Source of the DNA: Owenia fusiformis
Lineage: Eukaryota > Annelida > Polychaeta > Sabellida > Oweniidae
Direction: 5' to 3'
Assembly: GCA_903813345.2 (NCBI GenBank)
Contig: CAIIXF020000001.1
Span: 55,383,885 to 55,447,884, forward strand
Length of the DNA stretch: 64,000 nt
In this document: positions 1 through 64,000 of the stretch, one piece after another
Position numbering within the stretch: position 1 is the stretch's first letter
Layout of the letters: every line of letters begins with the position of its first letter
The notes under the pieces: model-generated
The model's input: the letters and a program-made list of their open reading frames with translations, nothing else
The model's database searches: none
Told to the model about the DNA's origin: nothing
Position numbers and translations under genes: made by a program

Positions 1-42
1 TTTCTGCATTCACGTATTAAGCATGCACTTTCTGCATTCTAG
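1..42 (+). other. End of an intron
   Basis: A pyrimidine-rich tract ending in TTCTGCATTCTAG at position 42 is a 3' splice site. Nothing else is visible in it. It shows that the gene extends upstream of the window. Confidence 0.7.
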
Positions 43-265
43 ACCTACTGGCATTGAGACTGAATCAAAGACTCTCACGTTCAGCAGTATAACAGTGCAA
101 GGTGGTGGAACCATGATTGTTGAGACCAACAGCAAGTTCCCCTTGATCCTCAGTGGTACCAGTCTCAGTGTGGAGAGTGGAGGCAGGCTAGAGGTGGACA
201 ACTGTATCATCAATGTTGTGGACCTGAATGTACACCAATCTGGTTACATCACTGCTGACTATAAG
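43..265 (+). CDS. Exon 1 of window: beta-strand-rich linker of a glycine-rich unit
   Basis: Internal exon between a TAG acceptor and a GTATGA donor. It enters with the last base of a codon and leaves in phase 0. It encodes about 74 residues of alternating hydrophobic/polar strands with the turn pattern SGG.L.VDN..I and an SGYI.ADYK end. The same layout lies just before the glycine-rich core in other units, so it is probably the strand-rich half of a unit whose start is upstream. Confidence 0.75.
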
Positions 266-3200
266 GTATGACATCATAAACACAACTGCTTAACTCATAG
301 AAGTCTGAACCATTTGAACTTTTTTTGGTAAACAAGTTTTAGATTTGTTTGGCTTGTTATATGAGACTGGTGTGAGTTCACATGAACAAAATTAGATATT
401 GATATTATGAAATTATTTTGCTAGCAATTGCTGTGAATAGGTTTCAGTTAAACCAAAGACGATAAGATCTGTTCTTTTATTAAAGATCCATATTGGATTT
501 AAGAAGACAACAGTCATACAAACATATTTCAATTGTAAATAAATTGTGCATGTTTTATGTTCATTTTCAGTCTGGAGTGACTGGGAATACCAATACAGGC
601 TATGGTGCCCAAGGAATGGGTGCAGGCCATGGTGGACAGGGAGGTCGTAACAATGCAGGAGGTGGTGCTGGTATTTACTATGGTAACATGCTAGAACCAA
701 CAGACTTTGGTAGCTATGCCTACAGGGAATACTACGGAGACTATTTCTATGCCTATGGTGGTGGACGAATTCAGATTGAAGCCACCGGAGATGCTACTGT
801 TGACGGTAAGTGAAGTGCACTAAACTATTTTTGTAGTGTAACGTAATGAGTTTTGACACTTTTCTAATCCGTATTTAAGAGGAAACCAGTCATATTTGTC
901 ATGAAAAAAAGTTTCAATTCAATCTTATTATTTGTCAAATATGCAATATTGCTATTCCTCAGTTATACCATTTAACCTTAACCAATCTTTGCGACACATA
1001 TTGAATGAGTCCATACTGTTGCAGGAACAATCAGTGTTGATGGAGCTGATGGCATAGATGACCATGGTGCATCAGGTGGTGCCAGTGGTGGCAGTATATA
1101 CCTCAGATGTGGTTCATTCCATGGAAAGGGTATCATTCGCAGTCATGGTGGCAAAGGTCAGTTACTTTTTTGAATTCACAGAAAGATCATTATCACTAAA
1201 ACTTGCGAAAGTGTATATTGATAGATATATTAAGATAATTGATTGATTAAAAAAGACATCTTGTAGGTTTTGGTAATCTGAATGAATTTTCTATGTTACC
1301 ATTGTGTACCTTTGAAAGCCTAGTCACCTTGCTTTTTATTGTGATTCCCAGGAAGTACATCTGGTAACACAGGAGGTGGTAGTGGGGGGCGTATAGCAAT
1401 CTACTACACTAGCACAGAGTTCCAGGGTAGTCACACAACATATGGTGGCAAAGGGAATTCTGGGAAAGTAGGTGCTGCTGGTACAGTGTACATTGAGAAA
1501 GAAGACCCACTCCTCAATGACAGAACACTCATTGTGGACAATGGAGAACCTTACGATGTTACGGTATGCATTTTTATCATATTTTCTTTGATTGAATGCT
1601 AAAAGATATAGATAATAGATAATTTGAATTTTTCAATCGATGAAAATCTTGAATGGGTTAAATACTTTAAAATTGATTTTATGTAAAACCATGATTGCTT
1701 TTGCTGTGTCACAGAAGAAAAATTGCATGAACATTTATTTCTCCTACAGGCCAAGATCAACAACTACGCTTATGTATTCCAACAAGATAGCAGTAGGACA
1801 TGGATCCCTTACCCCTCAGGCACTACAAGTCACGCACTGGAACAACTGATCATACTGAATGGTGCCCATGTGGCCCTACAGCCATTATCAGCAGGTACTG
1901 CCAGTCTGAATGTGCACACCTTATCTGGCAGTGATGTCACAGATGACTCCCTACTTGGTACCCTCCATGTAGGTAATGCACAGAGTGTTTTCATCACTCA
2001 GAGCAACTTGTACTTCCCATTGAACCTGAATGTCTACACTGGTGGCTCTATCAGCTTCCCTGACCAGGTTAAACTGTACAATGTTGATGCTTACATCGAT
2101 GGCGCTATCACTGGCCCCGATGAGTTCACCATCCAACATTCAACTGTCACTATGGGAGCAAATGCAAAAACAACCGGACAAGGAAATGCTGGAGAATTTG
2201 TGTTCGAAACAAGTTTCAGCCTTTTGACATCTGGTGTATTTGACCTCACAGCACTTGATTCCTCAGCGATAACCTCAGCCTCACTCACTGTTGGCAATGA
2301 TGGTACCCTGAATGCACGCAAGATTGTCATCACATCCACTGATGTCCTTGTTGAAGAAAAGGGTATTATAGATCTGGATCAAATGGGACAAGTGCAAGAT
2401 GGACCTGGTAAGAATTGCTCATAAGGTTGATGTATGAAATAACTGTTCATCAAATAAACAGGCATAATAAATTAAATGATATATGAAAGGTTAAAAGTAA
2501 AATCAATATCAGAATCCTTTGTACAATTATGTATGGGTAATAATCAAATGAACAAGAGCATTAGAAATTATGCCACCCACATTGACTTTTCTCAAACATT
2601 CAAAATTGCTACCATGATTGAGCCAACATACCCAAAACCTAATCACCTTTGAGCAAGTTAATCAAATAAATGATAACACATTAATGATGATTAAAAATTC
2701 CAGGCTACTATGCCCAGCGCAGTGGAGCTACTCATGGTGGAGAGGGAGGTCGAGGATATGGCTACTCTGTACGTGGTACTCCCTATGATCAGTTCTATGA
2801 GCCTACTGAGGTGGGTTCTGGTACACCTGGTAACACTGCTGGTGGAGGAGCCATCAAGATTATGACAACCAATGCAAATGTATATGGTGTCATCACAGCT
2901 AAGTATGTTTCACTATCAATCACATTTGCTTAAAATATTTTTCAAAAAGGTAAATTTTAATCAGTTCATTAGGTAGACTAAAGCTTGGATAAGTGTTCAA
3001 TGATGCATTCATATCAAAACTTATAATGATGAAAATACAGAAAAATGGACTTTTGATAAAGAAATTAATTTTCATGAAAATGTGAATAACCATTTTTTGC
3101 AAATTAAAGAAAATTGATTGAATATTGTGAAAAACCTATCAACAGATAATATATGTATCTTTTTCTCTTCATCTAGTGGCAAGACAGCTACATGTGACTG

Positions 3201-6200
3201 TGGTGGCGCAGCTGGAGGAAGTATCTGGATCACTGCATCAGAGAACATCCTTGTAACAGGTAAGCTGGTTATGGAAAAATACAGAAAATTGAAAGAATAT
3301 AAAAATCTAATATCGAACACTCTGTTCAATGCTTGTCTTGACGCTATTGTTGAATTAAGTGAGAATACAGAGTTCTATGTTTCGTGATAGTATTTGGGAA
3401 ACACTGTCTCATTGTTGACGTACAAATGTGACATAATCTTTCCAAATATTTTTAAGTACTATTAAGGTATAGTTCTATATTCTGTAAATAAGTGACATTA
3501 CATGTATGATTGATATGGCTCTTTAATATTTATAATTCAGGCTCTATAACTGCCAATGGTGGTAATGGCTATGGCTCATATGGAGGCGGGGGTGGTGGAG
3601 GTCTCATTGCCCTTTACTACAAATATGGTGGTATCGGAGGCACCGTCACTACATATGGTGGCACAGCCAATCAAGAGAAGGGTGCTGCTGGAACCGTCTA
3701 CATTAGTGTCAATGATCCATTGAATACATGGTCTCGGGTAAGAATATATGCGAATCGTTGTTAATCATAGCATTGTTTCACCAATTTTAAAGCAATAATG
3801 GGCAATATTTGAGTGTACAAACTCAAAAAGTCAGTGAGCTATATTCAGCATTTCTAGCTATTGGGATTTAGTAATGTCGCATTTAACTGGTCTACAGTAT
3901 AATTATTTCTCCACCAAAAAGTTGAGATCACTGATTTTTGTAACCAATATATAGAATTTGTTGTCAGAGTTGCAGTTTTGTAAGCATTTGCAAGTTGGAC
4001 ATAAGGTTAAGCATTTCAATAAGCAATTACAGTAATTGAACAACTGTACTATTGAAGACCTTGTATATTTGTGATTTCAGGCTATAGTTGACAACAATGA
4101 GGTTAGTACAAATGCTCGAACAATCCTCACTGTCAATGACGATACATACCTCTTCAGCATGGATGAACTCACCATGACAAAGAACGAGTGGGTGTCATTC
4201 AAAGCGCGTGGTGACAGTGACCCAATTCTTACTGCTAGAATCGGACAGATCCATGGTAACAAGGACACAACCCTTGAAATTGGTAACAGGTTATCTTTCT
4301 TCTGGAATACCAGGGCAACTTCACCATCATCTACACTTGACCTTGAGGTGGATATGTTAGTCAGGGTTGGAGCGACTGTAGATATGCCAGCAACAGTTGT
4401 TGTCCAGCGAGGCACCATCTTGGATGTTTGCGGTGTTATGGGTAATGTGGAGAATCTCGAAGTTCGAGATCAAGGTACGATTAAGATGCACTACCCAGCA
4501 AGCACCAATGAGGATGGAGATGGAGAGGTGAAGCTTACCAGTGTTACTATTGATTACAATGGTAATATGGTTAATTCAGGATCTTGTGGTGGTCAGCCAC
4601 GAGCCCATGTTAACCTATATGTTGATGAACTGATCAAACGCAGTGATTTCAACCTTCATGGTAGCTACTACCATTTACAAGGCAGCTATGATACAACACA
4701 GCTGTATCCCACAGGTATGGGAGACTACGTCAACCACACTTGCTTCCCTTATGAAGGTGATCTAAGGATCTTGAATGGGCAGTACTGCTATCTACCCACA
4801 GCTAATATCACCGAATACACATATGACTCTATCTACATTGAAACTGGTGGCGAGTTAAGAATTGATGGTACAACTGTTGATGGCTTCAACAAGACTATCA
4901 TCAATGTTGGTACACTAACCATCAGACCAAATGCTAAGATGACAGGTATGGGCACTGGGTATAAAGAGAATGGTCCTGGATTTGGTGAAGGCAACAATCA
5001 AGGTGGAAGCTATGGTGGTCTTGCTGGGACTGTGACAAATAACAGTAAACTCTATGGAGATATAGAGAACCCTATGGACTATGGTAGTAATGGTTATATG
5101 GCAAATGAGGATCAGGGACGTGGTGGAGGCCAGGTCTGGATTAAGGTCACAACCGATCTCATAGTTGATGGTACCATTGATATGAGTGGTATGAGTGCTT
5201 CAACTAGTTATTATGGGGGTGGAAGTGGAGGAAGTATCCGCATTGATTCCAACACTCTCACTGGTATAGGTACAATCAAAGCTGATGGAGCATCTAGAGG
5301 CGGCAGTGGAGGAAGGATCTCAATTAAGCTCAATACTGAATACACCTTCAAGGGAGATGTCACAGTAAATGGAGCAACTGGTGCTTCCCAGAAAGCCTCA
5401 GATGGAACCATCTTTATCCGGGATTATTATAATGGACAGACCAGGAACAAACTGTCAATAGGTGCCACTACTGCAGCAGTGCCTCTCGTTGAGCAGATCC
5501 CTCTGCCTTCTGGTCTTACCATGGATATCATCAACAATGCAAAACTGGAGATCAAATCTGACAAAACTGTTGGTGCTCTCCAGGGTGATGGTACTGGTGA
5601 GATCACCATCAAATCAGGAGCAACTCTGACTGTTACAGGAACAGCTGATGACATCAGGGGTGTGAGATGTGACTTTATCATTGAGGACGGTGCTACACTG
5701 AACACTGAAGCAGTTCCAAACTACTTGATTAGTGGAGAATTACTCCAAGTCAATGGAAAAATCGCTGCTGATAAACTCACTGTTGGTAGATTTGCAAAGT
5801 TTTATTTGAGAGATGCAGCTGAACTTTATGTCAACGGTCTTGAAACTTATGAAAATGTGACAATATTTGTGGAGGATGATGTTATTGTTGGGAAAAGTGA
5901 AGATGCTTTCAAGCTTGATGACCTCATTCTTGGACCCAAGAGTGCTTTGTACTTCACCAAGACAAGCAACACACTTGAGGCAACTACTTTCTACATGCAT
6001 GCTGAGTCAATCCTCACCACCACAACTGCTGAGAAGTATTTCTACATCTCTGGTACTGACATCACCATCAGTGATGAGGCTGTTATAGATGCCAACAAGG
6101 GTGGTCTCCAACAAGGTCCTGGAGCTGGGTCAAGCTCTAAAGGAGCCAGTCATGGTGGAGATGGTGGTGGAGATACAGGCAATCACTATGACTCTTGTCT

Positions 6201-9200
6201 TGAACCCACCCAAGCTGGAAGTGGCTCAGGCTCTTACAGGGGAGGAGGTATCATCAAGATAACAGCCACTGGAACCTTATCCATAGATGGTACACTTGGT
6301 GTAGATGGTACTGATGTGACCAACGCAGGAGGAACTAGTGGTGGTACCATATGGCTTGATACAAATGTGTTAACTGGACATGGAAGTATTACTGCTGATG
6401 GCGGCTCTGGGGCAAGTAATGCTGGAGGAGGCGCTGGAGGTAGAATTGCAATCTACTGCACAATCATGTCTGACTTTAATGGTAAGATCACCACATATGG
6501 TGCTGAAGGTTCCACGCATGGAGCAGCAGGTACCGTCTTTGTTGAATACACTGAGCTTGGGATCGCAAAGACCCTTCTCACTGTCAACAATAATGGACTT
6601 CTAACTGAAGGAAGGACCATACTTAGTGGCCTCTCTGGACAGATTAAGATGGATCTTAGAGGTGACTCTGTTGTGGAGTTTGAAGATACTGGTAGTGAAA
6701 TCACCATTGAGAAATTATTTGGAGATTACACTGGAACCGTATACTTCAAAGAGAATCAAGTTGTTTCCATGGTAACAACATATGGTATCCAACAAGCATA
6801 TGCTTTACCATGCCGTGTGTATATTGAAAATGGTGCAACTGTTTCCCTTCCACCCAAGCTTTTGCTGACTGATCCATATCTTGTTGATGAAAGACGTCCC
6901 AATCTTGAAGTTTATGGTACAATAGATAACGTACGTGAGCTGAAGGTTGGAGAAAATTCAGAAGTCATATTTGGCAAAGATTCCAACACTGCACTTGGTT
7001 CAACAATATCTGACCCTCCAGGAACTCTCTCTTTCACTAATATTGATGTTCTGAGCACTGGAAAACTGGATGTCTCTGAAGATCCTGATAACCCATTCAA
7101 TTTAATTGCCCTCACTAAGTTCACTGTACATTATGATGGCTATGTGAAAGCAACTAACTTGTACATTGAAACCCCAAGCCTTCAAGTGGCATTTATGGGA
7201 CACATAGATGTTGATGGTGCTGGTAGTGCAGCAGATACTGGGCCTGGTAAAGGTGTACAACACAACAGTGGTGGATCAGGAGCTACTTATGGAGGACGTG
7301 GTGGTTCAGCCCAAGATGGCTCTCAACCTGCTGAGACTATTGGTAGCTTGTTTGATGCCACAACGCCAGGATCTGGAGGTGGTAGTGGTACACTTAATCC
7401 AACCAACACAAATGCTGGTGGCAGCGGTGGTGGAATTATGAACCTGAAGATTACATCTGATCTACAACTTGATGGTAATATAACTGCCAATGCTGGTGCA
7501 GGTCTTGCATACGGTGGTGGTGGCTCTGGAGGAGCTATCAAGATAGTCACTGAAGACATGAGTGGAACTGGCGACCTGTCTGTACTCGGAGGTGATGCTG
7601 GTACACTCGCAGGTAGTGGTGGTGGTGGTGGACGTCTCAGGGTAGAGATCACTGGTGAAGACAAATTCAAAGGTAACTATTTCATCAGTGGAGGTGATGC
7701 AAGTGCTAATACTAATGCTGTAAATTCCCAAGCTGGTGGTTCAGGTACTGCATTCATAATCACTATGGTTAAGAACAGACCTTACTACTCCCTCTACATC
7801 AACAATGAATTTGCTGCTGGTGAATCAATGGAAGCCACATATCTCGATGAAGATGACAGTATTGCCTACAATGAACTCCACATCCATAACAATGTAGAGC
7901 TCTACATTGTCCGTGAAAATGCTTTCATTGTGACAAGTGACCTACAGTGTGACCAGTCCAGTACCATACACATCCCAGACAATGTTACTTTCCATGGAGA
8001 TGATGGTAAAGATGAGACAACTATTCCTTGCAGTTTCAAAGTCAGCTCTGAGGGAGAGGTTATTCTTCCACTTAAGCTTACACTGGTGGGATCAGGCAAT
8101 GTCTTTGAAGGTATGTTATCATCCTTTACCAATATATCAATGCAATATAAACTTAATATTTTTGTCTTGTTTTTGACATTTAGAATTGAATTAAGATTTT
8201 AGCATACTGGAATAAAACTCATTGTTAACTAAAATCAGTGTATTTATCCATTGTTTCATGTTTGTAGGATTGATCACCAATGTGCGTGACTTGATTATCG
8301 CCCCAAACATGACAACAGTCTTCTCCCCTCAGACCAGAACAGCAACTAGAGTTGACGGAGAATACACCTTTATCAGTGAGCGTGGAGCCTACAGGTTTGC
8401 CACATTTACCATCAAGGCTTATGCTCAGGTGACCTTTGAGGGTTCCGACAAACCACTTTTGCTAGGTACTCTAGAGATGAGCTATGGCTCTATATTGTGG
8501 GGAATGCAGGAGTTGACCCTACAGAGCAATGACATTATACTTCACCCTGGAGCCAAGATTGATATGGTTGGTGGTGGTTATGGAAGTGCTCAAGGAGAGG
8601 GAGCTGGAGCAACAGTAAGTGCATTTTGTACATTTTGTCATGATTGAGAAAATTATTTCAAAACTGGAAGGTTTGATTTTTTGTACCATGTAAATTACTT
8701 TGAAATGTGACATCATCAGTCCCAGGATGAGTTCCAATATCATTGGGGGGGGTCATCTTTTTACAGCATCTTATACCTCTTATGATTTTGTGTGTCTTAC
8801 ATCTAAAATACAACAAATTATTATAAATATTTATTTTGCTTGTGTACCGTACTGGCTAATGTACCTCATGTCTGGAGCCCCCTTCCCCTGGTGATTAAAA
8901 GCCTTAACTCTATCGGGGTTTGCTTTTAGGTAAGTGGTGTTGGTACCGGAGGTGGCTATGGTTCAGAGGGTGGTTCTCCTAGTGCAGGCTACTCAGGTGG
9001 CCCATCCTTTGGTCTTGTACGTGACCCAGCCAGCATGGGAAGTGGAGGAGGTAACTCCAACTCAGGTGCAGGAACTGGAGGTGCTGGTGGTGGTTTACTC
9101 ACTCTTAAAGTCAGCCAAGAGCTCAATGTTGAAGGTAAGTTCAACCATCTTTGATATTATGCTTACAACAATTCATGTTGTATCAAGAGTTCATCTATCA

Positions 9201-12200
9201 TAAATATGTAAGATCGTACTAAGTTTCTAAGTTGACTCCCAAGGATAAAGTCATTTTGACTTCACTCTCATATTATTCATGTATTATTTATGTTAGATAT
9301 CAACATATTTTATTCTTGGTACATTGACTTTAGATAATTGTATAGAGCAGTTTCTCTAATTGTAAATATTATCATTGAATTTTCTTATTCTCAACCTGTT
9401 ACAAAACGTTGCCATTAAAATACTTACTCTCTTGCCAGGTACAATCAACGTCAATGGTGCAGATGGTACAAACAATGGAGGTGGAGGTAGTGGTGGTTGT
9501 GTGTTAGTTGAGGCAGTCAAGTTTACCGGACATGGCCTCATCTCTGCCAATGGTGGATATGGATCTGGCAATGGTGGCGGTGGAAGTGGTGGTCGAATTA
9601 GGATCACATTAGATGACATGTGAGTTTTATAAAAAATGAATTTCGTACAAATAGTCCCAATAGAAACCCAATATCATTAACTCAAATAAAAGAAGTAAAA
9701 ACTATGGAAAACAATTGGGTGAAATAAGCAAGCAACATGAATCTAGTTATTAAATGATCAACATTATCACAATTGAATAAGATTTCTCATCACCATATTG
9801 TACAAACTCAATCTCAAATGAATATTCATTGTTAGGTGGAACACATTTTATAAAAACCTCCTTGACAATCAACATTCTTCTATGTATTTCCAGCTATGAC
9901 TTCTCTGGTACAATCACTGTATTTGGTGGTGGTAATGATAACCTCCTATCAGTCAAGGCTGGTCCTGGTACAGTATATACCATAGAAGGTGTTGCCACAT
10001 TGTCCAGCCCACCAAAGAAACTCTTCATCATTGGTGATACTGAAGGTGCCTTGCCAAAGCAGACTAGAGTACAGATCACTGGTGCTGAAGATTCCGACTT
10101 CATGTATGACTACATGGAAATAAAAGGTATGAGTTTGTATTGTACCTGAATCTTCTCAAGTAATTTATATGGCTTCTTGTTCAGCTATGTTTATTTTCTT
10201 ATTTTGAATGTTGACTTCCCTAAGTTTTTCAACAATCGTTTGTATAATAGTCATTCCAATAAGAATAACTATTGAAACTCTTATGACTTTCAGGATATGC
10301 CCAAGTGGAATATGATGGTTCTGACAGGACATTCCAAGTTGCTAAGATGGTTGGTGACAAGACTGGATGGATGTATGTACGAGATCAACAGATCCTCCAG
10401 GCTGAGTTTACCGAGGGTGTCGTTTCAAGTACCACCACATCAGTGAATTTGGACATTGCAGTTGATGCTATCCTCCATGTGCCTATTAATATGACTATTG
10501 ATGGTACTATTATTAACCTTGCTGGGAAGTGTACATTCAACAATCTTGTCATTGAGAAAGGTGGAGAGCTCAACCTTGCAAGTACATCCCAGACTGCACT
10601 TTTCCAACAGGGAGAGTACAAAACTACAAGTGAGCCTGGTGCATACTTCTTCGGATATGTAAGCCTCAAGCAAGACTCTGTGTTTAAACCTGAAGGTCCA
10701 CTGATTCTGCAAGTAGGTGTTATGGAGATGAAGCGCTATGTTGTTCTCCAGGCTACCTACATTGATCTAACTGCTGGGGAGTTGACCTTGGAGCGTGGTG
10801 CACAGCTAAGTGTATTAGGTGAATCCACCACAACATCCAGCTCTCCACAGACAGGTGTTGGCCTTGGTGGAGGAGCTCATTCTGCCTCTGGGGGTGTTGG
10901 TGAAGGTGTTGATCTATCCACTGTTTCTACACCCTATGGAACCCTCTACCAACCTGTAACAAATGGTGCAAGTGGTGGTAGCGGAGGTGCAGGTGGTAGT
11001 ACAATCAGACTGCTCACAGATACACTCCATCTTGATGGCATCCTCAATGCAAATGGTGCTGACCATGCTACAGGAGGAGGAGGCAGTGGAGGCAGTGTAT
11101 GGCTCACTGCTGATGTCAAGATCAAAGGTCTTGGCTCCGTCTCAGCCAATGGAGGTGCCACTGAAAATTCAGCTGCTGGTGGAGGCTCTGGGGGTCGTGT
11201 AGCTGTAGAAGCTGCTGAGGATCTCTTTATAGGGACATACGAGGCTGTTGGTGGAGATTCACCTGCCACTCATGGACCTGGAGGGCCTGGCTCAGTCTTC
11301 ACAAAGATTGGCAAGGAGATTGACAACACTTTGGTTGAATCATTCATTGTGGACAATCGCAATCGTCAAGGTTCTCACTACTGTACCCTTGATGAGGAAA
11401 ATCTTGATTTGGAATTTGACAATATCTACATCTCTGATTTGGCAAAGGTGCAAGTTGTTTCTGATGGACAGAATCGAACCATAAAGCTGAACAAGGTGCA
11501 TGGAGACGGTACTGGACTGTTAAGAGTGCGTAAAAACCAGATAGGTACTCTAGAAAGAGCACCATCATCCAGCAATGGCACCACTAACTCCAAACTCTAC
11601 CTCAATCTTGAGCTTCATAATGAAGGAGAGTTCATTATGTCTGAGACTACTACAGTCCTTGGCAAAGCTCCTGTTGCATTGGATCTCAATGGTATCATGA
11701 GAGGAGCAATGAACCTGATTGTTGGTGAAAAGAGGAAAATGAGAATGGGTGATAGTGCTCGTATTGTCCCCATGGTTGAAACTGAGATAAGCAAAAAGGC
11801 AAGAGTAACATTCGGGTTCCTCCAGCTTGAGCCTGGCAGTACGGTCGAGTTTGATCCAGATTCTGGTGCCAACATGATCGTTGGTGATTGGAACATCAAA
11901 TATGGAGCTAAAATGACTGCTGATTTCTACAATGTCACTTGCTCTAATGTTAACTTTGAATCTGGAACAACCATTACTGTAGGAGCTGATGACAGAGCTA
12001 GTTCTACCCTCCTTGATATTGATACAGGATCATCTAGAGCTAACTATGGAGGAGCTGGCCATGGTGGTGTTGGTGGTATAACTGGTAACTCCAATGCTGG
12101 TGGTCTTCCATATGGCTCCATATACAGGCCTGAATTCCCTGGCTCTAGGTCACATCCCACAGGTGCTCTTGGTGGTGGTTGTATATACCTTAATGTTGGT

Positions 12201-15200
12201 AATGAGATCATCATGGATGGAGAACTTATCGCTGATGGGGCTTCAGGTGACCAGGGAGGTGGTAGTGGTGGCTCTATCCTGATTGATGCTAGGAAGATTG
12301 AAGGTTATGGTACTATGTCTGTGAAAGGTGGAGATGGCCTCAGTAGCACTGGGGCAGGATCTGCTGGTAGGGTAGCTGTACACACACTCTTCGAGAGCAT
12401 GTATGCTGGAGACTTTAGCATTAATGGTGGAAAATCAGCAGTGTCAGGATACAGTGGTGGAGGTGGAACTGCCTATGTGAAGGAGTACATCAATGGCTTG
12501 CCTTTTGAGTCACTCATCATAAGCAATGATGATAACCCTCCTGAATGTTTCGCAACCATTGAAGATGATGATACAGATACCTTCTTCTTTGATCGCTTAA
12601 CAATCACTCGTTCTGGTTCCATGCGTGTTAACCCTGATATCACAGACATCACAGTTGATATACGTGAGTTGATCGGTGATCGCACTGGATTATTCCAGCT
12701 ACATAACACACATAAATATATTGTTGAATATGAAGATGCAAATCCTAAAACATTCACATCTGGTATCAATTTCATTATTGATGAAGGAGCCGAGCTTATC
12801 ATCCCACAGACATTCTACATCTATGGATTTGGTGTTATGTTACCTGGTTACCCCGAAGTTCGTTCTCTTGAGATTGGAGGTATGTTAACTGGTGCCTCTA
12901 CTCTATACTTAGGACGTGGCACAACTATGTATGTGGATGAAAATGGACACACTGCTATGCTCAGCAATGGAACATATCTATACAAGAACAATGATGGAGA
13001 GTTGAGATTTGGAGAACTTGACTTGAAGAGTCAATCTCTATTGAAATTTGCTCCTGACATGGAATTTAAGGCTTCTATTGGCAGACTTGATGTACGTTAT
13101 GAAGCTGTAGTCAGTTCTGAAACTATTGACCTATTGGTTAGTAACTTGAATGTAGAGGCTGGTGGCAATATTTCAGTATCTGCTGAAGACAGGCTATTAG
13201 ATACTCTTGACTCAAGTGAAGGAAATGGAATCAGTAACACTGGAACATCCAATCGAGCCTCTGGAGCTGGTCATGCCAGTAGAGGAGGCTTTGTCTATGC
13301 CACTGGATCAACCACATCTGTTTGGACTGATGGTGGAGACTACTATGGTAGTCTCTTTGAACCTACTGAGAGAGGTAGCAAAGGAGGTCAGGGAACATCA
13401 GGCTCTCCTGGCAAAGGAGGTGGCAAGATTAGGATTGTTGTATCCAGTCAACTGTATGTTGATGGTAACATTAAGACCGATGGTGGTGATGGTACTGGCG
13501 ACAGTGGATCTGGAAGTGCTGGTTCTATATGGATCGAGGCCTATGACATAGAAGGCAAGGGTTCTTTCAGAGCTAATGGTGGTTCAAATACAGCCGGAGC
13601 TTCTGGAGGACGAATTGCTCTTTATCTGAAAGTGAAGAATCAGTTTGTAGGTGATTATCTAGCTGTCAGTGGTACAGGTAATGTTGGTTATAGATCAGAT
13701 GGTGGCCCTGGCTCTGTGTACATTGAGGAGATCAGGAACACTAGGCCCTACAGCCAGTTCTATCTGGATCAAGGCGGCCACGACTGGGACCAATATTACA
13801 CCCTGGATGAGGATGGTTACTATGACTACACATTTAAGGACCTATTCGTTTATAACAAGGCATCTCTAGCACTGAAGTCTGATTCTAGCAACAGAACTCT
13901 GACTGTCACTAAAGTCTATGGAGATCGCACCGGTAGACTGCACTTCAATGCCAGACACACAGCTTTCATTGAGCAAGCCCAGTCAACCGCTACAACCATG
14001 AAGACCCCAGTCAATCTGTGGATTGATGAGGGAGCTAAGGCCTACCTTGCAACCATGGTGTACATCCTGGGTGAAGGGGAGGTTGCACTGAGATGGAATG
14101 GTGAGATGATCAATGTGGATCACTTGCGTATTGTTCCAGGAAGAGTCGTAACCATTGGACCATATGCAACTGTCAGTCTCTTCAAGCAGGGAGTCTATGA
14201 ACAAGGAGATGGAGGCAACTTCAAGTTCTCCAGTCTTGAGCTGGGTGCTGTTGTTCAGCTATCCTTCCCTCCACCTATGACACCAAAACTGACAGTCGGC
14301 TTACTGGTAAGTCCTTTGTAGTTATTGATGCTAAAACAGAACTCAACACACAAATTAGAATTTACAAAATCAATTGGTGGATAATTTGCTTTACTACCTG
14401 AATAAAACAAAGAATATTAAGTTGATTTTTAATAAAATCTCTAATTTGAATTTCATTACTTTTTCTTTGTTAGATTTTGTTACTACTACATTTCAATACT
14501 CACTATTTTACAGGATATCAAATATGAAGCTAGTATGGAAGCCATTGCATTTGAAGTGGCTGCTACAACTTTCTACCTAGAGCCCCTTGCCTTACTGGAC
14601 AGTAATGGTGGAGGCTTGGATGATTTGCCTGGTCAAGCTACTGGCAATGCTGGAGCTGGTCACGCCTCTTATGGTGGAAACAGTAAGTTTAGCCTAGTAT
14701 TGTCTGTTGATAATGGTTTAATTGGAATGTTTATTGTTAATGATTCGTTACAGCATGTATATGGTACATCCTCGTAAAAAAATCATTATTTAGTAAATTT
14801 CCCTTGCCTCAATGTTCATTTTATTTTATTTGCAGACAATGGTGGCGGAGCAGGTGGTATAGCCTATGGTTCTCTATATGAACCCACCCTTGAAGGTTCC
14901 ACAGGAGGTGGCACTAACGGTGGTAAAGGTGGTGGCAAGATAAAGATCAACATTGGCTCTGTGTTCCTATTGGACGGCTTAGTTGAAGTTGACGGCAATG
15001 ATGGGGCTCATGGCTGCGGTGGCGGTAGTGGTGGATCTGTATGGATCAAAGCTGGTATGTTAAGGAATAGTTTGTTGTTTTTATATCATATTTAGCTATA
15101 AACATTGCCATGTATTGCTTTTGTGAAGACTAGATGAAAATCTTTTTTGATTTGATTGATGCAAAGATAACAATTTTAAATGTCAACAATTGTATGGGCA

Positions 15201-18200
15201 TTCCAAAACAGCAACATTAAGTGTCAGCCAAACTCTTCAATAGTATCTGCATAGAGGCTATTGTATCATCCTATTGCTATTTGCATCCTGTTCTATTTCA
15301 GGTGACATGCGTGGTCATGGTGATATCTCTTCTAGTGGTGGCAAGGGTGACCAATATGCTGGTGGTGGTGCAGGAGGTCGCATCTCCTTACACACACAAG
15401 TAGACAATGACTACCACGGAGGTATGATGGCCTATGGAGCACCAGGATCAACATCTGGTGACACTGGAGGTCCTGGAAGTATCTTCGTAGAGGACACAAT
15501 CATCAGGGATCTGGAATGGCACACACGACTTTATGTGAATGGGCAGAATCTAGCCACACCAAAACCTTTGGTGATTTATGAGCGAAATCCTAAGATTGAC
15601 ATCTTTGATCTTGAGATAGACAATGGAGCAGCTTTGCATTTTGACACAGTTCTTCTCGAAAAAATGGTATGTTAATTTAAATAATCAGATTTTTTGTTAA
15701 GATTTCAGATTTTGTTGATTGAGGATGCTCAATAGTCAGTAAATACTGCAGTGAAAAAGCATGATCAAAGAACTATGTTGAATACAAGGACCATTCAAGC
15801 CATGACTTAATTCTAGTACAGTGTATGTAATAAACATTGACCACTATATTTCAGGCTATGCTTGAGATCTCAGACAGTGAAGATGATGTGATCACAACAA
15901 TCAACATCCCTGTAATACTTGGTGACAAGACAGGCTTCCTACATCCCCAAGATGGAGACAAATTCTTTATTGAATTCTCTGAGTTTGCCTCTGTGAGAAC
16001 CTACCCACCTGTCAACTTCCGCGTTGACCTTGGCAGTGAAATCTGGTTGTCTCAGGACTTCCGTGTGATTGGTACAGCTGATCCTGCGTTCCTTCTCGAG
16101 GGACACATCGCTGGTATCTACAATCTTACACTGAGTGAAGAGACTGAGATGCACATTGGCGCTAATGCATCCAACTCGAGAATGTTCCGTGGTGAATATG
16201 TCAACTCTCCTGCAGGTAACTAACATAATTATTTGGCTTCACAAGAAAATTGCATGCGAATATAACAAATTAAGATACATAAAAGGTTATTAGTCTGAAA
16301 CACTTTCTTCAGGTTGGACATAAACAGGAATAACAACAATTTTTATTTGTGAGCACAAAATATGAAAAAATATTACTTTTTTCATTAATCATTAGTTAAA
16401 CTATGAAAATTATATAAAAAATGTCTTCATGTCGATCAGTTTACTCTAAAACTATAAATCTGTATTCCAGGTTTCCAGGTGTTCAGCAGAGTAACACTTG
16501 AAGCAGAATCAAGGATGGTTCACAATAGTAACCTAAAGCTACAGACCTCTGATCTGATGATGCGTTATGCCTCAGAGTTTATGGCAAAAACCATCCTCAT
16601 TGAGGCTGGGGACATCCATCTTGAGGGTGAAGCTAAACTTGATGTCAGGTAGGGCACAGTGTTCACTTTGTTAATGTTCTCCCCATATGCCTACACTCTC
16701 CTAACTGCAAACCTATATGTAAAAAATAATAGCACTATATAGGCAATTCTTTCATGAAAATTTGATTTGCCAAAATTTATGTTCTCTGCTTGTACAATAG
16801 GGTCTAATAGTATTGTATTATAGCATTATATAATTATTAATGATTCCAGTGGTGTTGGACCAGCTGCAGAACAAGGACTTGGTGCAGGTGATGTTAACTC
16901 AGAAGGATATGGTGTCGGTGCTGGCCACGGTGGATACGGTGGTGGAGCTGATATTGATGACTTTACTGAAGGTCAGTCAAATCTAATGTTATAGTAATAG
17001 AATTTAGGATATATGAAAGAAAATCTAAAGTTGTCAGTTTGACTCTGTAGACTTTGTTAAAAGTATGCTAATTCCAGAAAGCCTTATTTTGTAACCTCAG
17101 TTAAATGTGTTTTATTTAATGTGAAAATAAAAAATTACTTCGTTGTTATAGGTACTACATATGGTTCCTATGCAACACCAAACCACATGGGCAGTGGTGG
17201 AGGTGGCTCACATGGTGGAGCTGGCGGGAGCACAATCAAATTGAATGTCAGCCGTGCCTTACATCTTGATGGCTTCATTAATGCCTTTGGTGCTGATGCT
17301 ACAGGTTCCAACTCTGGAGGTGGCAGTGGAGGTAGTATATATGTCCATGTCATGAACTTCTCTGGTCATGGTAACATCACTGTTGAAGGTGGTAATGGCA
17401 ATGGCTGGGGTTATGGAGGGGCTGGTGGTCGTATTGCAGTAAATGTACTGTGGCTTAGAGAATACAGTGGAGAGTACTTGGCTTATGGTGGCTACGGAGG
17501 TGAATCTAGGACAAGTGGAGGCCATGGTAATGCTGCAGCAGGAACAGCCTACTTCACATACTCAGAGAGAGGTCTTGTGCTTGTAAACACTACTGAGGGT
17601 CTAGAGCTTGCTGATGGTCATAGAAAACTACTGCTTGATAATGACAACAGGAATGACTTCCTCGCTACAGTTATAGAAAGTGAAGATGGACATGAATTTG
17701 AATTTGATGAAGTTGAGGCCCATAACCATGTTAAACTGCAGATGAAAGAAGGTCTTGCTGAGATGACTGTTCATAAGTTTGCAGGAGATCGCACAGGGTT
17801 GTTCCATTTGCGAGCCAATCAGACTATGTATGTTGAATACAGAATCTCAGAGACTGGCTACACAATTGCTCCAGTCAGTTATGAAATTGACACAGATTCT
17901 GAGATTATATTCCCATCTGACGTGACAATGCTGGGTACCCGTACTGTAGTCAAGGGTCTAATGACAAATGTTCAGAATATGACAATAGCAGAAGGAGCTA
18001 ACATTGTTGTGTATTCCACCGCACAGACTGCCAGATTGGAAAATGAGACACATGTCTACTTGACTGATCCTGGTAGTATATCTTTCACCATGCTCACCAT
18101 TCAACGAGGCTCTGTCATGGAACTTACACACGTTGTTGGTGACCTCACACTTAAGGTTAATAAATTCCGCCTCAAGTATGAAGGTTTACTAAACATGAAC

Positions 18201-21200
18201 CGTGGAACCATCGACAGCAATGATGGTGTGATAGAAAGCCTTGGTGTTTTGAGCCTGAACTACAAAGGAAACACTGCTGAGAGTGGCCCTGGTGCTGGTA
18301 ATACCACAAATAATATAGGATTTGGAGCTGCCCATGGTGGACATGGTGGAGCACCCTATCCATATACTGGTGGTGAGGCATATGGATCACTGTACTATCC
18401 AACTGAGCTTGGTAGTGGTGGTGGTAATGGACAAGGTGGCACTGGTGGTAGTGGTGGTGGTCTACTCCACTGGAAAAATGGCAAAGAGCTTCTAGTTGAT
18501 GGTTTGATCACTCTTGTTGGGGCTGCTGGTTCGGGTTACAGCTCTGGTGGAGGCAGTGGTGGTAGTATCCTCATTGAGACACTTAATTTCACTGGCTTTG
18601 GATTGATTGATGTGTCTGGAGGAGATGCTGGAAGTGATGGCCATGGCTGTGGAGGAGCTGGAGGTCGTATGGCTATTTGGATTCGATTCAAATACAAATA
18701 CGCTGGAGACTTCCTATCAACTGGTGGCCTTGGCAGAAACAATGGACTTGGTGGAGCAGCTGGTACTGTCTACATGGAAGAAACATCAAGAGGACCTAAA
18801 TACGCTGATATTAAGTATGATGCAGAGGGACAGGAGTACACTACAGCCAGCCATCGACGTATTGAAGTTGATAATGAACACATTAACAGGGAGCTCTACC
18901 AAGAGCATGAAGAGCCTTGGCTATTCACTGTTCTCAATGAAGGTGACAAGGAATTCTATGAATTTGAAGAAATGATGATGACAGGTCACTCTAATCTAAG
19001 AGTGGATTACCCAACTGGTAAAGACAGTGTAACAGTCCAAGTGGACCTCTTTGAAGGAGACAGAACTGGACTGTTCCATCTTCGTAATAACCAGAAGTTG
19101 ATAGTGGAGGTAGTAGAGTCTCAGACCAATGAGACAGTGGCTCCATGCAGCTTCAGGGTAGAAGATGGTGCTGAAATCCACATGCCCAAAATCGTGAACC
19201 TCTTAGGTAGTCGAACATGGCTTGCTGGTATGCTCACTGGATGCCAGGACTTGCTCATTGCTGAGGGTGCAGATGTCATCTTGATGTCAACTGCTCAAAT
19301 TGCCCTAATTGAAAACCAAGAATATATCATGGTTACTGAACAAGGAAACTTCACTTTCTCCACTCTAACAGTAGAGAGGAATTCTAAATGTGAATTCAAT
19401 CAACATCCTGATTACCCCATGTCCATTACATCTGCTGAGTTCACAGTCATGTACCAAGGTAGTCTCTACATGGATGAAGTGATCATATACTCCACAAATG
19501 CCATAGTAGAAAGTGAAGGTATCTTCCACATGAGTGGTAAAGGACATGAGGCTGAAGCTGGTGTTGGAGCACCACCTACAGACAATACTGACCTTGGTCT
19601 TGGAGCCGCTTATGGTGGATATGGTGGTGGTTCTGAATCAATCACCGAACCCTACGGTAACGTCTACTCACCTCGCGACCTTGGAAGCGGTGGTGGCAAT
19701 GGTGGCGGTACTGGAGGAGCTGGTGGTGGTTTACTTTTGTGGGAGGTAGCTGAAAAGATTGAGATGGATGGTGAGTTGGCACTGAGAGGAAATGATGGCT
19801 CTGGTGGCAATGCAGGAGGTGGCAGTGGAGGAAGTGTTCTCATAAAGACAACCAATATGACTGGTCATGGTGTGATATCTGTTAATGGAGGTTCAGCCGC
19901 TGGCTCAGGTGGTGGAGGCTCTGGAGGTCGTATTGGAGTTCATTGTAGATGGCGCTACCAATATGGTGGAGAGTATCACAACTATGGAGGTGATGGTGTC
20001 GGTGGTTACGAACAAACACATGCAGGAGCTGCCGGTACAACCTACAAGGAAGAGAACTACAGAGAGCTTGAATACAGATTCAAGAAATACGACCCATATC
20101 TCAATACAACTATGCTAGCTGTTGATCATACTTATGTCCATGCAGACAACAAGCTGAAATTCGGTCCAAGGCAAACACTCATTATGGATTATTCTAGAGA
20201 GAACTATGAGTTTGATGAAATGGAGATTACTGGATCAACCATCTTGTGGCTTCATCACCCAGACAATGTGACTGAAATTGAATTAATAGCTCATAAATTC
20301 ATTGGAGACAGAACAGGCCAACTTCATCTCAGGAAGGCACAACAGGCTTGGATTGAGTACATTGAATCAGAGTCCAATAGAACTGAGGCTCCATGTAGTT
20401 TCATTGTTGATGATGGAGCTGAAATCATAATGCCAACTGAGACCCATCTTCATGGAATTGACAGTACATTTGCTGGTTTACTTACCAGTGTGCAGCATTT
20501 GTTCATTGAGGATGACTGCACAGCGGAGTTCCACTCCACTGCACAGGTTGGCCTCTTGGACAATGGTACCTATTTATGGATCACTGAACCTGGAAACTTT
20601 TCATTCAGCACCTTCACTGTTAAGAGAGGAGGAGTTGCTGGCTTTGAAAGAATAACTGATGAAATGACACTTGAGGTTGGTGAATTCAAGGTTAAATACC
20701 AAGGTAATCTCTACATGAACCATGCTGATATTTTCTCAACTTGGGCCTGGATTGAAAGTGAAGGTGTTTTCCACCTTGATGGAAAGGGTTACCCTGCTGA
20801 ACAAGGTCCAGGAGGAGGTTCCACAGTTGATAATATAGGTTATGGTGCTGCACATGGTGGAGAAGGTGGTGGCGCTGATATAACTCAAGTTGCCCAGCCA
20901 TATGGCTTTGTCTACAACTCCAAAGAGTTTGGAAGTGGTGGAGGCAATGGCCAAGGGACTGGAGGTGCTGGTGGAGGTCTCTTATTCTGGAGTATTGCTG
21001 AACGTATTGAACTCAATGGACTTCTCGGAGCACGTGGAGCTGATGGCACTGGAAGCAATGCTGGTGGTGGCAGTGGTGGAGGTGCTCTAATTCAGACCAC
21101 TAATATGACTGGACATGGAGAGATCAATGTCAGAGGAGGAGATGCAACAGGATCTGGTGGTGGAGGCGCTGGAGGAAGAGTCAGTGTCCATTGCCGATTC

Positions 21201-24200
21201 CGCTACAGCTATGGTGGTAAATTAACCGACCGTGGTGGAGCTGGTGAGGGAGGCAATGACTTCACTCATGGAGCTGCAGCTGGTACAATTTATGTTGAAC
21301 AGAACATGCGACCACTACAATACAGAGAACTTAAATTCAGTGAGGAAACTGGTGCAGAATACTTCCAAGTTGACTTCAGATATACTCATGTTGACAATAC
21401 TGGAAGATGTGTCCCTGTAGCCACTATGATGATGGAAGGTGACGCAGAATCCTTTGAATTTGATGAGTTAGAACTAACAGGATGTTCAAGACTGCTCATA
21501 TACCACCCCAACAATACAGACCTCATATCTGTAGTTGCACATCACTTCATAGGAGACAAGACTGGACAGCTTCACATTAGAAGCAACCAGGAAGTCTGGG
21601 CTGAGGTTGTTGAATCAGTAAGCAACAAAACTGAAGCTCCCTGCGCTTTCATCATCGACTATGAAGCTGAAATATTCTGGCCTACAGAAGTTCATCTACA
21701 TGGTGTCAATTCGGAACTCCATGGTAAATTAACAGGAGTCCATCATATATATGTTGAATCTGGTGGTGTGGTTGATGTCTCATCAACAGCTCAGACTGCA
21801 CTTATGGAAAATGGCACTTACATAATGGTCACTGAGGAAGGGAACTTCTCCTTGCCAACAATTAATATCCGCAGACATGGAGAGCTTGAATTTGTAAAGA
21901 TTGAAAGTAGCTTGACTGTAACTACTGCCTGGTTGGAGATCAAATATCAGGGTCTTATGTTGATGAATCATGGCTACCTTGAGATTGGTGACATGGATGT
22001 TGAATCTGAAGGAGCCTTAGCTCTTGATGGTAAAGGTCATGAAGCTGAGGCTGGCCCTGGAGCTAGCACTGGATCATCAGGTGGAAGCTATGGTGGTCTA
22101 GGAGGTGGCTCCAATGCTGGCACTCCATATGGCTCCCTATTTACTCCTATAGACTTAGGTAGTGGTGGGGGTGGTGCATCTGGAGGAGCTGGTGGTGGAT
22201 TTGTCGATATCAAAATAGGACGAGATCTTCATGTGAATGGAGAGATCAGGACACTTGGTGAAGACTGCACTTCTGGAAACAGTGGTGGTGGCAGTGGTGG
22301 TAGCATCCTTATCAAGGCTTTTAATGTATCTGGACATGGTGCATTTGATGCAAGTGGTGGTGATGGTTACGGCAATGGTGGAGCTGGAAGTGGAGGCAGA
22401 ATATCCCTTGAGATTGAATACAAAAATAAGTTTGGTGGATTGTACCGTGCAAGTGGTGGTGTCTGCGGAACATCCTTGAGTCATACAACTGGAGATGGTG
22501 GCCCAGGGACAATTTACAAATATGAGTCATCACGTGGTCCTCAATACAGAGAACTTAAGTACAACCCAAGATTGGACGTCACAATGGTTGAACCAGAACA
22601 CAGCTCCCTACGTGTTGAGAATGCTGATTTGGACACGACCAACTATGCACTTGTAATGGAGGAAGATAGTGACTACTACGAGTTTGATGAGATTGATATT
22701 GAGGGGTATGCATACATCCACTTCTATCATCCAGACAATTCTGATAATGTTACCATAATTGCACATGAGATGATTGGCAACAAGAAAGGTCTTGTCAGAG
22801 TCCAGGATCATCAAAGACTTGTTGTACACTTTGTGGTTGAAACTCATACATACCTTGACTGCCCTGCTGGCTTCCATGTTGATGCTGGTGGTGAAGTTGT
22901 TCTAACAACAGAAGTTATTGTGCGCTCTGAGCGTGTTACTATTGGAGGTAGGATGACTGGTGTTGAAAACCTCATCGTTGAACGTGGTGGTAGCTTCTAC
23001 ATTGATGAGAGTGCCCACACAGGCGATGTTCCCCACACAGACATTTGGTATACCGAGGCCTTTGAAGACACATACACAGCAGGATTGTTTGAACTTATGG
23101 ATCTTAGAGTTAATAACCTTGGTGAATTCAAAGTTGAAATGGGTGATATTCACCCATTGGTGAACATTGGTGATATCTATCTCAAGAATGGTGGTACAAT
23201 CACTGTTGCTTGTAATAGGGCTAGTTTCAATGCTTCTCTATTTGATATTGAGTTTGATGGAACAATGACTGGAGATGGATATGGTTATGCAAAGAATGAG
23301 GGCCCTGGAGCTGGTACTGCTTCAACCTATGATGGATCAGGAGGTGGACATGGTGCTAATGGTAAGTAAACATTCCCTTGCACATTCAAAGTTTTAATAT
23401 GAGTATTATATTTAAACAATTCCATATGCAATTTATGACAAGTTGTTGGTCAAATATAATATAACACACGGTACACTGGAATAAATTGATACCATTTAGA
23501 TATTCATGATTTTTACTATTATGTGTGGCGTAAAATAATTTAACAATTGCTACTTGATCCTTTCACAGGTGGTACCAACAAGCCTGGTAATGTAGATGTT
23601 GGTGAAATCTATGACACACTTTATGAGCCCACTGAGCCTGGTAGTGGTGGAGGTGGCGCTTATGCTGGAAGTGGTGGAGCTGCCATTATGATAGATGCTG
23701 CCTTAGTAAGGAAACATAAATTTATAACACACACTCTCTACTGCACTTAGCGAAAATAATCATATATGACAGTATGAAATATTTTTATTTTTAAGTCTAA
23801 TAAATAATCATTATTTACTATTTTAGTCATAGGTATTTTCTAAATATCTATATCTTAATATTTTCGATTTAAACAATAGCATTTTACATTAATATTTTCA
23901 AGTAGATGGAATTTACTATATTTGAGGTTTATCTAAATTGATCTATTCACAGATTTGCCCAAAAATGACCAGTTGTTTTTTCTTATCTAGAAAATGGTGG
24001 TTGACGGTACAGTGACATCTGCTGGTGTTATTGGAACCAATAACCACCAAGGAGCTGGAGGCGCAGGTGGCACCATCATGATCACCACTGTACATATCAG
24101 AGGTCATGGCACCATACAAGCCAATGGAGGCGAGGGACGTTACTATGATGGAAACTGGGGTAAGGAAATAGCTTAATACCTGTGGTTTGTTAAATAATCT

Positions 24201-27200
24201 CATTATGGCATATTTCATATGTAATTGTAATTTGATTCCAGGTTTAGATTAATATGACTGAAAAGTTAAAATTTACATCTGTTTCATTCAAATCTGATGG
24301 TATCTGATGCATTTTCAATACCATTTAAGTTACAGTATATTTAATTTGGCCATTGTAAGTTGAGCTGTATTCAAATAAATGGCATCTACTTGTACTTTCT
24401 CTTTGAAAGATTCTTTTTATCGAGAGAGTCAGAATTTAAGTCTAACTTATTTCTCTCTGTGTTGTTAGGCAGTGGCGGTGGAGCAGGAGGTCGTGTAGCG
24501 ATACATCTTACAGATCCATATAAGTGGTTCCTTGGTGTAGCTGAGGCCCTTGGTGGAACTGGTGCTCACAATAGGCACGGCTCCTGTGGAACTGTCTATG
24601 TACAACAGACCATTGGTGACACTGTTCACAGACAAATGATCTTTGATGGATCTGACAGAGGCACTGAGAATGTCTGCACCTATCCAACAGTATTAAGTGA
24701 GGCAAATGATATTGGCACACAGTACATCTTCGACCAATTCCACATCAGTGGCCATGCCTGCGTACAACTAGATGTAAGTTAAGATCTTAATACAAAAATG
24801 AATTAATACTGGCAGATTTGTTATCCTTTAAAATTGCTTTGTAGTGATCAATAGTTACTAATACATTAATAGTTACATCAATGATAGCTATATGGAAGAG
24901 CCTATGTTTATTTTCATGCCAAGATCATATTAATGTAGAGAAATACAATTTGATGGTGGGTCTGATAATGATCTGGTAAAGAATTTTTGGTAAGTTTGAT
25001 GTATTGTTTCAGGGTGATATGATGTTGAAAGAACTGAGTGGAGATGGTACAGGATTGCTTGAGATTCAAAATGGCCAAACATTGGACTTAGACTCTGAGG
25101 CACCACGTGTGTCTATCAAGGCTAACTTACGTGTCCATGATGGTGGTCTTATTGACACCGCTGGTTACACCTATGTTATGGAGACAGTTGATGTACAAGG
25201 TGGTCTTAATGGAATAAAGGACCTAGTTATTACTGGGAAAATGATCATAAATCCCACTGGATACAGTCTCTGTCAAGAAGGATCCGAATCTGAACCAGGG
25301 CATTATTGGTTCGATTCTGTCAATGTACTGGATGAGGGTATACTTGAAGCTGAAGCTTCGGGTGTGAGAACTCTCGATGATGGAATGAAATTCACTGCTG
25401 ATGAGTTCCGTGTAAGACATAGAGCTGTTGTAAAGGTCTTGGGAGCATTCTCAATATTCGGTGGAACTGTTGATGTGGAGAAAGAAGCATCCATTGAAGG
25501 ACAGGCAGCTGGATATGAAGCTCAATCTGGCCCAGGAGCAGGTTGCCAAAACAAAGGAGGCAGTGGTGGCGGTCACGGTGGTGCTGGTGGACAATCTCAG
25601 TCATGTTCAGGTGGTACTGTATATGACAGTGATGCCCTACCTTACACTGTTGGTAGTGGTGGTGGAAATTGTGAAAACAACCAACCTGGTGGCAGCGGAG
25701 GTGATGCCTTTAAGTTCATCGGCAAGAATTTGATTTCCCTTGAGGGGTCTATTTCGATGTCTGGTGCTAATGGCGGATCTGGAGCTGGTGGCGGTAGTGG
25801 AGGTTCAGTCTGGATAGATGGTAAAATCATTCAAGGACGTGGATCTTTAGCAGCCAATGGTGGCACAGGAAACACAGTATGCTATCAAAGTGGTTGCGGC
25901 GGTTGCTGTAATTATTGCTATGGTAGTGGTGGCGGTGGTGGCCGTATCAGAACCTTTGGAGATAATTTCGTTGACCTGGTTATTGAAAAGAACCGATACA
26001 CAAATGCTGGTGGTGGTTATAGAACTGGTAATACAGGATCAATAGCTAGCACTGATGACAACATCTGTAGTGGACATGGTACTTGGTCTGGCTCAGAATG
26101 TGAATGTGATTCTGGCTACATGGGGTCATACTGTGAGGTACAGTGTGGTAGAGATGAGACCTGTAGTGGAAATGGAGAATGTAACCAATATGGAGGCTGC
26201 GATTGTGATGCGGGATACACAGGTTATAACTGTGCTTTCTTCTGTGATGAAACCAGTAGCTGTAGCGGTCATGGCACTTGCTCTTCTTGTGGAACATGTG
26301 TATGTGATCCTTGTTACCATGGTAACGATTGTTCACAGATGTGTGGAGGTCAAGGCACATGCCAGGATGACTACTGTCTTTGTGATAACTGCCATCTAGG
26401 AGACTACTGTGAATCAGAGTGTAACAGTCATGGATCATGTAACGCAAGTGGGCTGTGTGAATGTGACAACAACTGGCGTGGCTTCAAATGTACCTACCCA
26501 TCTTGCCCTGGTGACACGGAGTGCTCTGGACATGGTATCTGTAATGCCGCCATTCACACCTGTTTCTGTGACCCAGGATGGTCAGGTAATTTACTTTAAG
26601 TATTTTTGCCAGTATTTTATGAACATAAACCTTGACAAACCAATTAGTAATTCCTTATGAAAATTAAATACTGATTATTCTCTTGATTTCTATTAGCTTA
26701 GGTGCATTGTACACTACTTCTCTTTGATATATCAAAATGTTTAATTTTGAATGGTTTCATTCCTAGGTATTGACTGTAGCACTGAGGACTGCCCTGGTGA
26801 GCCTGACTGTATGGGACGAGGTACTTGTGACCTTTCGGCTGAAGTACCTGTATGCATGAACTGCCAGGGTGACTGGTATGGTCCTGCTTGTAATGATCCC
26901 TGTATAGAGGGCTCTGCTAATGCTGACAACACCGAATGCGTCTGCGATCAAATATGTTGGCATGGTGATGGCTGTAATGTTGAGTGTACCAATCATGGCA
27001 ATTGTAATCCAGATGGAAATTGTGAGTGCAGTCACTTGATTGGCTGGCATGGAACATACTGTGAGGTCCCCGGATGCCCATGGGATCCTGAAACAGGACT
27101 TGAATGTAGCAGCCAAGGAGAGTGTAACAGTGACACGATGGAGTGTGAATGTTTTGCTGGCTGGACTGGAGTTTACTGTCACATCCCTGATTGTCCTGGA

Positions 27201-30200
27201 GAGCCAAACTGCATGGATAGGGGTACATGTGATACATCATATAGCCCTCCATTGTGTTTGGATTGTCATGCAGACTGGATGGGACCTGCTTGCGATGACC
27301 CATGTCTTCATGGTACACAAACTCCTGCCAATTCTGGAAATTGCTTGTGTGAACCAGTAAGTACATACTACCAATACACCCAAACAAAATATACTAATAT
27401 ATTGTGAAAATGATACCTCTCTCATTTTATGCCCCCCCCCCTGCATAAAATTATATTGCTATTTGAATTACATGTGTTCTGCTCTCCAGGGCTGGGCAGG
27501 TGTAGGCTGTGACTCGGAGTGTTCAGATCATGGCAACATTGTAGATAGCATCTGTGTCTGTGACTATGTGACAGGCTGGAAAGGTGACCTCTGTGATGTT
27601 CCTGGCTGTCCTGGTCTCTTTAACCTGGATTGCAGTGGTAGAGGTATGTATATACTCTGCTATTTTAACAAAAGCACATAAAATGACCCACTACTATGGT
27701 ACTACTTGTTGTAAACATTTTACAAATGAGCTAATGTGGTTATTTTTATGGGTTATTTTAAAGATATTTTAGTTTCTTTCAAGTAGGCAATTTTATTATA
27801 TCCACGATTACACAAAAATGGATGTCATTTCAAATAGTTACACAGTTTATTTCATAATATCACATATTGGAAAAAAGTGCATTCACTCATAACACATTGA
27901 GCAAGTGGGTGTAACAAGGCATTTAACAACAATATTTCTTTATCATTAGGTGGCTGTGAAAGTAGCACCCATACTTGTACATGTGAGCCAGGCTGGCAAA
28001 ACATTGGCTGTGAGGATGCAGATTGTCCTGGTACACCTGATTGTAATGATCATGGATTCTGTAATGCTACAATGAAGTGAGTAGACATATATGTTTATCT
28101 GTGTACAATACTAAATATGTAAGCAAAATGGCCTTTATGGAAAACAATAAATCGATTAAAGAAACAGTTGAAATGAAACAGTAAAATATCATTTTTCCAG
28201 CAAACACACAACTATCAAATATTAAATAACCATTGTCACAATCCATTGAGGTACATCATTCAGTCCAACTGTGTGTCTTGACAATGTCTATGTTACTCTG
28301 CATTCACTTCAAAATATCTGCACATAAAACATTTGCTTGTTACCCCTAAAGCACAAAACCAGGCATTAAGATTTTGTCTTGTTTTATAATTTTAGTCCCC
28401 CAGTATGTGAGTGTGACAGTGGCTGGATGGGCCATGAGTGCACACTAGAATGTGCTAATGGACACAAAGATCCCCCAGAATCATCAAACTGTGTGTGTGA
28501 CCCAGGCTGGAGTACAATAGAATGCAACTCTGAGTGCTCTGAGCATGGTTCAATCAACAGTGCACAAGATGGCTGTGATTGTGATGTCGGTTGGCGTGGT
28601 GATGTTTGTGACATCCCAGGTTGCCCTGGTGACACTTTGGACTGTACTGGCAATGGAGAATGTAATGCTGCTACCCACGAGTGCTCATGTTTCCCCGGCT
28701 GGACTGGAGATGATTGTGCCACAACTGATTGCCCAGGTGACCCTGACTGCAGTGGTCAAGGTACATGTGACACATCAGGGCCAGCACCAATTTGTATCGA
28801 CTGCGTCATGGGCTATATGGGACTAGACTGTAACACAGAATGTACACACGGAGAGCAGGACCCACCAAATAGTGGAATTTGTGCCTGTGATGCATGCTGG
28901 GCAGGATCCAGCTGTAACTCCGAGTGCTCCGACCACGGTTCATGTGTGGATGGAGAATGTGTTTGTGATGAAACATGGAGAGGCTCCCTATGTGAAGTAC
29001 AGGGCTGTCCAGGAGAAACACACGACTGCTCTTTGCATGGTGTATGTAACAGTGCTACCAATGAGTGTGCTTGCATCCCAGGTAAGAACTGTGTACAGTT
29101 AACTCTTTCTCAAAATTGGCCTTTCCCTGGTTTCAGTTGACAAAAAATAATAGCCCAAACGTTCAAATCAAGTGAAATCATCTAAAGACTGCTTTTGAGT
29201 TAGAGACCAGAGCAATATTTCAATATCGCCACAAAACATAATTTATAACATTTGAGTTTGACCAGTTCATAGTATGATAATCTTTGTTAAGGTAAACTGA
29301 GTAGAATGAGTAATCTTTCTAAGCTACAAGAACTTACATGTAAAGGTTGTCTCACTTGCTTTACTTTAACCATATGTGTAATTCTGTCATGATGTACACG
29401 TTCCAAATTGTATTTTAGGATGGACTGGTGCTGCATGTGACATCCCTGACTGCCCAGATGGCTGTGGTGGAAATGGTTACTGTAATGGAACTGATCGTGA
29501 CCTCCCAGTCTGTGAATGTCTTGAGGTAAGTTAAATATCACTGTTAAATACACGTGTAATACCTCTTTCAATATGGAAAACTCAAAAATGATTGGTGACT
29601 AATTAAACAAACCTATAGACTAATTAGTATCTAGGGTATATTGGGTTGCTACAGTGCAATCTCCCAGATTATTTCAAAGTTCAAACTCGAAATATGTTAT
29701 GAGGAACAAGATTATGTGATTTGTTGTTAATTTAACAATAACTGCATCCTGTATCTTGTTTAATATAAATATTATTTTTAGGGATGGTTTGATCTTGATT
29801 GTCAATCTCGTTGTGAGTATGGTACCTGGATTATTGAAACCGAGGCAATACAATACTGCGAGTGTGAATCATGTCATGCTGGAGAATTCTGTGACTTGGA
29901 GTGCTCTGGACATGGAACTTGTGTCAATGGCACATGTGACTGTGAGAGAGAGTATGTAGGTAAGATACAACATCACCGAATCAGACATGATACCAAAAAT
30001 GGGCTTGACATACAGCTATTCAGTATACAGTATCTAGTGCAATTTTGTTTTTCAAGATTTTACACCACTTTGATGTATTGGAGCTGCTGTATAAACCTTA
30101 AACACTTACTGTTGATTCAAAATTAGCTACTCCTAAATTCTTTTGACTTATTTTATCATCTTATAGACGGATAGATGGAAATTCTACTTTTCTAATTTTG

Positions 30201-33200
30201 ACCTCAATTTTTGATTTATGATATATAACACATGTTCGCTGATTTCTAGGCAATTCCTGGGCTGGTCCCAAATGTGAGGAGACTGGATGTCCTGGACTTG
30301 AATCTACATGCAGCGGTCATGGTGAATGTAACTCTCTGCTTGGAGAGTGTACTTGTTACCCTGGATGGCAGTCTGATGCATGTGATGTGCCAAAATGTCC
30401 TGGAGATCCAGAATGTGGAGGTGAGATATTTTCTGCTGATTTCTTTGACATATTGCTGACAAGAGAATTAGAGACTAATGTATAGCTTAAAATTAAACTT
30501 AGTATAATCTGTGTGCTTCAATAAGTAGCAATCATTAAATATTTATTTTATGTTCATTGTCTAAAATACACTTTTTTATTCATTCATTATTTAGAAAATG
30601 AAAAGTAAGTTTAGTTTGGTGATTATTACCACAATTTCATTTTAGGTCCTGATCACGGTATCTGCCAAGGTGGTGGTGCTTGTCTATGTAACAATGACTG
30701 GATAGGTGAAATCTGTGAAATTCCATGTTACAATGGTACCCACAGTGGGGATGGCACTTGTGTATGCGACAAAGAATGCATCTCAGGTATCTCCTGTCAT
30801 CACGAATGTAGTGGACACGGTGCTTGTGATGCTGATGGTAAATGCGAATGTGACTTCTATGAGGGCTTTAAGGGTATCATATGTGATGTTCCCAGTTGTC
30901 CCGGTTGGCCAGAAGACTGTATGGGTCGAGGCACGTGTAACCAGGCAACAGGTGAGTGTGACTGTATACCCGGTTGGATGGGACTTGGATGCGAGGTACC
31001 TGATTGCCCAGGAACTCCAGATTGTAATGGTGTTAATGCTTCATGTGGTGTGACTGCTGACTCAGAGACACCTATCTGTTACAACTGTGAGGACCCCTAT
31101 ATGGGAGATGGATGTGAGTACACATGTGTACATGGTACAGCCTCCAGGGACCTGGAATCAAATGAATGGATCTGCACTTGTGATGATTGCTATGGCGGCA
31201 CCAGCTGTGATGTCTTCTGCAATGGTATTGGCACAGCTTGCACCAATGGAACCTGTGAATGTGGCTATGAAGGGAACAGAGGCGATCTCTGCGACCTTGA
31301 TGGCTGCCCAGGTTGGGGTGAGGACTGTACTGGACGTGGTAGCTGTAATGGAGCCACTGGAGAGTGTATCTGCGGGGATGGTTGGGCTGGACGAGGCTGC
31401 GATGTTGCAGTCTGCCCTGACAACTGTAACCAAAGAGGCGCTTGTGAAGTGGATGTAGAATCAGACCAACCTTACTGTGAGTGCGATGAAGGATTCTTTG
31501 GAACATCTTGTCAGTATGGCTGTCTCTATGGTACAGTGAATGCAGAAGGCACAAACTGTACATGTCAGGATTGCTACCATGGATTTGAGTGCGACATCCT
31601 TTGTTCTGGTCGCGGAAACTGCACTGATGGTGTCTGCGATTGTGGCTTCGATGGAGGCAGAGGTGATTACTGTGATGAACCAGGCTGTCCCGGTCTTTAC
31701 AGCACAGACTGCTCAGGACATGGAAGCTGTATCCTAGCAACACAACAATGTATCTGCAACCAAGGATGGATAGGTGTAGGATGTGAAGAAGCAAGCTGCC
31801 CTGAGGATTGTAATGGCCGAGGTATATGTGCAACTGACCAACGCGTCCCCTATTGTTCAAATTGCGAGAAAGGCTGGATGGGAGAGGGATGTGATGTTGT
31901 ATGTAATGGCACCCAAACACCTATGGATAGTGGCATTTGTGCTTGCGACAGCGGATGTTCCCATGGAGATGCCTGTGATATCTCATGTAACAACGTTGGC
32001 ACGTGTTACGATGATAGCTGTATATGTGAGAACACAACAACTGGCGTTAACCCAGGATGGTGGGGTACTTACTGTACTGAGGCAAACTGCCCTGGCACAA
32101 ATGACAAAATCTGCAGTGGACATGGCACATGTAACAAGGCCTCTAGGACCTGTGTTTGTGATGGAGGTATGTTGAAATCTTATGAAAACTACATAAAATT
32201 TATACTTCAGAATTTCTGTTTTGAATTAAGAATTACCATATTTAGTATTCTTGTGTACTTAAAGTAATAAACGTTCAAATAATGGGATTTCATTTTAGAT
32301 AAAAAATATTGCTCAGAATATAACTGTATCTGCCACATTCATGCCAGTGTTTGAAAATTGTATGATAAAGTCTCTCTCATCTCATCTTAGGTTGGTACGG
32401 AGAGGCATGTAGCGTCCCAGACTGCCCCGGTGAGCCTGACTGCAACGGCAATGGTATCTGTGATGCCTCAAGTACCTCTGATCAACCAAAATGTATCTGC
32501 GGCATGGGATGGATGGGTCTAGGTTGTAATATAGCATGTGTTAATGGTAAGTTTTTTTCTAGAAATGTATTTTAGTATTACATGCAGTTAGGAAGGCAGA
32601 GTGTGATCACTTTGAGTATAACATCAAATATAAGCCTATGTGTAAGGGGATCTCATTTTACTATAGTAGATATAGTATTACACCTACCTTCAAGTGGCCA
32701 TTCATAGACCACATGTTCAGATTCAGTGAAATGATCTAGAAAACTTAAAGTTCAAGGAATTTAATCAAAGTTTATTTGTTTCTATTTTAGGCATTGGCTA
32801 TGAGAATGGCACCTGTGCCTGCTTTGATTGCTTTACTGGACCTGACTGTAATTCCACATGTGCCGATCATGGTTCCTGCAGCAATGAGTCTGTCATTGTC
32901 AGCGTGGCTGTTAATGCGTCTGATCCAAACACGACATACTCTGATGTAGAGACATTCAAGGACACATGTTCCTGTGACTCAGGATGGTGGGGTAAGAATT
33001 CTTCATTCTCAATGTATGGCAAACAAGAAGTTTATCGGGACCAAATAGAGGAAATCATACTTTTAATAATCTTTTACTCATCACTTGACATGAAAGGCAA
33101 TGTCAACTTGCATACACATATAATATAATACAGAAGAAATAAATGTTACACATTTCATAAAATTTTGCTCTTGTACAAAGTATTGTATCAGCAATGTTGT

Positions 33201-36200
33201 TATAAGAATAGGATATTTTTGTGTCACCTACCACTTGGGACTTTTGGATATATACTCAGTATGCAGCTAAAAATGCATGATATGGATTCTTTACAAATAT
33301 AAATGTACAAAATTGAAAAATACTAAAACTTTTCAGGCATTGAGTGTACTATAAGGGGTTGCCCAGGTATTGGAAGCAGTTGTTCTGACCATGGTTACTG
33401 TACCCTGGCTGATCAATCTTGCGATTGTGACGCTGGATGGAAGGGAGACGGATGTCACATACCCGATTGTCCAAACTCTGCAGGAATGGCTGACTGTGAT
33501 GGCAGAGGTAAGATATAATCTTTATAGCAACAAACTAGGGAACAAAAGAAGGATATTTGATCTATTGTCATTTATGAATGATACGAACTGTTGTAGACAA
33601 ATAAAGAGTTTTTCTACTTTCTCAAATCATATTATAGATTTGTGTACTGTAGACTGCTTTATACTGAATGGTAATGAAAATGTTTGTATTTTAAAGAATG
33701 GGAAACACATCTAATACCTTTCGGTTCCTTTGTACCATCATGTTATTCATTTTTACAAAAAGAAAACATTTCGTAAAATAACAACTCATTTTATTTTTTT
33801 AGGTTATTGTGATGGTAACCAGTATGACCCTCCCAGGTGTACTAACTGTACTCTATCTATGGGAGACAAGTGTGAGCTGCCCTGCGTACATGGTGAAGAA
33901 AACCCACCATTCAGTGCACTCTGTGAGTGTGATTCCTGCTACTCTGATGCTGGCTGTGAGACTGAGTGCTCCAATGTTGGAAACTGTACCAATGGAGCCT
34001 GTGAATGTGACTATGGATTCAAAGGAGATGTCTGCGAACTGATTAACTGCCCTGGTAAGTTTATGTTTGTTTTTGTTAAAAACAACTGTATCTGTGTTTT
34101 GAGTCTTCTATAAATTAAATCTGATATTTGAATGTCATACCTATTCAAGAGAAAAAATATGAAATACAAGTAGGAAATAATACATGTACATACATGTATG
34201 CCATCCTGTTATGCTTTGGATTAATATAATAGTTAGTATGATGCTCTGTTTGAACATAAGCCATAGCTATATCAAATATGTCATTTAGAATGTTTGATTT
34301 GTAAAACTAAAGAGATAAAGAGTCTAATAATTGCAAAAATGTAATTTGGCAATTTGATTATTCAGTAACTACATATATAGCATCAACAATATCTGATTAC
34401 AGGAGAGCCAGATTGTTCTACATATGGTACGTGTCTGAGAAAGAACAACGAATCACTGTGTGTATGTAACCCTGGTTTCCAAGGTGACGATTGCTCTGAG
34501 TTCATTTGTCCTGGAACACCATACTGTAGTGACAGAGGTAAGTGAAAAACATGTATATGCAGAATTATGATAATTAGCCATTTCATGTAATTTACATTAA
34601 AGTTGAAAATAATATGACTATGCATTTATAATGAATCAAACAATATCAGCAAAATAAGAATTGAACTATCACTGATTTCACTAAGAATATAATGTCTCAA
34701 GTCAGAATGATACATTACAAAATTTTGACTTTATTTTCCTACCAGGTGACTGTGCCCTTCCTGATGGTGCCATATCTCCACGTTGTGTTTGTGACCATGG
34801 ATTTGATGGAGACGCTTGTGATAGATGTGTGGACAAGTTTGTAGGAGATGACTGCGAAAGATGCCAGGATGGATACATAGGCTACAACACTGACTGTGGA
34901 GTACTTTGTCTAAATGGTGCTCCACCTGATGTTGGTAAGTTGACTTTATAATGGACTAAACATATAGTTATTACTGTAGTTAACGCACAGCCTCCAAGGA
35001 TTCCCCAAATTGAGTTGATCATATATGTTGAAATCATCCTTTCTTTTTGTACTTTGCTTTAGCATATTCATTAATCTAAAGCAATTGTGGTTTATACTGC
35101 TATCTATTGTTTAATCAATGATCAAACACAATGAACAATATCAAAATAGTACAACACCCATTAAACTATATTGCAACACAATTTTCCAGGTGGTCGAGAA
35201 TGTATCTGTTATGATGATATCACTAATGGACACTGGGTGGGAGCTGCTTGTGATCAGTGTGAACATGGCTTCAACCTCCCTACCTGTATTGACTGTCATC
35301 CAGGTAAGCACATTTTCAATAGTTTGATTACACTTCCTTAAAAGAGAGCTTCATCTCATGATCTATATGCCTTTGAATGGGAGGTAACTCTTTGATCTAG
35401 CATTGGTCTATGAGAATAAGTCGATCAGAATCCTGTTACCCAATCAGAATTGGTTGCTAAATTTTAAGCTTTCATGAGTAGCTGACATTGTTTTACAATC
35501 AAATTCCCATAAAATGTCATGTCGGCTACTTATAGGATCATTGAGATTTTAATATCATTAAGATTCCAAAATTGAAGAACTGTCCATATGGTTGACTGAT
35601 TTTTGATCATGATGTTTCTTTTAGATTATGTTGGCCCACATCACTGTACAATCCCTTGCATCAACAACCAGGGAGTCTACAAAGAGATCTATGATGGCAC
35701 AGGAGGTATAGAACCCCTTGTCCCAGAGTTCAACTGTGTAGTACAGCAAGATGATGGGAAATATGTGGTATACTTTGGCTATGATAACAAAAACACACAT
35801 AACGTGTATGTGGATGCTGGACCAGATAATATGCTGAATGGTGTTACAACATTTGCTGATGGCAAACAGAGAACATTGTTCAGACCTGGACAGCACAAAT
35901 ATGCCTTCGGTATAGGGTAAGTAAAATCTGTAAAATACAATTTCTTATGATGTAGTGCTTGAGTATAAGTGTACATTGATGTAAGGACCAATTTAGGGAT
36001 TAGTAAAATTGCTCATTGTACTGTTACATTGTTTGTGTCACCAAGAAACATCATATTTGAAGCATATTTGGCACAGAATACATTCTGCTTAAGGTTTTAA
36101 ATCAACTAAATGAATACATACACTGTGAATCTTGGTGTTATACTTTCAGACCAGCTTTGTCTAATGCTACAGTTTCTTGGAGCTTGGCCTATAAAGCATC

Positions 36201-39200
36201 TAATACATTCTATGATGTCACAGCTGATATTAGCGCTGACAATCTGTGCTCAGAGACACCAGTTTATGTGAGTATTTTCAGATCTAAAAATTAAATATAA
36301 ACATATACTACTTATTAAATCCAGTCTTTTATTTCACGAGCAAATTATTCATTTTATCAGAAAAGAAATATGGAGAAAACTTTTTTCAACTTTTTTGTTG
36401 ATTTTTTACATCATGCACCATTAAATCATTTGTTTTTACCAGAAAAGAAACTTTGAAAATTACTTTTTATTATGTTTCACTTTTGTGCAAATTATTTTGT
36501 CACAGTTTCACAAGCCAATTTCTTCAGATATTTGATTTTAAGATAATTTATTTCAGGATGTCAATGAGAGTGATCCAGAAGTTGGTGTGTGTGAGTGTAT
36601 CCATGGTTACTGGGGAGAGTCCTGCCAGAATGAGTGCCCAGGTGGAGGTAACAACCCATGTTTCGGACACGGTAATTGTGACAAAACCACAGGGGTATGT
36701 ACATGTATCTCTCGTTTTACTGAGGAAACCGACTGTCTGGAATGTATGCCTGGCTGGACTGGCACTGACTGCTCAATTTCCAGTACCGATCTTATCCTGA
36801 CCGCTGATGGAGACTCCATGGGTGTGGTGTACTACGGAGGTCATTACATGACTTTTGATGGCGCCAGTTACAACTTACCAACTCTAGGCGAGTATGTCTT
36901 ATTTGATACAACCACTGCTGAAGGTGTTCCTCTAAAGGGTCATATCTACAATGTGATTTCTTCAGAAGATGGACTTGGTATTGGATTGGCTGGTTTCTCT
37001 ATGACCATAGGGGAAGTTGAGGTAGCTTTCTATGGTGGTGATAAGGAATCCAATAAGACTGGAGCAACCTGGCTGGATGATAAGCTGACATATGTTGGAT
37101 CACAGAAAGCAATCCCTGGAACAGATGACTTTGTATGGAGACAGGACTCTGCTGGACTCTATGTAGTCACTAATGGTGACTTTGAGGTTACCATCCAGAA
37201 TAGCAGAAGATTCCTCAATGTACAAGTGCTTTCCAAGCCTGCCATATGTTCCATCAGCAAAGGACTACTTGGGAACTGCGATGGCAATATCACAAATGAT
37301 TTCAATTTGCAATCAGGTGAAGAACTCGCATCTGCAACTAATGGCACTTTGACTGATGATGATGTCTACAGTGTCTTTGGACCATCCTGGGTTGTACCTA
37401 GTAATGAATCTAAGTTTGAACAGCCCACCGAGGAAGACATTTTGACATCTACCCCCGGAGGTTTATGTATTTGCTTTGAAGATTCCAATGCAATTTCTGA
37501 TCCTCTATACAGTTTCTCCAACTATGATGTCACAATTGAATTCATCTTTAAGGTGGATGAGTCACAAGTGGGATGTGGAATTCTGCTCTCATACCGAGTT
37601 GATGACGAGTTTACAGTAATGGTATGCGACAATAAGCTCACTACATATTACAACAGTGAAACCAAGACATCAAATGGAATCGATGTTGACTATGGCACAT
37701 GGTACCACTTGGCAATTATCTTGCAAAAAGATGATGGATTCTTGATCTTTTATCTTTATGATGAAGCTGGTGAATACAACTCTGATATCCAGACCTTGAA
37801 TGATGTTCCATACAACATCCTGCAGCCTGGTGGTACCCTAGCCTTAGGCCAGTGGAACCCACCCACAACAGGTAGCGGCAGTAGTGGAATGTATTACTAC
37901 AACTACTTAGGCTGCATTGATGAGTTCCGTATATGGAATGCTCGTCTCTCAGTTTCCACTATTAAGGACAACATCTGGAAGTACATCCCAACAACAACAG
38001 AGGACTTGGCCAACTACTGGAAATTCAATGAGGGCTATAAGGGCTACTCAGAGGATTCTGTGAATAGTGTGTACCTTCACATGAGCAAAAAACCTTGGAG
38101 GCATCCAGAGTATGAGTACACTACATACACCTTCACACTACCTGAATATGAGGAATACAATGTCTATGATGTCATTGATAATGCAGATGATGACTACAAA
38201 GATGAAGTTGAGGCCTTCTGCGCAAGTGTCTTTGGAGCTGAATCTTTTAAGACACTCTGTTCAAAGGTTGACAATGCAACATTCTCTTTCTACCAACAAC
38301 AGTGTGAATACAATGGGGTCCTTTATGGCAATACCTCATACACATTAGAAGTTGCTTACGCCTTTGCAGCTCAATGCCAGATACTTGATACATTCATTGA
38401 GCGCCCAACTTTGCCTCCACCTGTAGAGGCTACTACAGGTATCACTGGGGATGGAACCATCACAACTTATGATGGTACTACATACCCACTTAACACAACT
38501 GGAGAGTTTGTATTCATTAACACTGGTACAATTGATGTGAAAGTCAGAGTTGTACCATGTCCAGAAGCTTCAAGCCCCACTTGTGTTAACCAGGTTTGGT
38601 TAGCTACTGAAAACCATGATGTTGTTATCCATACACCATATTCATCTGGAGGTGATCTAGTTGTGTTTGATGGTGAAGGCAACAGAACTACTCTAACAGG
38701 TACAACTGATTTGGCTGATGATTTCACAGTTACTAAAGTAGGAGGAAATGAGTATCATATCACTGATAATGCAGATCTTACAATTGTTGTCGTGAAGGAT
38801 GACAATGGGTTCCTAGATGTAACTGTTGATACATTTGATACTGTCTGTAGCCGGAATACAAATGATATAGCTGGTACATGTGATGGTGATACAACCAATG
38901 ATCCTGCATCAGGAGATGATGTCACTCATCCAAACTGTACAGGTTGTACTGTAGACCCTAATAGTGAGGATGGCTTTGTTTACACCTACACTACTCCCAC
39001 AGGTGTCACCTATGAAGAACCACAGAACTTCACTGGATCTTGCACATGTGGATATTACCTTGATAACTGCTGCATTCAAGTAGGCACCCCAGGTGGTAAT
39101 GACACCCATGGAACAACAACAATCACAAACGGCACATTCACTACATTTGATGGTGTTGAGTATGATTTGGATGTCAGAGGAGAGTATGAGTTCTATAATG

Positions 39201-42200
39201 GATCTGACACTGATGTATACATCAGGATGACACCATGTGGTCAAGAAACATGTGTTACACAGGTACAGGTTGGTACAGGTGATTCTGATGTTGTTGTCCA
39301 TGCACCTTACACTAATAACTCTGATGTTGTTGTGTTCGATGGTGAGGGCAATGAGCTTGACTTCTCAAGTAGCAATGATTCAACTGTAGCACTTGATAAT
39401 TCAACTACTGTTACTAATACAGATGGTAACACAGTTATTATTACCAACACTGATGATGGCACTGAGACAACTGTTACTGTAAATGATAACGGAGACTTAG
39501 ATGTAGAAATCACCACTCCAACAGACACTTGCTCAGCTGGTGTAACTGGCATGGCAGGATCTTGTGATGGTGATACTGATAATGAGATCCCAGATGGTAA
39601 TGGTGGATATGTTGATGCTGACGATATCACTACTGATGATCTTACCAATATGGCAAATGATAGTAATGTTGGTGGTTCAGGATCTGGATCTGGAAGTGGA
39701 TCTGGATCTGGAAGTGGATCTGGATCTGGATCTGGATCAGGAACAGGATCTGGAGATGATGGTACTAAATTTGTCTATGAATATGAAGATGAAAATGGTA
39801 CAACTTATCATGAACCTGAAGATCTCACACCCACTTGCCCAGCTGGTTACTTTGGTACTGATTGTAGCATTTTCTTAGAGGAAGAATCACCCAACAATGA
39901 TGACAACTCTACAGCTGGTGTTAATCCTGATGGTACCATTACCACATTTGATGGTGTTACATATGACCTTGATCAGCCTGGTGAATTCCCTCTGGTTAAC
40001 ACAACTGATATGAATGTCACTGTTACACAAACTCCATGTGGCGATTCAGTGTGTACTACAGAAACAACTGTAGTGACAGACAATGGTGGAGTCATCATTC
40101 ACACTGGCACTCCACCTCCTTCAACTGGAAATCTTACAGATGGACTCCCACCTGGAACTGGTGGTGGTACAACTGTCACTGATGGTGAAGGAAACCCGGT
40201 CGATGTAACCCCAGGTGGAAGTCACAGTGAGGGTGATTTGACTGTAACCAAGAATGCTGATGGAACTGCATGGATTGTAACCGATGGTTCTGGAAACACA
40301 GTAACAATCACAGATGTTAGTATCATTGATAATTCTGGAACTGTGGTTAATATATCACCAGGTGGAACGACTACAATTGGCGATATGACTGTCACAAGAA
40401 AGGATGAACTTACATATGTAGTAAGTACTACCTCTGGTGATTCAGTTACTGTAACAGTATCCAAGCCTACTGATACAGTTATCACAGATAACGAAGGGAA
40501 TCCTATTGGTACCACACCAGGATCAACAGGCACTGTAGGTGATATGACCATCACTACTGATAGTAATGGTGATACTACAATTACTGATGGATCATCAGGC
40601 ACCACTGTGACAGTCACTGACACAGGTATTACTGATGATGATGGCAATGTTGTTCAGACTCCCCCAGGGAGTGGCACATCTGTTGGAGATGGTGTCACTG
40701 TTACACGAGTGGATGAAGATACAGTTGTTGTCTCTGATGATGATGGCAACGAGGTGACAGTTACAGTTCCTACAACACCTGTGAATGAGACTGTTGTCAC
40801 TGATGGTAAAGGTAATGAGATCCCAATTACACCTGGAGGTGGAGGCGTAACTGTTGGTGATGGTGATACAACAATTGAACAACCAGATGATGATACAACC
40901 ACAATAACAGATAGTGATGGAAACACAATTACCATTACAGATACTAGAATCACAGATAATGATGGTAATGAGATTAACATTACACCTGGTGATGAAACCA
41001 CTGTTGGCAATACAACTATCAAACGAATTGATGAAGACACTTATGTTGTAACTGATGGAGATGGTAATGAGATAATTGTTACTGTTGAAACACCCACTGA
41101 TACTGTCATTACTGATGGTGAAGGCAATGAAGTGGATCTTACTCCAGGAGGTACAGGAACTGTTGGTGATATGACTGTCACAAAAGATGGGGATACAACA
41201 ACTGTGACTGATGGAACTACAACAGTAACTATTACATCAACTGGTGTTACTGATCAAGATGGTAGTCCAGTTGATATCACTCCAGGAGACACTACAACTG
41301 TTGGTGATCTTGATGTGTACAGAGTGGACTCTGATACACATGTCATTACTGATGGATCCGGAAATGATGTAACTGTCACAATTCCATCCACACCCAATAA
41401 ACCAACCTCGACTGGTGAAGAAGTAACTGTAACTGACAGCAATGGTGACCAAATAACTATTCCATCTGGAGGAAGTGAAGATGTAGGTGATATGACTGTT
41501 ACTCGAAATGCTGATGGGTCTTACACTATAACTGATGGCTCCTCAAGTAGTACTGTTAATGTATCAGGAACTGGTATCACAGATGGTACTAATGCTGTTA
41601 ATATTTCACCAGATCAGACAACCCATGTTGGTGATATGGCAATATACAGACTTGATGAGGATAATTATGTGATTACTGATGGCACATCTGGTAGCACAGT
41701 CACAATTAATGTACCACAAACAACAGACACAAACATTGTTGATGGTGATGGTAACCCTGTAGATACTACCCCAGGTGATTCTATTGTTGTTGGTGATTTA
41801 ACAGTCTCTGAAGCTTCGGATGGATCTATCACTGTTACAGATAGTACATCTGATGATTCAGTTACAATCAAGGATACTGGTGTCTTTGGAAATGATGGCA
41901 CAGTTGTAAATGTTTCACCAGGTGAAACAGCTACAGTTGGTGATCTTACTGTCCAACGTATTGATGAAGATACCTATGTCATCACTAGTGGATCTGGAAA
42001 TGATATTACTGTCACTGTTCCAACAACCACTGAGACACATATCATCGATAACGGTGGTAATGTGATTGATCTTACACCAGGAGGAAAAGATACTGTGGGT
42101 GACTTGACAATCACCGAAGGACCTGATGGTAAATCATACACAGTAAAGGATGGATCATCTGGTGTAACTATTATTGTTGATGGTACCGGCGCAAGTGATG

Positions 42201-45200
42201 GATCTGGAAATAATCTTGATATCCCTGTTGGAGGCAGTACAACAATTGACGATGTCTCTATCACACGTGTGGATAAAGATACTTATCAGATTTCTGAAGA
42301 ATCATCTGAAAGTGAAATCACTGTAACAGTTCCATTTGTTGAAGAGACAGTAACTGTTATCAGAGACTCCAACGGTGATGTGGTCGATACCACTCCAGGA
42401 ACAGATGGAACCACAGTGGGTGACTTGACCATTTTACAAGATGAAAATGGCAAGTACACTATAACTGATGGATCTTCTGGAAGCACCATACATATCATGG
42501 GTACAACTATTACTGATCACGAAGATAATAAGATGGGTATTTCAGTTGGTGGAGTCATAACTGTTGGTGAGATAGTTGTTCAGCAGGCCTCTGATGACAC
42601 ATTTGTTGTCTCTGACACCTCATCTGGTACACAGATTATAGTGACTGTTACAACACCAACATCTGGGCCTGAAACTTATGTTACTGATCATGAAGGTAAT
42701 ATAATTGACCTCGATGATGGAGAAAGTACAACTGTTGGTGATGTTACTATAACAAAGACAGGTGATGACACTTATGAGGTTGAGGATACCTCAACAGGTA
42801 GTGTAGTAACTGTCTCTGGACATGGAGATGGTGACTCGGGTGATGGCTCAGGTAGTGGTGGCTCTGGAGGATCTGGAGGTAGCTCAGGCAGTGATGGTAC
42901 TGAATCTGATAACACTACCCTCTCTGTTCAAGTTACTGTTCCCAATGACCAGTGTGATGCTTCAACAAGCACTCTCACTGGTTCCTGTGATGGCAACCTA
43001 GACAATGAGTTCCAAGATAGTGATGGAAATGATGTCCCAATAGATCTTGTTGATGATGACGCAGTAGAGGAATCTGCTGCTGCTAACATTGTGAATGAAT
43101 ATCATTCGGAAGACTCTGATACCTTTACAGGAAATAGCACTCATTCCATTACAACTATTACTGGTGACAGTGAAGTCACAAACTATGATGGTTCAACATA
43201 CACACTGACAAGTCCTGGTGAATATTCATTAGTGAATACTGATACCATTGATGTTTATGCAAGAGTTGTACCTTGTGGTGAAGCTACTTGTGTCAACCAG
43301 GTATGGTTATCAACTGATGACAGTGATGTTGTATTCCACGCTCCTTACTCTGCTGCAGGACATATTGTAGTGTTTGATGCAGCTGGAACAGTCCAACATT
43401 TAACATCTACAACAGTAATGGACCCAAGTATGAATGTTAAACCAGTTGGAAAGGATGGGTTTAATATAACTGATTCTGCAGGAAGTGTAATCATTTTGAA
43501 GGAAGATACCAATGGATTCATTACTGTTTCTGCCATTATACCCAAGACCAGCTGTGCACAATCATCTGGAGATCTTGCAGGCACATGTGATGGTAATAAA
43601 TTCAATGATGTGGATTCTCAGGATGACATTACAGATAAACCAGGTACAGATAACTGTGCTTCTTGCAACATTGGTTCATCTGATAACTCAAGCTTTGTGT
43701 ATACATATACAACCCCAACTGGAGTTGTGTATGAAGAGCCAGAGGAATTCACAGGCTCTTGCACATGTGGCTATTATGTTGAAGATTGTTGTGTTGAGAT
43801 TGTTACCCCTGGTGGAAATGGCACCCATGGAGAGACATCAATTGTTAATGGTACTTTTACAACTTATGACGGTGTTCAATATGATATTGAAATAAGAGGA
43901 GAATATGAGTTCTACAGCAATAATGATACTAACACTAGTGTCTATATTAGGATGACACCATGTGGTCAGAAGACATGTGTAACACAAACCCAAATAAGCA
44001 TTGGAGATACAGATATCATTGTGCATGCACCATATACACCAGGTGGTGATCTTGTTGCATTTGATGCTGATGCACAAGTAATTGATTTCAGTGACTCATC
44101 ATCTGTTCACCTTGATGACAGTACAACTGTTACTGAAGTTAGTGGTGATGAGATCATTGTCACCAATTCTGATAATGGCATAGAGGCAACTATCAGTGTT
44201 AATGACGATGGATCTCTAGATGTTGTCATAACTACACCAACAGACACTTGCTCGGCTAGCTCTGGCTTGTCAGGATCTTGTGATGATAATACTAATAATG
44301 AGATCCCAGATGGTAATGGTGGATATGTTGATGCTGATGATATCACTACTGATGATCTAACTAATATGGCAGATGATAACAATGTAGGTGGTTCAGCATC
44401 TGGATCTGGAAGTGGATCTGGATCTGGAAGCGGATCATCTGGAGATGGATCATCTGAAACTAATTTTGTGTACAGTTACACAGATGAAAATGGTACAACA
44501 CACAAAGAACCTGAAAATATTGTTGCAAAGTGCCCAGCTGGATTCTATGGTGCTGACTGTAGTATTGCATTAGAGGACACCTCATCTGGTTCAAATACAA
44601 CATCAACAGCAAGTGTCAATGATGATGGATCAGTCACTACATTTGATGGTGTAAATTATCCTGTTGGAACATATGGAGAGTTCACACTCGTCAACACATC
44701 GAATGTTGATGTAAGTGTGGAGCAAGAACCTTGTGGCAACACAGTGTGTACCACTGGAACATCTGTAATAACAGAAAATGGTGGTGTCATAATCCATACT
44801 GGCACTGGTACTGAATCTGGAACTGGCTCTGGGAGTGGAACAGGATCAGGATCAGGAAGTGGATCAGGGTCTGGAACTGGATCTGGAAATGCAACTGATG
44901 TAGGTGTAAGCATCACAGATCAAAGTGGCAATGATATCAACCCAGCACAGGGACAGACTGAAACAGTTGGTGATTTCATCATTGAAAACACAGGTGATGA
45001 CACATTCACAGTAACTGATACTTCGTCTGATATTACCATAACTGTTTCAGACACAAGTATAACCAATGATGCTGGAAGAGTGGTAAATGTATCGCCTGGA
45101 AGCAGTTTCACCAATGGTGATGTTACTGTTACTAGAACAGCTGAAGATACATATACCATAACGGAGGGTTCAGATAGCACTGAATTAGATGTCATAATTC

Positions 45201-48200
45201 CTGCCACAACAACTATTGTTGTAACAGACCAACAAGGCAATGTCCTTGACCTTGCTGCAGGAGAATCATCAGATCCAATTGGAGATCTTACCGTATCGAA
45301 CACAGATGGAAAGACAATCACAATAGATGATAGCTCATCTGGTGGTACAGTTACATTTACTTCAACAGGTGTAACAAATCACGCTGGTGTGGCAATCAAC
45401 ATCTCACCGGGAGATAATATTGTTGATGAGGATGTTACTATCACGAGACTAGATGAAGATACATTTGTTGTAAATGATGCATCATCTGGAAGTCAAGTGC
45501 AAGTAACAGTTCCACAATCGAATGATATTGTTATAACAGATAAACAAGGAGATGTTGTTCATTTGTCACCAGGAGGAAGTGAGACTGTTGGAGATTTGAC
45601 TGTCTCTGAAGGAACTGATGGCTTGTCATACACTGTATCTGATGGATCTGGTAACACAGTTACAATTGATGGAACTGGTGTTACTGATGGTAATGACAAT
45701 GATGTAGATCTGTCACCGGGAGATAGCGCACCAGTTGGTGATATGGCTGTTAAACAGGTTGATGAAGATACATACACAGTAGTAGATGAAACAACTGGTG
45801 ATGTTGTCACAGTTACAATTCCACAAACACCAGGACCAGTTATTACCGATAACAATGGTGATATTGTAGATCTCTCACCAGGATCAAGTACAACAGTTGG
45901 TGATATGAGGATAACTCAAGTTGATGACAACACAGTCATTGTAGTTGATGGATCATCTGGAGCAAATATTACAGTCACTGGTACAAGTATTACTGATCAA
46001 GATGGCACTTCTATTGACACCTCAGTAGGACAAAGTACAACAATTGGAGATGTGACTGTTCTGAAGACAGATGCTAATACACAAGTATTAACTGATGAAT
46101 CATCTGGTGCCCAGATAACTGTCACAACTACATCAACAGACTACCCAGGAGCAGTCATTTCTGATGGAAATGGTGATGTGATCAATTTGCCACCAGGGGT
46201 AGGACAGAAAGTTGGTGATCTGACTGTCACTGAATCTGGGGATATTTATACCATAACTGATGGCTCTTCTGGAAGTATTATAACAATTTCCCCTGAATCC
46301 ATTACAGACAAAGATGGCACAATTATTGACCTTAAACCAGTTGAAAATGCAAAGGTAGGAGACATGACTATCACTCAGTTAGATGAATTGACTTATGATA
46401 TAGTTGATGGTTCATCTGGAAGTAAGGTAACAGTTACTGTAACAGTACCTATACCACCAGCAGGAACAGACACTTATATCACTGACCATGAAGGTAATCC
46501 AATCGATCTTCTACCTGGTGAAAGTGAGACTGTTGGTGATGTGACAGTTTATAAAGAAGATGGTGATACTATTATAGTTACTGACACTTCTACTGGTAGT
46601 TCTGTTACAGTAAATGTCAATCCACCAAAGGATGATAGTGACACTGATGGTGACTCAGATGATGATGGAACAAGTACTGATCCTACTGGAGCTACAGATG
46701 GAGATACAGTTGTTACAGACAATAATGGTAATACACTGGATCTTACACCTGATTCCCCTGCAACTGTAGGTGATGTGACCATCACTCAAGGACCAGATGG
46801 TTCATACATCATAACTGATAAATCATCTGGAAGTGAAGTTACTATAACAGTTATTGGGTCAACACCTACATCATCTGGTAAAACATTTATAACAGACCAT
46901 GAAGGAAATCCAATAATTCTTTCACCTGGGAACACAGCAACAGTTGGAGAAATCATAATTAAACAAGAGGATGGAAATACCTATGTCATTACTGATGCAT
47001 CATCTGGAAGTGAAGTAACAATCACACTGCCTACACCAGGAACAGTTGTTACTGATGGGGATGGTAATGTAATTGATACAACTTCAGGAGGTAGCTCAAC
47101 TGTTGGGGATTTGACAGTTTTTCAAGGAGATGATGGCTCTACTACAGTAACAGATGGGTCCGATTCAGTAACAATTACTGGATCAGGAGTTACAAGTGGT
47201 GAAGGTACTCCTATTAACCTAACACCAGGAACAAGTACAACAGTTGGTGATATCACCGTCACACGTATTGATGAAGATACATATGTTATCTCAACTAGTA
47301 CACCTGGAAGTGAAGTAACAGTAACTGTACCAGCTGCAACTGAACCAAGTGTGACTGATGGAGAAGGTAATCCTGTTGACACATCAAATGGTGGTGCCAC
47401 TGTGGGTGACATGACTGTCACTGGAGATGGAGAAGGAAATAATGTAACTCTAACTGATGACACTACTGGAGACAGTGTTACAGTCACAGGAACTGGTGTC
47501 ACAGATGGTGATGGTAATTTAGTAAACCTTCCCACGGGGAACAGTACAACCATTGGAAATGTGACTCTAACGAGAGTTGATGATGATACATATGAAGGCA
47601 CTGATGGATCTGGAAACACTGTTACAGTTACTGTACCATCTACACCAACAACTGAGACAACAACTACCGATGGTCAAGGGAATACACTCGACACAACTGG
47701 TGATGGCAGTGATGTTGGTGATATGACTGTTACTGGAGATGATGATGGAAGTGTAACTGTCACTGATAACTCTTCAGGTGGCAGCTTCACAGCAAGTGAC
47801 ACAGGTGTCACCAACTCTAATGGTGATCTTGTTAATCTTACTCCAGGACAGACATCAACAGATGGTGATCTAACTGTAACCAGAGTTGATGAAGACACAT
47901 TGACCTTCCATGATAGTTCATCTGATGACACAATAGTTGTAACAGTTCCAGAAATAGAATCAACTGAAACAGTTATTACTGATCCACAAGGCAATCCCAT
48001 TGATGTACCTTCTGATGGCAGTACACCAGTTGGTGACATGACCATTACAACAAATGATGATGATTCAATATCAATAACTGATGGCTCTTCTGGAGTTACT
48101 GTTACTATCACAGATACAGGAATCAATGATGCAAATGGTGATGTAGTTAACATCCCACCAGGTGGAAGTACCACATTAGGAGATATTACAATACATCGGG

Positions 48201-51200
48201 TGGATTCTGATACATATGTGGTATCTGATGGATCATCTGACAGTGAAATTGTTGTAACCGTGCCAGGTGTTACCACAACTGGTAGTGGAACTGGAACAGG
48301 TGATAACACTTCAACAGGTGGATCAACTGGTGACTCTACTGGTGACTCTACTGGAACAAACACTGGTGGATCAGGCAGCATACAGATAGATGTTACAGTA
48401 CCAAATGATGAATGTGCTGACTCCTCAAATACTCTTACAGGATCATGTGATGGTAATTTGGACAATGAATTCCAAGATAGCGATGGCAATGATATCCCTA
48501 TTGATCTTGTCACTAAGGATGATGCTGCAGAATCTGCTTCAACAGTAAAAACAGATGATTACTATCCACCATCTGATACATTTAATGGCAACTCCACCCA
48601 TTCAGTCACAAGTATTGGTGGTAATGGTACTGTAACTAATTATGATGGAACTGAAATAGATCTTGATACTCCAGGTGAATATGTGATTGTAGATGGTAGT
48701 GAAACTGATGTTAACATAAGAGTTGTACCTTGTGGAGACTCTACATGCGTGAACCAAGTTTCGATCTCAACTGGTGGAGATGACAACGATGATACAACAG
48801 ATGATAACACAGATGATAACACTGGTGATGGAGGTGATGACTCTGGAGATGATACTGACACTGAGGAGAGCACCTCTGGCAACACTACCTTCACTGTTAG
48901 CAACGGAAATGAGATTATTTCCACTCCAGGTCAAACTTCAACGATCGGTGCATTAACAATTGATAACCTTGATGGAGAAACATTCACAATAAGGCATGCT
49001 CCATCTAATAGTAGTGTGACAGTCTCAGGAACTGCTATACTGAACTCTGATGGTAATGTCGTGAATATTTCACCAGCACAGACTGCAACATCTGGTGATA
49101 TCACAATTACAAGAGTAGATGAAACCAATTATGTTATATCGGAAGATGCATCTGGAAGTGAGATTGATGTAATAATTACATCCCCAACAGATACAGAAAT
49201 CACAGACCAAAATGGAAATACAGTTGATGTTTCTACTCCTGGATCAAGCGGCACTGTAGATGACTTCACAGTTACACATAATAGTGATGGAACCTACACA
49301 ATTGTCACTCCATCAGGAAACACAATCACTGTCAAGAACACAGGCATTACTGATAATAATGATAATATTGTTAATGTTGCACCAGGAAGTAGTAAAACTG
49401 TTGATGATGTAACAATAACAAGGGTAGATCAAGACACCTATGTTGTACATGATGACTCATCTGGCAGTGAGATTTCAGTAACAGTTCCATCATCAACAAT
49501 CCCAACTGACACCCCAGTTATTGTTGATGAACATGGTAATGAAATTGATGTTGTGCCAGGATCAGATACTACTATTGGTGATATTACCATAGGCAAAGAT
49601 GATAACGTTACTACAACAGTAACTGATGACACATCCAATACCACAATAACAGTAACTGGAACAGGAATCTTTGATAATGATGGTAATCTTATCAATGTCT
49701 CTCCAGGTGATAATACCACAGTTGGTGATGTTATTGTTGACCGTATTGATGATAATACATATGAAATCACAACTACGCCATCAGAAAATGATACTTCAAC
49801 AACTACTGTTACAGTAAAGGTCCCTGAAGGTATAACAAATGAAACTGTCATCACTGATCAAAATGGTAATGCTCTTGAGAATGATACATCAGTTGGTGAC
49901 CTTGAAGTAAATCAAGGGGATGATGGTGCAACCACAATAACTGATTCAAGCACTAACTCCTCTGTCACAGTAACAGGAGATGGTATCACTGACGGCAACG
50001 GTGATTCTATTGATCTTCTGCCAGGTGACAGTACAACAGTTCCAACTAATGTAACAGTGACCCGCATAGATGATGATACCTATGTTGTAACTGGTACAAA
50101 TGGAGAGGAAATCATTGTTACTGTTCCCACAAGTACACCAGAAACAACACCCTCAACTGATGGCTCAGATGGTGACAGTTCTATTACTGATAGTGATGGA
50201 AATGCAGTTGACCCTCCAATTGGACAGAGTGTAACAATTGGTCATCTAACTGTTGCAAATGTTGATGGAGAGTCATATACAATAATGGATGAATTATGTG
50301 GAATCATGATAACCATGACAAATACTGGTTTCATTGATAATAATGATAATGACAATGTCATTCACTTGGCCCCTAGAGAGAATTCAACAATTGGTGATGG
50401 AAAATTTACCAGGTTGACTGAAGATACATATCACATAAGGGATGCACTTGGCACTTCACTTACGCTCACATTAACACCTCCAACAGAAACTGTTATAACT
50501 GATCAAAATGGAAACAATGTTGACATACCTTCAACTGGCAGCAGCACTACCATTGGTGATTTCTCAGTAAACCATAATGAAGATGACACAATTACAATTA
50601 CTGACAATGATTCTGGAAATAATGTAACAATTACTAATACTGGAATTATTGGCAGTGATGGAAACCTCATCAACATTGTACCTGGCACTAGTACCACAGA
50701 TGGTGATATTACAGTTACCAGAGTTGACCAGAACTCATACATTGTTAGCACAAGTTCAACTAACGTAACAGTTATAGTTCCTCCTCCGTCCACAGAAGCT
50801 GGACCTATTGTGACTGATAACCAAGGAAACGATGTTGGTCTTTCTTCAGAGTCTAATGTTACTATTGGTGACATGGATGTAACTCAGAATAACGATGGAG
50901 ACACTTCCTTTACTGATGGCACTAATAACACTGTTACAATTGGTGATAAAGGTGTCACTGATAACAATGGCACTACTGTGAATATCCCACCAGGCGAAGA
51001 GACCACTATTGGTAACATGACTATTGGACGTGTTGATGAAGATACTTTAACAGTTACAGATGGATCAGGAAATAGTGTTACAGTCACTGTATCACAACCT
51101 ACTAAAACTCTTATCACTGGTACACAGGGTGATGAAATTCATCTTGTACCAGGGGTAAATGACACAGTTGGGGATTTGACTATAGTCCAAAATGATAGAG

Positions 51201-54200
51201 ACACCTATACTGTTAGTGATACATCCTCTGGAAGTGTTGTTGTTGTATCAGGAGATGGACTTCTTGCAGGGGATGGGAGTTCAATTGATCTTGTCCCTGG
51301 TGAAAGTGTTACACGTGGAGACATCACCATTACACGTGTAGACGAGGATACATATGAGATTGCTGATGGATCATCTGAAGAACTGATCACAATAACTGTC
51401 ATAACTCCTCCAGATCTCCCTCCTGTAGGTGGTAGTACATCTGTTACTGATAGTAATGGAAACCCTGTTAACCCCTCAAATGGAGAGAGCACAACACTTG
51501 GAGATTTGACAATTGAAAATCTTGAAGGTGATATTACCACTGTAACTGATGGATCATCTCAAAGCACAATCACATTGACTGGAACAAGTATCAAAGACGA
51601 TGGAGGCTTTGTTATCAACCTAATGGCAGGAGATAACAAAACAGTGGGTGATATGACCATTTCACGAGTTGATGACAACACATATGATGTGACTGAAAAT
51701 TCAGATGGAGGTCAGGTTACGATTACTGTGGCTTCACCAACAGAACCTGTTGTGACAGATGAACTGGGAAATATCATTGGAATTCTACCTGGATCTGAGG
51801 ATACCATAGGTGATTTGACAGTGACTCAGATTGGCACTGGCGATAACTATGTTTATTTAGTTACTGATGGGTCATCTGGCACATCTGTTACAATCAGTGG
51901 TTCAGGTATCTTTGGTTCAGATGGAAATATGGTTGCTATACCAGTTGGGGGAAGTAAAACTGATGGTGATTTAACAGTTACTAGAGTTGATGATAACACT
52001 TATGCTGTATACGAATCATCTGGTGATAGTAAAATCACAGTTAGTGTACCAACCCATACAACAACTGAAACATCTGTAACTGATGGACAAGGAAATTCAG
52101 TTGATATTAGTCCAGGTTCAAATACAACTGTCGGTGACCTGACAATTTCACAAACAGATGATGGTGATACAGTAACAGTCACTGGTGGCTCTGGTGGTAA
52201 CGTAACAGTAACTGGATCAGGAACAATTGTTACCAGTGATGGAACTGCTAACCTCCCACCAGGTGCTAATACTACAGATGGGGATATGACAGTTGAGAGG
52301 GTTGATGAAGACACCCTCCTCATAGAGGATGGATCAGGAAATGAGGTAATAATAACAATTCCAACTTCAGATGATTCAGTTGCAGTTGATCAAGATGGTA
52401 ATGAGATTGATCTTTCTCCAATTGGAAGTGAAACACAAGTTGGAAATATGACTGTATCTGAGGTTGGTGAAGATATCATCATAATTACAGATGGATCTGA
52501 GAATACAATAACAGTTAAAGATACTGGTGTCACTGATTCAAATGGTGAAGATGTTAACCCTCTACCAGGAGATAGTGACACTGTGGGAAATCTGACTATT
52601 ACCAGAGTGGATCATGACACAATAGTCGTCTCTGATGGATCAGATGAGATAACTGTTACCGTTCCTTCAACTGGAGGCTCTGGTGGAAGCGGAGGTTCTG
52701 ATGGAAGTGGAGGTTCTGGTGGATCCAGTGGAACTGAAGGTTCAGGAAGTACCTCAACTATTACTGATGACACTGGTAAAGAGATAGATTCAACTCCAGG
52801 ACATAGCACTACAGTTGGGGACCTTACCGTTGAAAATGTTGATGAAAATACTCAAACCATAACTGATGGGTCATCGGGAACTGGCGTAACAGTAACTAAT
52901 ACAGGTATATCAATAACTGATGGTCCTGCTATAAATATCAACCCTGGAACCAACACAACAATTGGTGATATAACAGTCACCCGTACCAATGAAAATGATT
53001 ATGTTGTTAGTGAAGGATCATCTGGAGGTGAAGTAACAGTCACTATTACCTCACCAACAGACACAGTTATAACTGATGGTAATGGTAATGAGATCCCAAC
53101 TTCACCAGGTAGAACTGATACAGTAGGTGGCTTCACAGTTACAAAATCAGCTGATGGAGAGACAATAACAATTGTTGATGTAGATACTGGAGTTGACATT
53201 ACAATTACAGAAACTGGTATTACTGGTCCAGATGGTAACTTAGTTATAATTTCTTCTGGAACAAGCACCTCTTTTGGCAGTGTTACAATAACCAGAGTGG
53301 ATGAAGATACATATGTTGTATCATCAGAATCAGCTGAAAATGATATCACTGTAACTGTGCCAACTTCATCAGGAACAGATGCAGTTGTTAGTGACAACCA
53401 AGGAAATCCTGTTGATGTAACACCTGGATCAAATTCAACAGTTGGTGATATGACAATTTCCACATCTGATGATGGCGAGACAACCTCATTCACTGATGAT
53501 TCTGGTAGTAATGTCACAATTACTGGTTCTGGAACCATAGTGACAGGTGATGGTACCACTAATCTCTCACCTGGAGACAATACTACTGATGGTGATCTCA
53601 CAATAAACAGAGTTGACGAGGAAACTATTGTGGTATCCGATGGTTCTGGAACTGATGTTATAGTCAAAATTCCCAAACCTGATGATTCTGTTGTAGTTGA
53701 TGAAAATGGTACTGAAGTGAATATTCCTACTGGTGGTTCAGAGACAGTTGGAGATCTGACTGTTGAACATGGTGATGATGGATCATACACATTCACAGAT
53801 GGGTCTTCTGGAGCAACTATTATCATAACAAGTGATGGTGTCACAGATGGTTATGGTAATGATGTTGATGTTTCACCAGGACAGAATACAACTGTAGGTG
53901 ATATAACTGTCACTAAAGTTGACCATGATACCTTTGTTGTAGCAGAGGGATCAAGTGATACCGAAGTAACAGTCACAGTTGTACCTCCACACACAAGTTC
54001 ATCTGTTACAGATAACAATGGTGATGAAGTTGACATCTCAACAGGAACCAACATCACTGTAGGTGTCCTGACTCTTCATCAAACTGGGGATAACACATAT
54101 GTCGTAACCGATTCAACAGGAAGAGGTGTAACCATATCAGGACCAATATATCCAAAGGTTGATACTACAATTGTGGATAATTATGGAAACAACATTGATA

Positions 54201-57200
54201 TGTCCAAGGGAGATAGTGTCACTGTTGGTGGTATCACCATAAACGAACATGAAAATGATGTTTATGTAATCCAAGATAAATCAACTGGTGATGAAGTTAC
54301 AATAACTGTAACTATTCCTGGAGCACCGGAGGATGCTGGACCTACAGGTGTTGTGTTCCATGCTCCTTACTCAACAAATGGACCTCTTGTAGTCTTTTTG
54401 CCAAATGGCACTTTTCTGCAGATAACAACTACAACTATAATTGGCAATATGACCATTGAACCAACTGGCCCTAACACCTATCATGTGACTGATCCTGTTG
54501 GCAATGAGGTTATCATCACAGTTGGTGATAATGGTTATTTGGATATTTCTGTTGTAACCTCTAAAGAAGAGTGCAAGGAATCAGCTGGTGGTATTGCTGG
54601 TAGCTGTGATGGTAACAAATACAATGATGTTACACCAGAGGATATCACAAGTGGAGCATGTACTAGTTGTTCTGTTAATTCAACAGATGATCCAGATTCA
54701 GGTTTTGTTTACACATATGTAACACCAACTGGAGTAGTCTATGAGGAACCAAAAGATTTCAATTCAACTTGTGTATGTGGATTCTATGCTGATGACTGCT
54801 GTGTTGACATTGTTGGTGCAGGCGGTAATGGAACACATGGTGAAACAACCATTTCCAACGGTACCTTTACAACATATGATGGTGTTCAATATGAGTTAGA
54901 GGTAAGAGGAGAATATGAATACTTTAGCAATGGAGATTCCAATACCACTGTTTATATTAGGATGACACCATGTGGTCAAAAGACATGCGTTACACAAACT
55001 CAGATAAGTACAAGTGGATCTGATGTTGTTATTCATGCACCATACACACATGGCAGTGATTCTGTTGTCTTTGATGGTGATGGCCAAGTAATTGACTTCA
55101 CAGATCCAACTGTCCAGCTTGATGACAGCACAACCGTAACAAACAATGGTGATAATGTGATTGTTGTCACCAATTCTGATGATGGCACTGAGACAACTGT
55201 CACTGTAAATGATAAGGGATCTTTAGATGTAGTGATCACCACTCCAACAGACTCTTGTTTAGCTGGTGTAACTGGCATGGCAGGATCTTGTGACGGTGAT
55301 ACTGATAATGAGATCCCAGATGGTAATGGTGGATATGTTGCAGCTGAGGACATTACTTCAGATGCTCTGAGAGAGATGGGTGATACATACTCAACAGGTG
55401 GATCTGGATCTGAAAGTGGGTCATCAGACTCTGATGATGATACTAAGTTTGTGTATGAATACACAGATGAGGATGGTACAACACACAAGGAACCAGAAAG
55501 TATAACCACTACTTGTCCATCAGGATTCTACGGTGCTGACTGCAGTGTTGAATTGGCTGATACAACATCAAATACAGACACAACATCTACTACTGGAGTT
55601 GGCTCAGATGGAACAATTACCACATTTGATGGTGTTGAGTATAATATCACGAAACCAGGAGAGTACTCACTTGTAAACACATCTGATATTTCTGTTGGAG
55701 TAAGTTCAGAACCATGCGGGGATTCAGTATGCACCACTGGAACTTCTATTACAACAGATAATGGTGGTTTCATCATACATACTGGCTCTGGAGGCACTGG
55801 AAATACTGGCGATGACACAGGAACTACTATAACAGATAAACAGGGTGATAAACTTGATCCCTCCGGTGATGGTGCCACTGTTGGTATTATGGTCATTACT
55901 CAAAAAGAAGATGGTAGCACAACTATAAGTAATAGCGAAACTGGAAGAACTGCTGTTATAGTAACAGAAAAGGGACTCACAGATGCTGATGGTGATGTCA
56001 TGAATTTCTCCCCAGGAGAAAGCATATCAGAAGATGGTATAACTGTGACACGCATTGATGATGACACAATTGTTGTGACAGATGGATCCTCCAATGGTGA
56101 AGTTACAGTCAATTATCCTAAATCATCCAACACTCAAATTGTTGACCAACAGGGAAATGAAATTGATCTTTCACAGGGTGGAAGTGATAGTGTTGGTGAT
56201 GTAACAATAACACAGAACAGTGATGGGTCAGTCACAGTTAGAGATGGATCTTCAGGTACAACAATTTCAGTTACAAACACAGGTGTAACTGGTTCTGATG
56301 GAACCCCTGCTAACATTCCTATCGGAGCAACTGCAACCGATGGTGATTTGTCCATCAACAGGGTTGATGAAGATACCTACGTGATATCCGATGGATCATC
56401 TAACAGTGAAGTCACAGTCACAGTTCCTGTTGAACAAGCTACAGAAACAGTTATTACTGATAGTAATGGTAATGAAATTGCCACAACCTCTGGATCAAGT
56501 GAAACTGTTGGTGATTTGTCCATTTCAGAGGTTGGTGATGGTATTTTTACTGTAACTTCTGACTCTGGAGATAGTATCAGAATAACAGGAACAGGTATTG
56601 TCAATACAGATGGTGACACTGTTAACATCGTTCCTGGACAGAGTGTGCTAGTTGGCAGCATAAATGCCACACGAGTGGATGAAGACACCTATGTGTTTAC
56701 TTCTGCTATAGATGGAGAATCTGTTACAGTTACAGTCCCTCCATCTACAGACACATCAGTCACAGATGGAAATGGCAATTCTGTCGACCTTCCAGCTGGG
56801 GGAACTGAAACAGTTGGTGACATGACTGTCACTAAAGGCAGTGATGGTAGCTCTGTTACTGTTGAAGGAGACTCTGGTGAATCTGTAACAATCACAGGCG
56901 ATGGTGTTGTTGATGGTAATGGAAACCCAGTTAACATTCCACCAGGAGGTAATACAACTGCAGGTGATGTTACAGTCACAAGGGTTGATGAGGACACTTA
57001 TACTGGAACTGATGGATCTGGTAATGAAGTCACTGTCACAGTGCCAACGTCTGATGACACAAAAGATAATGGTGATGTATCTGTATCTGATGATAGTGGT
57101 AATGATGTTGATATTTCAAAAGGAGGAAATGCAGTTATTGGTGACATGACTGTTTCTCACCCTAATGAACACACCTATATTGTTACTGATGCTTCCTCAG

Positions 57201-60200
57201 AATCCATTATCAAAGTAACTGGAACTGTCATTACTGGAAATGGCAATGTGATTAACATTACACCAGGAGGAAGTGCCACTGTTGGAGATATGACCATTGC
57301 TCGTTTGGATGAAGACACTTATGTAATATCTGATGCCTCATCTGATGGTGAGGTAACATTCACAGTTACACCACCAATGAGCACAGATAATACTATAACT
57401 GACCAGCAAGGTAACACAATTACACCAAGTTCTGGTGGAAGTGAGACATTGGGTGATTTGACTGTTACTACAAGCAGTGATGGTACAAGTCAAACAGTAA
57501 CAGATGGCTCCTCTGGAACAAGTGTTACGTTCAGTGATACTGGTGTTACAGACAATAATGGAAATGTTATTAATGTATCTCCAGGAGAGAACAAAACTAT
57601 TGGTGATGTGACTATTCACAGAGTAGATGAGGATACTTATGAAATATCTGATGAATCATCTGGTACCGAAATGACAGTTACAGTTCCTACAAACACAAAA
57701 CCAGTAGCAACTGATGGTAGTGGAAATTCCATTGATGTCACACCTGGAGGTGAGGGAGAATCTGTTGGTGATCTGACAGTCTCACAAGGCAACGATGGTA
57801 GTTACACAGTACACGATGGTTCATCTGATCACTCTGTAACAATTACTGGAGATGGAGTTGTTGATGGCAATGGTAATTCAATTGATATGCCTGTCGGGGG
57901 AACTGCAACTCTTGGTGATATAACCATAACAAAGATAGATGAGGACACTTATGTTGTATCTGATGGATCCTCTGGAAGTGAAGTCACTGTGACTGTTCCT
58001 GTAACACCACCTGGATCAGGCTCATATATAACTGATCATGAAGGTAATCCAATTGATCTTGATATAGGAGACAGTACTACTGTTGGTGATTTAACCATTA
58101 CCAAAGTTGATAATGACACACTTGAAGTGACTAATGATGAAACTGGTAGTATTGTTACAGTCTCTGTTGTACCTGGTGATGGTACAGGATCTGAAACTGG
58201 ATCTGGAACAGGATCTGACACTGGGTCTGGAACAGGATCTGGAACTGGATCTGTAACAGGATCTGACACTGGGTCTGGAACAGGATCTGGAACTGGATCT
58301 GGAACAGGATCTGACACTGGATCTGGAACAGGATCTGGAACTGGTAGTACTCTAGAGGTTGACGTAACTGTATCTAATGATGTTTGTGAATCAACTACTT
58401 CTACACTTTCTGGATCTTGTGATGGAAACATCAATAATGAGTTTCAAGACAGTAATGGAAATGATATTCCAATTGATCTTGTCACTGGAGATAACGTTCT
58501 AGAAGCAGCTTCAACAACAAAGGTAAATGATTACTATGATGACTCTGGTGATGATTTCAATGGAAACTCTACACATTCTGTAACATCCTTATCTGGTAAT
58601 AGTTCCATAACTACCTATGATGGTACAACCTTTGATGTGAACACACCTGGTGAATTTGTCCTTGTTAACACTGATACATCTGAGGTAGATGTCAAGGTAA
58701 TTCCATGTGGAGATTCCCTCTGTGTGAGCCAGGTTGCAATTACACCTGGTACAGACACTGCTGGTACTGGCACTGGTGATGAAACAGATGGTACTACATT
58801 TGTTGATAACAATGGCAATGTTATTGATCCTTTATCTGGTCAGAGCATAACTGTAGGGGAAATAACAGTAACCCATAATTCAGATGGCTCATATACTATA
58901 ACTGATTCCTCTTCAGGAAACACAGTTACTGTTACTGATAATGGAATTATTGATAATAATGGCAATGCAGTTAATATCCAATCAGGTTCAAGTGTTACAG
59001 ATGGAGAAATAACAATCACTAGAGTTGATGAAGATACATACAAGGTCTACAAAGAGTTAACTGGAAGTGGAGTCACTGTCACTGTAACATCACCATCTGA
59101 TACAACAGTCACTGACAGTCAAGGAAATGAGGTTGTCCCATCAGGTGGTACCCATACAATTGGAGATATGGATATAACTCAAGGCTCTGATTCTGATACT
59201 ACAACAGTCACTGATAAGACAAGTGGAAGCACTGTAACTGTTACAGATACTGGTATCATTGATGATGAAGGTAATATGGTGAATATTCCAATAGGCGATA
59301 GCACAACTGTTGGAAACATTACTATTGTCCGTATTGATGATGATACATATGTTCTAACAGATGGATCTGGAGAAGAAGTGACAGTTACCATTCCAACAAC
59401 CCCAACAACAGAAACTATTGTAACTGATCACCAAGGTAATAATGTTGATACATCACCCGGCACAAATACAACTGTTGGAGACATGACTATTTCTACACCA
59501 GATGAAGGGGATGCAGTTTCAATTACTGATTCATCATCTGGAAGTACCGTAACAATAACTGATACAAGTATCACTGGAAGTAATGGTAATGTTTTGAATA
59601 TTCCACCAGGTAGTAACAAAACAGATGGTGATATCACTGTTACAAGGATTGATGATGATACTATTGTAGTATCAGATGGATCATCAGGTGGTAATGTTAC
59701 AGTCACAATTCCAACACCTTCTGAAACTGTTGTTACTGATCAACAGGGCAATCCACTTGATCTTGGATCAGGAACCGATGCCACAGTTGGTAATTTCACT
59801 GTGTCTAAAGATGATGACAATTCAATTACTACATCTGATGGATCTGGAAACACAGTCACTGTTACTGATACAGGAGACATAACTGACCAAGATGGTAATG
59901 ACTTAGATCTGTCCTCAGGAGACAATACCATTGTTGGAGGAATTATAGTTACCAAGGTAGACAGTGATACTGTTGTGGTTTCTGATGACTCTGACAATGA
60001 ATTAATCATCACCGTTGTGCCTGATGAAACTACTGGAACATCCGATGGATCTGACTCTGGTGGATCCTCACCAATCACTGACAGCAATGGCAACAGTATC
60101 AACCTCTCAAATGGACAAAGTTCAACAGTTGGTGACTTAACTGTAGCCCAAACTGATGATGGCACTTATGTTATAACAGACAGCTCATCTGGAAATACAG

Positions 60201-63200
60201 TCACTGTTACAGGATCTGTTGTTACTGATAACAATGATAATATTTTATATATCACACCTGGAGGTACTCAGACAACAGCAGATGGTGATTTTACTGTGAA
60301 ACATCCTGGTGATGACACATATGTTGTAACTGCTACTTCTGATGGAAGTAAGATTGAAATCACTGTTCCGTCTACTGCAGTACCAGAAATTGTCCTCTCT
60401 AATCGACAAGGAAATGAAATTGATGTTTCACCAAGTGGTAGTGAGACAATTGGAGACTTGACTGTAAGCCTTTCTGCTGATGGTGAGACATTCACAATAT
60501 CCGATGGATCTTCAGGAGGCAGTATAGGGGTGAGTGGAGAAACAATCACAGGTAGCAATGGTGATGCAATTAGCATTTCTCCTGGTTCAACTACACAAGC
60601 TGATGGTGTGTCTATCAAACGAGTTGATGATGATACTTATGTGGTGTCTACTGGATCGCCTGCAAATGATATCATAGTTACAGTACCTACAACTACTGTT
60701 TCTGGTGTAACTGATCAACAAGGTAATACCATTGATGTATCACAGGGATCTCCTTCCACAGAGGGTGATATAACTGTCACTGAGGTTATACCTGGTACAT
60801 ACAGAGTTGTTGATGGCTCATCTGGAAGCTCAGTTACCATATCAGGAACTGGTGTAACAAGTAGCACTGGCAATCATGTAAATCTTTCACCAGGTGGTAG
60901 TAAACAATTTGGTGATATGACTGTCAGGCAACTTGATTCAGATTCTTATGTGGTATCTGATGGTTCATCTGAAAGTGAGGTCACTATCACTGTACCAGCA
61001 CAACCAGCTGGTACTGTGATAACTAATGATGCAGGAAACCTTATTGGGGTTGCCCCTGGAGTTAATGCATCAGTAGGTGGTATGACTGTGTCTAAGCCAG
61101 ATGGCAACACACATGTATTTACTGACACAAATGGAGATGGAGTTACAATTTCAACTGCACCAGGAACACCTGGAGCTGTTATCACAGATAACAATGGAAA
61201 TAATGTTGACTTATCAGAAGGAGGAAGTACCACAGTTGGTAGTCTAACAATTGGAAAAGATGATGAGACCACAATCACAGTAACAGATGATTCTGATAAT
61301 ACTGTGACTATCACAATTCCCCCTCCAACATCAGACGGCATTACTGTTCACGCTCCTTACACACCTGGTGGTGATATTGTAATATTTGACTCTAATGGAA
61401 ACCCCATCACAACTGATACTGGATCAGGTACTGGAACAGGATCTGAGTCTGGTACAGGATCTGATATCACTGTCACTACTGAAACAACAGAAGATGGTGA
61501 AACAGAGTATCATGTTCATAATCCAGATGGTACTGAAGTTATAATTACGGAAGATGACAATGGGTACTTGAATGTTGAGGTTGTAACACCAAAGACTTCT
61601 TGCAGTGGTAACACTGGAGATCTTGCAGGCTCTTGTGATGGAAACACTTTCAATGACATTGATAGTGACTTGAACTCAGAGGAAGACATTTCTGAGGCTT
61701 GCACAAACTGTTTGGTTGAAGGTGATGAGGATTCTACACCATTTGTGTATACATATGAAACACCAACTGGTGTGACGTATGAGGAACCTCAGAATTTCAA
61801 CGGTTCATGCATTTGTGGATTCTATCTTGACGATTGTTGTGTGACAATAGTAGACACAAATACTAATGATACCCATGCTACAACATCTATAGTAAATGGA
61901 ACATTTACCACATATGATGGTGTTCAGTATGATCTTGATGTCAGAGGAGAGTATGAGTTCTACAACAACAATAATACTAATTCAAGTGTTCATGTTAGAA
62001 TTACTCCATGTGGGGATACTACATGTGTTTCCCAGACACAAGTTAGTACAACTGATTCTGATGTGGTTGTGCATGCACCATACACTAATGATAGTGATGT
62101 TGTTGTATTTGATGGTGAGGGTAACCCCATTGATTTCTCTGGAGATACTTGTACATCAAATTGCACATCTACATCTATTACTAGTGATGATGGTAGTACC
62201 ATTGTTAGTCTTACAACAGGGAAGGAAGCAACAGTAAATGATGTTACTATTTCTCGTACTGGTGAAGATACATATGAGGTAACTGATCCATCAACTGGAA
62301 ATGGATTTACTATAACTACAACAATAACATCTGATGGAATTACAAGCACAGATATTACAGATACAGATGGCAATTCTGTTGACCTCTCTCCTGGAAGTTC
62401 TGAGACAATTGATGGTGTCACTCTGACTCAGGTTGATGATGATACCTATACTGTATCTTCTGGATCATCTGACAGTGAAATAACAATCAATGTCCCAACA
62501 CCTACATCAACACAGGAAGGCACTGGAAGCACAACTACTATCACTGATGGAAATGGTAATCCTGTCAATACCTCACCTGGACAAAGTATAACTACTGGAG
62601 ATGTAACTGTTTCTCAACCTACAGATGGCACAATTGTGATCAATGATGGGTCCTCTGATAATAGTTCCATAACAATAACAGATTCTGGAATAACTGGTAG
62701 TGATGGCAATGTTATCAATATTTCACCAGGGAGCAACACCACTTCTGGCAATTTGACAATTGTGAGGATTGATGAAGACACATATGTTGTGGTTGATAGT
62801 GATGGAAATGAGGTTACCGTCACTGTAACATCTCCCACCGAAACTGTCATTACTGATAGCAATGGTAACAAAGTTAATGTCTCTGGTGAATCTGCTGCAA
62901 CAGTCGGAACATTGACAGTATCTCAAAATGCTGATGATACAATCTCAGTAACTGATAGTGGTACTGGCACAACTATTACAGTAACACCAACAGGCCTTAC
63001 AGACAATGATGGCAATAGTGTCAATCTGTCACCAGGGACTACTGCAGTAATCAGTGGTCAAACTGTAATAGAATTGATGAGGACACACTAGTCATTGTTG
63101 ATAGCACCTCTGAGAATGAGGTGACAATCACAATACCTGGACCTTCAGATCCTGTTTTGACTGATGAAAATGGAGATCCAGTCACTATTCCAACAGGTGG

Positions 63201-64000
63201 TTCAACCAATGTTGGCAATCTGGAGGTTGGTGAAACTGAAGATGGTGATGGATACACAATTGGAGATGGAGAATCTGGAACAACTGTTAATATCACTGGA
63301 GATGGTATTATTGATGGCGATGGAAATATTATTGACCTTTCAAATGGAGAAAGTACACAAATTGGTGATAATACTAACATCACAAGAGTGGATGATGACA
63401 CTGTTAAAGTAACTGATGTATCAACAGGAAGTGAAGTAACAGTAACAGTTCCAGAAACACCACCTGTTGATACAGGAAGTACATCTTCAATTGTTGACAA
63501 TAATGGCACTGTAGTTGATCTCAAAAAGGGAGAGAATACTACAATTGGAGATTTCGATATCACACAAGGTAAGGACAGTACCTCAATTACTGATAACTCT
63601 TCAGACAGTACAATTGTCATATCAGGAACTGGTATAACTGATGATGATGACAATATTATCAACATTTTACCAGGAGACAGTGTAACTGTAGGTGATATGA
63701 ATATTACAAGGTTGAATGAGGAGGAATATGAGGTAACAGAGGGATCTGATGGAAGCACTGTTACTGTTACAGTGACATCACCAACTGAAACTGTCATCAC
63801 TGACCAGCATGGAGATATTATTGACGTCTCACCTGGATCTAGTGATACAGTTGGTGGTTTGACCATTTCACAGGCTGATGATGGCACTATTACAATAACA
63901 GATGATGATACTGGAAGCAGTGTCACTGTTTCAGAGACTGGACTCATTGATGATAATAATAATGTGATCAATATTCCTATTGGTGGTTCAACAACAGTTG
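43..64000 (+). CDS. Giant multidomain extracellular protein gene, 43 exons, partial at both ends
   Basis: One gene model explains the window. Coding exons are joined by 42 GT...AG introns whose phases agree at every junction, giving about 17,790 codons here. Order of regions: at least 17 glycine-rich beta-helix-like units, about 50 EGF-like modules, laminin-type EGFs, a YFGY.N domain, a VWD domain with LamG-like and C8-like segments, then degenerate VWD units interleaved with Asp/Thr/Ser/Gly-rich arrays. EGF, laminin-EGF, VWD and LamG domains are extracellular in known families, so the product is probably secreted or at the cell surface; its start, signal peptide and end lie outside. I do not recognise a named gene. 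Matrix, adhesive or mucus-gel function is inference. Reading is interrupted once, by an apparent one-base deletion near 63070. Two adjacent genes at the exon 42/43 junction is a weaker alternative, since that junction splices in phase. Confidence 0.85.
571..805 (+). CDS. Exon 2: first glycine-rich core (unit 1, part 1)
   Basis: TTCATTTTCAG acceptor and GTAAGT donor; phase 0 in, phase 1 out. It encodes HGGQGGRNN, then GIYYGNMLEPTDFGS, then GGGRIQIEA...TVDG. The LEPT..GS motif and the strand after it recur in almost every unit. The intron after TVDG lies at the same place as the intron after LNVEG at 9134. Confidence 0.8.
1025..1156 (+). CDS. Exon 3: glycine-rich core (unit 1, part 2)
   Basis: GTTGCAG acceptor and GTCAGT donor; phase 1 on both sides. 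It encodes TISVDGADG, then GGASGGSIYL and FHGKGIIRSHGGKG. This is the VDG.I...GADG / GGSI.I / GHG.I...GG strand ladder typical of the units. Confidence 0.8.
1352..1563 (+). CDS. Exon 4: glycine-rich core end (unit 1, part 3)
   Basis: TTCCCAG acceptor and GTATGC donor; phase 1 in, phase 0 out. It encodes GGGSGGRIAIYY, FQGSHTTYGGKG, then GAAGTVYIEKEDP and LIVDNGEP. GAAGTVYIE closes the glycine-rich core in nearly all units; VDN starts the following linker. Confidence 0.8.
1750..2407 (+). CDS. Exon 5: strand-rich linker between units 1 and 2
   Basis: TCCTACAG acceptor and GTAAGA donor; phase 0 in, phase 1 out; about 219 residues. The sequence has regular hydrophobic strands separated by short turns, with little glycine clustering until the final DGPG. 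The repeated pattern (..I.GAITG.DEFTI.., GTLNARKIVI, VEEKGIIDLD) suggests a continuous beta-helix or similar solenoid. No catalytic motif is visible. Confidence 0.75.
2704..2902 (+). CDS. Exon 6: glycine-rich core (unit 2, part 1)
   Basis: AAATTCCAG acceptor and GTATGT donor; phase 1 in, phase 2 out. It encodes ATHGGEGGRGYG, then FYEPTEVGSGTPGN and GGGAIKIM...NVYGVITA. It carries the EPT..GSG motif in its full form. The last codon (Asn) is split across the intron. Confidence 0.8.
3177..3259 (+). CDS. Exon 7: glycine-rich core (unit 2, part 2)
   Basis: A short 83-nt exon with acceptor TTCATCTAG and donor GTAAGC; phase 2 in, phase 1 out. It encodes GKTATCDCGGAAGGSIWI and ASENILVTG. Two cysteines (CDC) are unusual for this part of the protein. 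The GGSIWI strand matches other units and fixes the frame. Confidence 0.75.
3541..3737 (+). CDS. Exon 8: glycine-rich core end (unit 2, part 3)
   Basis: TATAATTCAG acceptor and GTAAGA donor; phase 1 in, phase 0 out. It encodes SITANGGNGYGSY, a run of glycines, LIALYYKYGG, GTVTTYGG and KGAAGTVYISVNDP, which completes unit 2. Confidence 0.8.
4081..8110 (+). CDS. Exon 9: 4.0-kb exon with glycine-rich units 3, 4 and 5
   Basis: GTGATTTCAG acceptor and GTATGT donor; phase 0 in, phase 1 out; 1,343 codons without a break. It opens with AIVDNNEVS, continuing the linker after unit 2. An RGDS tetrapeptide lies at 4207-4218. Three cores follow: about 4930-5430, 6100-6560 and 7215-7790, each with GPG.G, a GSYGG or HGG run, a GGGSGGSI-type strand and a closing G.I.I/GTVF-type strand. 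GDGTG (near 5584) and GDYTG (near 6720) are early forms of the GD.TG signature. Unlike units 1 and 2, no intron interrupts these cores, which suggests intron loss or duplication from an intronless copy. Probably a rigid extracellular stalk; no enzyme motif seen. Confidence 0.85.
8268..8614 (+). CDS. Exon 10: linker leading into unit 6
   Basis: TTTGTAG acceptor and GTAAGT donor; phase 1 in, phase 0 out; about 116 residues. It encodes LITNVRDLIIAPNMTTVF, a form of the LTGV..L.I..GA...F motif, then strand-rich sequence, and GAKIDMVGGGYGSAQGEG at the start of the next glycine-rich core. Confidence 0.8.
8930..9134 (+). CDS. Exon 11: glycine-rich core (unit 6, part 1)
   Basis: TGCTTTTAG acceptor and GTAAGT donor; phase 0 in, phase 1 out. 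It encodes VSGVGTGGGYGSEGG, DPASMGSGGGNSN, GGAGGGLLTLKV and LNVEG. The exon itself begins with GTAAGT, so the acceptor is directly followed by a perfect donor-like sequence (see findings). The protein pattern supports including these bases in the exon. Confidence 0.8.
9439..9619 (+). CDS. Exon 12: glycine-rich core (unit 6, part 2)
   Basis: CTTGCCAG acceptor and GTGAGT donor; phase 1 in, phase 2 out. It encodes TINVNGADGTNNGG, GGCVLVEAVKFTGHG, ISANGGYGSGNGGGG and GGRIRITLDD: the VNGADG / GHG.I.ANGG / GGRI ladder. Confidence 0.8.
9894..10126 (+). CDS. Exon 13: end of unit 6 and start of linker
   Basis: TATTTCCAG acceptor and GTATGA donor; phase 2 in, phase 1 out. It encodes YDFSGTITVFGGGND, then AGPGTVYTIEG, then LFIIGDTEG and a DSDFMYDYMEIKG stretch. 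The last matches the EFDE.EI.G motif in later linkers. Confidence 0.8.
10294..14306 (+). CDS. Exon 14: 4.0-kb exon with glycine-rich units 7, 8 and 9
   Basis: TGACTTTCAG acceptor and GTAAGT donor; phase 1 in, phase 0 out; 1,337 full codons. Cores lie at about 10840-11320, 12010-12490 and 13210-13740. Each has EPT-like or YQPV/YRPE spacing, GGGSGGS, GHG/GKG strands and GPGSV.- or GGGTAYV-type closings. Linkers carry the signature GDKTGWMYVRDQQ, GDGTGLLRVRKNQ, GDRTGLFQLHNTH and GDRTGRLHFNARH in order. These are followed by a D.GAEL..P motif and then an EIGGMLTGA..L-type motif. No intron interrupts three successive units. Function unknown; extended beta-solenoid is inferred from strand periodicity. 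Confidence 0.85.
14514..14682 (+). CDS. Exon 15: linker into unit 10
   Basis: ATTTTACAG acceptor and GTAAGT donor; phase 0 in, phase 1 out. It encodes DIKYEASMEAIAFEV, then LALLDSNGGGLDDL, GAGHASYGGN. GAGHAS.GG is the entry motif of the glycine-rich core. Confidence 0.78.
14836..15054 (+). CDS. Exon 16: glycine-rich core (unit 10, part 1)
   Basis: TTTGCAG acceptor and GTATGT donor; phase 1 on both sides. It encodes NGGGAGGIAYGSLYEPT, EGSTGGGTNGGKGGGKIKI, then FLLDGLVEVDGNDG and GGGSGGSVWIKAG. It carries the canonical YGSLYEPT motif. Confidence 0.8.
15302..15666 (+). CDS. Exon 17: glycine-rich core (unit 10, part 2) and linker
   Basis: TATTTCAG acceptor and GTATGT donor; phase 1 in, phase 0 out; about 121 residues. 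It encodes DMRGHGDISSSGGKG, GGGAGGRISLHT, GGMMAYGAPG, GGPGSIFVED, then a charged strand-rich linker ending ALHFDTVLLEKM. Confidence 0.8.
15855..16215 (+). CDS. Exon 18: linker with GDKTG signature
   Basis: ATATTTCAG acceptor and GTAACT donor; phase 0 in, phase 1 out; about 120 residues. It carries ILGDKTGFLHPQDGD, VDLGSEIWLSQDF, then HIAGIYNLTLSEETEMHIG. These correspond to the GD.TG, D.G.EI..P and G.L.GV..L.I..G motifs of the longer units in exon 21. Confidence 0.8.
16471..16648 (+). CDS. Exon 19: linker
   Basis: TGTATTCCAG acceptor and GTAGGG donor; phase 1 in, phase 2 out; about 59 residues. It encodes VTLEAESRMVHNSNLKL, RYASEFMAKTILIEAG and IHLEGEAKLDV, i.e. the L.VKY.G...M...I...GD..LEG pattern immediately before a glycine-rich core. 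Confidence 0.75.
16850..16971 (+). CDS. Exon 20: start of glycine-rich unit 11
   Basis: TGATTCCAG acceptor and GTCAGT donor; phase 2 in, phase 1 out; about 40 residues. It encodes GPAAEQGLGAGD and GVGAGHGGYGGGAD, the GPGAG..HGG.GG entry into the core. Confidence 0.75.
17152..23361 (+). CDS. Exon 21: 6.2-kb exon with glycine-rich units 11-15
   Basis: TTGTTATAG acceptor and GTAAGT donor; phase 1 on both sides; 2,069 full codons. It holds the most regular repeats of the region. Cores start near 17190, 18411, 19683, 20931 and 22158 (GSGGG... motif); the last four starts are 1272, 1248 and 1227 nt apart, so one unit is 409-424 residues. A unit reads: EFDEME.TG..L...HP; F.GDRTGLFHLR.NQ; V..S...TEAPCSF.VD.GAEI..P; G.LTG...L.IE.GA......STAQ.A; ENGTY..VTE.GNFSFST; L..KYQG.L.MN; VESEG...LDGKG..AE.GPGA; HGG.GG; YGS.Y...E.GSGGGNG...GG.GGG; G.DGTGSNAGGGSGG; N.TGHG.I.V.GG; GGGG.GGR..VH; Y.GGE; GAAGT.Y.E. 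The near-invariant APCSF cysteine has no obvious partner within a unit. Solenoid structure is inferred. Confidence 0.88.
23569..23705 (+). CDS. Exon 22: glycine-rich core (unit 16, part 1)
   Basis: TTTCACAG acceptor and GTAAGG donor; phase 1 in, phase 0 out; about 45 residues. It encodes IYDTLYEPTEPGSGGGGAY and GGAAIMIDAAL, with the EPTE.GSGGG motif. Confidence 0.8.
23991..24159 (+). CDS. Exon 23: glycine-rich core (unit 16, part 2)
   Basis: TCTTATCTAG acceptor and GTAAGG donor; phase 0 in, phase 1 out; about 56 residues. It encodes KMVVDGTVTSAGVIG, GAGGAGGTIMITTVHIRGHG and IQANGGEG, i.e. the VDG.V...G / GG.I.I / GHG.IQANGG ladder. Confidence 0.8.
24469..24773 (+). CDS. Exon 24: glycine-rich core end (unit 16, part 3)
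   Basis: GTGTTGTTAG acceptor and GTAAGT donor; phase 1 in, phase 0 out; about 101 residues. It encodes SGGGAGGRVAIHL, FLGVAEALGGTG, HGSCGTVYVQQT, a charged linker, and YIFDQFHISGHACVQLD, the EFDE..I.G motif with an extra cysteine. Confidence 0.8.
25013..26585 (+). CDS. Exon 25: last glycine-rich unit (17) fused to the first EGF-like modules
   Basis: TATTGTTTCAG acceptor and GTAATT donor; phase 0 in, phase 1 out; 524 codons. The first two thirds hold the linker signature LSGDGTGLLEIQNGQ, VDVQGGLNGIKDLVI, then a core with GAGCQNKGGSGGGHGG, VGSGGGNCENN, GGGSGGSVWIDG and GRGSLAANGGTG. A cysteine cluster (GCGGCCNYCYG, about 25894-25923) interrupts the core's final GGGGGRI segment. From about 26046 EGF-like modules begin: CSGHGTW...CECDSGYMGSYCE, CSGNGECN...CDCDAGYTGYNC and four more, the sixth completed in exon 26. 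One exon thus joins two architectures without an intron between them. Confidence 0.87.
26767..27356 (+). CDS. Exon 26: EGF-like modules 6-12
   Basis: CATTCCTAG acceptor and GTAAGT donor; phase 1 in, phase 0 out; about 196 residues. It encodes DCPGEPDCMGRGTCD, CMNCQGDWYGPACN, CVCDQICWHGDGC, ECTNHGNCNPDGNC, a GWHGTYC end, then CSSQGECN, CECFAGWTGVYC, CMDRGTCD and CLDCHADWMGPACD. The six-cysteine EGF spacing is clear. The MGRGTCD and MDRGTCD modules are four modules apart. Confidence 0.87.
27490..27643 (+). CDS. Exon 27: EGF-like modules 12-14
   Basis: TGCTCTCCAG acceptor and GTATGT donor; phase 0 in, phase 1 out; about 51 residues. It encodes GWAGVGCDSECSDHG, ICVCDYVTGWKGDLCDVPG and LDCSGRG. 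The exon splits EGF modules rather than bounding them. Confidence 0.82.
27950..28076 (+). CDS. Exon 28: EGF-like modules 14-15
   Basis: TATCATTAG acceptor and GTGAGT donor; phase 1 in, phase 2 out; about 42 residues. It encodes CESSTHTCTCEPGWQNIGC, DCPGTPDCNDHGFCNATM. The final Asn codon is completed in exon 29. Confidence 0.82.
28396..29081 (+). CDS. Exon 29: EGF-like modules 15-22
   Basis: TAATTTTAG acceptor and GTAAGA donor; phase 2 in, phase 1 out; about 229 residues. It holds nearly two full four-module cycles. Successive openers are HEC..ECANGH, ECSEHGS, DCTGNGECNAATHEC, DCSGQGTCD, ECTHGEQDPPNSGIC, ECSDHGSCVDGEC and DCSLHGVCNSATNEC. DCTGNG and DCSLHG are 384 nt (128 residues) apart. 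An RGD tripeptide lies in the loop GWRGDVC at 28595-28603. Confidence 0.88.
29419..29525 (+). CDS. Exon 30: EGF-like modules 22-23
   Basis: TATTTTAG acceptor and GTAAGT donor; phase 1 in, phase 0 out; about 35 residues. It encodes WTGAACDIPDCPDGCGGNG, YCNGTDRDLPVCECLE. Confidence 0.82.
29782..29959 (+). CDS. Exon 31: EGF-like modules 23-25
   Basis: ATTTTTAG acceptor and GTAAGA donor; phase 0 in, phase 1 out; about 59 residues. It encodes GWFDLDCQSRCEYGTW, QYCECESCHAGEFCDLEC and SGHGTCVNGTCDCEREYV. NGT is a possible N-glycosylation site. Confidence 0.82.
30250..30420 (+). CDS. Exon 32: EGF-like modules 25-27
   Basis: GATTTCTAG acceptor and GTGAGA donor; phase 1 on both sides; about 57 residues. 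It encodes SWAGPKCEETGCPG, CSGHGECNSLLGECTC, YPGWQSDACDVPKCPGDPEC. It begins a run of nine exons flanked only by phase-1 introns. Confidence 0.83.
30646..32166 (+). CDS. Exon 33: EGF-like modules 27-42
   Basis: TCATTTTAG acceptor and GTATGT donor; phase 1 on both sides; about 507 residues. It carries roughly four full cycles of the four-EGF super-repeat without an intron. The type-4 openers lie at about 30915 (DCMGRGTCNQATGEC), 31323 (DCTGRGSCNGATGEC), 31707 (DCSGHGSCILATQQC) and 32109 (CSGHGTCNKASRTC); spacings are 408, 384 and 402 nt. RGD occurs in two type-3 modules: NRGDLC at 31278-31286 and GRGDYC at 31659-31667. The DP/GTQTPMDSGICACD form marks type-2 modules. Confidence 0.88.
32391..32546 (+). 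CDS. Exon 34: EGF-like modules 42-44
   Basis: CTCATCTTAG acceptor and GTAAGT donor; phase 1 on both sides; about 52 residues. It encodes WYGEACSVPDCPGEPDC, NGNGICDASSTSDQPKC, ICGMGWMGLGCNIACVNG. Confidence 0.83.
32791..32991 (+). CDS. Exon 35: EGF-like modules 44-45, with an enlarged loop
   Basis: TCTATTTTAG acceptor and GTAAGA donor; phase 1 on both sides; about 67 residues. It encodes CACFDCFTGPDCNSTC and ADHGSC, then an unusually long loop of about 30 residues rich in V, S, T and D before TCSCDSGWWG. Several N-x-S/T sites lie in this exon (NST, NES, NAS, NTT). Confidence 0.82.
33337..33507 (+). CDS. Exon 36: EGF-like modules 45-47
   Basis: CTTTTCAG acceptor and GTAAGA donor; phase 1 on both sides; about 57 residues. 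It encodes IECTIRGCPGIGSSC, SDHGYCTLADQSCDCDAG, WKGDGCHIPDCPN and DCDGRG. Confidence 0.83.
33803..34054 (+). CDS. Exon 37: EGF-like modules 47-49
   Basis: TTTTTTTAG acceptor and GTAAGT donor; phase 1 on both sides; about 84 residues. It encodes YCDGNQYDPPRCTNCTLSMG, HGEENPPFSALCECDSCY, ECSNVGNCTNGACECDYGF and KGDVCELINCPG: modules of types 1, 2 and 3 in order. Confidence 0.84.
34403..34537 (+). CDS. Exon 38: EGF-like modules 50-51
   Basis: TGATTACAG acceptor and GTAAGT donor; phase 1 on both sides; about 45 residues. It encodes EPDCSTYGTCLRKNN, LCVCNPGFQGDDC and FICPGTPYCSDRG. Confidence 0.83.
34746..34934 (+). CDS. Exon 39: laminin-type EGF-like modules
   Basis: CTACCAG acceptor and GTAAGT donor; phase 1 on both sides; about 63 residues. 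It encodes CALPDG...CVCDHGFDGDACDRC, VDKFVGDDCERCQDGYIGYN. The C-x-x-C pairing after the EGF turn (CDRC, CERC) is the laminin-EGF pattern rather than the plain EGF pattern used upstream. Confidence 0.8.
35190..35303 (+). CDS. Exon 40: laminin-type EGF-like module
   Basis: ATTTTCCAG acceptor and GTAAGC donor; phase 1 on both sides; about 38 residues. It encodes CICYDDITNGHWVG, CDQCEHGFNLPTCIDCHP, with the CDQC..GF...C..C spacing of laminin-EGF modules. It closes the EGF region. Confidence 0.8.
35625..35916 (+). CDS. Exon 41: YFGY.N domain, first part
   Basis: TTCTTTTAG acceptor and GTAAGT donor; phase 1 in, phase 2 out; about 97 residues. After a short Cys segment (HHCTIPCINN) comes FNCVVQQDDGKYVVYFGYDN, then NVYVDAGPDNMLNG and LFRPGQHKYAF. 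The order YxxYFGYxN / V.V..G..N / F.PG / VSW.L (the last in exon 42) resembles a small beta-rich domain seen in varied extracellular proteins. I do not know its accepted name. Assignment is by motif memory only. Confidence 0.7.
36150..36267 (+). CDS. Exon 42: YFGY.N domain, second part
   Basis: CTTTCAG acceptor and GTGAGT donor; phase 2 in, phase 0 out; about 39 residues. It encodes ALSNATVSWSLAYKASN, then DVTADISADNLCSETPVY. VSWSL followed by a T/A-rich strand completes the domain begun in exon 41. NAT is a possible N-glycosylation site. Confidence 0.72.
36557..64000 (+). CDS. Exon 43: giant exon (at least 27.4 kb) with VWD units and VTD repeat arrays
   Basis: TTATTTCAG acceptor; phase 0 in; no donor is needed before the window ends. 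The frame is open from 36557 to 63090, about 8,840 codons, then meets TAG at 63089-63091. The repeat pattern resumes in another frame at about 63070 and stays open to 64000, so one base appears to be missing. Order: EGF-like modules; VWD (36786-37399); LamG-like (about 37459-38090); C8-like cysteines (about 38210-38400); then A, B and C units with VTD arrays, listed separately. Composition is dominated by T, D, G, S, V and I, with few Lys or Arg, so this part is strongly acidic and rich in possible O- and N-glycosylation sites. No transmembrane segment is visible. The 3' end of the exon is outside the window. Confidence 0.88.
36587..36785 (+). other. EGF-like modules before the VWD domain
   Basis: CECIHGYWGESCQNECPGG, then PCFGHGNCDKTTGVCTC and CLECMPGWTGTDC. 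The spacing is EGF/laminin-EGF-like and links the upstream EGF region to the VWD region within the giant exon. Confidence 0.8.
36786..37399 (+). other. VWD (von Willebrand factor type D) domain
   Basis: About 205 residues. The N-terminal motif GGHYMTFDGASYNL matches the HY.TFDG..Y signature of VWD domains. The C-terminal motif ICSISKGLLGNCDGNITNDF matches GLCGN.DG...NDF. Between them are beta strands such as DDFVWRQDSAGLYVV and FLNVQVLS. In mucins, VWF and zonadhesin such domains act in disulfide-linked assembly; here the usual CGLC-type cysteine pair is reduced to a single Cys. This is the best-preserved VWD in the window. Confidence 0.85.
37459..38090 (+). other. LamG/pentraxin-like (concanavalin fold) domain
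   Basis: About 210 residues. Strands YDVTIEFIFKVDE, then DYGTWYHLAIILQKDDGFLI, FYLYDEAGEYN, LALGQWNPP, then GCIDEFRIWNARLS and ANYWKFNEGYKGY. The order W.HLA / L.LG / G.IDE.RIWN.......L..YW.FNEG is characteristic of LamG-like jelly-roll domains. These usually bind glycans or proteins, sometimes with calcium; the ligand here is unknown. Confidence 0.82.
38210..38400 (+). other. C8-like cysteine segment
   Basis: EAFCASVFGAESFKTLCSKV, then FSFYQQQCEYNGV and VAYAFAAQCQILD. The pattern C...........C..V....F...C.......A.A..C.... resembles the C8 domain that normally follows VWD. It has fewer cysteines than a full C8, so the call is tentative. Its place after the LamG-like domain suggests that LamG was inserted between VWD and C8. 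Confidence 0.55.
38438..39118 (+). other. A1: degenerate VWD unit with EGF stub
   Basis: Starts TITTYDGTTYPLNTTGEFVF (VWD opening). Continues with VVPCPE...CVNQVWLA, VVIHTPYSSGGDLVVFDGEGN, DFTVTKVGGNEYHITD and LDVTV, then DIAGTCDGDTTND (VWD closing motif). It ends FVYTYTTPTGVTYEEP and a CTCGYYLDNCC stub like the end of an EGF module. Intact copy, not split by a VTD array. Confidence 0.8.
39119..39919 (+). other. B1: degenerate VWD unit with Ser-Gly run and EGF stub
   Basis: Starts TFTTFDGVEYDLDVRGEYEF, then IRMTPCGQETCVTQ, VVVHAPYTNNSDVVVFDG, TDTCSAGVTGMAGSCDGD and IPDGNGGYVDADD. A long SG repeat (39673-39755) separates this from FVYEYEDENGTTYHEP and the stub CPAGYFGTDCS. Intact copy. Confidence 0.8.
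39673..39755 (+). repeat. Ser-Gly minisatellite in B1
   Basis: Tandem GGATCTGGATCTGGAAGT-like units of 6-18 bp encode a long run of SG dipeptides, flanked by acidic residues (ANDSN before, DDG after). Serglycin-like SG runs near acidic residues are typical glycosaminoglycan attachment regions; that role is inferred. The B2 copy at 44390-44457 is shorter and B3 has nearly lost it, so length is variable. Confidence 0.85.
39920..40168 (+). other. C1 N-terminal half: start of a degenerate VWD unit
   Basis: TITTFDGVTYDLDQPGEFPL, then CGDSVCTTETTVVTDNGG and IIHTG. The unit stops here and the first VTD array follows; its closing GSCDGN motif appears only at 42920, about 2.75 kb later. Confidence 0.78.
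40169..42817 (+). repeat. VTD array 1
   Basis: About 880 residues of half-units of about 50 residues, in pairs of about 100. Half-unit types alternate: VTD..GN.VD.TPGG..TVGD.T and ITDNDGN..NI.PG..T.VG followed by TR.DEDTYVVTDGSG. Typical ends are VTVTVP or VTVTVETP, then the next VTD. Acidic, no cysteine seen. DxDGN turns could bind calcium (inference). Confidence 0.85.
42818..42919 (+). repeat. Gly/Ser/Asp linker after array 1
   Basis: HGDGDSGDGSGSGGSGGSGG followed by more S, G, D and N codons. A low-complexity hinge between the array and the second half of unit C1. Similar linkers follow arrays 2 and 4. Confidence 0.8.
42920..43153 (+). other. C1 C-terminal half: end of the split VWD unit
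   Basis: VQVTVPNDQCDASTSTLTGS with CDGNLDNEFQDSDGND following, then PIDLV, an acidic stretch and NSTHSIT. GSCDGN...NEF is the VWD closing motif missing from the C1 N-terminal half upstream. Confidence 0.78.
43154..43837 (+). other. A2: degenerate VWD unit with EGF stub
   Basis: VTNYDGSTYTLTSPGEYSL, CGEATCVNQVWLS, VVFHAPYSAAGHIVVFDAAG, DLAGTCDGNKFND, FVYTYTTPTGVVYEEP and CTCGYYVEDCC. Collinear with A1 and not split. Confidence 0.8.
43838..44614 (+). other. B2: degenerate VWD unit with short Ser-Gly run and EGF stub
   Basis: TFTTYDGVQYDIEIRGEYEF, IRMTPCGQKTCVTQ, IIVHAPYTPGGDLVAFDADA, LSGSCDDNTNNEIPDGNGGY, a short SG run (44390-44457), FVYSYTDENGTTHKEP and CPAGFYGADCS. Collinear with B1. Confidence 0.8.
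44615..44800 (+). other. C2 N-terminal half: start of a split VWD unit
   Basis: VTTFDGVNYPVGTYGEFTL, CGNTVCTTGTSVITENGG and IIHTG, collinear with C1 N-terminal half. A Ser/Thr-Gly linker follows, then VTD array 2. Confidence 0.78.
44801..44889 (+). repeat. Thr/Ser-Gly minisatellite before array 2
   Basis: GGAACTGGATCTGGAAGT-like tandem units encode GTGTESGTGSGSGTGSGSG. The same kind of sequence lies after array 4, so SG/TG minisatellites mark several array edges. Confidence 0.82.
44900..48280 (+). repeat. VTD array 2
   Basis: About 1,127 residues of alternating VTD half-units: VSITDQSGNDINP, VTDQQGNVLDLAAG, ITRLDEDTFVV and many more. Around 46446-46700 there is a variant with TYITDHEGNPIDLLPGESE and an acidic spacer DDSDTDGDSDDDG. 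The same HEGNPI variant recurs near the end of arrays 1 and 4. Confidence 0.85.
48281..48376 (+). repeat. Gly/Ser/Thr linker after array 2
   Basis: GSGTGTGDNTSTGGSTGDST followed by more of the same type. A low-complexity hinge before the second half of unit C2, in the same position as the linkers after arrays 1 and 4. Confidence 0.8.
48377..48610 (+). other. C2 C-terminal half: end of the split VWD unit
   Basis: IQIDVTVPNDECADSSNTLT, then GSCDGNLDNEFQDSDGND and PIDLVTKDDAA, ending NSTHSVT. Closely similar to the C1 and C3 C-terminal halves. Confidence 0.78.
48611..48889 (+). other. A3 N-terminal half and acidic linker
   Basis: VTNYDGTEIDLDTPGEYVI, then CGDSTCVNQVSIST. The unit then breaks off into an Asp-rich linker (DDTTDDNTDDNTGDGGDD, about 48775-48889) and VTD array 3. 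Its continuation, the VVFHAPYS strand, is at 54347. Confidence 0.78.
48890..54318 (+). repeat. VTD array 3, the longest
   Basis: About 1,810 residues, roughly 18 paired units, with the array inserted inside unit A3 (between CVNQ and HAPYS strands). Internal gly-ser-rich spacers occur, e.g. SGGSGGSDGSGGSGGSSG near 52676-52745. An RGD tripeptide (VTRGDITITR) is at 51314-51322. One half-unit near 50280-50340 is divergent, with a lone Cys (DELCGIMITMTNTGF). Confidence 0.86.
54347..54847 (+). other. A3 C-terminal half
   Basis: VVFHAPYSTNGPLVVFLPNG resumes exactly where the A3 N-terminal half stopped. Then IAGSCDGNKYND, FVYTYVTPTGVVYEEP and CVCGFYADDCC. The join across array 3 rebuilds a unit collinear with A1 and A2. 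Confidence 0.78.
54848..55591 (+). other. B3: degenerate VWD unit, Ser-Gly run mostly lost
   Basis: TFTTYDGVQYELEVRGEYEY, IRMTPCGQKTCVTQ, VVIHAPYTHGSDSVVFDGDG, GMAGSCDGDTDNEIPDGNGG. Where B1 has a long SG run, B3 has only GGSGSESGSSDSDDD (about 55396-55440). Then FVYEYTDEDGTTHKEP and CPSGFYGADCS. Confidence 0.8.
55592..55821 (+). other. C3 N-terminal half
   Basis: TITTFDGVEYNITKPGEYSL, CGDSVCTTGTSITTDNGG and IIHTG, then a short GTGNTGDD linker into array 4. The closing half of this unit lies at 58348. Confidence 0.78.
55822..58170 (+). repeat. VTD array 4
   Basis: About 783 residues in paired units; neighbouring VTD starts near 56450 and 56757 are about 306 nt apart (102 residues). Contains the usual VGDMTVT, TR.DEDTYV, DGSSGSEVTVTVP motifs and ends with the HEGNPIDLD variant also seen near the end of array 1. 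Confidence 0.85.
58171..58347 (+). repeat. Thr/Ser-Gly minisatellite after array 4
   Basis: Tandem 12-bp units (GGATCTGGAACA, GGATCTGACACT, GGATCTGGAACT and close variants) arranged in higher-order blocks of about 48 bp. Encodes GTGSETGSGTGSDTGSGTGS-type repeat. Near-identical copies imply recent expansion and likely length polymorphism. Confidence 0.88.
58348..58582 (+). other. C3 C-terminal half
   Basis: LEVDVTVSNDVCESTTSTLS, then GSCDGNINNEFQDSNGND and PIDLVTGDN, ending NSTHSVT. It completes unit C3, split by array 4. Confidence 0.78.
58583..58792 (+). other. A4 N-terminal half
   Basis: ITTYDGTTFDVNTPGEFVL, CGDSLCVSQVAITPG, then a short GTGTGDETDG linker. As in A3, the unit stops before its HAPY strand and a VTD array follows. 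Confidence 0.78.
58793..61333 (+). repeat. VTD array 5
   Basis: About 847 residues of paired VTD half-units lying inside unit A4, at the same internal point as array 3 in A3. Later half-units (about 60400-61300) are more divergent, e.g. VLSNRQGNEIDVSPSG and VTDQQGNTIDVSQGSP. Confidence 0.85.
61337..61885 (+). other. A4 C-terminal half
   Basis: ITVHAPYTPGGDIVIFDSNG resumes unit A4. A TG/SG insertion (about 61416-61465) follows, then EYHVHNPDGTEVIITEDDNG, DLAGSCDGNTFND, FVYTYETPTGVTYEEP and CICGFYLDDCC. Confidence 0.78.
61886..62167 (+). other. B4 N-terminal half
   Basis: TFTTYDGVQYDLDVRGEYEF, VRITPCGDTTCVSQ, VVVHAPYTNDSDVVVFDG, then a small Cys pair (CTSNC) and VTD sequence. This is the first B unit to be split by a VTD array; its closing half should lie beyond 64000. 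Confidence 0.76.
62168..64000 (+). repeat. VTD array 6, running off the window and containing the frameshift
   Basis: Paired VTD half-units continue to the last base. They read in the exon frame to about 63069 (VNLSPGTTAVISGQTVI) and then, one base out, from RIDEDTLVIVDSTSENE at about 63070 to the end. The second segment has no stop in about 930 nt and keeps every repeat motif, so it is coding in origin. Confidence 0.82.
63062..63091 (+). other. Apparent one-base frameshift and premature TAG
   Basis: The exon frame runs into TAG at 63089-63091 after VIELMRTH, which fits no repeat. Reading from 63070 one frame over gives RIDEDTLVIVD, a standard VTD motif. One base seems to be missing near 63068-63072. 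Sequencing or assembly error, or a recent mutation, would each explain it; the sequence alone cannot decide. Confidence 0.8.

Follow-up and report, generated by a model that had tools for sequence, protein, structure and literature searches.

How long can a single coding exon become in an animal gene, and how would it grow? This question is raised by a stretch of Owenia fusiformis DNA, 64,000 nucleotides long (C1:55383885-55447884), which is called the window here. The original prediction was that positions 36557 to 64000 belong to one coding exon of at least 27.4 kb. The sequence searched amounts to 498 Mb in 525 contigs, and 59 kb of downstream genome sequence was added to the window. Positions in this extension are given as window-equivalents, that is, window coordinates continued past 64000. 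The exon and its features lie on the + strand.

The longest open frame in the window runs from 36542 to 63088 on the + strand (26,547 nt, 8,849 codons) and is ended by a stop codon at 63089-63091. An acceptor, TTATTTCAG/GAT, is located exactly at 36557, so the predicted start of the exon stands. It closes a short phase 0 intron of 289 nt (36268-36556, GTGAGT...TTATTTCAG). By eye, the exon upstream has its phase 0 end at 36267, where GTGAGT follows.

The predicted single uninterrupted frame does not stand, as it passes over the stop at 63089. At about 63,070 the repeat motif goes on one base out of frame, so that beyond 63091 only the next frame is open. There the repeat array is carried on (63092-64000), in a frame open from 63019 to 67032. 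Further frames follow downstream at 67014-70277, 70249-76104, 76103-80314, 80305-81612, 81611-82495, 82368-83726, 83618-85039, and finally 84918-106322. The donor ATTCAG/GTAAGA after window-equivalent 106271 cuts the last of these frames and would close the exon. The extension that had been suggested for finding the 3' end thus reaches a probable one. The exon-like stretch from 36557 to 106271, between splice-site-like boundaries, measures 69,715 nt (genome C1:55420441-55490155), and 36557-64000 is its in-window part. The predicted minimum of 27.4 kb was too small: the exon would be about 69.7 kb long if nine frame shifts along it are assembly errors. After an intron of 152 nt, the next exon starts at 106424, following TTTTATCAG, where a VWD motif carries on in phase 0.

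The gene continues on both sides. Its final coding exon lies in a frame of 9.15 kb (108806-117958) with an acceptor before 108847, and ends the protein. This exon (window-equivalent 108847-117958) is itself 9.1 kb long and carries LamG_3 and EGF cassettes, a putative membrane span and a cytoplasmic tail. Read by eye, the hydrophobic span is followed by KKK and then by a tail some 340 residues long. Further large open frames of the same gene lie upstream, at 4075-8202 (4.1 kb), 10287-14321 (4.0 kb), and 17061-23369 (6.3 kb). They are Gly-rich and repeating by eye, and no Pfam match at E 0.01 was found in any of the three. Two 10 kb pieces 5' of the window still contain open frames with Gly-rich motifs that by eye resemble those at the window start. 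The start of the gene is therefore probably further upstream. A short way downstream, the same strand carries another open frame (window-equivalent 120959-122443, 1,485 nt). It has a hydrophobic stretch near its start and, judged by eye, may encode a type II membrane enzyme.

The original prediction also held that the interval is not random open sequence and that its domains and repeats are in coherent order throughout. Both statements agree with the present results. The base composition of the exon predicts one stop per 14.7 codons, or about 602 in the first 8,849 codons. None is seen, which rules out random open sequence. Across 36542-63088 the other two + frames contain 489 and 1,315 stops. 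Likewise, the VWD architecture is orderly across the exon.

The exon contains about 290 copies of a beta unit of approximately 50 residues and about 28 VWD domains, plus EGF and LamG_3. The VWD near the exon start (36827-37318; PF00094 stretch 96-259; genome match C1:55420711-55421202) is followed by a LamG-like cassette that reaches about 38.4 kb, as judged by blastp to the other cassettes of the gene. The match of the unit model to this first VWD (1.5 bits) is not convincing. Two ordinary VWDs with one core unit each come next, at 38447-38908 and at 39125-39592, and the structure of the latter was modelled. They are followed by an expanded VWD (39941-42997), which consists of an N half, 17 units, a Gly/Ser linker and a C half. 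Ordinary VWDs with weak unit matches are found at 43163-43615 (7.0-7.2 bits) and 43844-44308 (6.8-6.9 bits). Expanded VWDs with 21 units (44636-48457) and with 35 units in two runs (48635-54616) precede another ordinary VWD at 54854-55318. Three more expanded VWDs complete the window. The first (55619-58429) has 15 units, and the second (58610-61645) has 16 units, including the four-unit block used for modelling (59414-60013). The third (61907-64000 in the window) has 23 units in total, and its C half lies at about 65887, past the window.

A nearly perfect 48-bp tandem repeat is located at 58180-58344, in the VWD with 15 units. It consists of 3.4 copies with 95% matches, encodes a Gly/Ser/Thr linker, and is likely to show allelic length variation.

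The PF00094 cut-off of 22.9 is passed in three of five pieces (81.8, 28.5, and 27.8 bits), and three of six further pieces score 31.1, 60.3, and 48.2 bits. Genome-wide, 10 of the 78 PF00094 matches fall within the giant exon. The motif CGLCG is typical of VWD domains and is present in two VWDs from other genes of the same genome. In the exon it is replaced by G[ST]CD in all 11 aligned VWDs. Other Pfam matches to short stretches were taken as chance. These are MPI_cupin_dom, Serglycin, which is under its cut-off, and Peptidase_U32_C, which is found in both sets of pieces, although in one piece it scores 29.2 bits and so clears its cut-off of 28.2.

The repeat unit was described by a profile of 48 positions, which gave 293 raw units and 290 after overlap trimming. 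VWD starts and ends were taken from regular-expression matches, with one false start inside an array (57806). By this means 28 VWD C-terminal halves are found in the exon. Fifteen units stand singly before a C half, and the other 275 form ten arrays of 17, 21, 35, 15, 16, 23, 5, 5, 50, and 88 units. Nine of the ten arrays are placed between the N half and the C half of a VWD. The tenth, at 88614-102216 with 88 units, directly follows a complete VWD and is not inside one.

The first unit model was iterated on all segments, so that only a model built from the arrays tests the unit against VWD independently. This array-only profile was built from 184 units in 46 blocks. It was compared with every C half that is not the end of an array (19 in all), together with the 150 residues preceding each. 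In 14 of these 19 ordinary VWDs the best match is nearly full length and falls at one place (residues 44-125 of 162), although several of the 14 accepted matches are weak, at 6.8-8.8 bits. In the other five the match is partial or absent. When each sequence was shuffled, at most 10 of 1,000 shuffles reached the real score in 15 of the 19. Seven of the 19, at 14.4-48.7 bits, score higher than any of the 19,000 shuffles, whose maximum is 13.0 bits. A smaller control of 550 shuffles, with a best score of 4.6 bits, was too favourable, since larger controls reached 11.7 and 13.0 bits. In that smaller run one VWD also had a second, short match of 6.2 bits at residues 1-17, above the shuffles of that run. 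In a subset of 11 VWDs, drawn from 12 start-end pairs after one that straddled two loci was dropped, 10 match the array-only model. For two VWDs from other genes, no match to this model was reported in either.

An amplified VWD core is the best reading of the repeat unit. Since the unit model matches 14 of 19 ordinary VWDs at one place, and nine of ten arrays lie within VWDs, the exon appears to have grown mainly by amplification of the VWD core. The identity between units depends on their distance. It is 0.462 at lag 2 and 0.476 at lag 4, compared with 0.396 at lag 1 and 0.394 at lag 3, and little even-odd difference is seen beyond lag 4. The greater likeness of units two or four places apart suggests that the arrays grew in part two units at a time.

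Predicted structures are consistent with this reading. The model of an ordinary VWD (pLDDT 85.0, pTM 0.83) has its best PDB matches in FCGBP D10 and MUC2, at TM 0.75. The model of the four-unit block is all beta, with a pLDDT of 94.5. With VIA-align, VWF and mucin D assemblies fill its eight best rows. Three MUC2 rows give Z 6.7-6.8 over 84 residues at 3.0 A, where a Z under 8 can mean no more than a common arrangement, and the other five extend across several domains with an rmsd of 22-24 A. The top Foldseek matches of the same model are BamB-like propellers, but among the best 50 rows the TM is at most 0.20, and such an identity for the unit was set aside.

Neighbouring units (spacings of 120-210 nt) are 156 nt apart on average. 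These spacings are multiples of three in 250 of 257 cases, and each of the seven exceptions is next to a frame-shift site. For pairs of units that share 60-70% of their amino acids, codon positions 1, 2, and 3 mismatch at rates of 0.284, 0.205, and 0.517 (421 overlapping and non-independent pairs drawn from 263 near-full units), and the divergence at four-fold sites is 0.558. This pattern, together with the four-fold divergence, indicates that the repeats are old and have been kept, and that selection on the protein is visible.

Codon-position GC was calculated for 463 segments of 100 codons, and 291 hand-picked non-coding segments served as the control. The values are under the control 95th percentile (0.160) in 46 of the 463 segments and at or below 0.05 in 13. 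The low values concentrate at 37.0-38.4 and 102.4-105.9 kb, which are VWD, LamG_3, and EGF cassettes; Pfam places LamG_3 and EGF in 103-106 kb. These cassettes match each other, 71-73 kb, and the last exon (blastp, 61-1,137 columns). Both stretches are thus largely covered by homology to elsewhere in the gene, and the linkers between domains are without such cover. As read from the sequence, the tiling of the exon by VWD domains, units of about 50 residues, EGF, and LamG_3 leaves little room for introns.

There are nine frame shifts in the 69,715 nt, each of one base modulo three. Four are of the missing-base type and five of the extra-base type. Each is placed to within some tens of bases, and its size is known only modulo three. 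The first one, of the missing-base type, lies at 63040-63091, with its exact place uncertain; the stop in the old frame (63089-63091) is at the end of this interval. All nine fall within about 63.07-85.0 kb and none in the other 47.8 kb, so that 36.6-63.0 and 85.0-106.3 kb are free of shifts. The chance that nine random shifts would all fall in that 31% of the exon is about 3e-5, for an interval picked post hoc. When 36557-106271 is read frame by frame, there are no stops in 23,223 codons. Programmed frameshifting was set aside because the shifts have both signs and no common motif is visible by eye. The nine shifts are best taken as probable residual indels in a less accurate stretch of the assembly, with real lesions as the other possibility.

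The published Owenia fusiformis genome has 505.8 Mb and 12 chromosome-scale scaffolds, and it was assembled from PacBio reads that were polished once with Arrow and then with Racon (PMC9977687). Searching the genome for the unit gives lower bounds. A DNA search with 61800-63900 returned at least 18 matches, all 18 inside the exon and none outside it. When one four-unit block was used as a protein query, 140 candidates were scored and at least 109 matched, every one of the 109 in the exon. When the exon is compared with itself, only four matches reach at least 90% identity, the longest of 69 nt, and the twelve longest self-matches are 62-68% identical. Repeats as different as this should not be confused in a long-read assembly. 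A recent repeat expansion or an unresolved haplotype copy was rejected, as no second locus was found and long near-identical repeats are absent.

Two other observations concern the assembly. Contig C58, which is not one of C1-C12, has dense fn3 matches over about 60 kb (1.8-61.4 kb), with open frames of up to 1,770 residues, and looks like a titin-like muscle gene. A search of the assembly for COX1 reported no match, though weak or split matches could be missed; the mitochondrial genome may thus be absent from it.

Taken together, the window interval probably forms the beginning of one internal coding exon, about 69.7 kb long, in a gene that would encode a giant single-pass membrane protein, with the nine shifts as assembly indels. 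It is unlikely that the shifts are real. In that case the protein would end at 63091 after 26.5 kb of coding sequence, or the allele or gene would be decaying, and the rest would not be translated from this start. The nine shifts and the stop at 63089 are indeed present in the assembly, and the genome searches found no second copy for comparison. However, the shifts have both signs and are confined to 22 of 70 kb, while an end of translation at 63 kb should spread later lesions over all of the downstream sequence. The 21.3 kb between 85.0 kb and the donor contain no shift, and neither does the last exon of 9.1 kb, where a putative membrane span and a tail are still encoded. The lack of nonsense codons also speaks against decay. 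This is weak evidence beside nine shifts, because only about 3.2% of point changes in the exon codons would create a stop. Stronger evidence comes from the 30 kb that stay open and coding downstream, near the end of which the putative membrane span lies.

The mature exon would be much shorter, or split into several, if the stretch hid stop-free introns with a length divisible by three or included alternatively spliced parts. Gene-finders are reported to insert spurious in-frame introns in repeat genes, which were removed by hand for silk genes (PMC9693786), so the reverse error is possible too. The multiple-of-three spacings, broken only beside the shifts, and the tiling at the protein level make such hidden introns quite improbable. 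Much of the remainder lies under VWD, EGF, and LamG homology, whereas the linkers do not. It is less probable still that the length itself is an artefact, produced by a repeat expansion or a false join in the assembly. The locus is repetitive at the protein level, and 63-85 kb looks less accurate than the rest. Nevertheless, the units are old and diverged (0.56 at four-fold sites for 60-70% identity), the longest self-matches are different enough to be separated by long reads, and the order of VWD domains is kept from one end of the exon to the other. A very large coding exon thus has good support and remains the preferred reading, as a real and remarkable exon, on the condition that the nine shifts are assembly errors.

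A mechanism for its growth can be proposed on these terms. The VWD core inside an intron-free exon would have duplicated repeatedly, at least partly in steps of two units (approximately 100 residues or 300 bp). Because duplication within an intron-free exon adds coding length and no introns, the exon would become ever longer. In the animal the frame would be intact, the nine shifts being residual indels of the assembly. Short flanking introns allow splicing by intron definition, and the giant exon may be spliced through recognition of its own short neighbours of 289 and 152 nt. Somewhat more tentatively, although still as the favoured view, the result would be a functional and uninterrupted coding exon of 69.7 kb, formed by amplification of the VWD core and the longest in any animal, possibly in any eukaryote. 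It would encode a fibre of tandem beta modules in a membrane-anchored protein of more than 26,000 residues.

The exon product is rich in acidic residues. It contains 11.7% Asp and 5.1% Glu (16.8% together), compared with 1.3% Lys and 0.8% Arg (2.1% together). Thr makes up 16.7%, and there are 391 N-glycosylation sequons. A count of 174 D-x-[DNQ]-G-[ND] motifs hints at possible calcium binding. An acidic, beta-rich and sequon-rich protein of this type may form a long surface coat or a mucus-like brush, held by a C-terminal membrane anchor. Its predicted features would suit a hydrated surface coat, a mucus-like brush, or attachment to a cuticle or tube.

Several known proteins are related in part. 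VWF, MUC2, MUC5AC, and FCGBP have the VWD fold in common with the exon, as indicated by the VWD profile matches and by the TM of 0.75 to FCGBP and MUC2. They differ in that the aligned VWDs of the exon lack CGLCG, its VWD core is amplified, and its protein has a putative membrane span. Gel-forming mucins and VWF are secreted proteins that have no membrane span, whereas the present protein has a putative one near its C-terminus. They also have C8 and TIL domains after VWD. Neither appears in the Pfam listings (E up to 0.001, 0.01, and 0.01), from scans that covered the exon apart from 64.0-70.2, 76.1-85.0, and 93.0-103.0 kb and may filter weak matches. Transmembrane VWD mucins of the MUC4 type combine NIDO and AMOP with VWD and EGF. 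No NIDO or AMOP is among the listed Pfam hits either, from a scan of the gene outside its start, the small upstream exons, and parts of the exon.

Human titin likewise joins a giant exon to a giant protein. Its exon encodes Ig/FN3 domains, in contrast to the VWD-derived units found here. The longest titin exon, exon 327, is 17,106 bp (PMC9845391), in agreement with the original figure of about 17.1 kb, and is a quarter of the present length. Among animals, the caddisfly gene for heavy-chain silk fibroin also has a single, repetitive and very long coding exon, exon 2, of up to 28,008 bp (PMC12576367). That gene has two exons and silk motifs. The present exon, at 69.7 kb, is internal with coding exons on both sides, and it consists of diverged beta units together with VWD, EGF, and LamG. 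Given the published caddisfly exon, 27.4 kb would not be a record. The original ranking among the largest known exons therefore needs qualification: 27.4 kb matches 28,008 bp and does not exceed it, whereas 69.7 kb does. At roughly 70 kb the exon appears to be about two and a half times as long as the longest published coding exon found. The titles and abstract openings of the literature searched name no longer coding exon, nor the present gene.

Automatic gene models probably break or miss genes of this kind, above all when one-base assembly errors are present. Provided that the frame is intact, coding exons could in practice reach about 70 kb, compared with about 28 kb for the longest published one found, and the gene would be a natural test of splicing, RNA surveillance, and translation at such length. 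For instance, a premature stop in the giant exon would sit tens of kilobases from the next junction. The exon would also represent a route to giant proteins unlike the shuffling of domains by exons, in which part of a domain is amplified within one domain and one exon.

Follow-up and report, generated by a model that had tools for sequence, protein, structure and literature searches.

VTD repeat arrays in a giant Owenia fusiformis gene are homologous to the central beta-meander of the VWD domains that carry them

In the C-type units of a giant gene of Owenia fusiformis, long arrays of VTD repeats sit where the central beta-meander of a VWD domain belongs, and each repeat is a copy of that meander, not part of a projecting loop. 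In units A3, A4, B4 and B7, the sequence supports another arrangement, in which the array is inserted in a VWD loop and the domain is discontinuous in sequence. The first-pass annotation had proposed a discontinuous design with projecting loops for the split units generally; at the sequence level this holds for these four units and not for the C units, where the array replaces the unit's own meander. The window analyzed comprises 64,000 nucleotides, and a further 59 kb beyond it was also included; coordinates above 64000 are downstream of the window in the same numbering. The features are collected in Table 1.

Table 1 Coordinates of the giant exon, VWD units, and VTD arrays
Feature	Position	Strand	Remarks
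Giant exon	36542..63088	+	8849-aa open frame; TTTCAG splice-acceptor-like site before it
VWD0, first complete canonical VWD	36827..37318	+	Residues 81-244; Pfam PF00094 45.8 bits alone
A1, unsplit VWD unit	38441..38941	+	Pfam 32.8 bits; own centre 38663-38800 VTD-repeat-like
B1, unsplit VWD unit	39122..39631	+	Pfam 28.1 bits; own central segment 39332-39493
C1 N half (TTFDG..PCG..C..IIHTG)	39920..40111	+	N-half profile 94.5 bits
C1 array	40175..42826	+	17 VTD repeats replacing central segment
C1 C half (strand 14, C..GSCDGN loop)	42917..43054	+	C-half profile 70.2 bits
A2, unsplit VWD unit	43157..43642	+	Pfam 20.0 bits (cut-off 22.9); recognized by N-half and C-half profiles
B2, unsplit VWD unit	43841..44347	+	Pfam 35.9 bits
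C2 N half	44615..44806	+	N-half profile 86.1 bits
C2 array	44912..48268	+	21 VTD repeats
C2 C half	48377..48514	+	C-half profile 68.6 bits
A3 N half, ending after CVNQVSIST (strand 6)	48617..48784	+	77.1 bits
A3 array, between strands 6 and 7	48899..54319	+	34 VTD repeats
A3 rest	54350..54664	+	HAPY strand, own centre 54392-54532, C half 54536-54664 (59.3 bits)
B3, unsplit VWD unit	54851..55354	+	Pfam 29.9 bits
C3 N half	55601..55789	+	N-half profile 92.3 bits
C3 array	55829..58168	+	15 VTD repeats; structure modelled
C3 C half, past long Gly/Ser/Thr linker	58349..58486	+	C-half profile 67.1 bits
A4 N half, ending after CVSQ	58592..58750	+	75.0 bits
A4 array	58802..61324	+	16 VTD repeats
A4 rest	61340..61705	+	HAPY strand, own centre (Gly/Ser/Thr run within), C half (65.8 bits)
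B4 N half, HAPY strand, own centre's first two strands	61889..62150	+	103.0 bits
B4 array	62177..64000, on to 65673 outside window	+	22 repeats in all (one across frame change)
B4 remainder of own segment, then C half	C half 65824-65952, outside window	+	

Results

VWD units and the gene that carries them

Membership of the VWD family was judged by the PF00094 gathering cut-off of 22.9 bits, which is exceeded by VWD0, A1, B1, B2, and B3, with A2 (20.0) below it. When four parts of split units were compared with PF00094, the C3 N half scored 18.5, below the cut-off, and the C3 C half, the A3 rest, and the A4 rest gave no match. Units A, B, and C also have the VWD beta-sandwich fold, for which passages of PMC10880436 served as the source of the topology. 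Matches of the array profile, of the unit profile, and of the fold all exceed their respective controls by a wide margin and are thus not due to chance. Taken together, these results support the identification of units A, B, and C as VWD domains; 28 VWD-like units with both halves were listed in 38-89 kb. They share with the VWD family (PF00094; mucins, VWF, FCGBP, RGMB) the TxDG start, the PCG..C hairpin, the GxCDGN..N[DE] loop, and the fold. In VWD domains, the GLCG cysteine is linked by a disulfide to one that precedes the FDG motif. Unlike known VWD domains, the units here have their centre multiplied or other loops filled with arrays, and no cysteine was found in the 20 residues before TxDG at any of the 12 in-window VWD starts. 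No GDPH motif, the mark of GDPH-cleaved VWD domains, occurs in the ORF and the plus-strand open pieces of at least 40 aa from 36.5 to 123 kb. In the in-window ORF, Pfam at E 0.01 detected neither C8 nor TIL, the domains that follow VWD in the D assembly of VWF and mucins. A search of that ORF and nine pieces for TIL, LDL-receptor, and thrombospondin-1 domains at E 0.01 was likewise negative.

The giant exon is open in a single frame for 26.5 kb, and beyond it open frames adjoin without gaps up to 106322, which gives about 70 kb of coding sequence. There are nine frame changes, all between 63 and 85 kb; they have the appearance of single-base breaks and are likely assembly errors. One of them, at 63055-63067, falls within a B4 repeat, the first part of which is in the main frame and the second part in another. 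Uncorrected pN/pS values of 0.33-0.60 in four unit pairs argue for constraint, and the domains in part suggest an animal-type gene. When the whole genome was searched with a 206-aa array query, at least 105 matches (E up to 0.001) were obtained, all at 55.424-55.486 Mb on the window's contig, and VWD itself was found to spread beyond this locus (at least 78 matches on many contigs). Searches of bacterial and archaeal contigs (one 206-aa query) and of viral contigs (the unit alignment as query) gave no confirmed relatives.

Other features were observed around the VWD units. Open frames with teneurin-type EGF modules (PF23106, PF25024, PF07974) occupy 25004-36820 and lead to the VWD exon, a Laminin-G-like domain (PF13385, 33.3 bits) follows the first VWD at 37358-38440, and a similar VWD / LamG-like / EGF tail was recognized by eye at about 102.5-106 kb, past an array of 88 repeats. 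Short, EGF-remnant-like cysteine clusters (CTCGYYLDNCC, CPAGYFGTDCS) lie between A/B and B/C units, for example at 39041-39073 and 43760-43793. Three long open frames at 4159-23369 contain glycine-rich GGSGGGS/GAGGRI-type motifs that by eye form a repeated module; none of the three gave a Pfam match at E 0.01, and at the DNA level 1-26000 contains no direct repeat that is at least 60 bases long.

The VTD repeat matches the centre of the VWD domain

An HMM built from the 108 array repeats only matched the centres of A1, B1, A3, and B3 above all 2000 shuffles, with 18.6 bits for the own segment of B1 and 22.6 bits for that of A3 (0/2000 shuffles each). The match to the B2 centre was weak (19/2000 shuffles), and there was none in the centres of A2, A4, and VWD0. 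In a profile-profile comparison, the repeat aligned with unit columns 80-126, which correspond to strands 8-13 of the A1 model (P 1.9e-8), with 60 column-shuffled controls far below; the comparison redone with pairs gave a probability of 93.4. The predicted strands of the A1 own segment and of the 15 C3 repeats agree in register in 591 of 655 cells, as against 78% in the next-best register, one residue off. These sequence comparisons establish homology between the VTD repeat and the VWD central beta-meander (strands 8-13, ~46 residues), of which the repeat appears to be a copy. With ~46 residues against 156 profile positions, it is at most part of PF00094; in a Pfam search with 50 array pairs, VWD was not among the 25 families listed of 85. 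VWD as an internal duplication with a VTD-like N half, which would have accounted for the pairs, was rejected, since the score of 12.5 compares with up to 18.4 in 200 shuffled controls. As the N half gives no match, the repeat match is specific to the VWD centre.

With a net charge of -14 per 100 residues, the arrays are acidic; they contain 19% threonine and one cysteine in 5412 residues, and are flanked by Gly/Ser/Thr or Asp-rich linkers. An N-glycosylation signal was rejected, as the 69 sequons lie below the shuffle mean of 90.2. WD40/beta-propeller structures (closed, with 4-strand blades) took the top Foldseek ranks, but among the 50 matches listed the query-normalized TM was 0.07-0.12 and the rmsd above 20 Å, and a propeller fold is considered unlikely. 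One alternative alignment for modelling was dropped because it misplaced the A/B units.

C units lose their centre when the array is removed

Units C1, C2, and C3 had been described as starting, breaking off, and finishing only after 2.3-3.4 kb of repeats, and both the breaks and their coordinates were confirmed. The further claim that removing an array restores a collinear unit was examined by joining the N and C halves, either without the array or with one repeat kept, and scoring the product against the A/B profile. Joined without the array, C1, C2, and C3 lack the central ~46 residues and scored 86.9, 79.4, and 89.5 bits, and one own repeat kept raised the median to 101.6, 93.9, and 102.5 bits, respectively; any of the 108 repeats was better than none in each of the three units (108/108). 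Shuffled repeats gave medians of 87.8, 80.2, and 89.7 and maxima of 97.8, 91.3, and 102.3, and they also raised the score slightly, in 159-176 of 300 trials; among the 108 real repeats, 75, 73, and 57 lay above these maxima. With reversed repeats, the medians were 90.1, 82.9, and 92.8 (maxima 99.6, 92.4, and 101.8), compared with 89.6, 81.7, and 93.4 with none. Other-ORF pieces gave medians of 90.3, 82.1, and 92.8 and maxima of 134-144, of which the medians alone are usable because some pieces were judged to overlap the N halves of other units. The joined halves of A3 and A4, on the other hand, reached 164.3 and 152.1 bits, and a kept repeat helped in 18 and 2 of 108 cases. On the basis of this test, the C arrays contain the unit's own centre and the A arrays are inserts. 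Collinearity upon removal is therefore borne out for A3 and A4, and by eye for B4 and B7, but not for C1-C3. A foreign-insert reading of the C arrays is contradicted by the homology between repeat and VWD centre together with the one-repeat test.

Downstream C units carry fewer repeats: five in C4, one in C5 (68973-69521), five in C6 (one across a frame change), and one in C7 (85698-86297). Against the array HMM, the lone segment of C5 scored 55.4 bits and that of C7 47.2 bits; none of 1000 shuffles of each scored above 13.9. The Pfam VWD profile aligned residues 3-114 of C5, through the repeat, with positions 5-114 at 17.8 bits, below the cut-off, and matched C7 at the C end only (9.1 bits). 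The idea that the last repeat is the true centre of a C unit was partly borne out, the DHEGN-type repeat fitting best in C1 and C2 and not in C3. The three DHEGN-type repeats, one each from C1, C2, and C3, are more like one another (62-67%) than like any other repeat, and they rank 16th, 10th, and 14th of 108 by likeness to all six own segments.

Arrays in the loops of A and B units and after a complete unit

The breaks first described for A3 and A4, which separate CVNQ/CVSQ from the HAPY strand, were confirmed, as was that of B4 after its HAPY strand; B4 finishes outside the window. In B4 and B7 (46 repeats), the first two strands of the own centre precede the array and the other four follow it. 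The two parts have ungapped identities to B1 of 11/15 and 23/52 in B4 and 8/16 and 28/53 in B7. That arrays lie inside VWD units and not between them is correct for nine of the ten multi-copy arrays; the exception is the largest, which has 88 VTD repeats in one frame (88623-102227) outside any VWD fold, after the CDGN loop of a complete VWD unit and before an FVYEY tail segment.

Repeats alternate in T1-T2 pairs

T1 and T2 labels were assigned by position alone, and leave-one-out typing recovered them for 93 of the 108 repeats, against a mean of 53.4 and a maximum of 70 in 100 label shuffles. Trained on the in-window arrays except B4, strict alternation fitted 151 of the 166 repeats of B4, C4, C6, B7, and the 88-repeat array, most weakly in C4 (3/5). 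The parity-label test was used because hard clustering from random starts often missed the alternation (40-84 of 102 neighbour changes, 50 starts). Within the C2 array, the alternation is disturbed mid-array at 46478-47188, near two DHEGN-type single repeats and an Asp-rich linker.

Repeat counts are odd in the C units (17, 21, 15, 5, 1, 5, 1) and even in A3, A4, B4, B7, and the 88-repeat array (34, 16, 22, 46, 88), a rule framed on the five closed in-window arrays that the remaining seven fit, giving 12/12. The counts of B4 and C6 each involve one repeat merged across a frame change, that of B7 includes two merges and a broken repeat, and those of B7 and the 88-repeat array take in repeats at only 16-19 bits. 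Because single copies are trivially odd, units share ancestry, and some repeats are merged or weak, parity is suggestive but not a powerful test.

Discussion

The explanation that we consider probable as a whole is one of in-place multiplication followed by transplantation. The gene product would be a giant protein, probably secreted, with its VWD domains arranged in A-B-C triplets, and the central meander of C-type units would have been multiplied in place, from one copy (C5, C7) to 5, 15, 17, and 21, through the addition of T1-T2 pairs to a single founder. Whole-pair blocks would then have moved into loops of neighbouring units, namely the one joining strands 6 and 7 of A3 and A4 and, within the own segment, the one joining strands 9 and 10 of B4 and B7. 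The 88-repeat array would have been placed behind a domain. Each VWD node would keep its hairpin cysteines and CDGN loop, with its two halves held by sheet pairing. The acidic, nearly cysteine-free array, a long chain of small beta-modules, would exit the closed node and re-enter it, perhaps providing a matrix or adhesive fibre with a spacer or hidden length. Judged from sequence, the combination of LamG, EGF, VWD, and arrays fits a secreted matrix, cuticle, or adhesive fibre. A bolder version, which we put forward tentatively, is that the VWD meander has escaped from its domain as a self-propagating tandem element, with T1-T2 pairs as its only step of growth. It would expand in place in one unit type, with odd counts, and enter the loops of sister units as full pairs, with even counts, while the nodes still close and serve as force-released clamps on long hidden loops.

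The main rival to closed VWD nodes with long looped strings, which we favour, is that the halves never meet: the nearest repeat would cap each half, and the protein would be a straight fibre with the arrays in line and bearing tension. A stiff array would put its ends far apart, each half retains its own cysteine pair, and the cysteine before TxDG that could staple the N half to the C half is missing. In the model of the whole of C3, the halves are undocked, at a pLDDT of 48-64 in the N half and 28-47 in the linker and C half, values too low to speak for or against a folded base. The C arrays are also flanked by Gly/Ser/Thr linkers of roughly 14 to 65 residues, which are compatible with both readings. 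However, in B4 and B7 the array parts one meander after its strand 9 and both pieces, the second beginning with strand 10, are retained, so rejoining of their halves is the most sensible reading, and the N and C halves of C1-C3 have stayed 60-75% alike as opposed to a mean repeat identity of 39%. We regard the straight fibre as unlikely. It is also rather doubtful, if conceivable, that each T1-T2 pair forms a small VWD-like sandwich, which would make the arrays strings of mini-VWD domains and not of half-domains.

The two remaining readings are both very improbable. If VTD had no kinship with VWD and the arrays were foreign loops on a VWD base already complete without them, the position of the arrays in A3, A4, B4, and B7, where the own centre is retained, would be accounted for, but the repeat is homologous to the VWD centre, the C units are without a centre once the array is removed, and one-repeat C units exist. 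A decaying or mis-assembled locus, with arrays inflated by assembly and a broken gene, could point to the nine frame changes, one of them inside an in-window B4 repeat; against it stand the long single-frame exon, the pN/pS values, and the average repeat identity of 39%, which indicates that the repeats are not assembly copies.

Serial VWD domains in giant extracellular proteins are also found in zonadhesin and gel-forming mucins. Their repeats are mucin-type and lie outside the VWD folds, whereas the repeats here are VWD-derived beta-repeats. A3, A4, B4, and B7 resemble nested (discontinuous) domains in that a domain is interrupted in a loop by another element; in this gene, however, the insert is derived from the host domain itself and is present in dozens of copies. 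The nearest known design, according to the passages available, is Mlig-ap2 of Macrostomum lignano, a giant secreted VWD-bearing adhesive protein with a repeat core of 21 x 255 aa and 25 x 221 aa, in which the repeats form a separate core, VWD is at the N end, and TIL, LDL, and TSP1 domains are present (PMC6410801, PMC8621496). Both are giant VWD-bearing animal proteins with a large tandem-repeat part, but the Mlig-ap2 passages make no mention of repeats inside VWD, unlike the gene described here. A limited literature search covering titles, abstract openings, and passages returned no report of repeats amplified inside a VWD.

Domains usually duplicate whole. In this gene, part of a domain has been amplified inside its domain, and all stages are found together, from a single copy that is hidden (A, B) or strong (C5, C7), through arrays of five and of dozens, to transplanted blocks. 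It thus offers a model case for the birth of repeat families from folded domains and for the tolerance of a domain to inserts of more than 2,000 residues. Should the nodes close around the arrays, the gene would represent a natural design for a protein with a very large, releasable hidden length.
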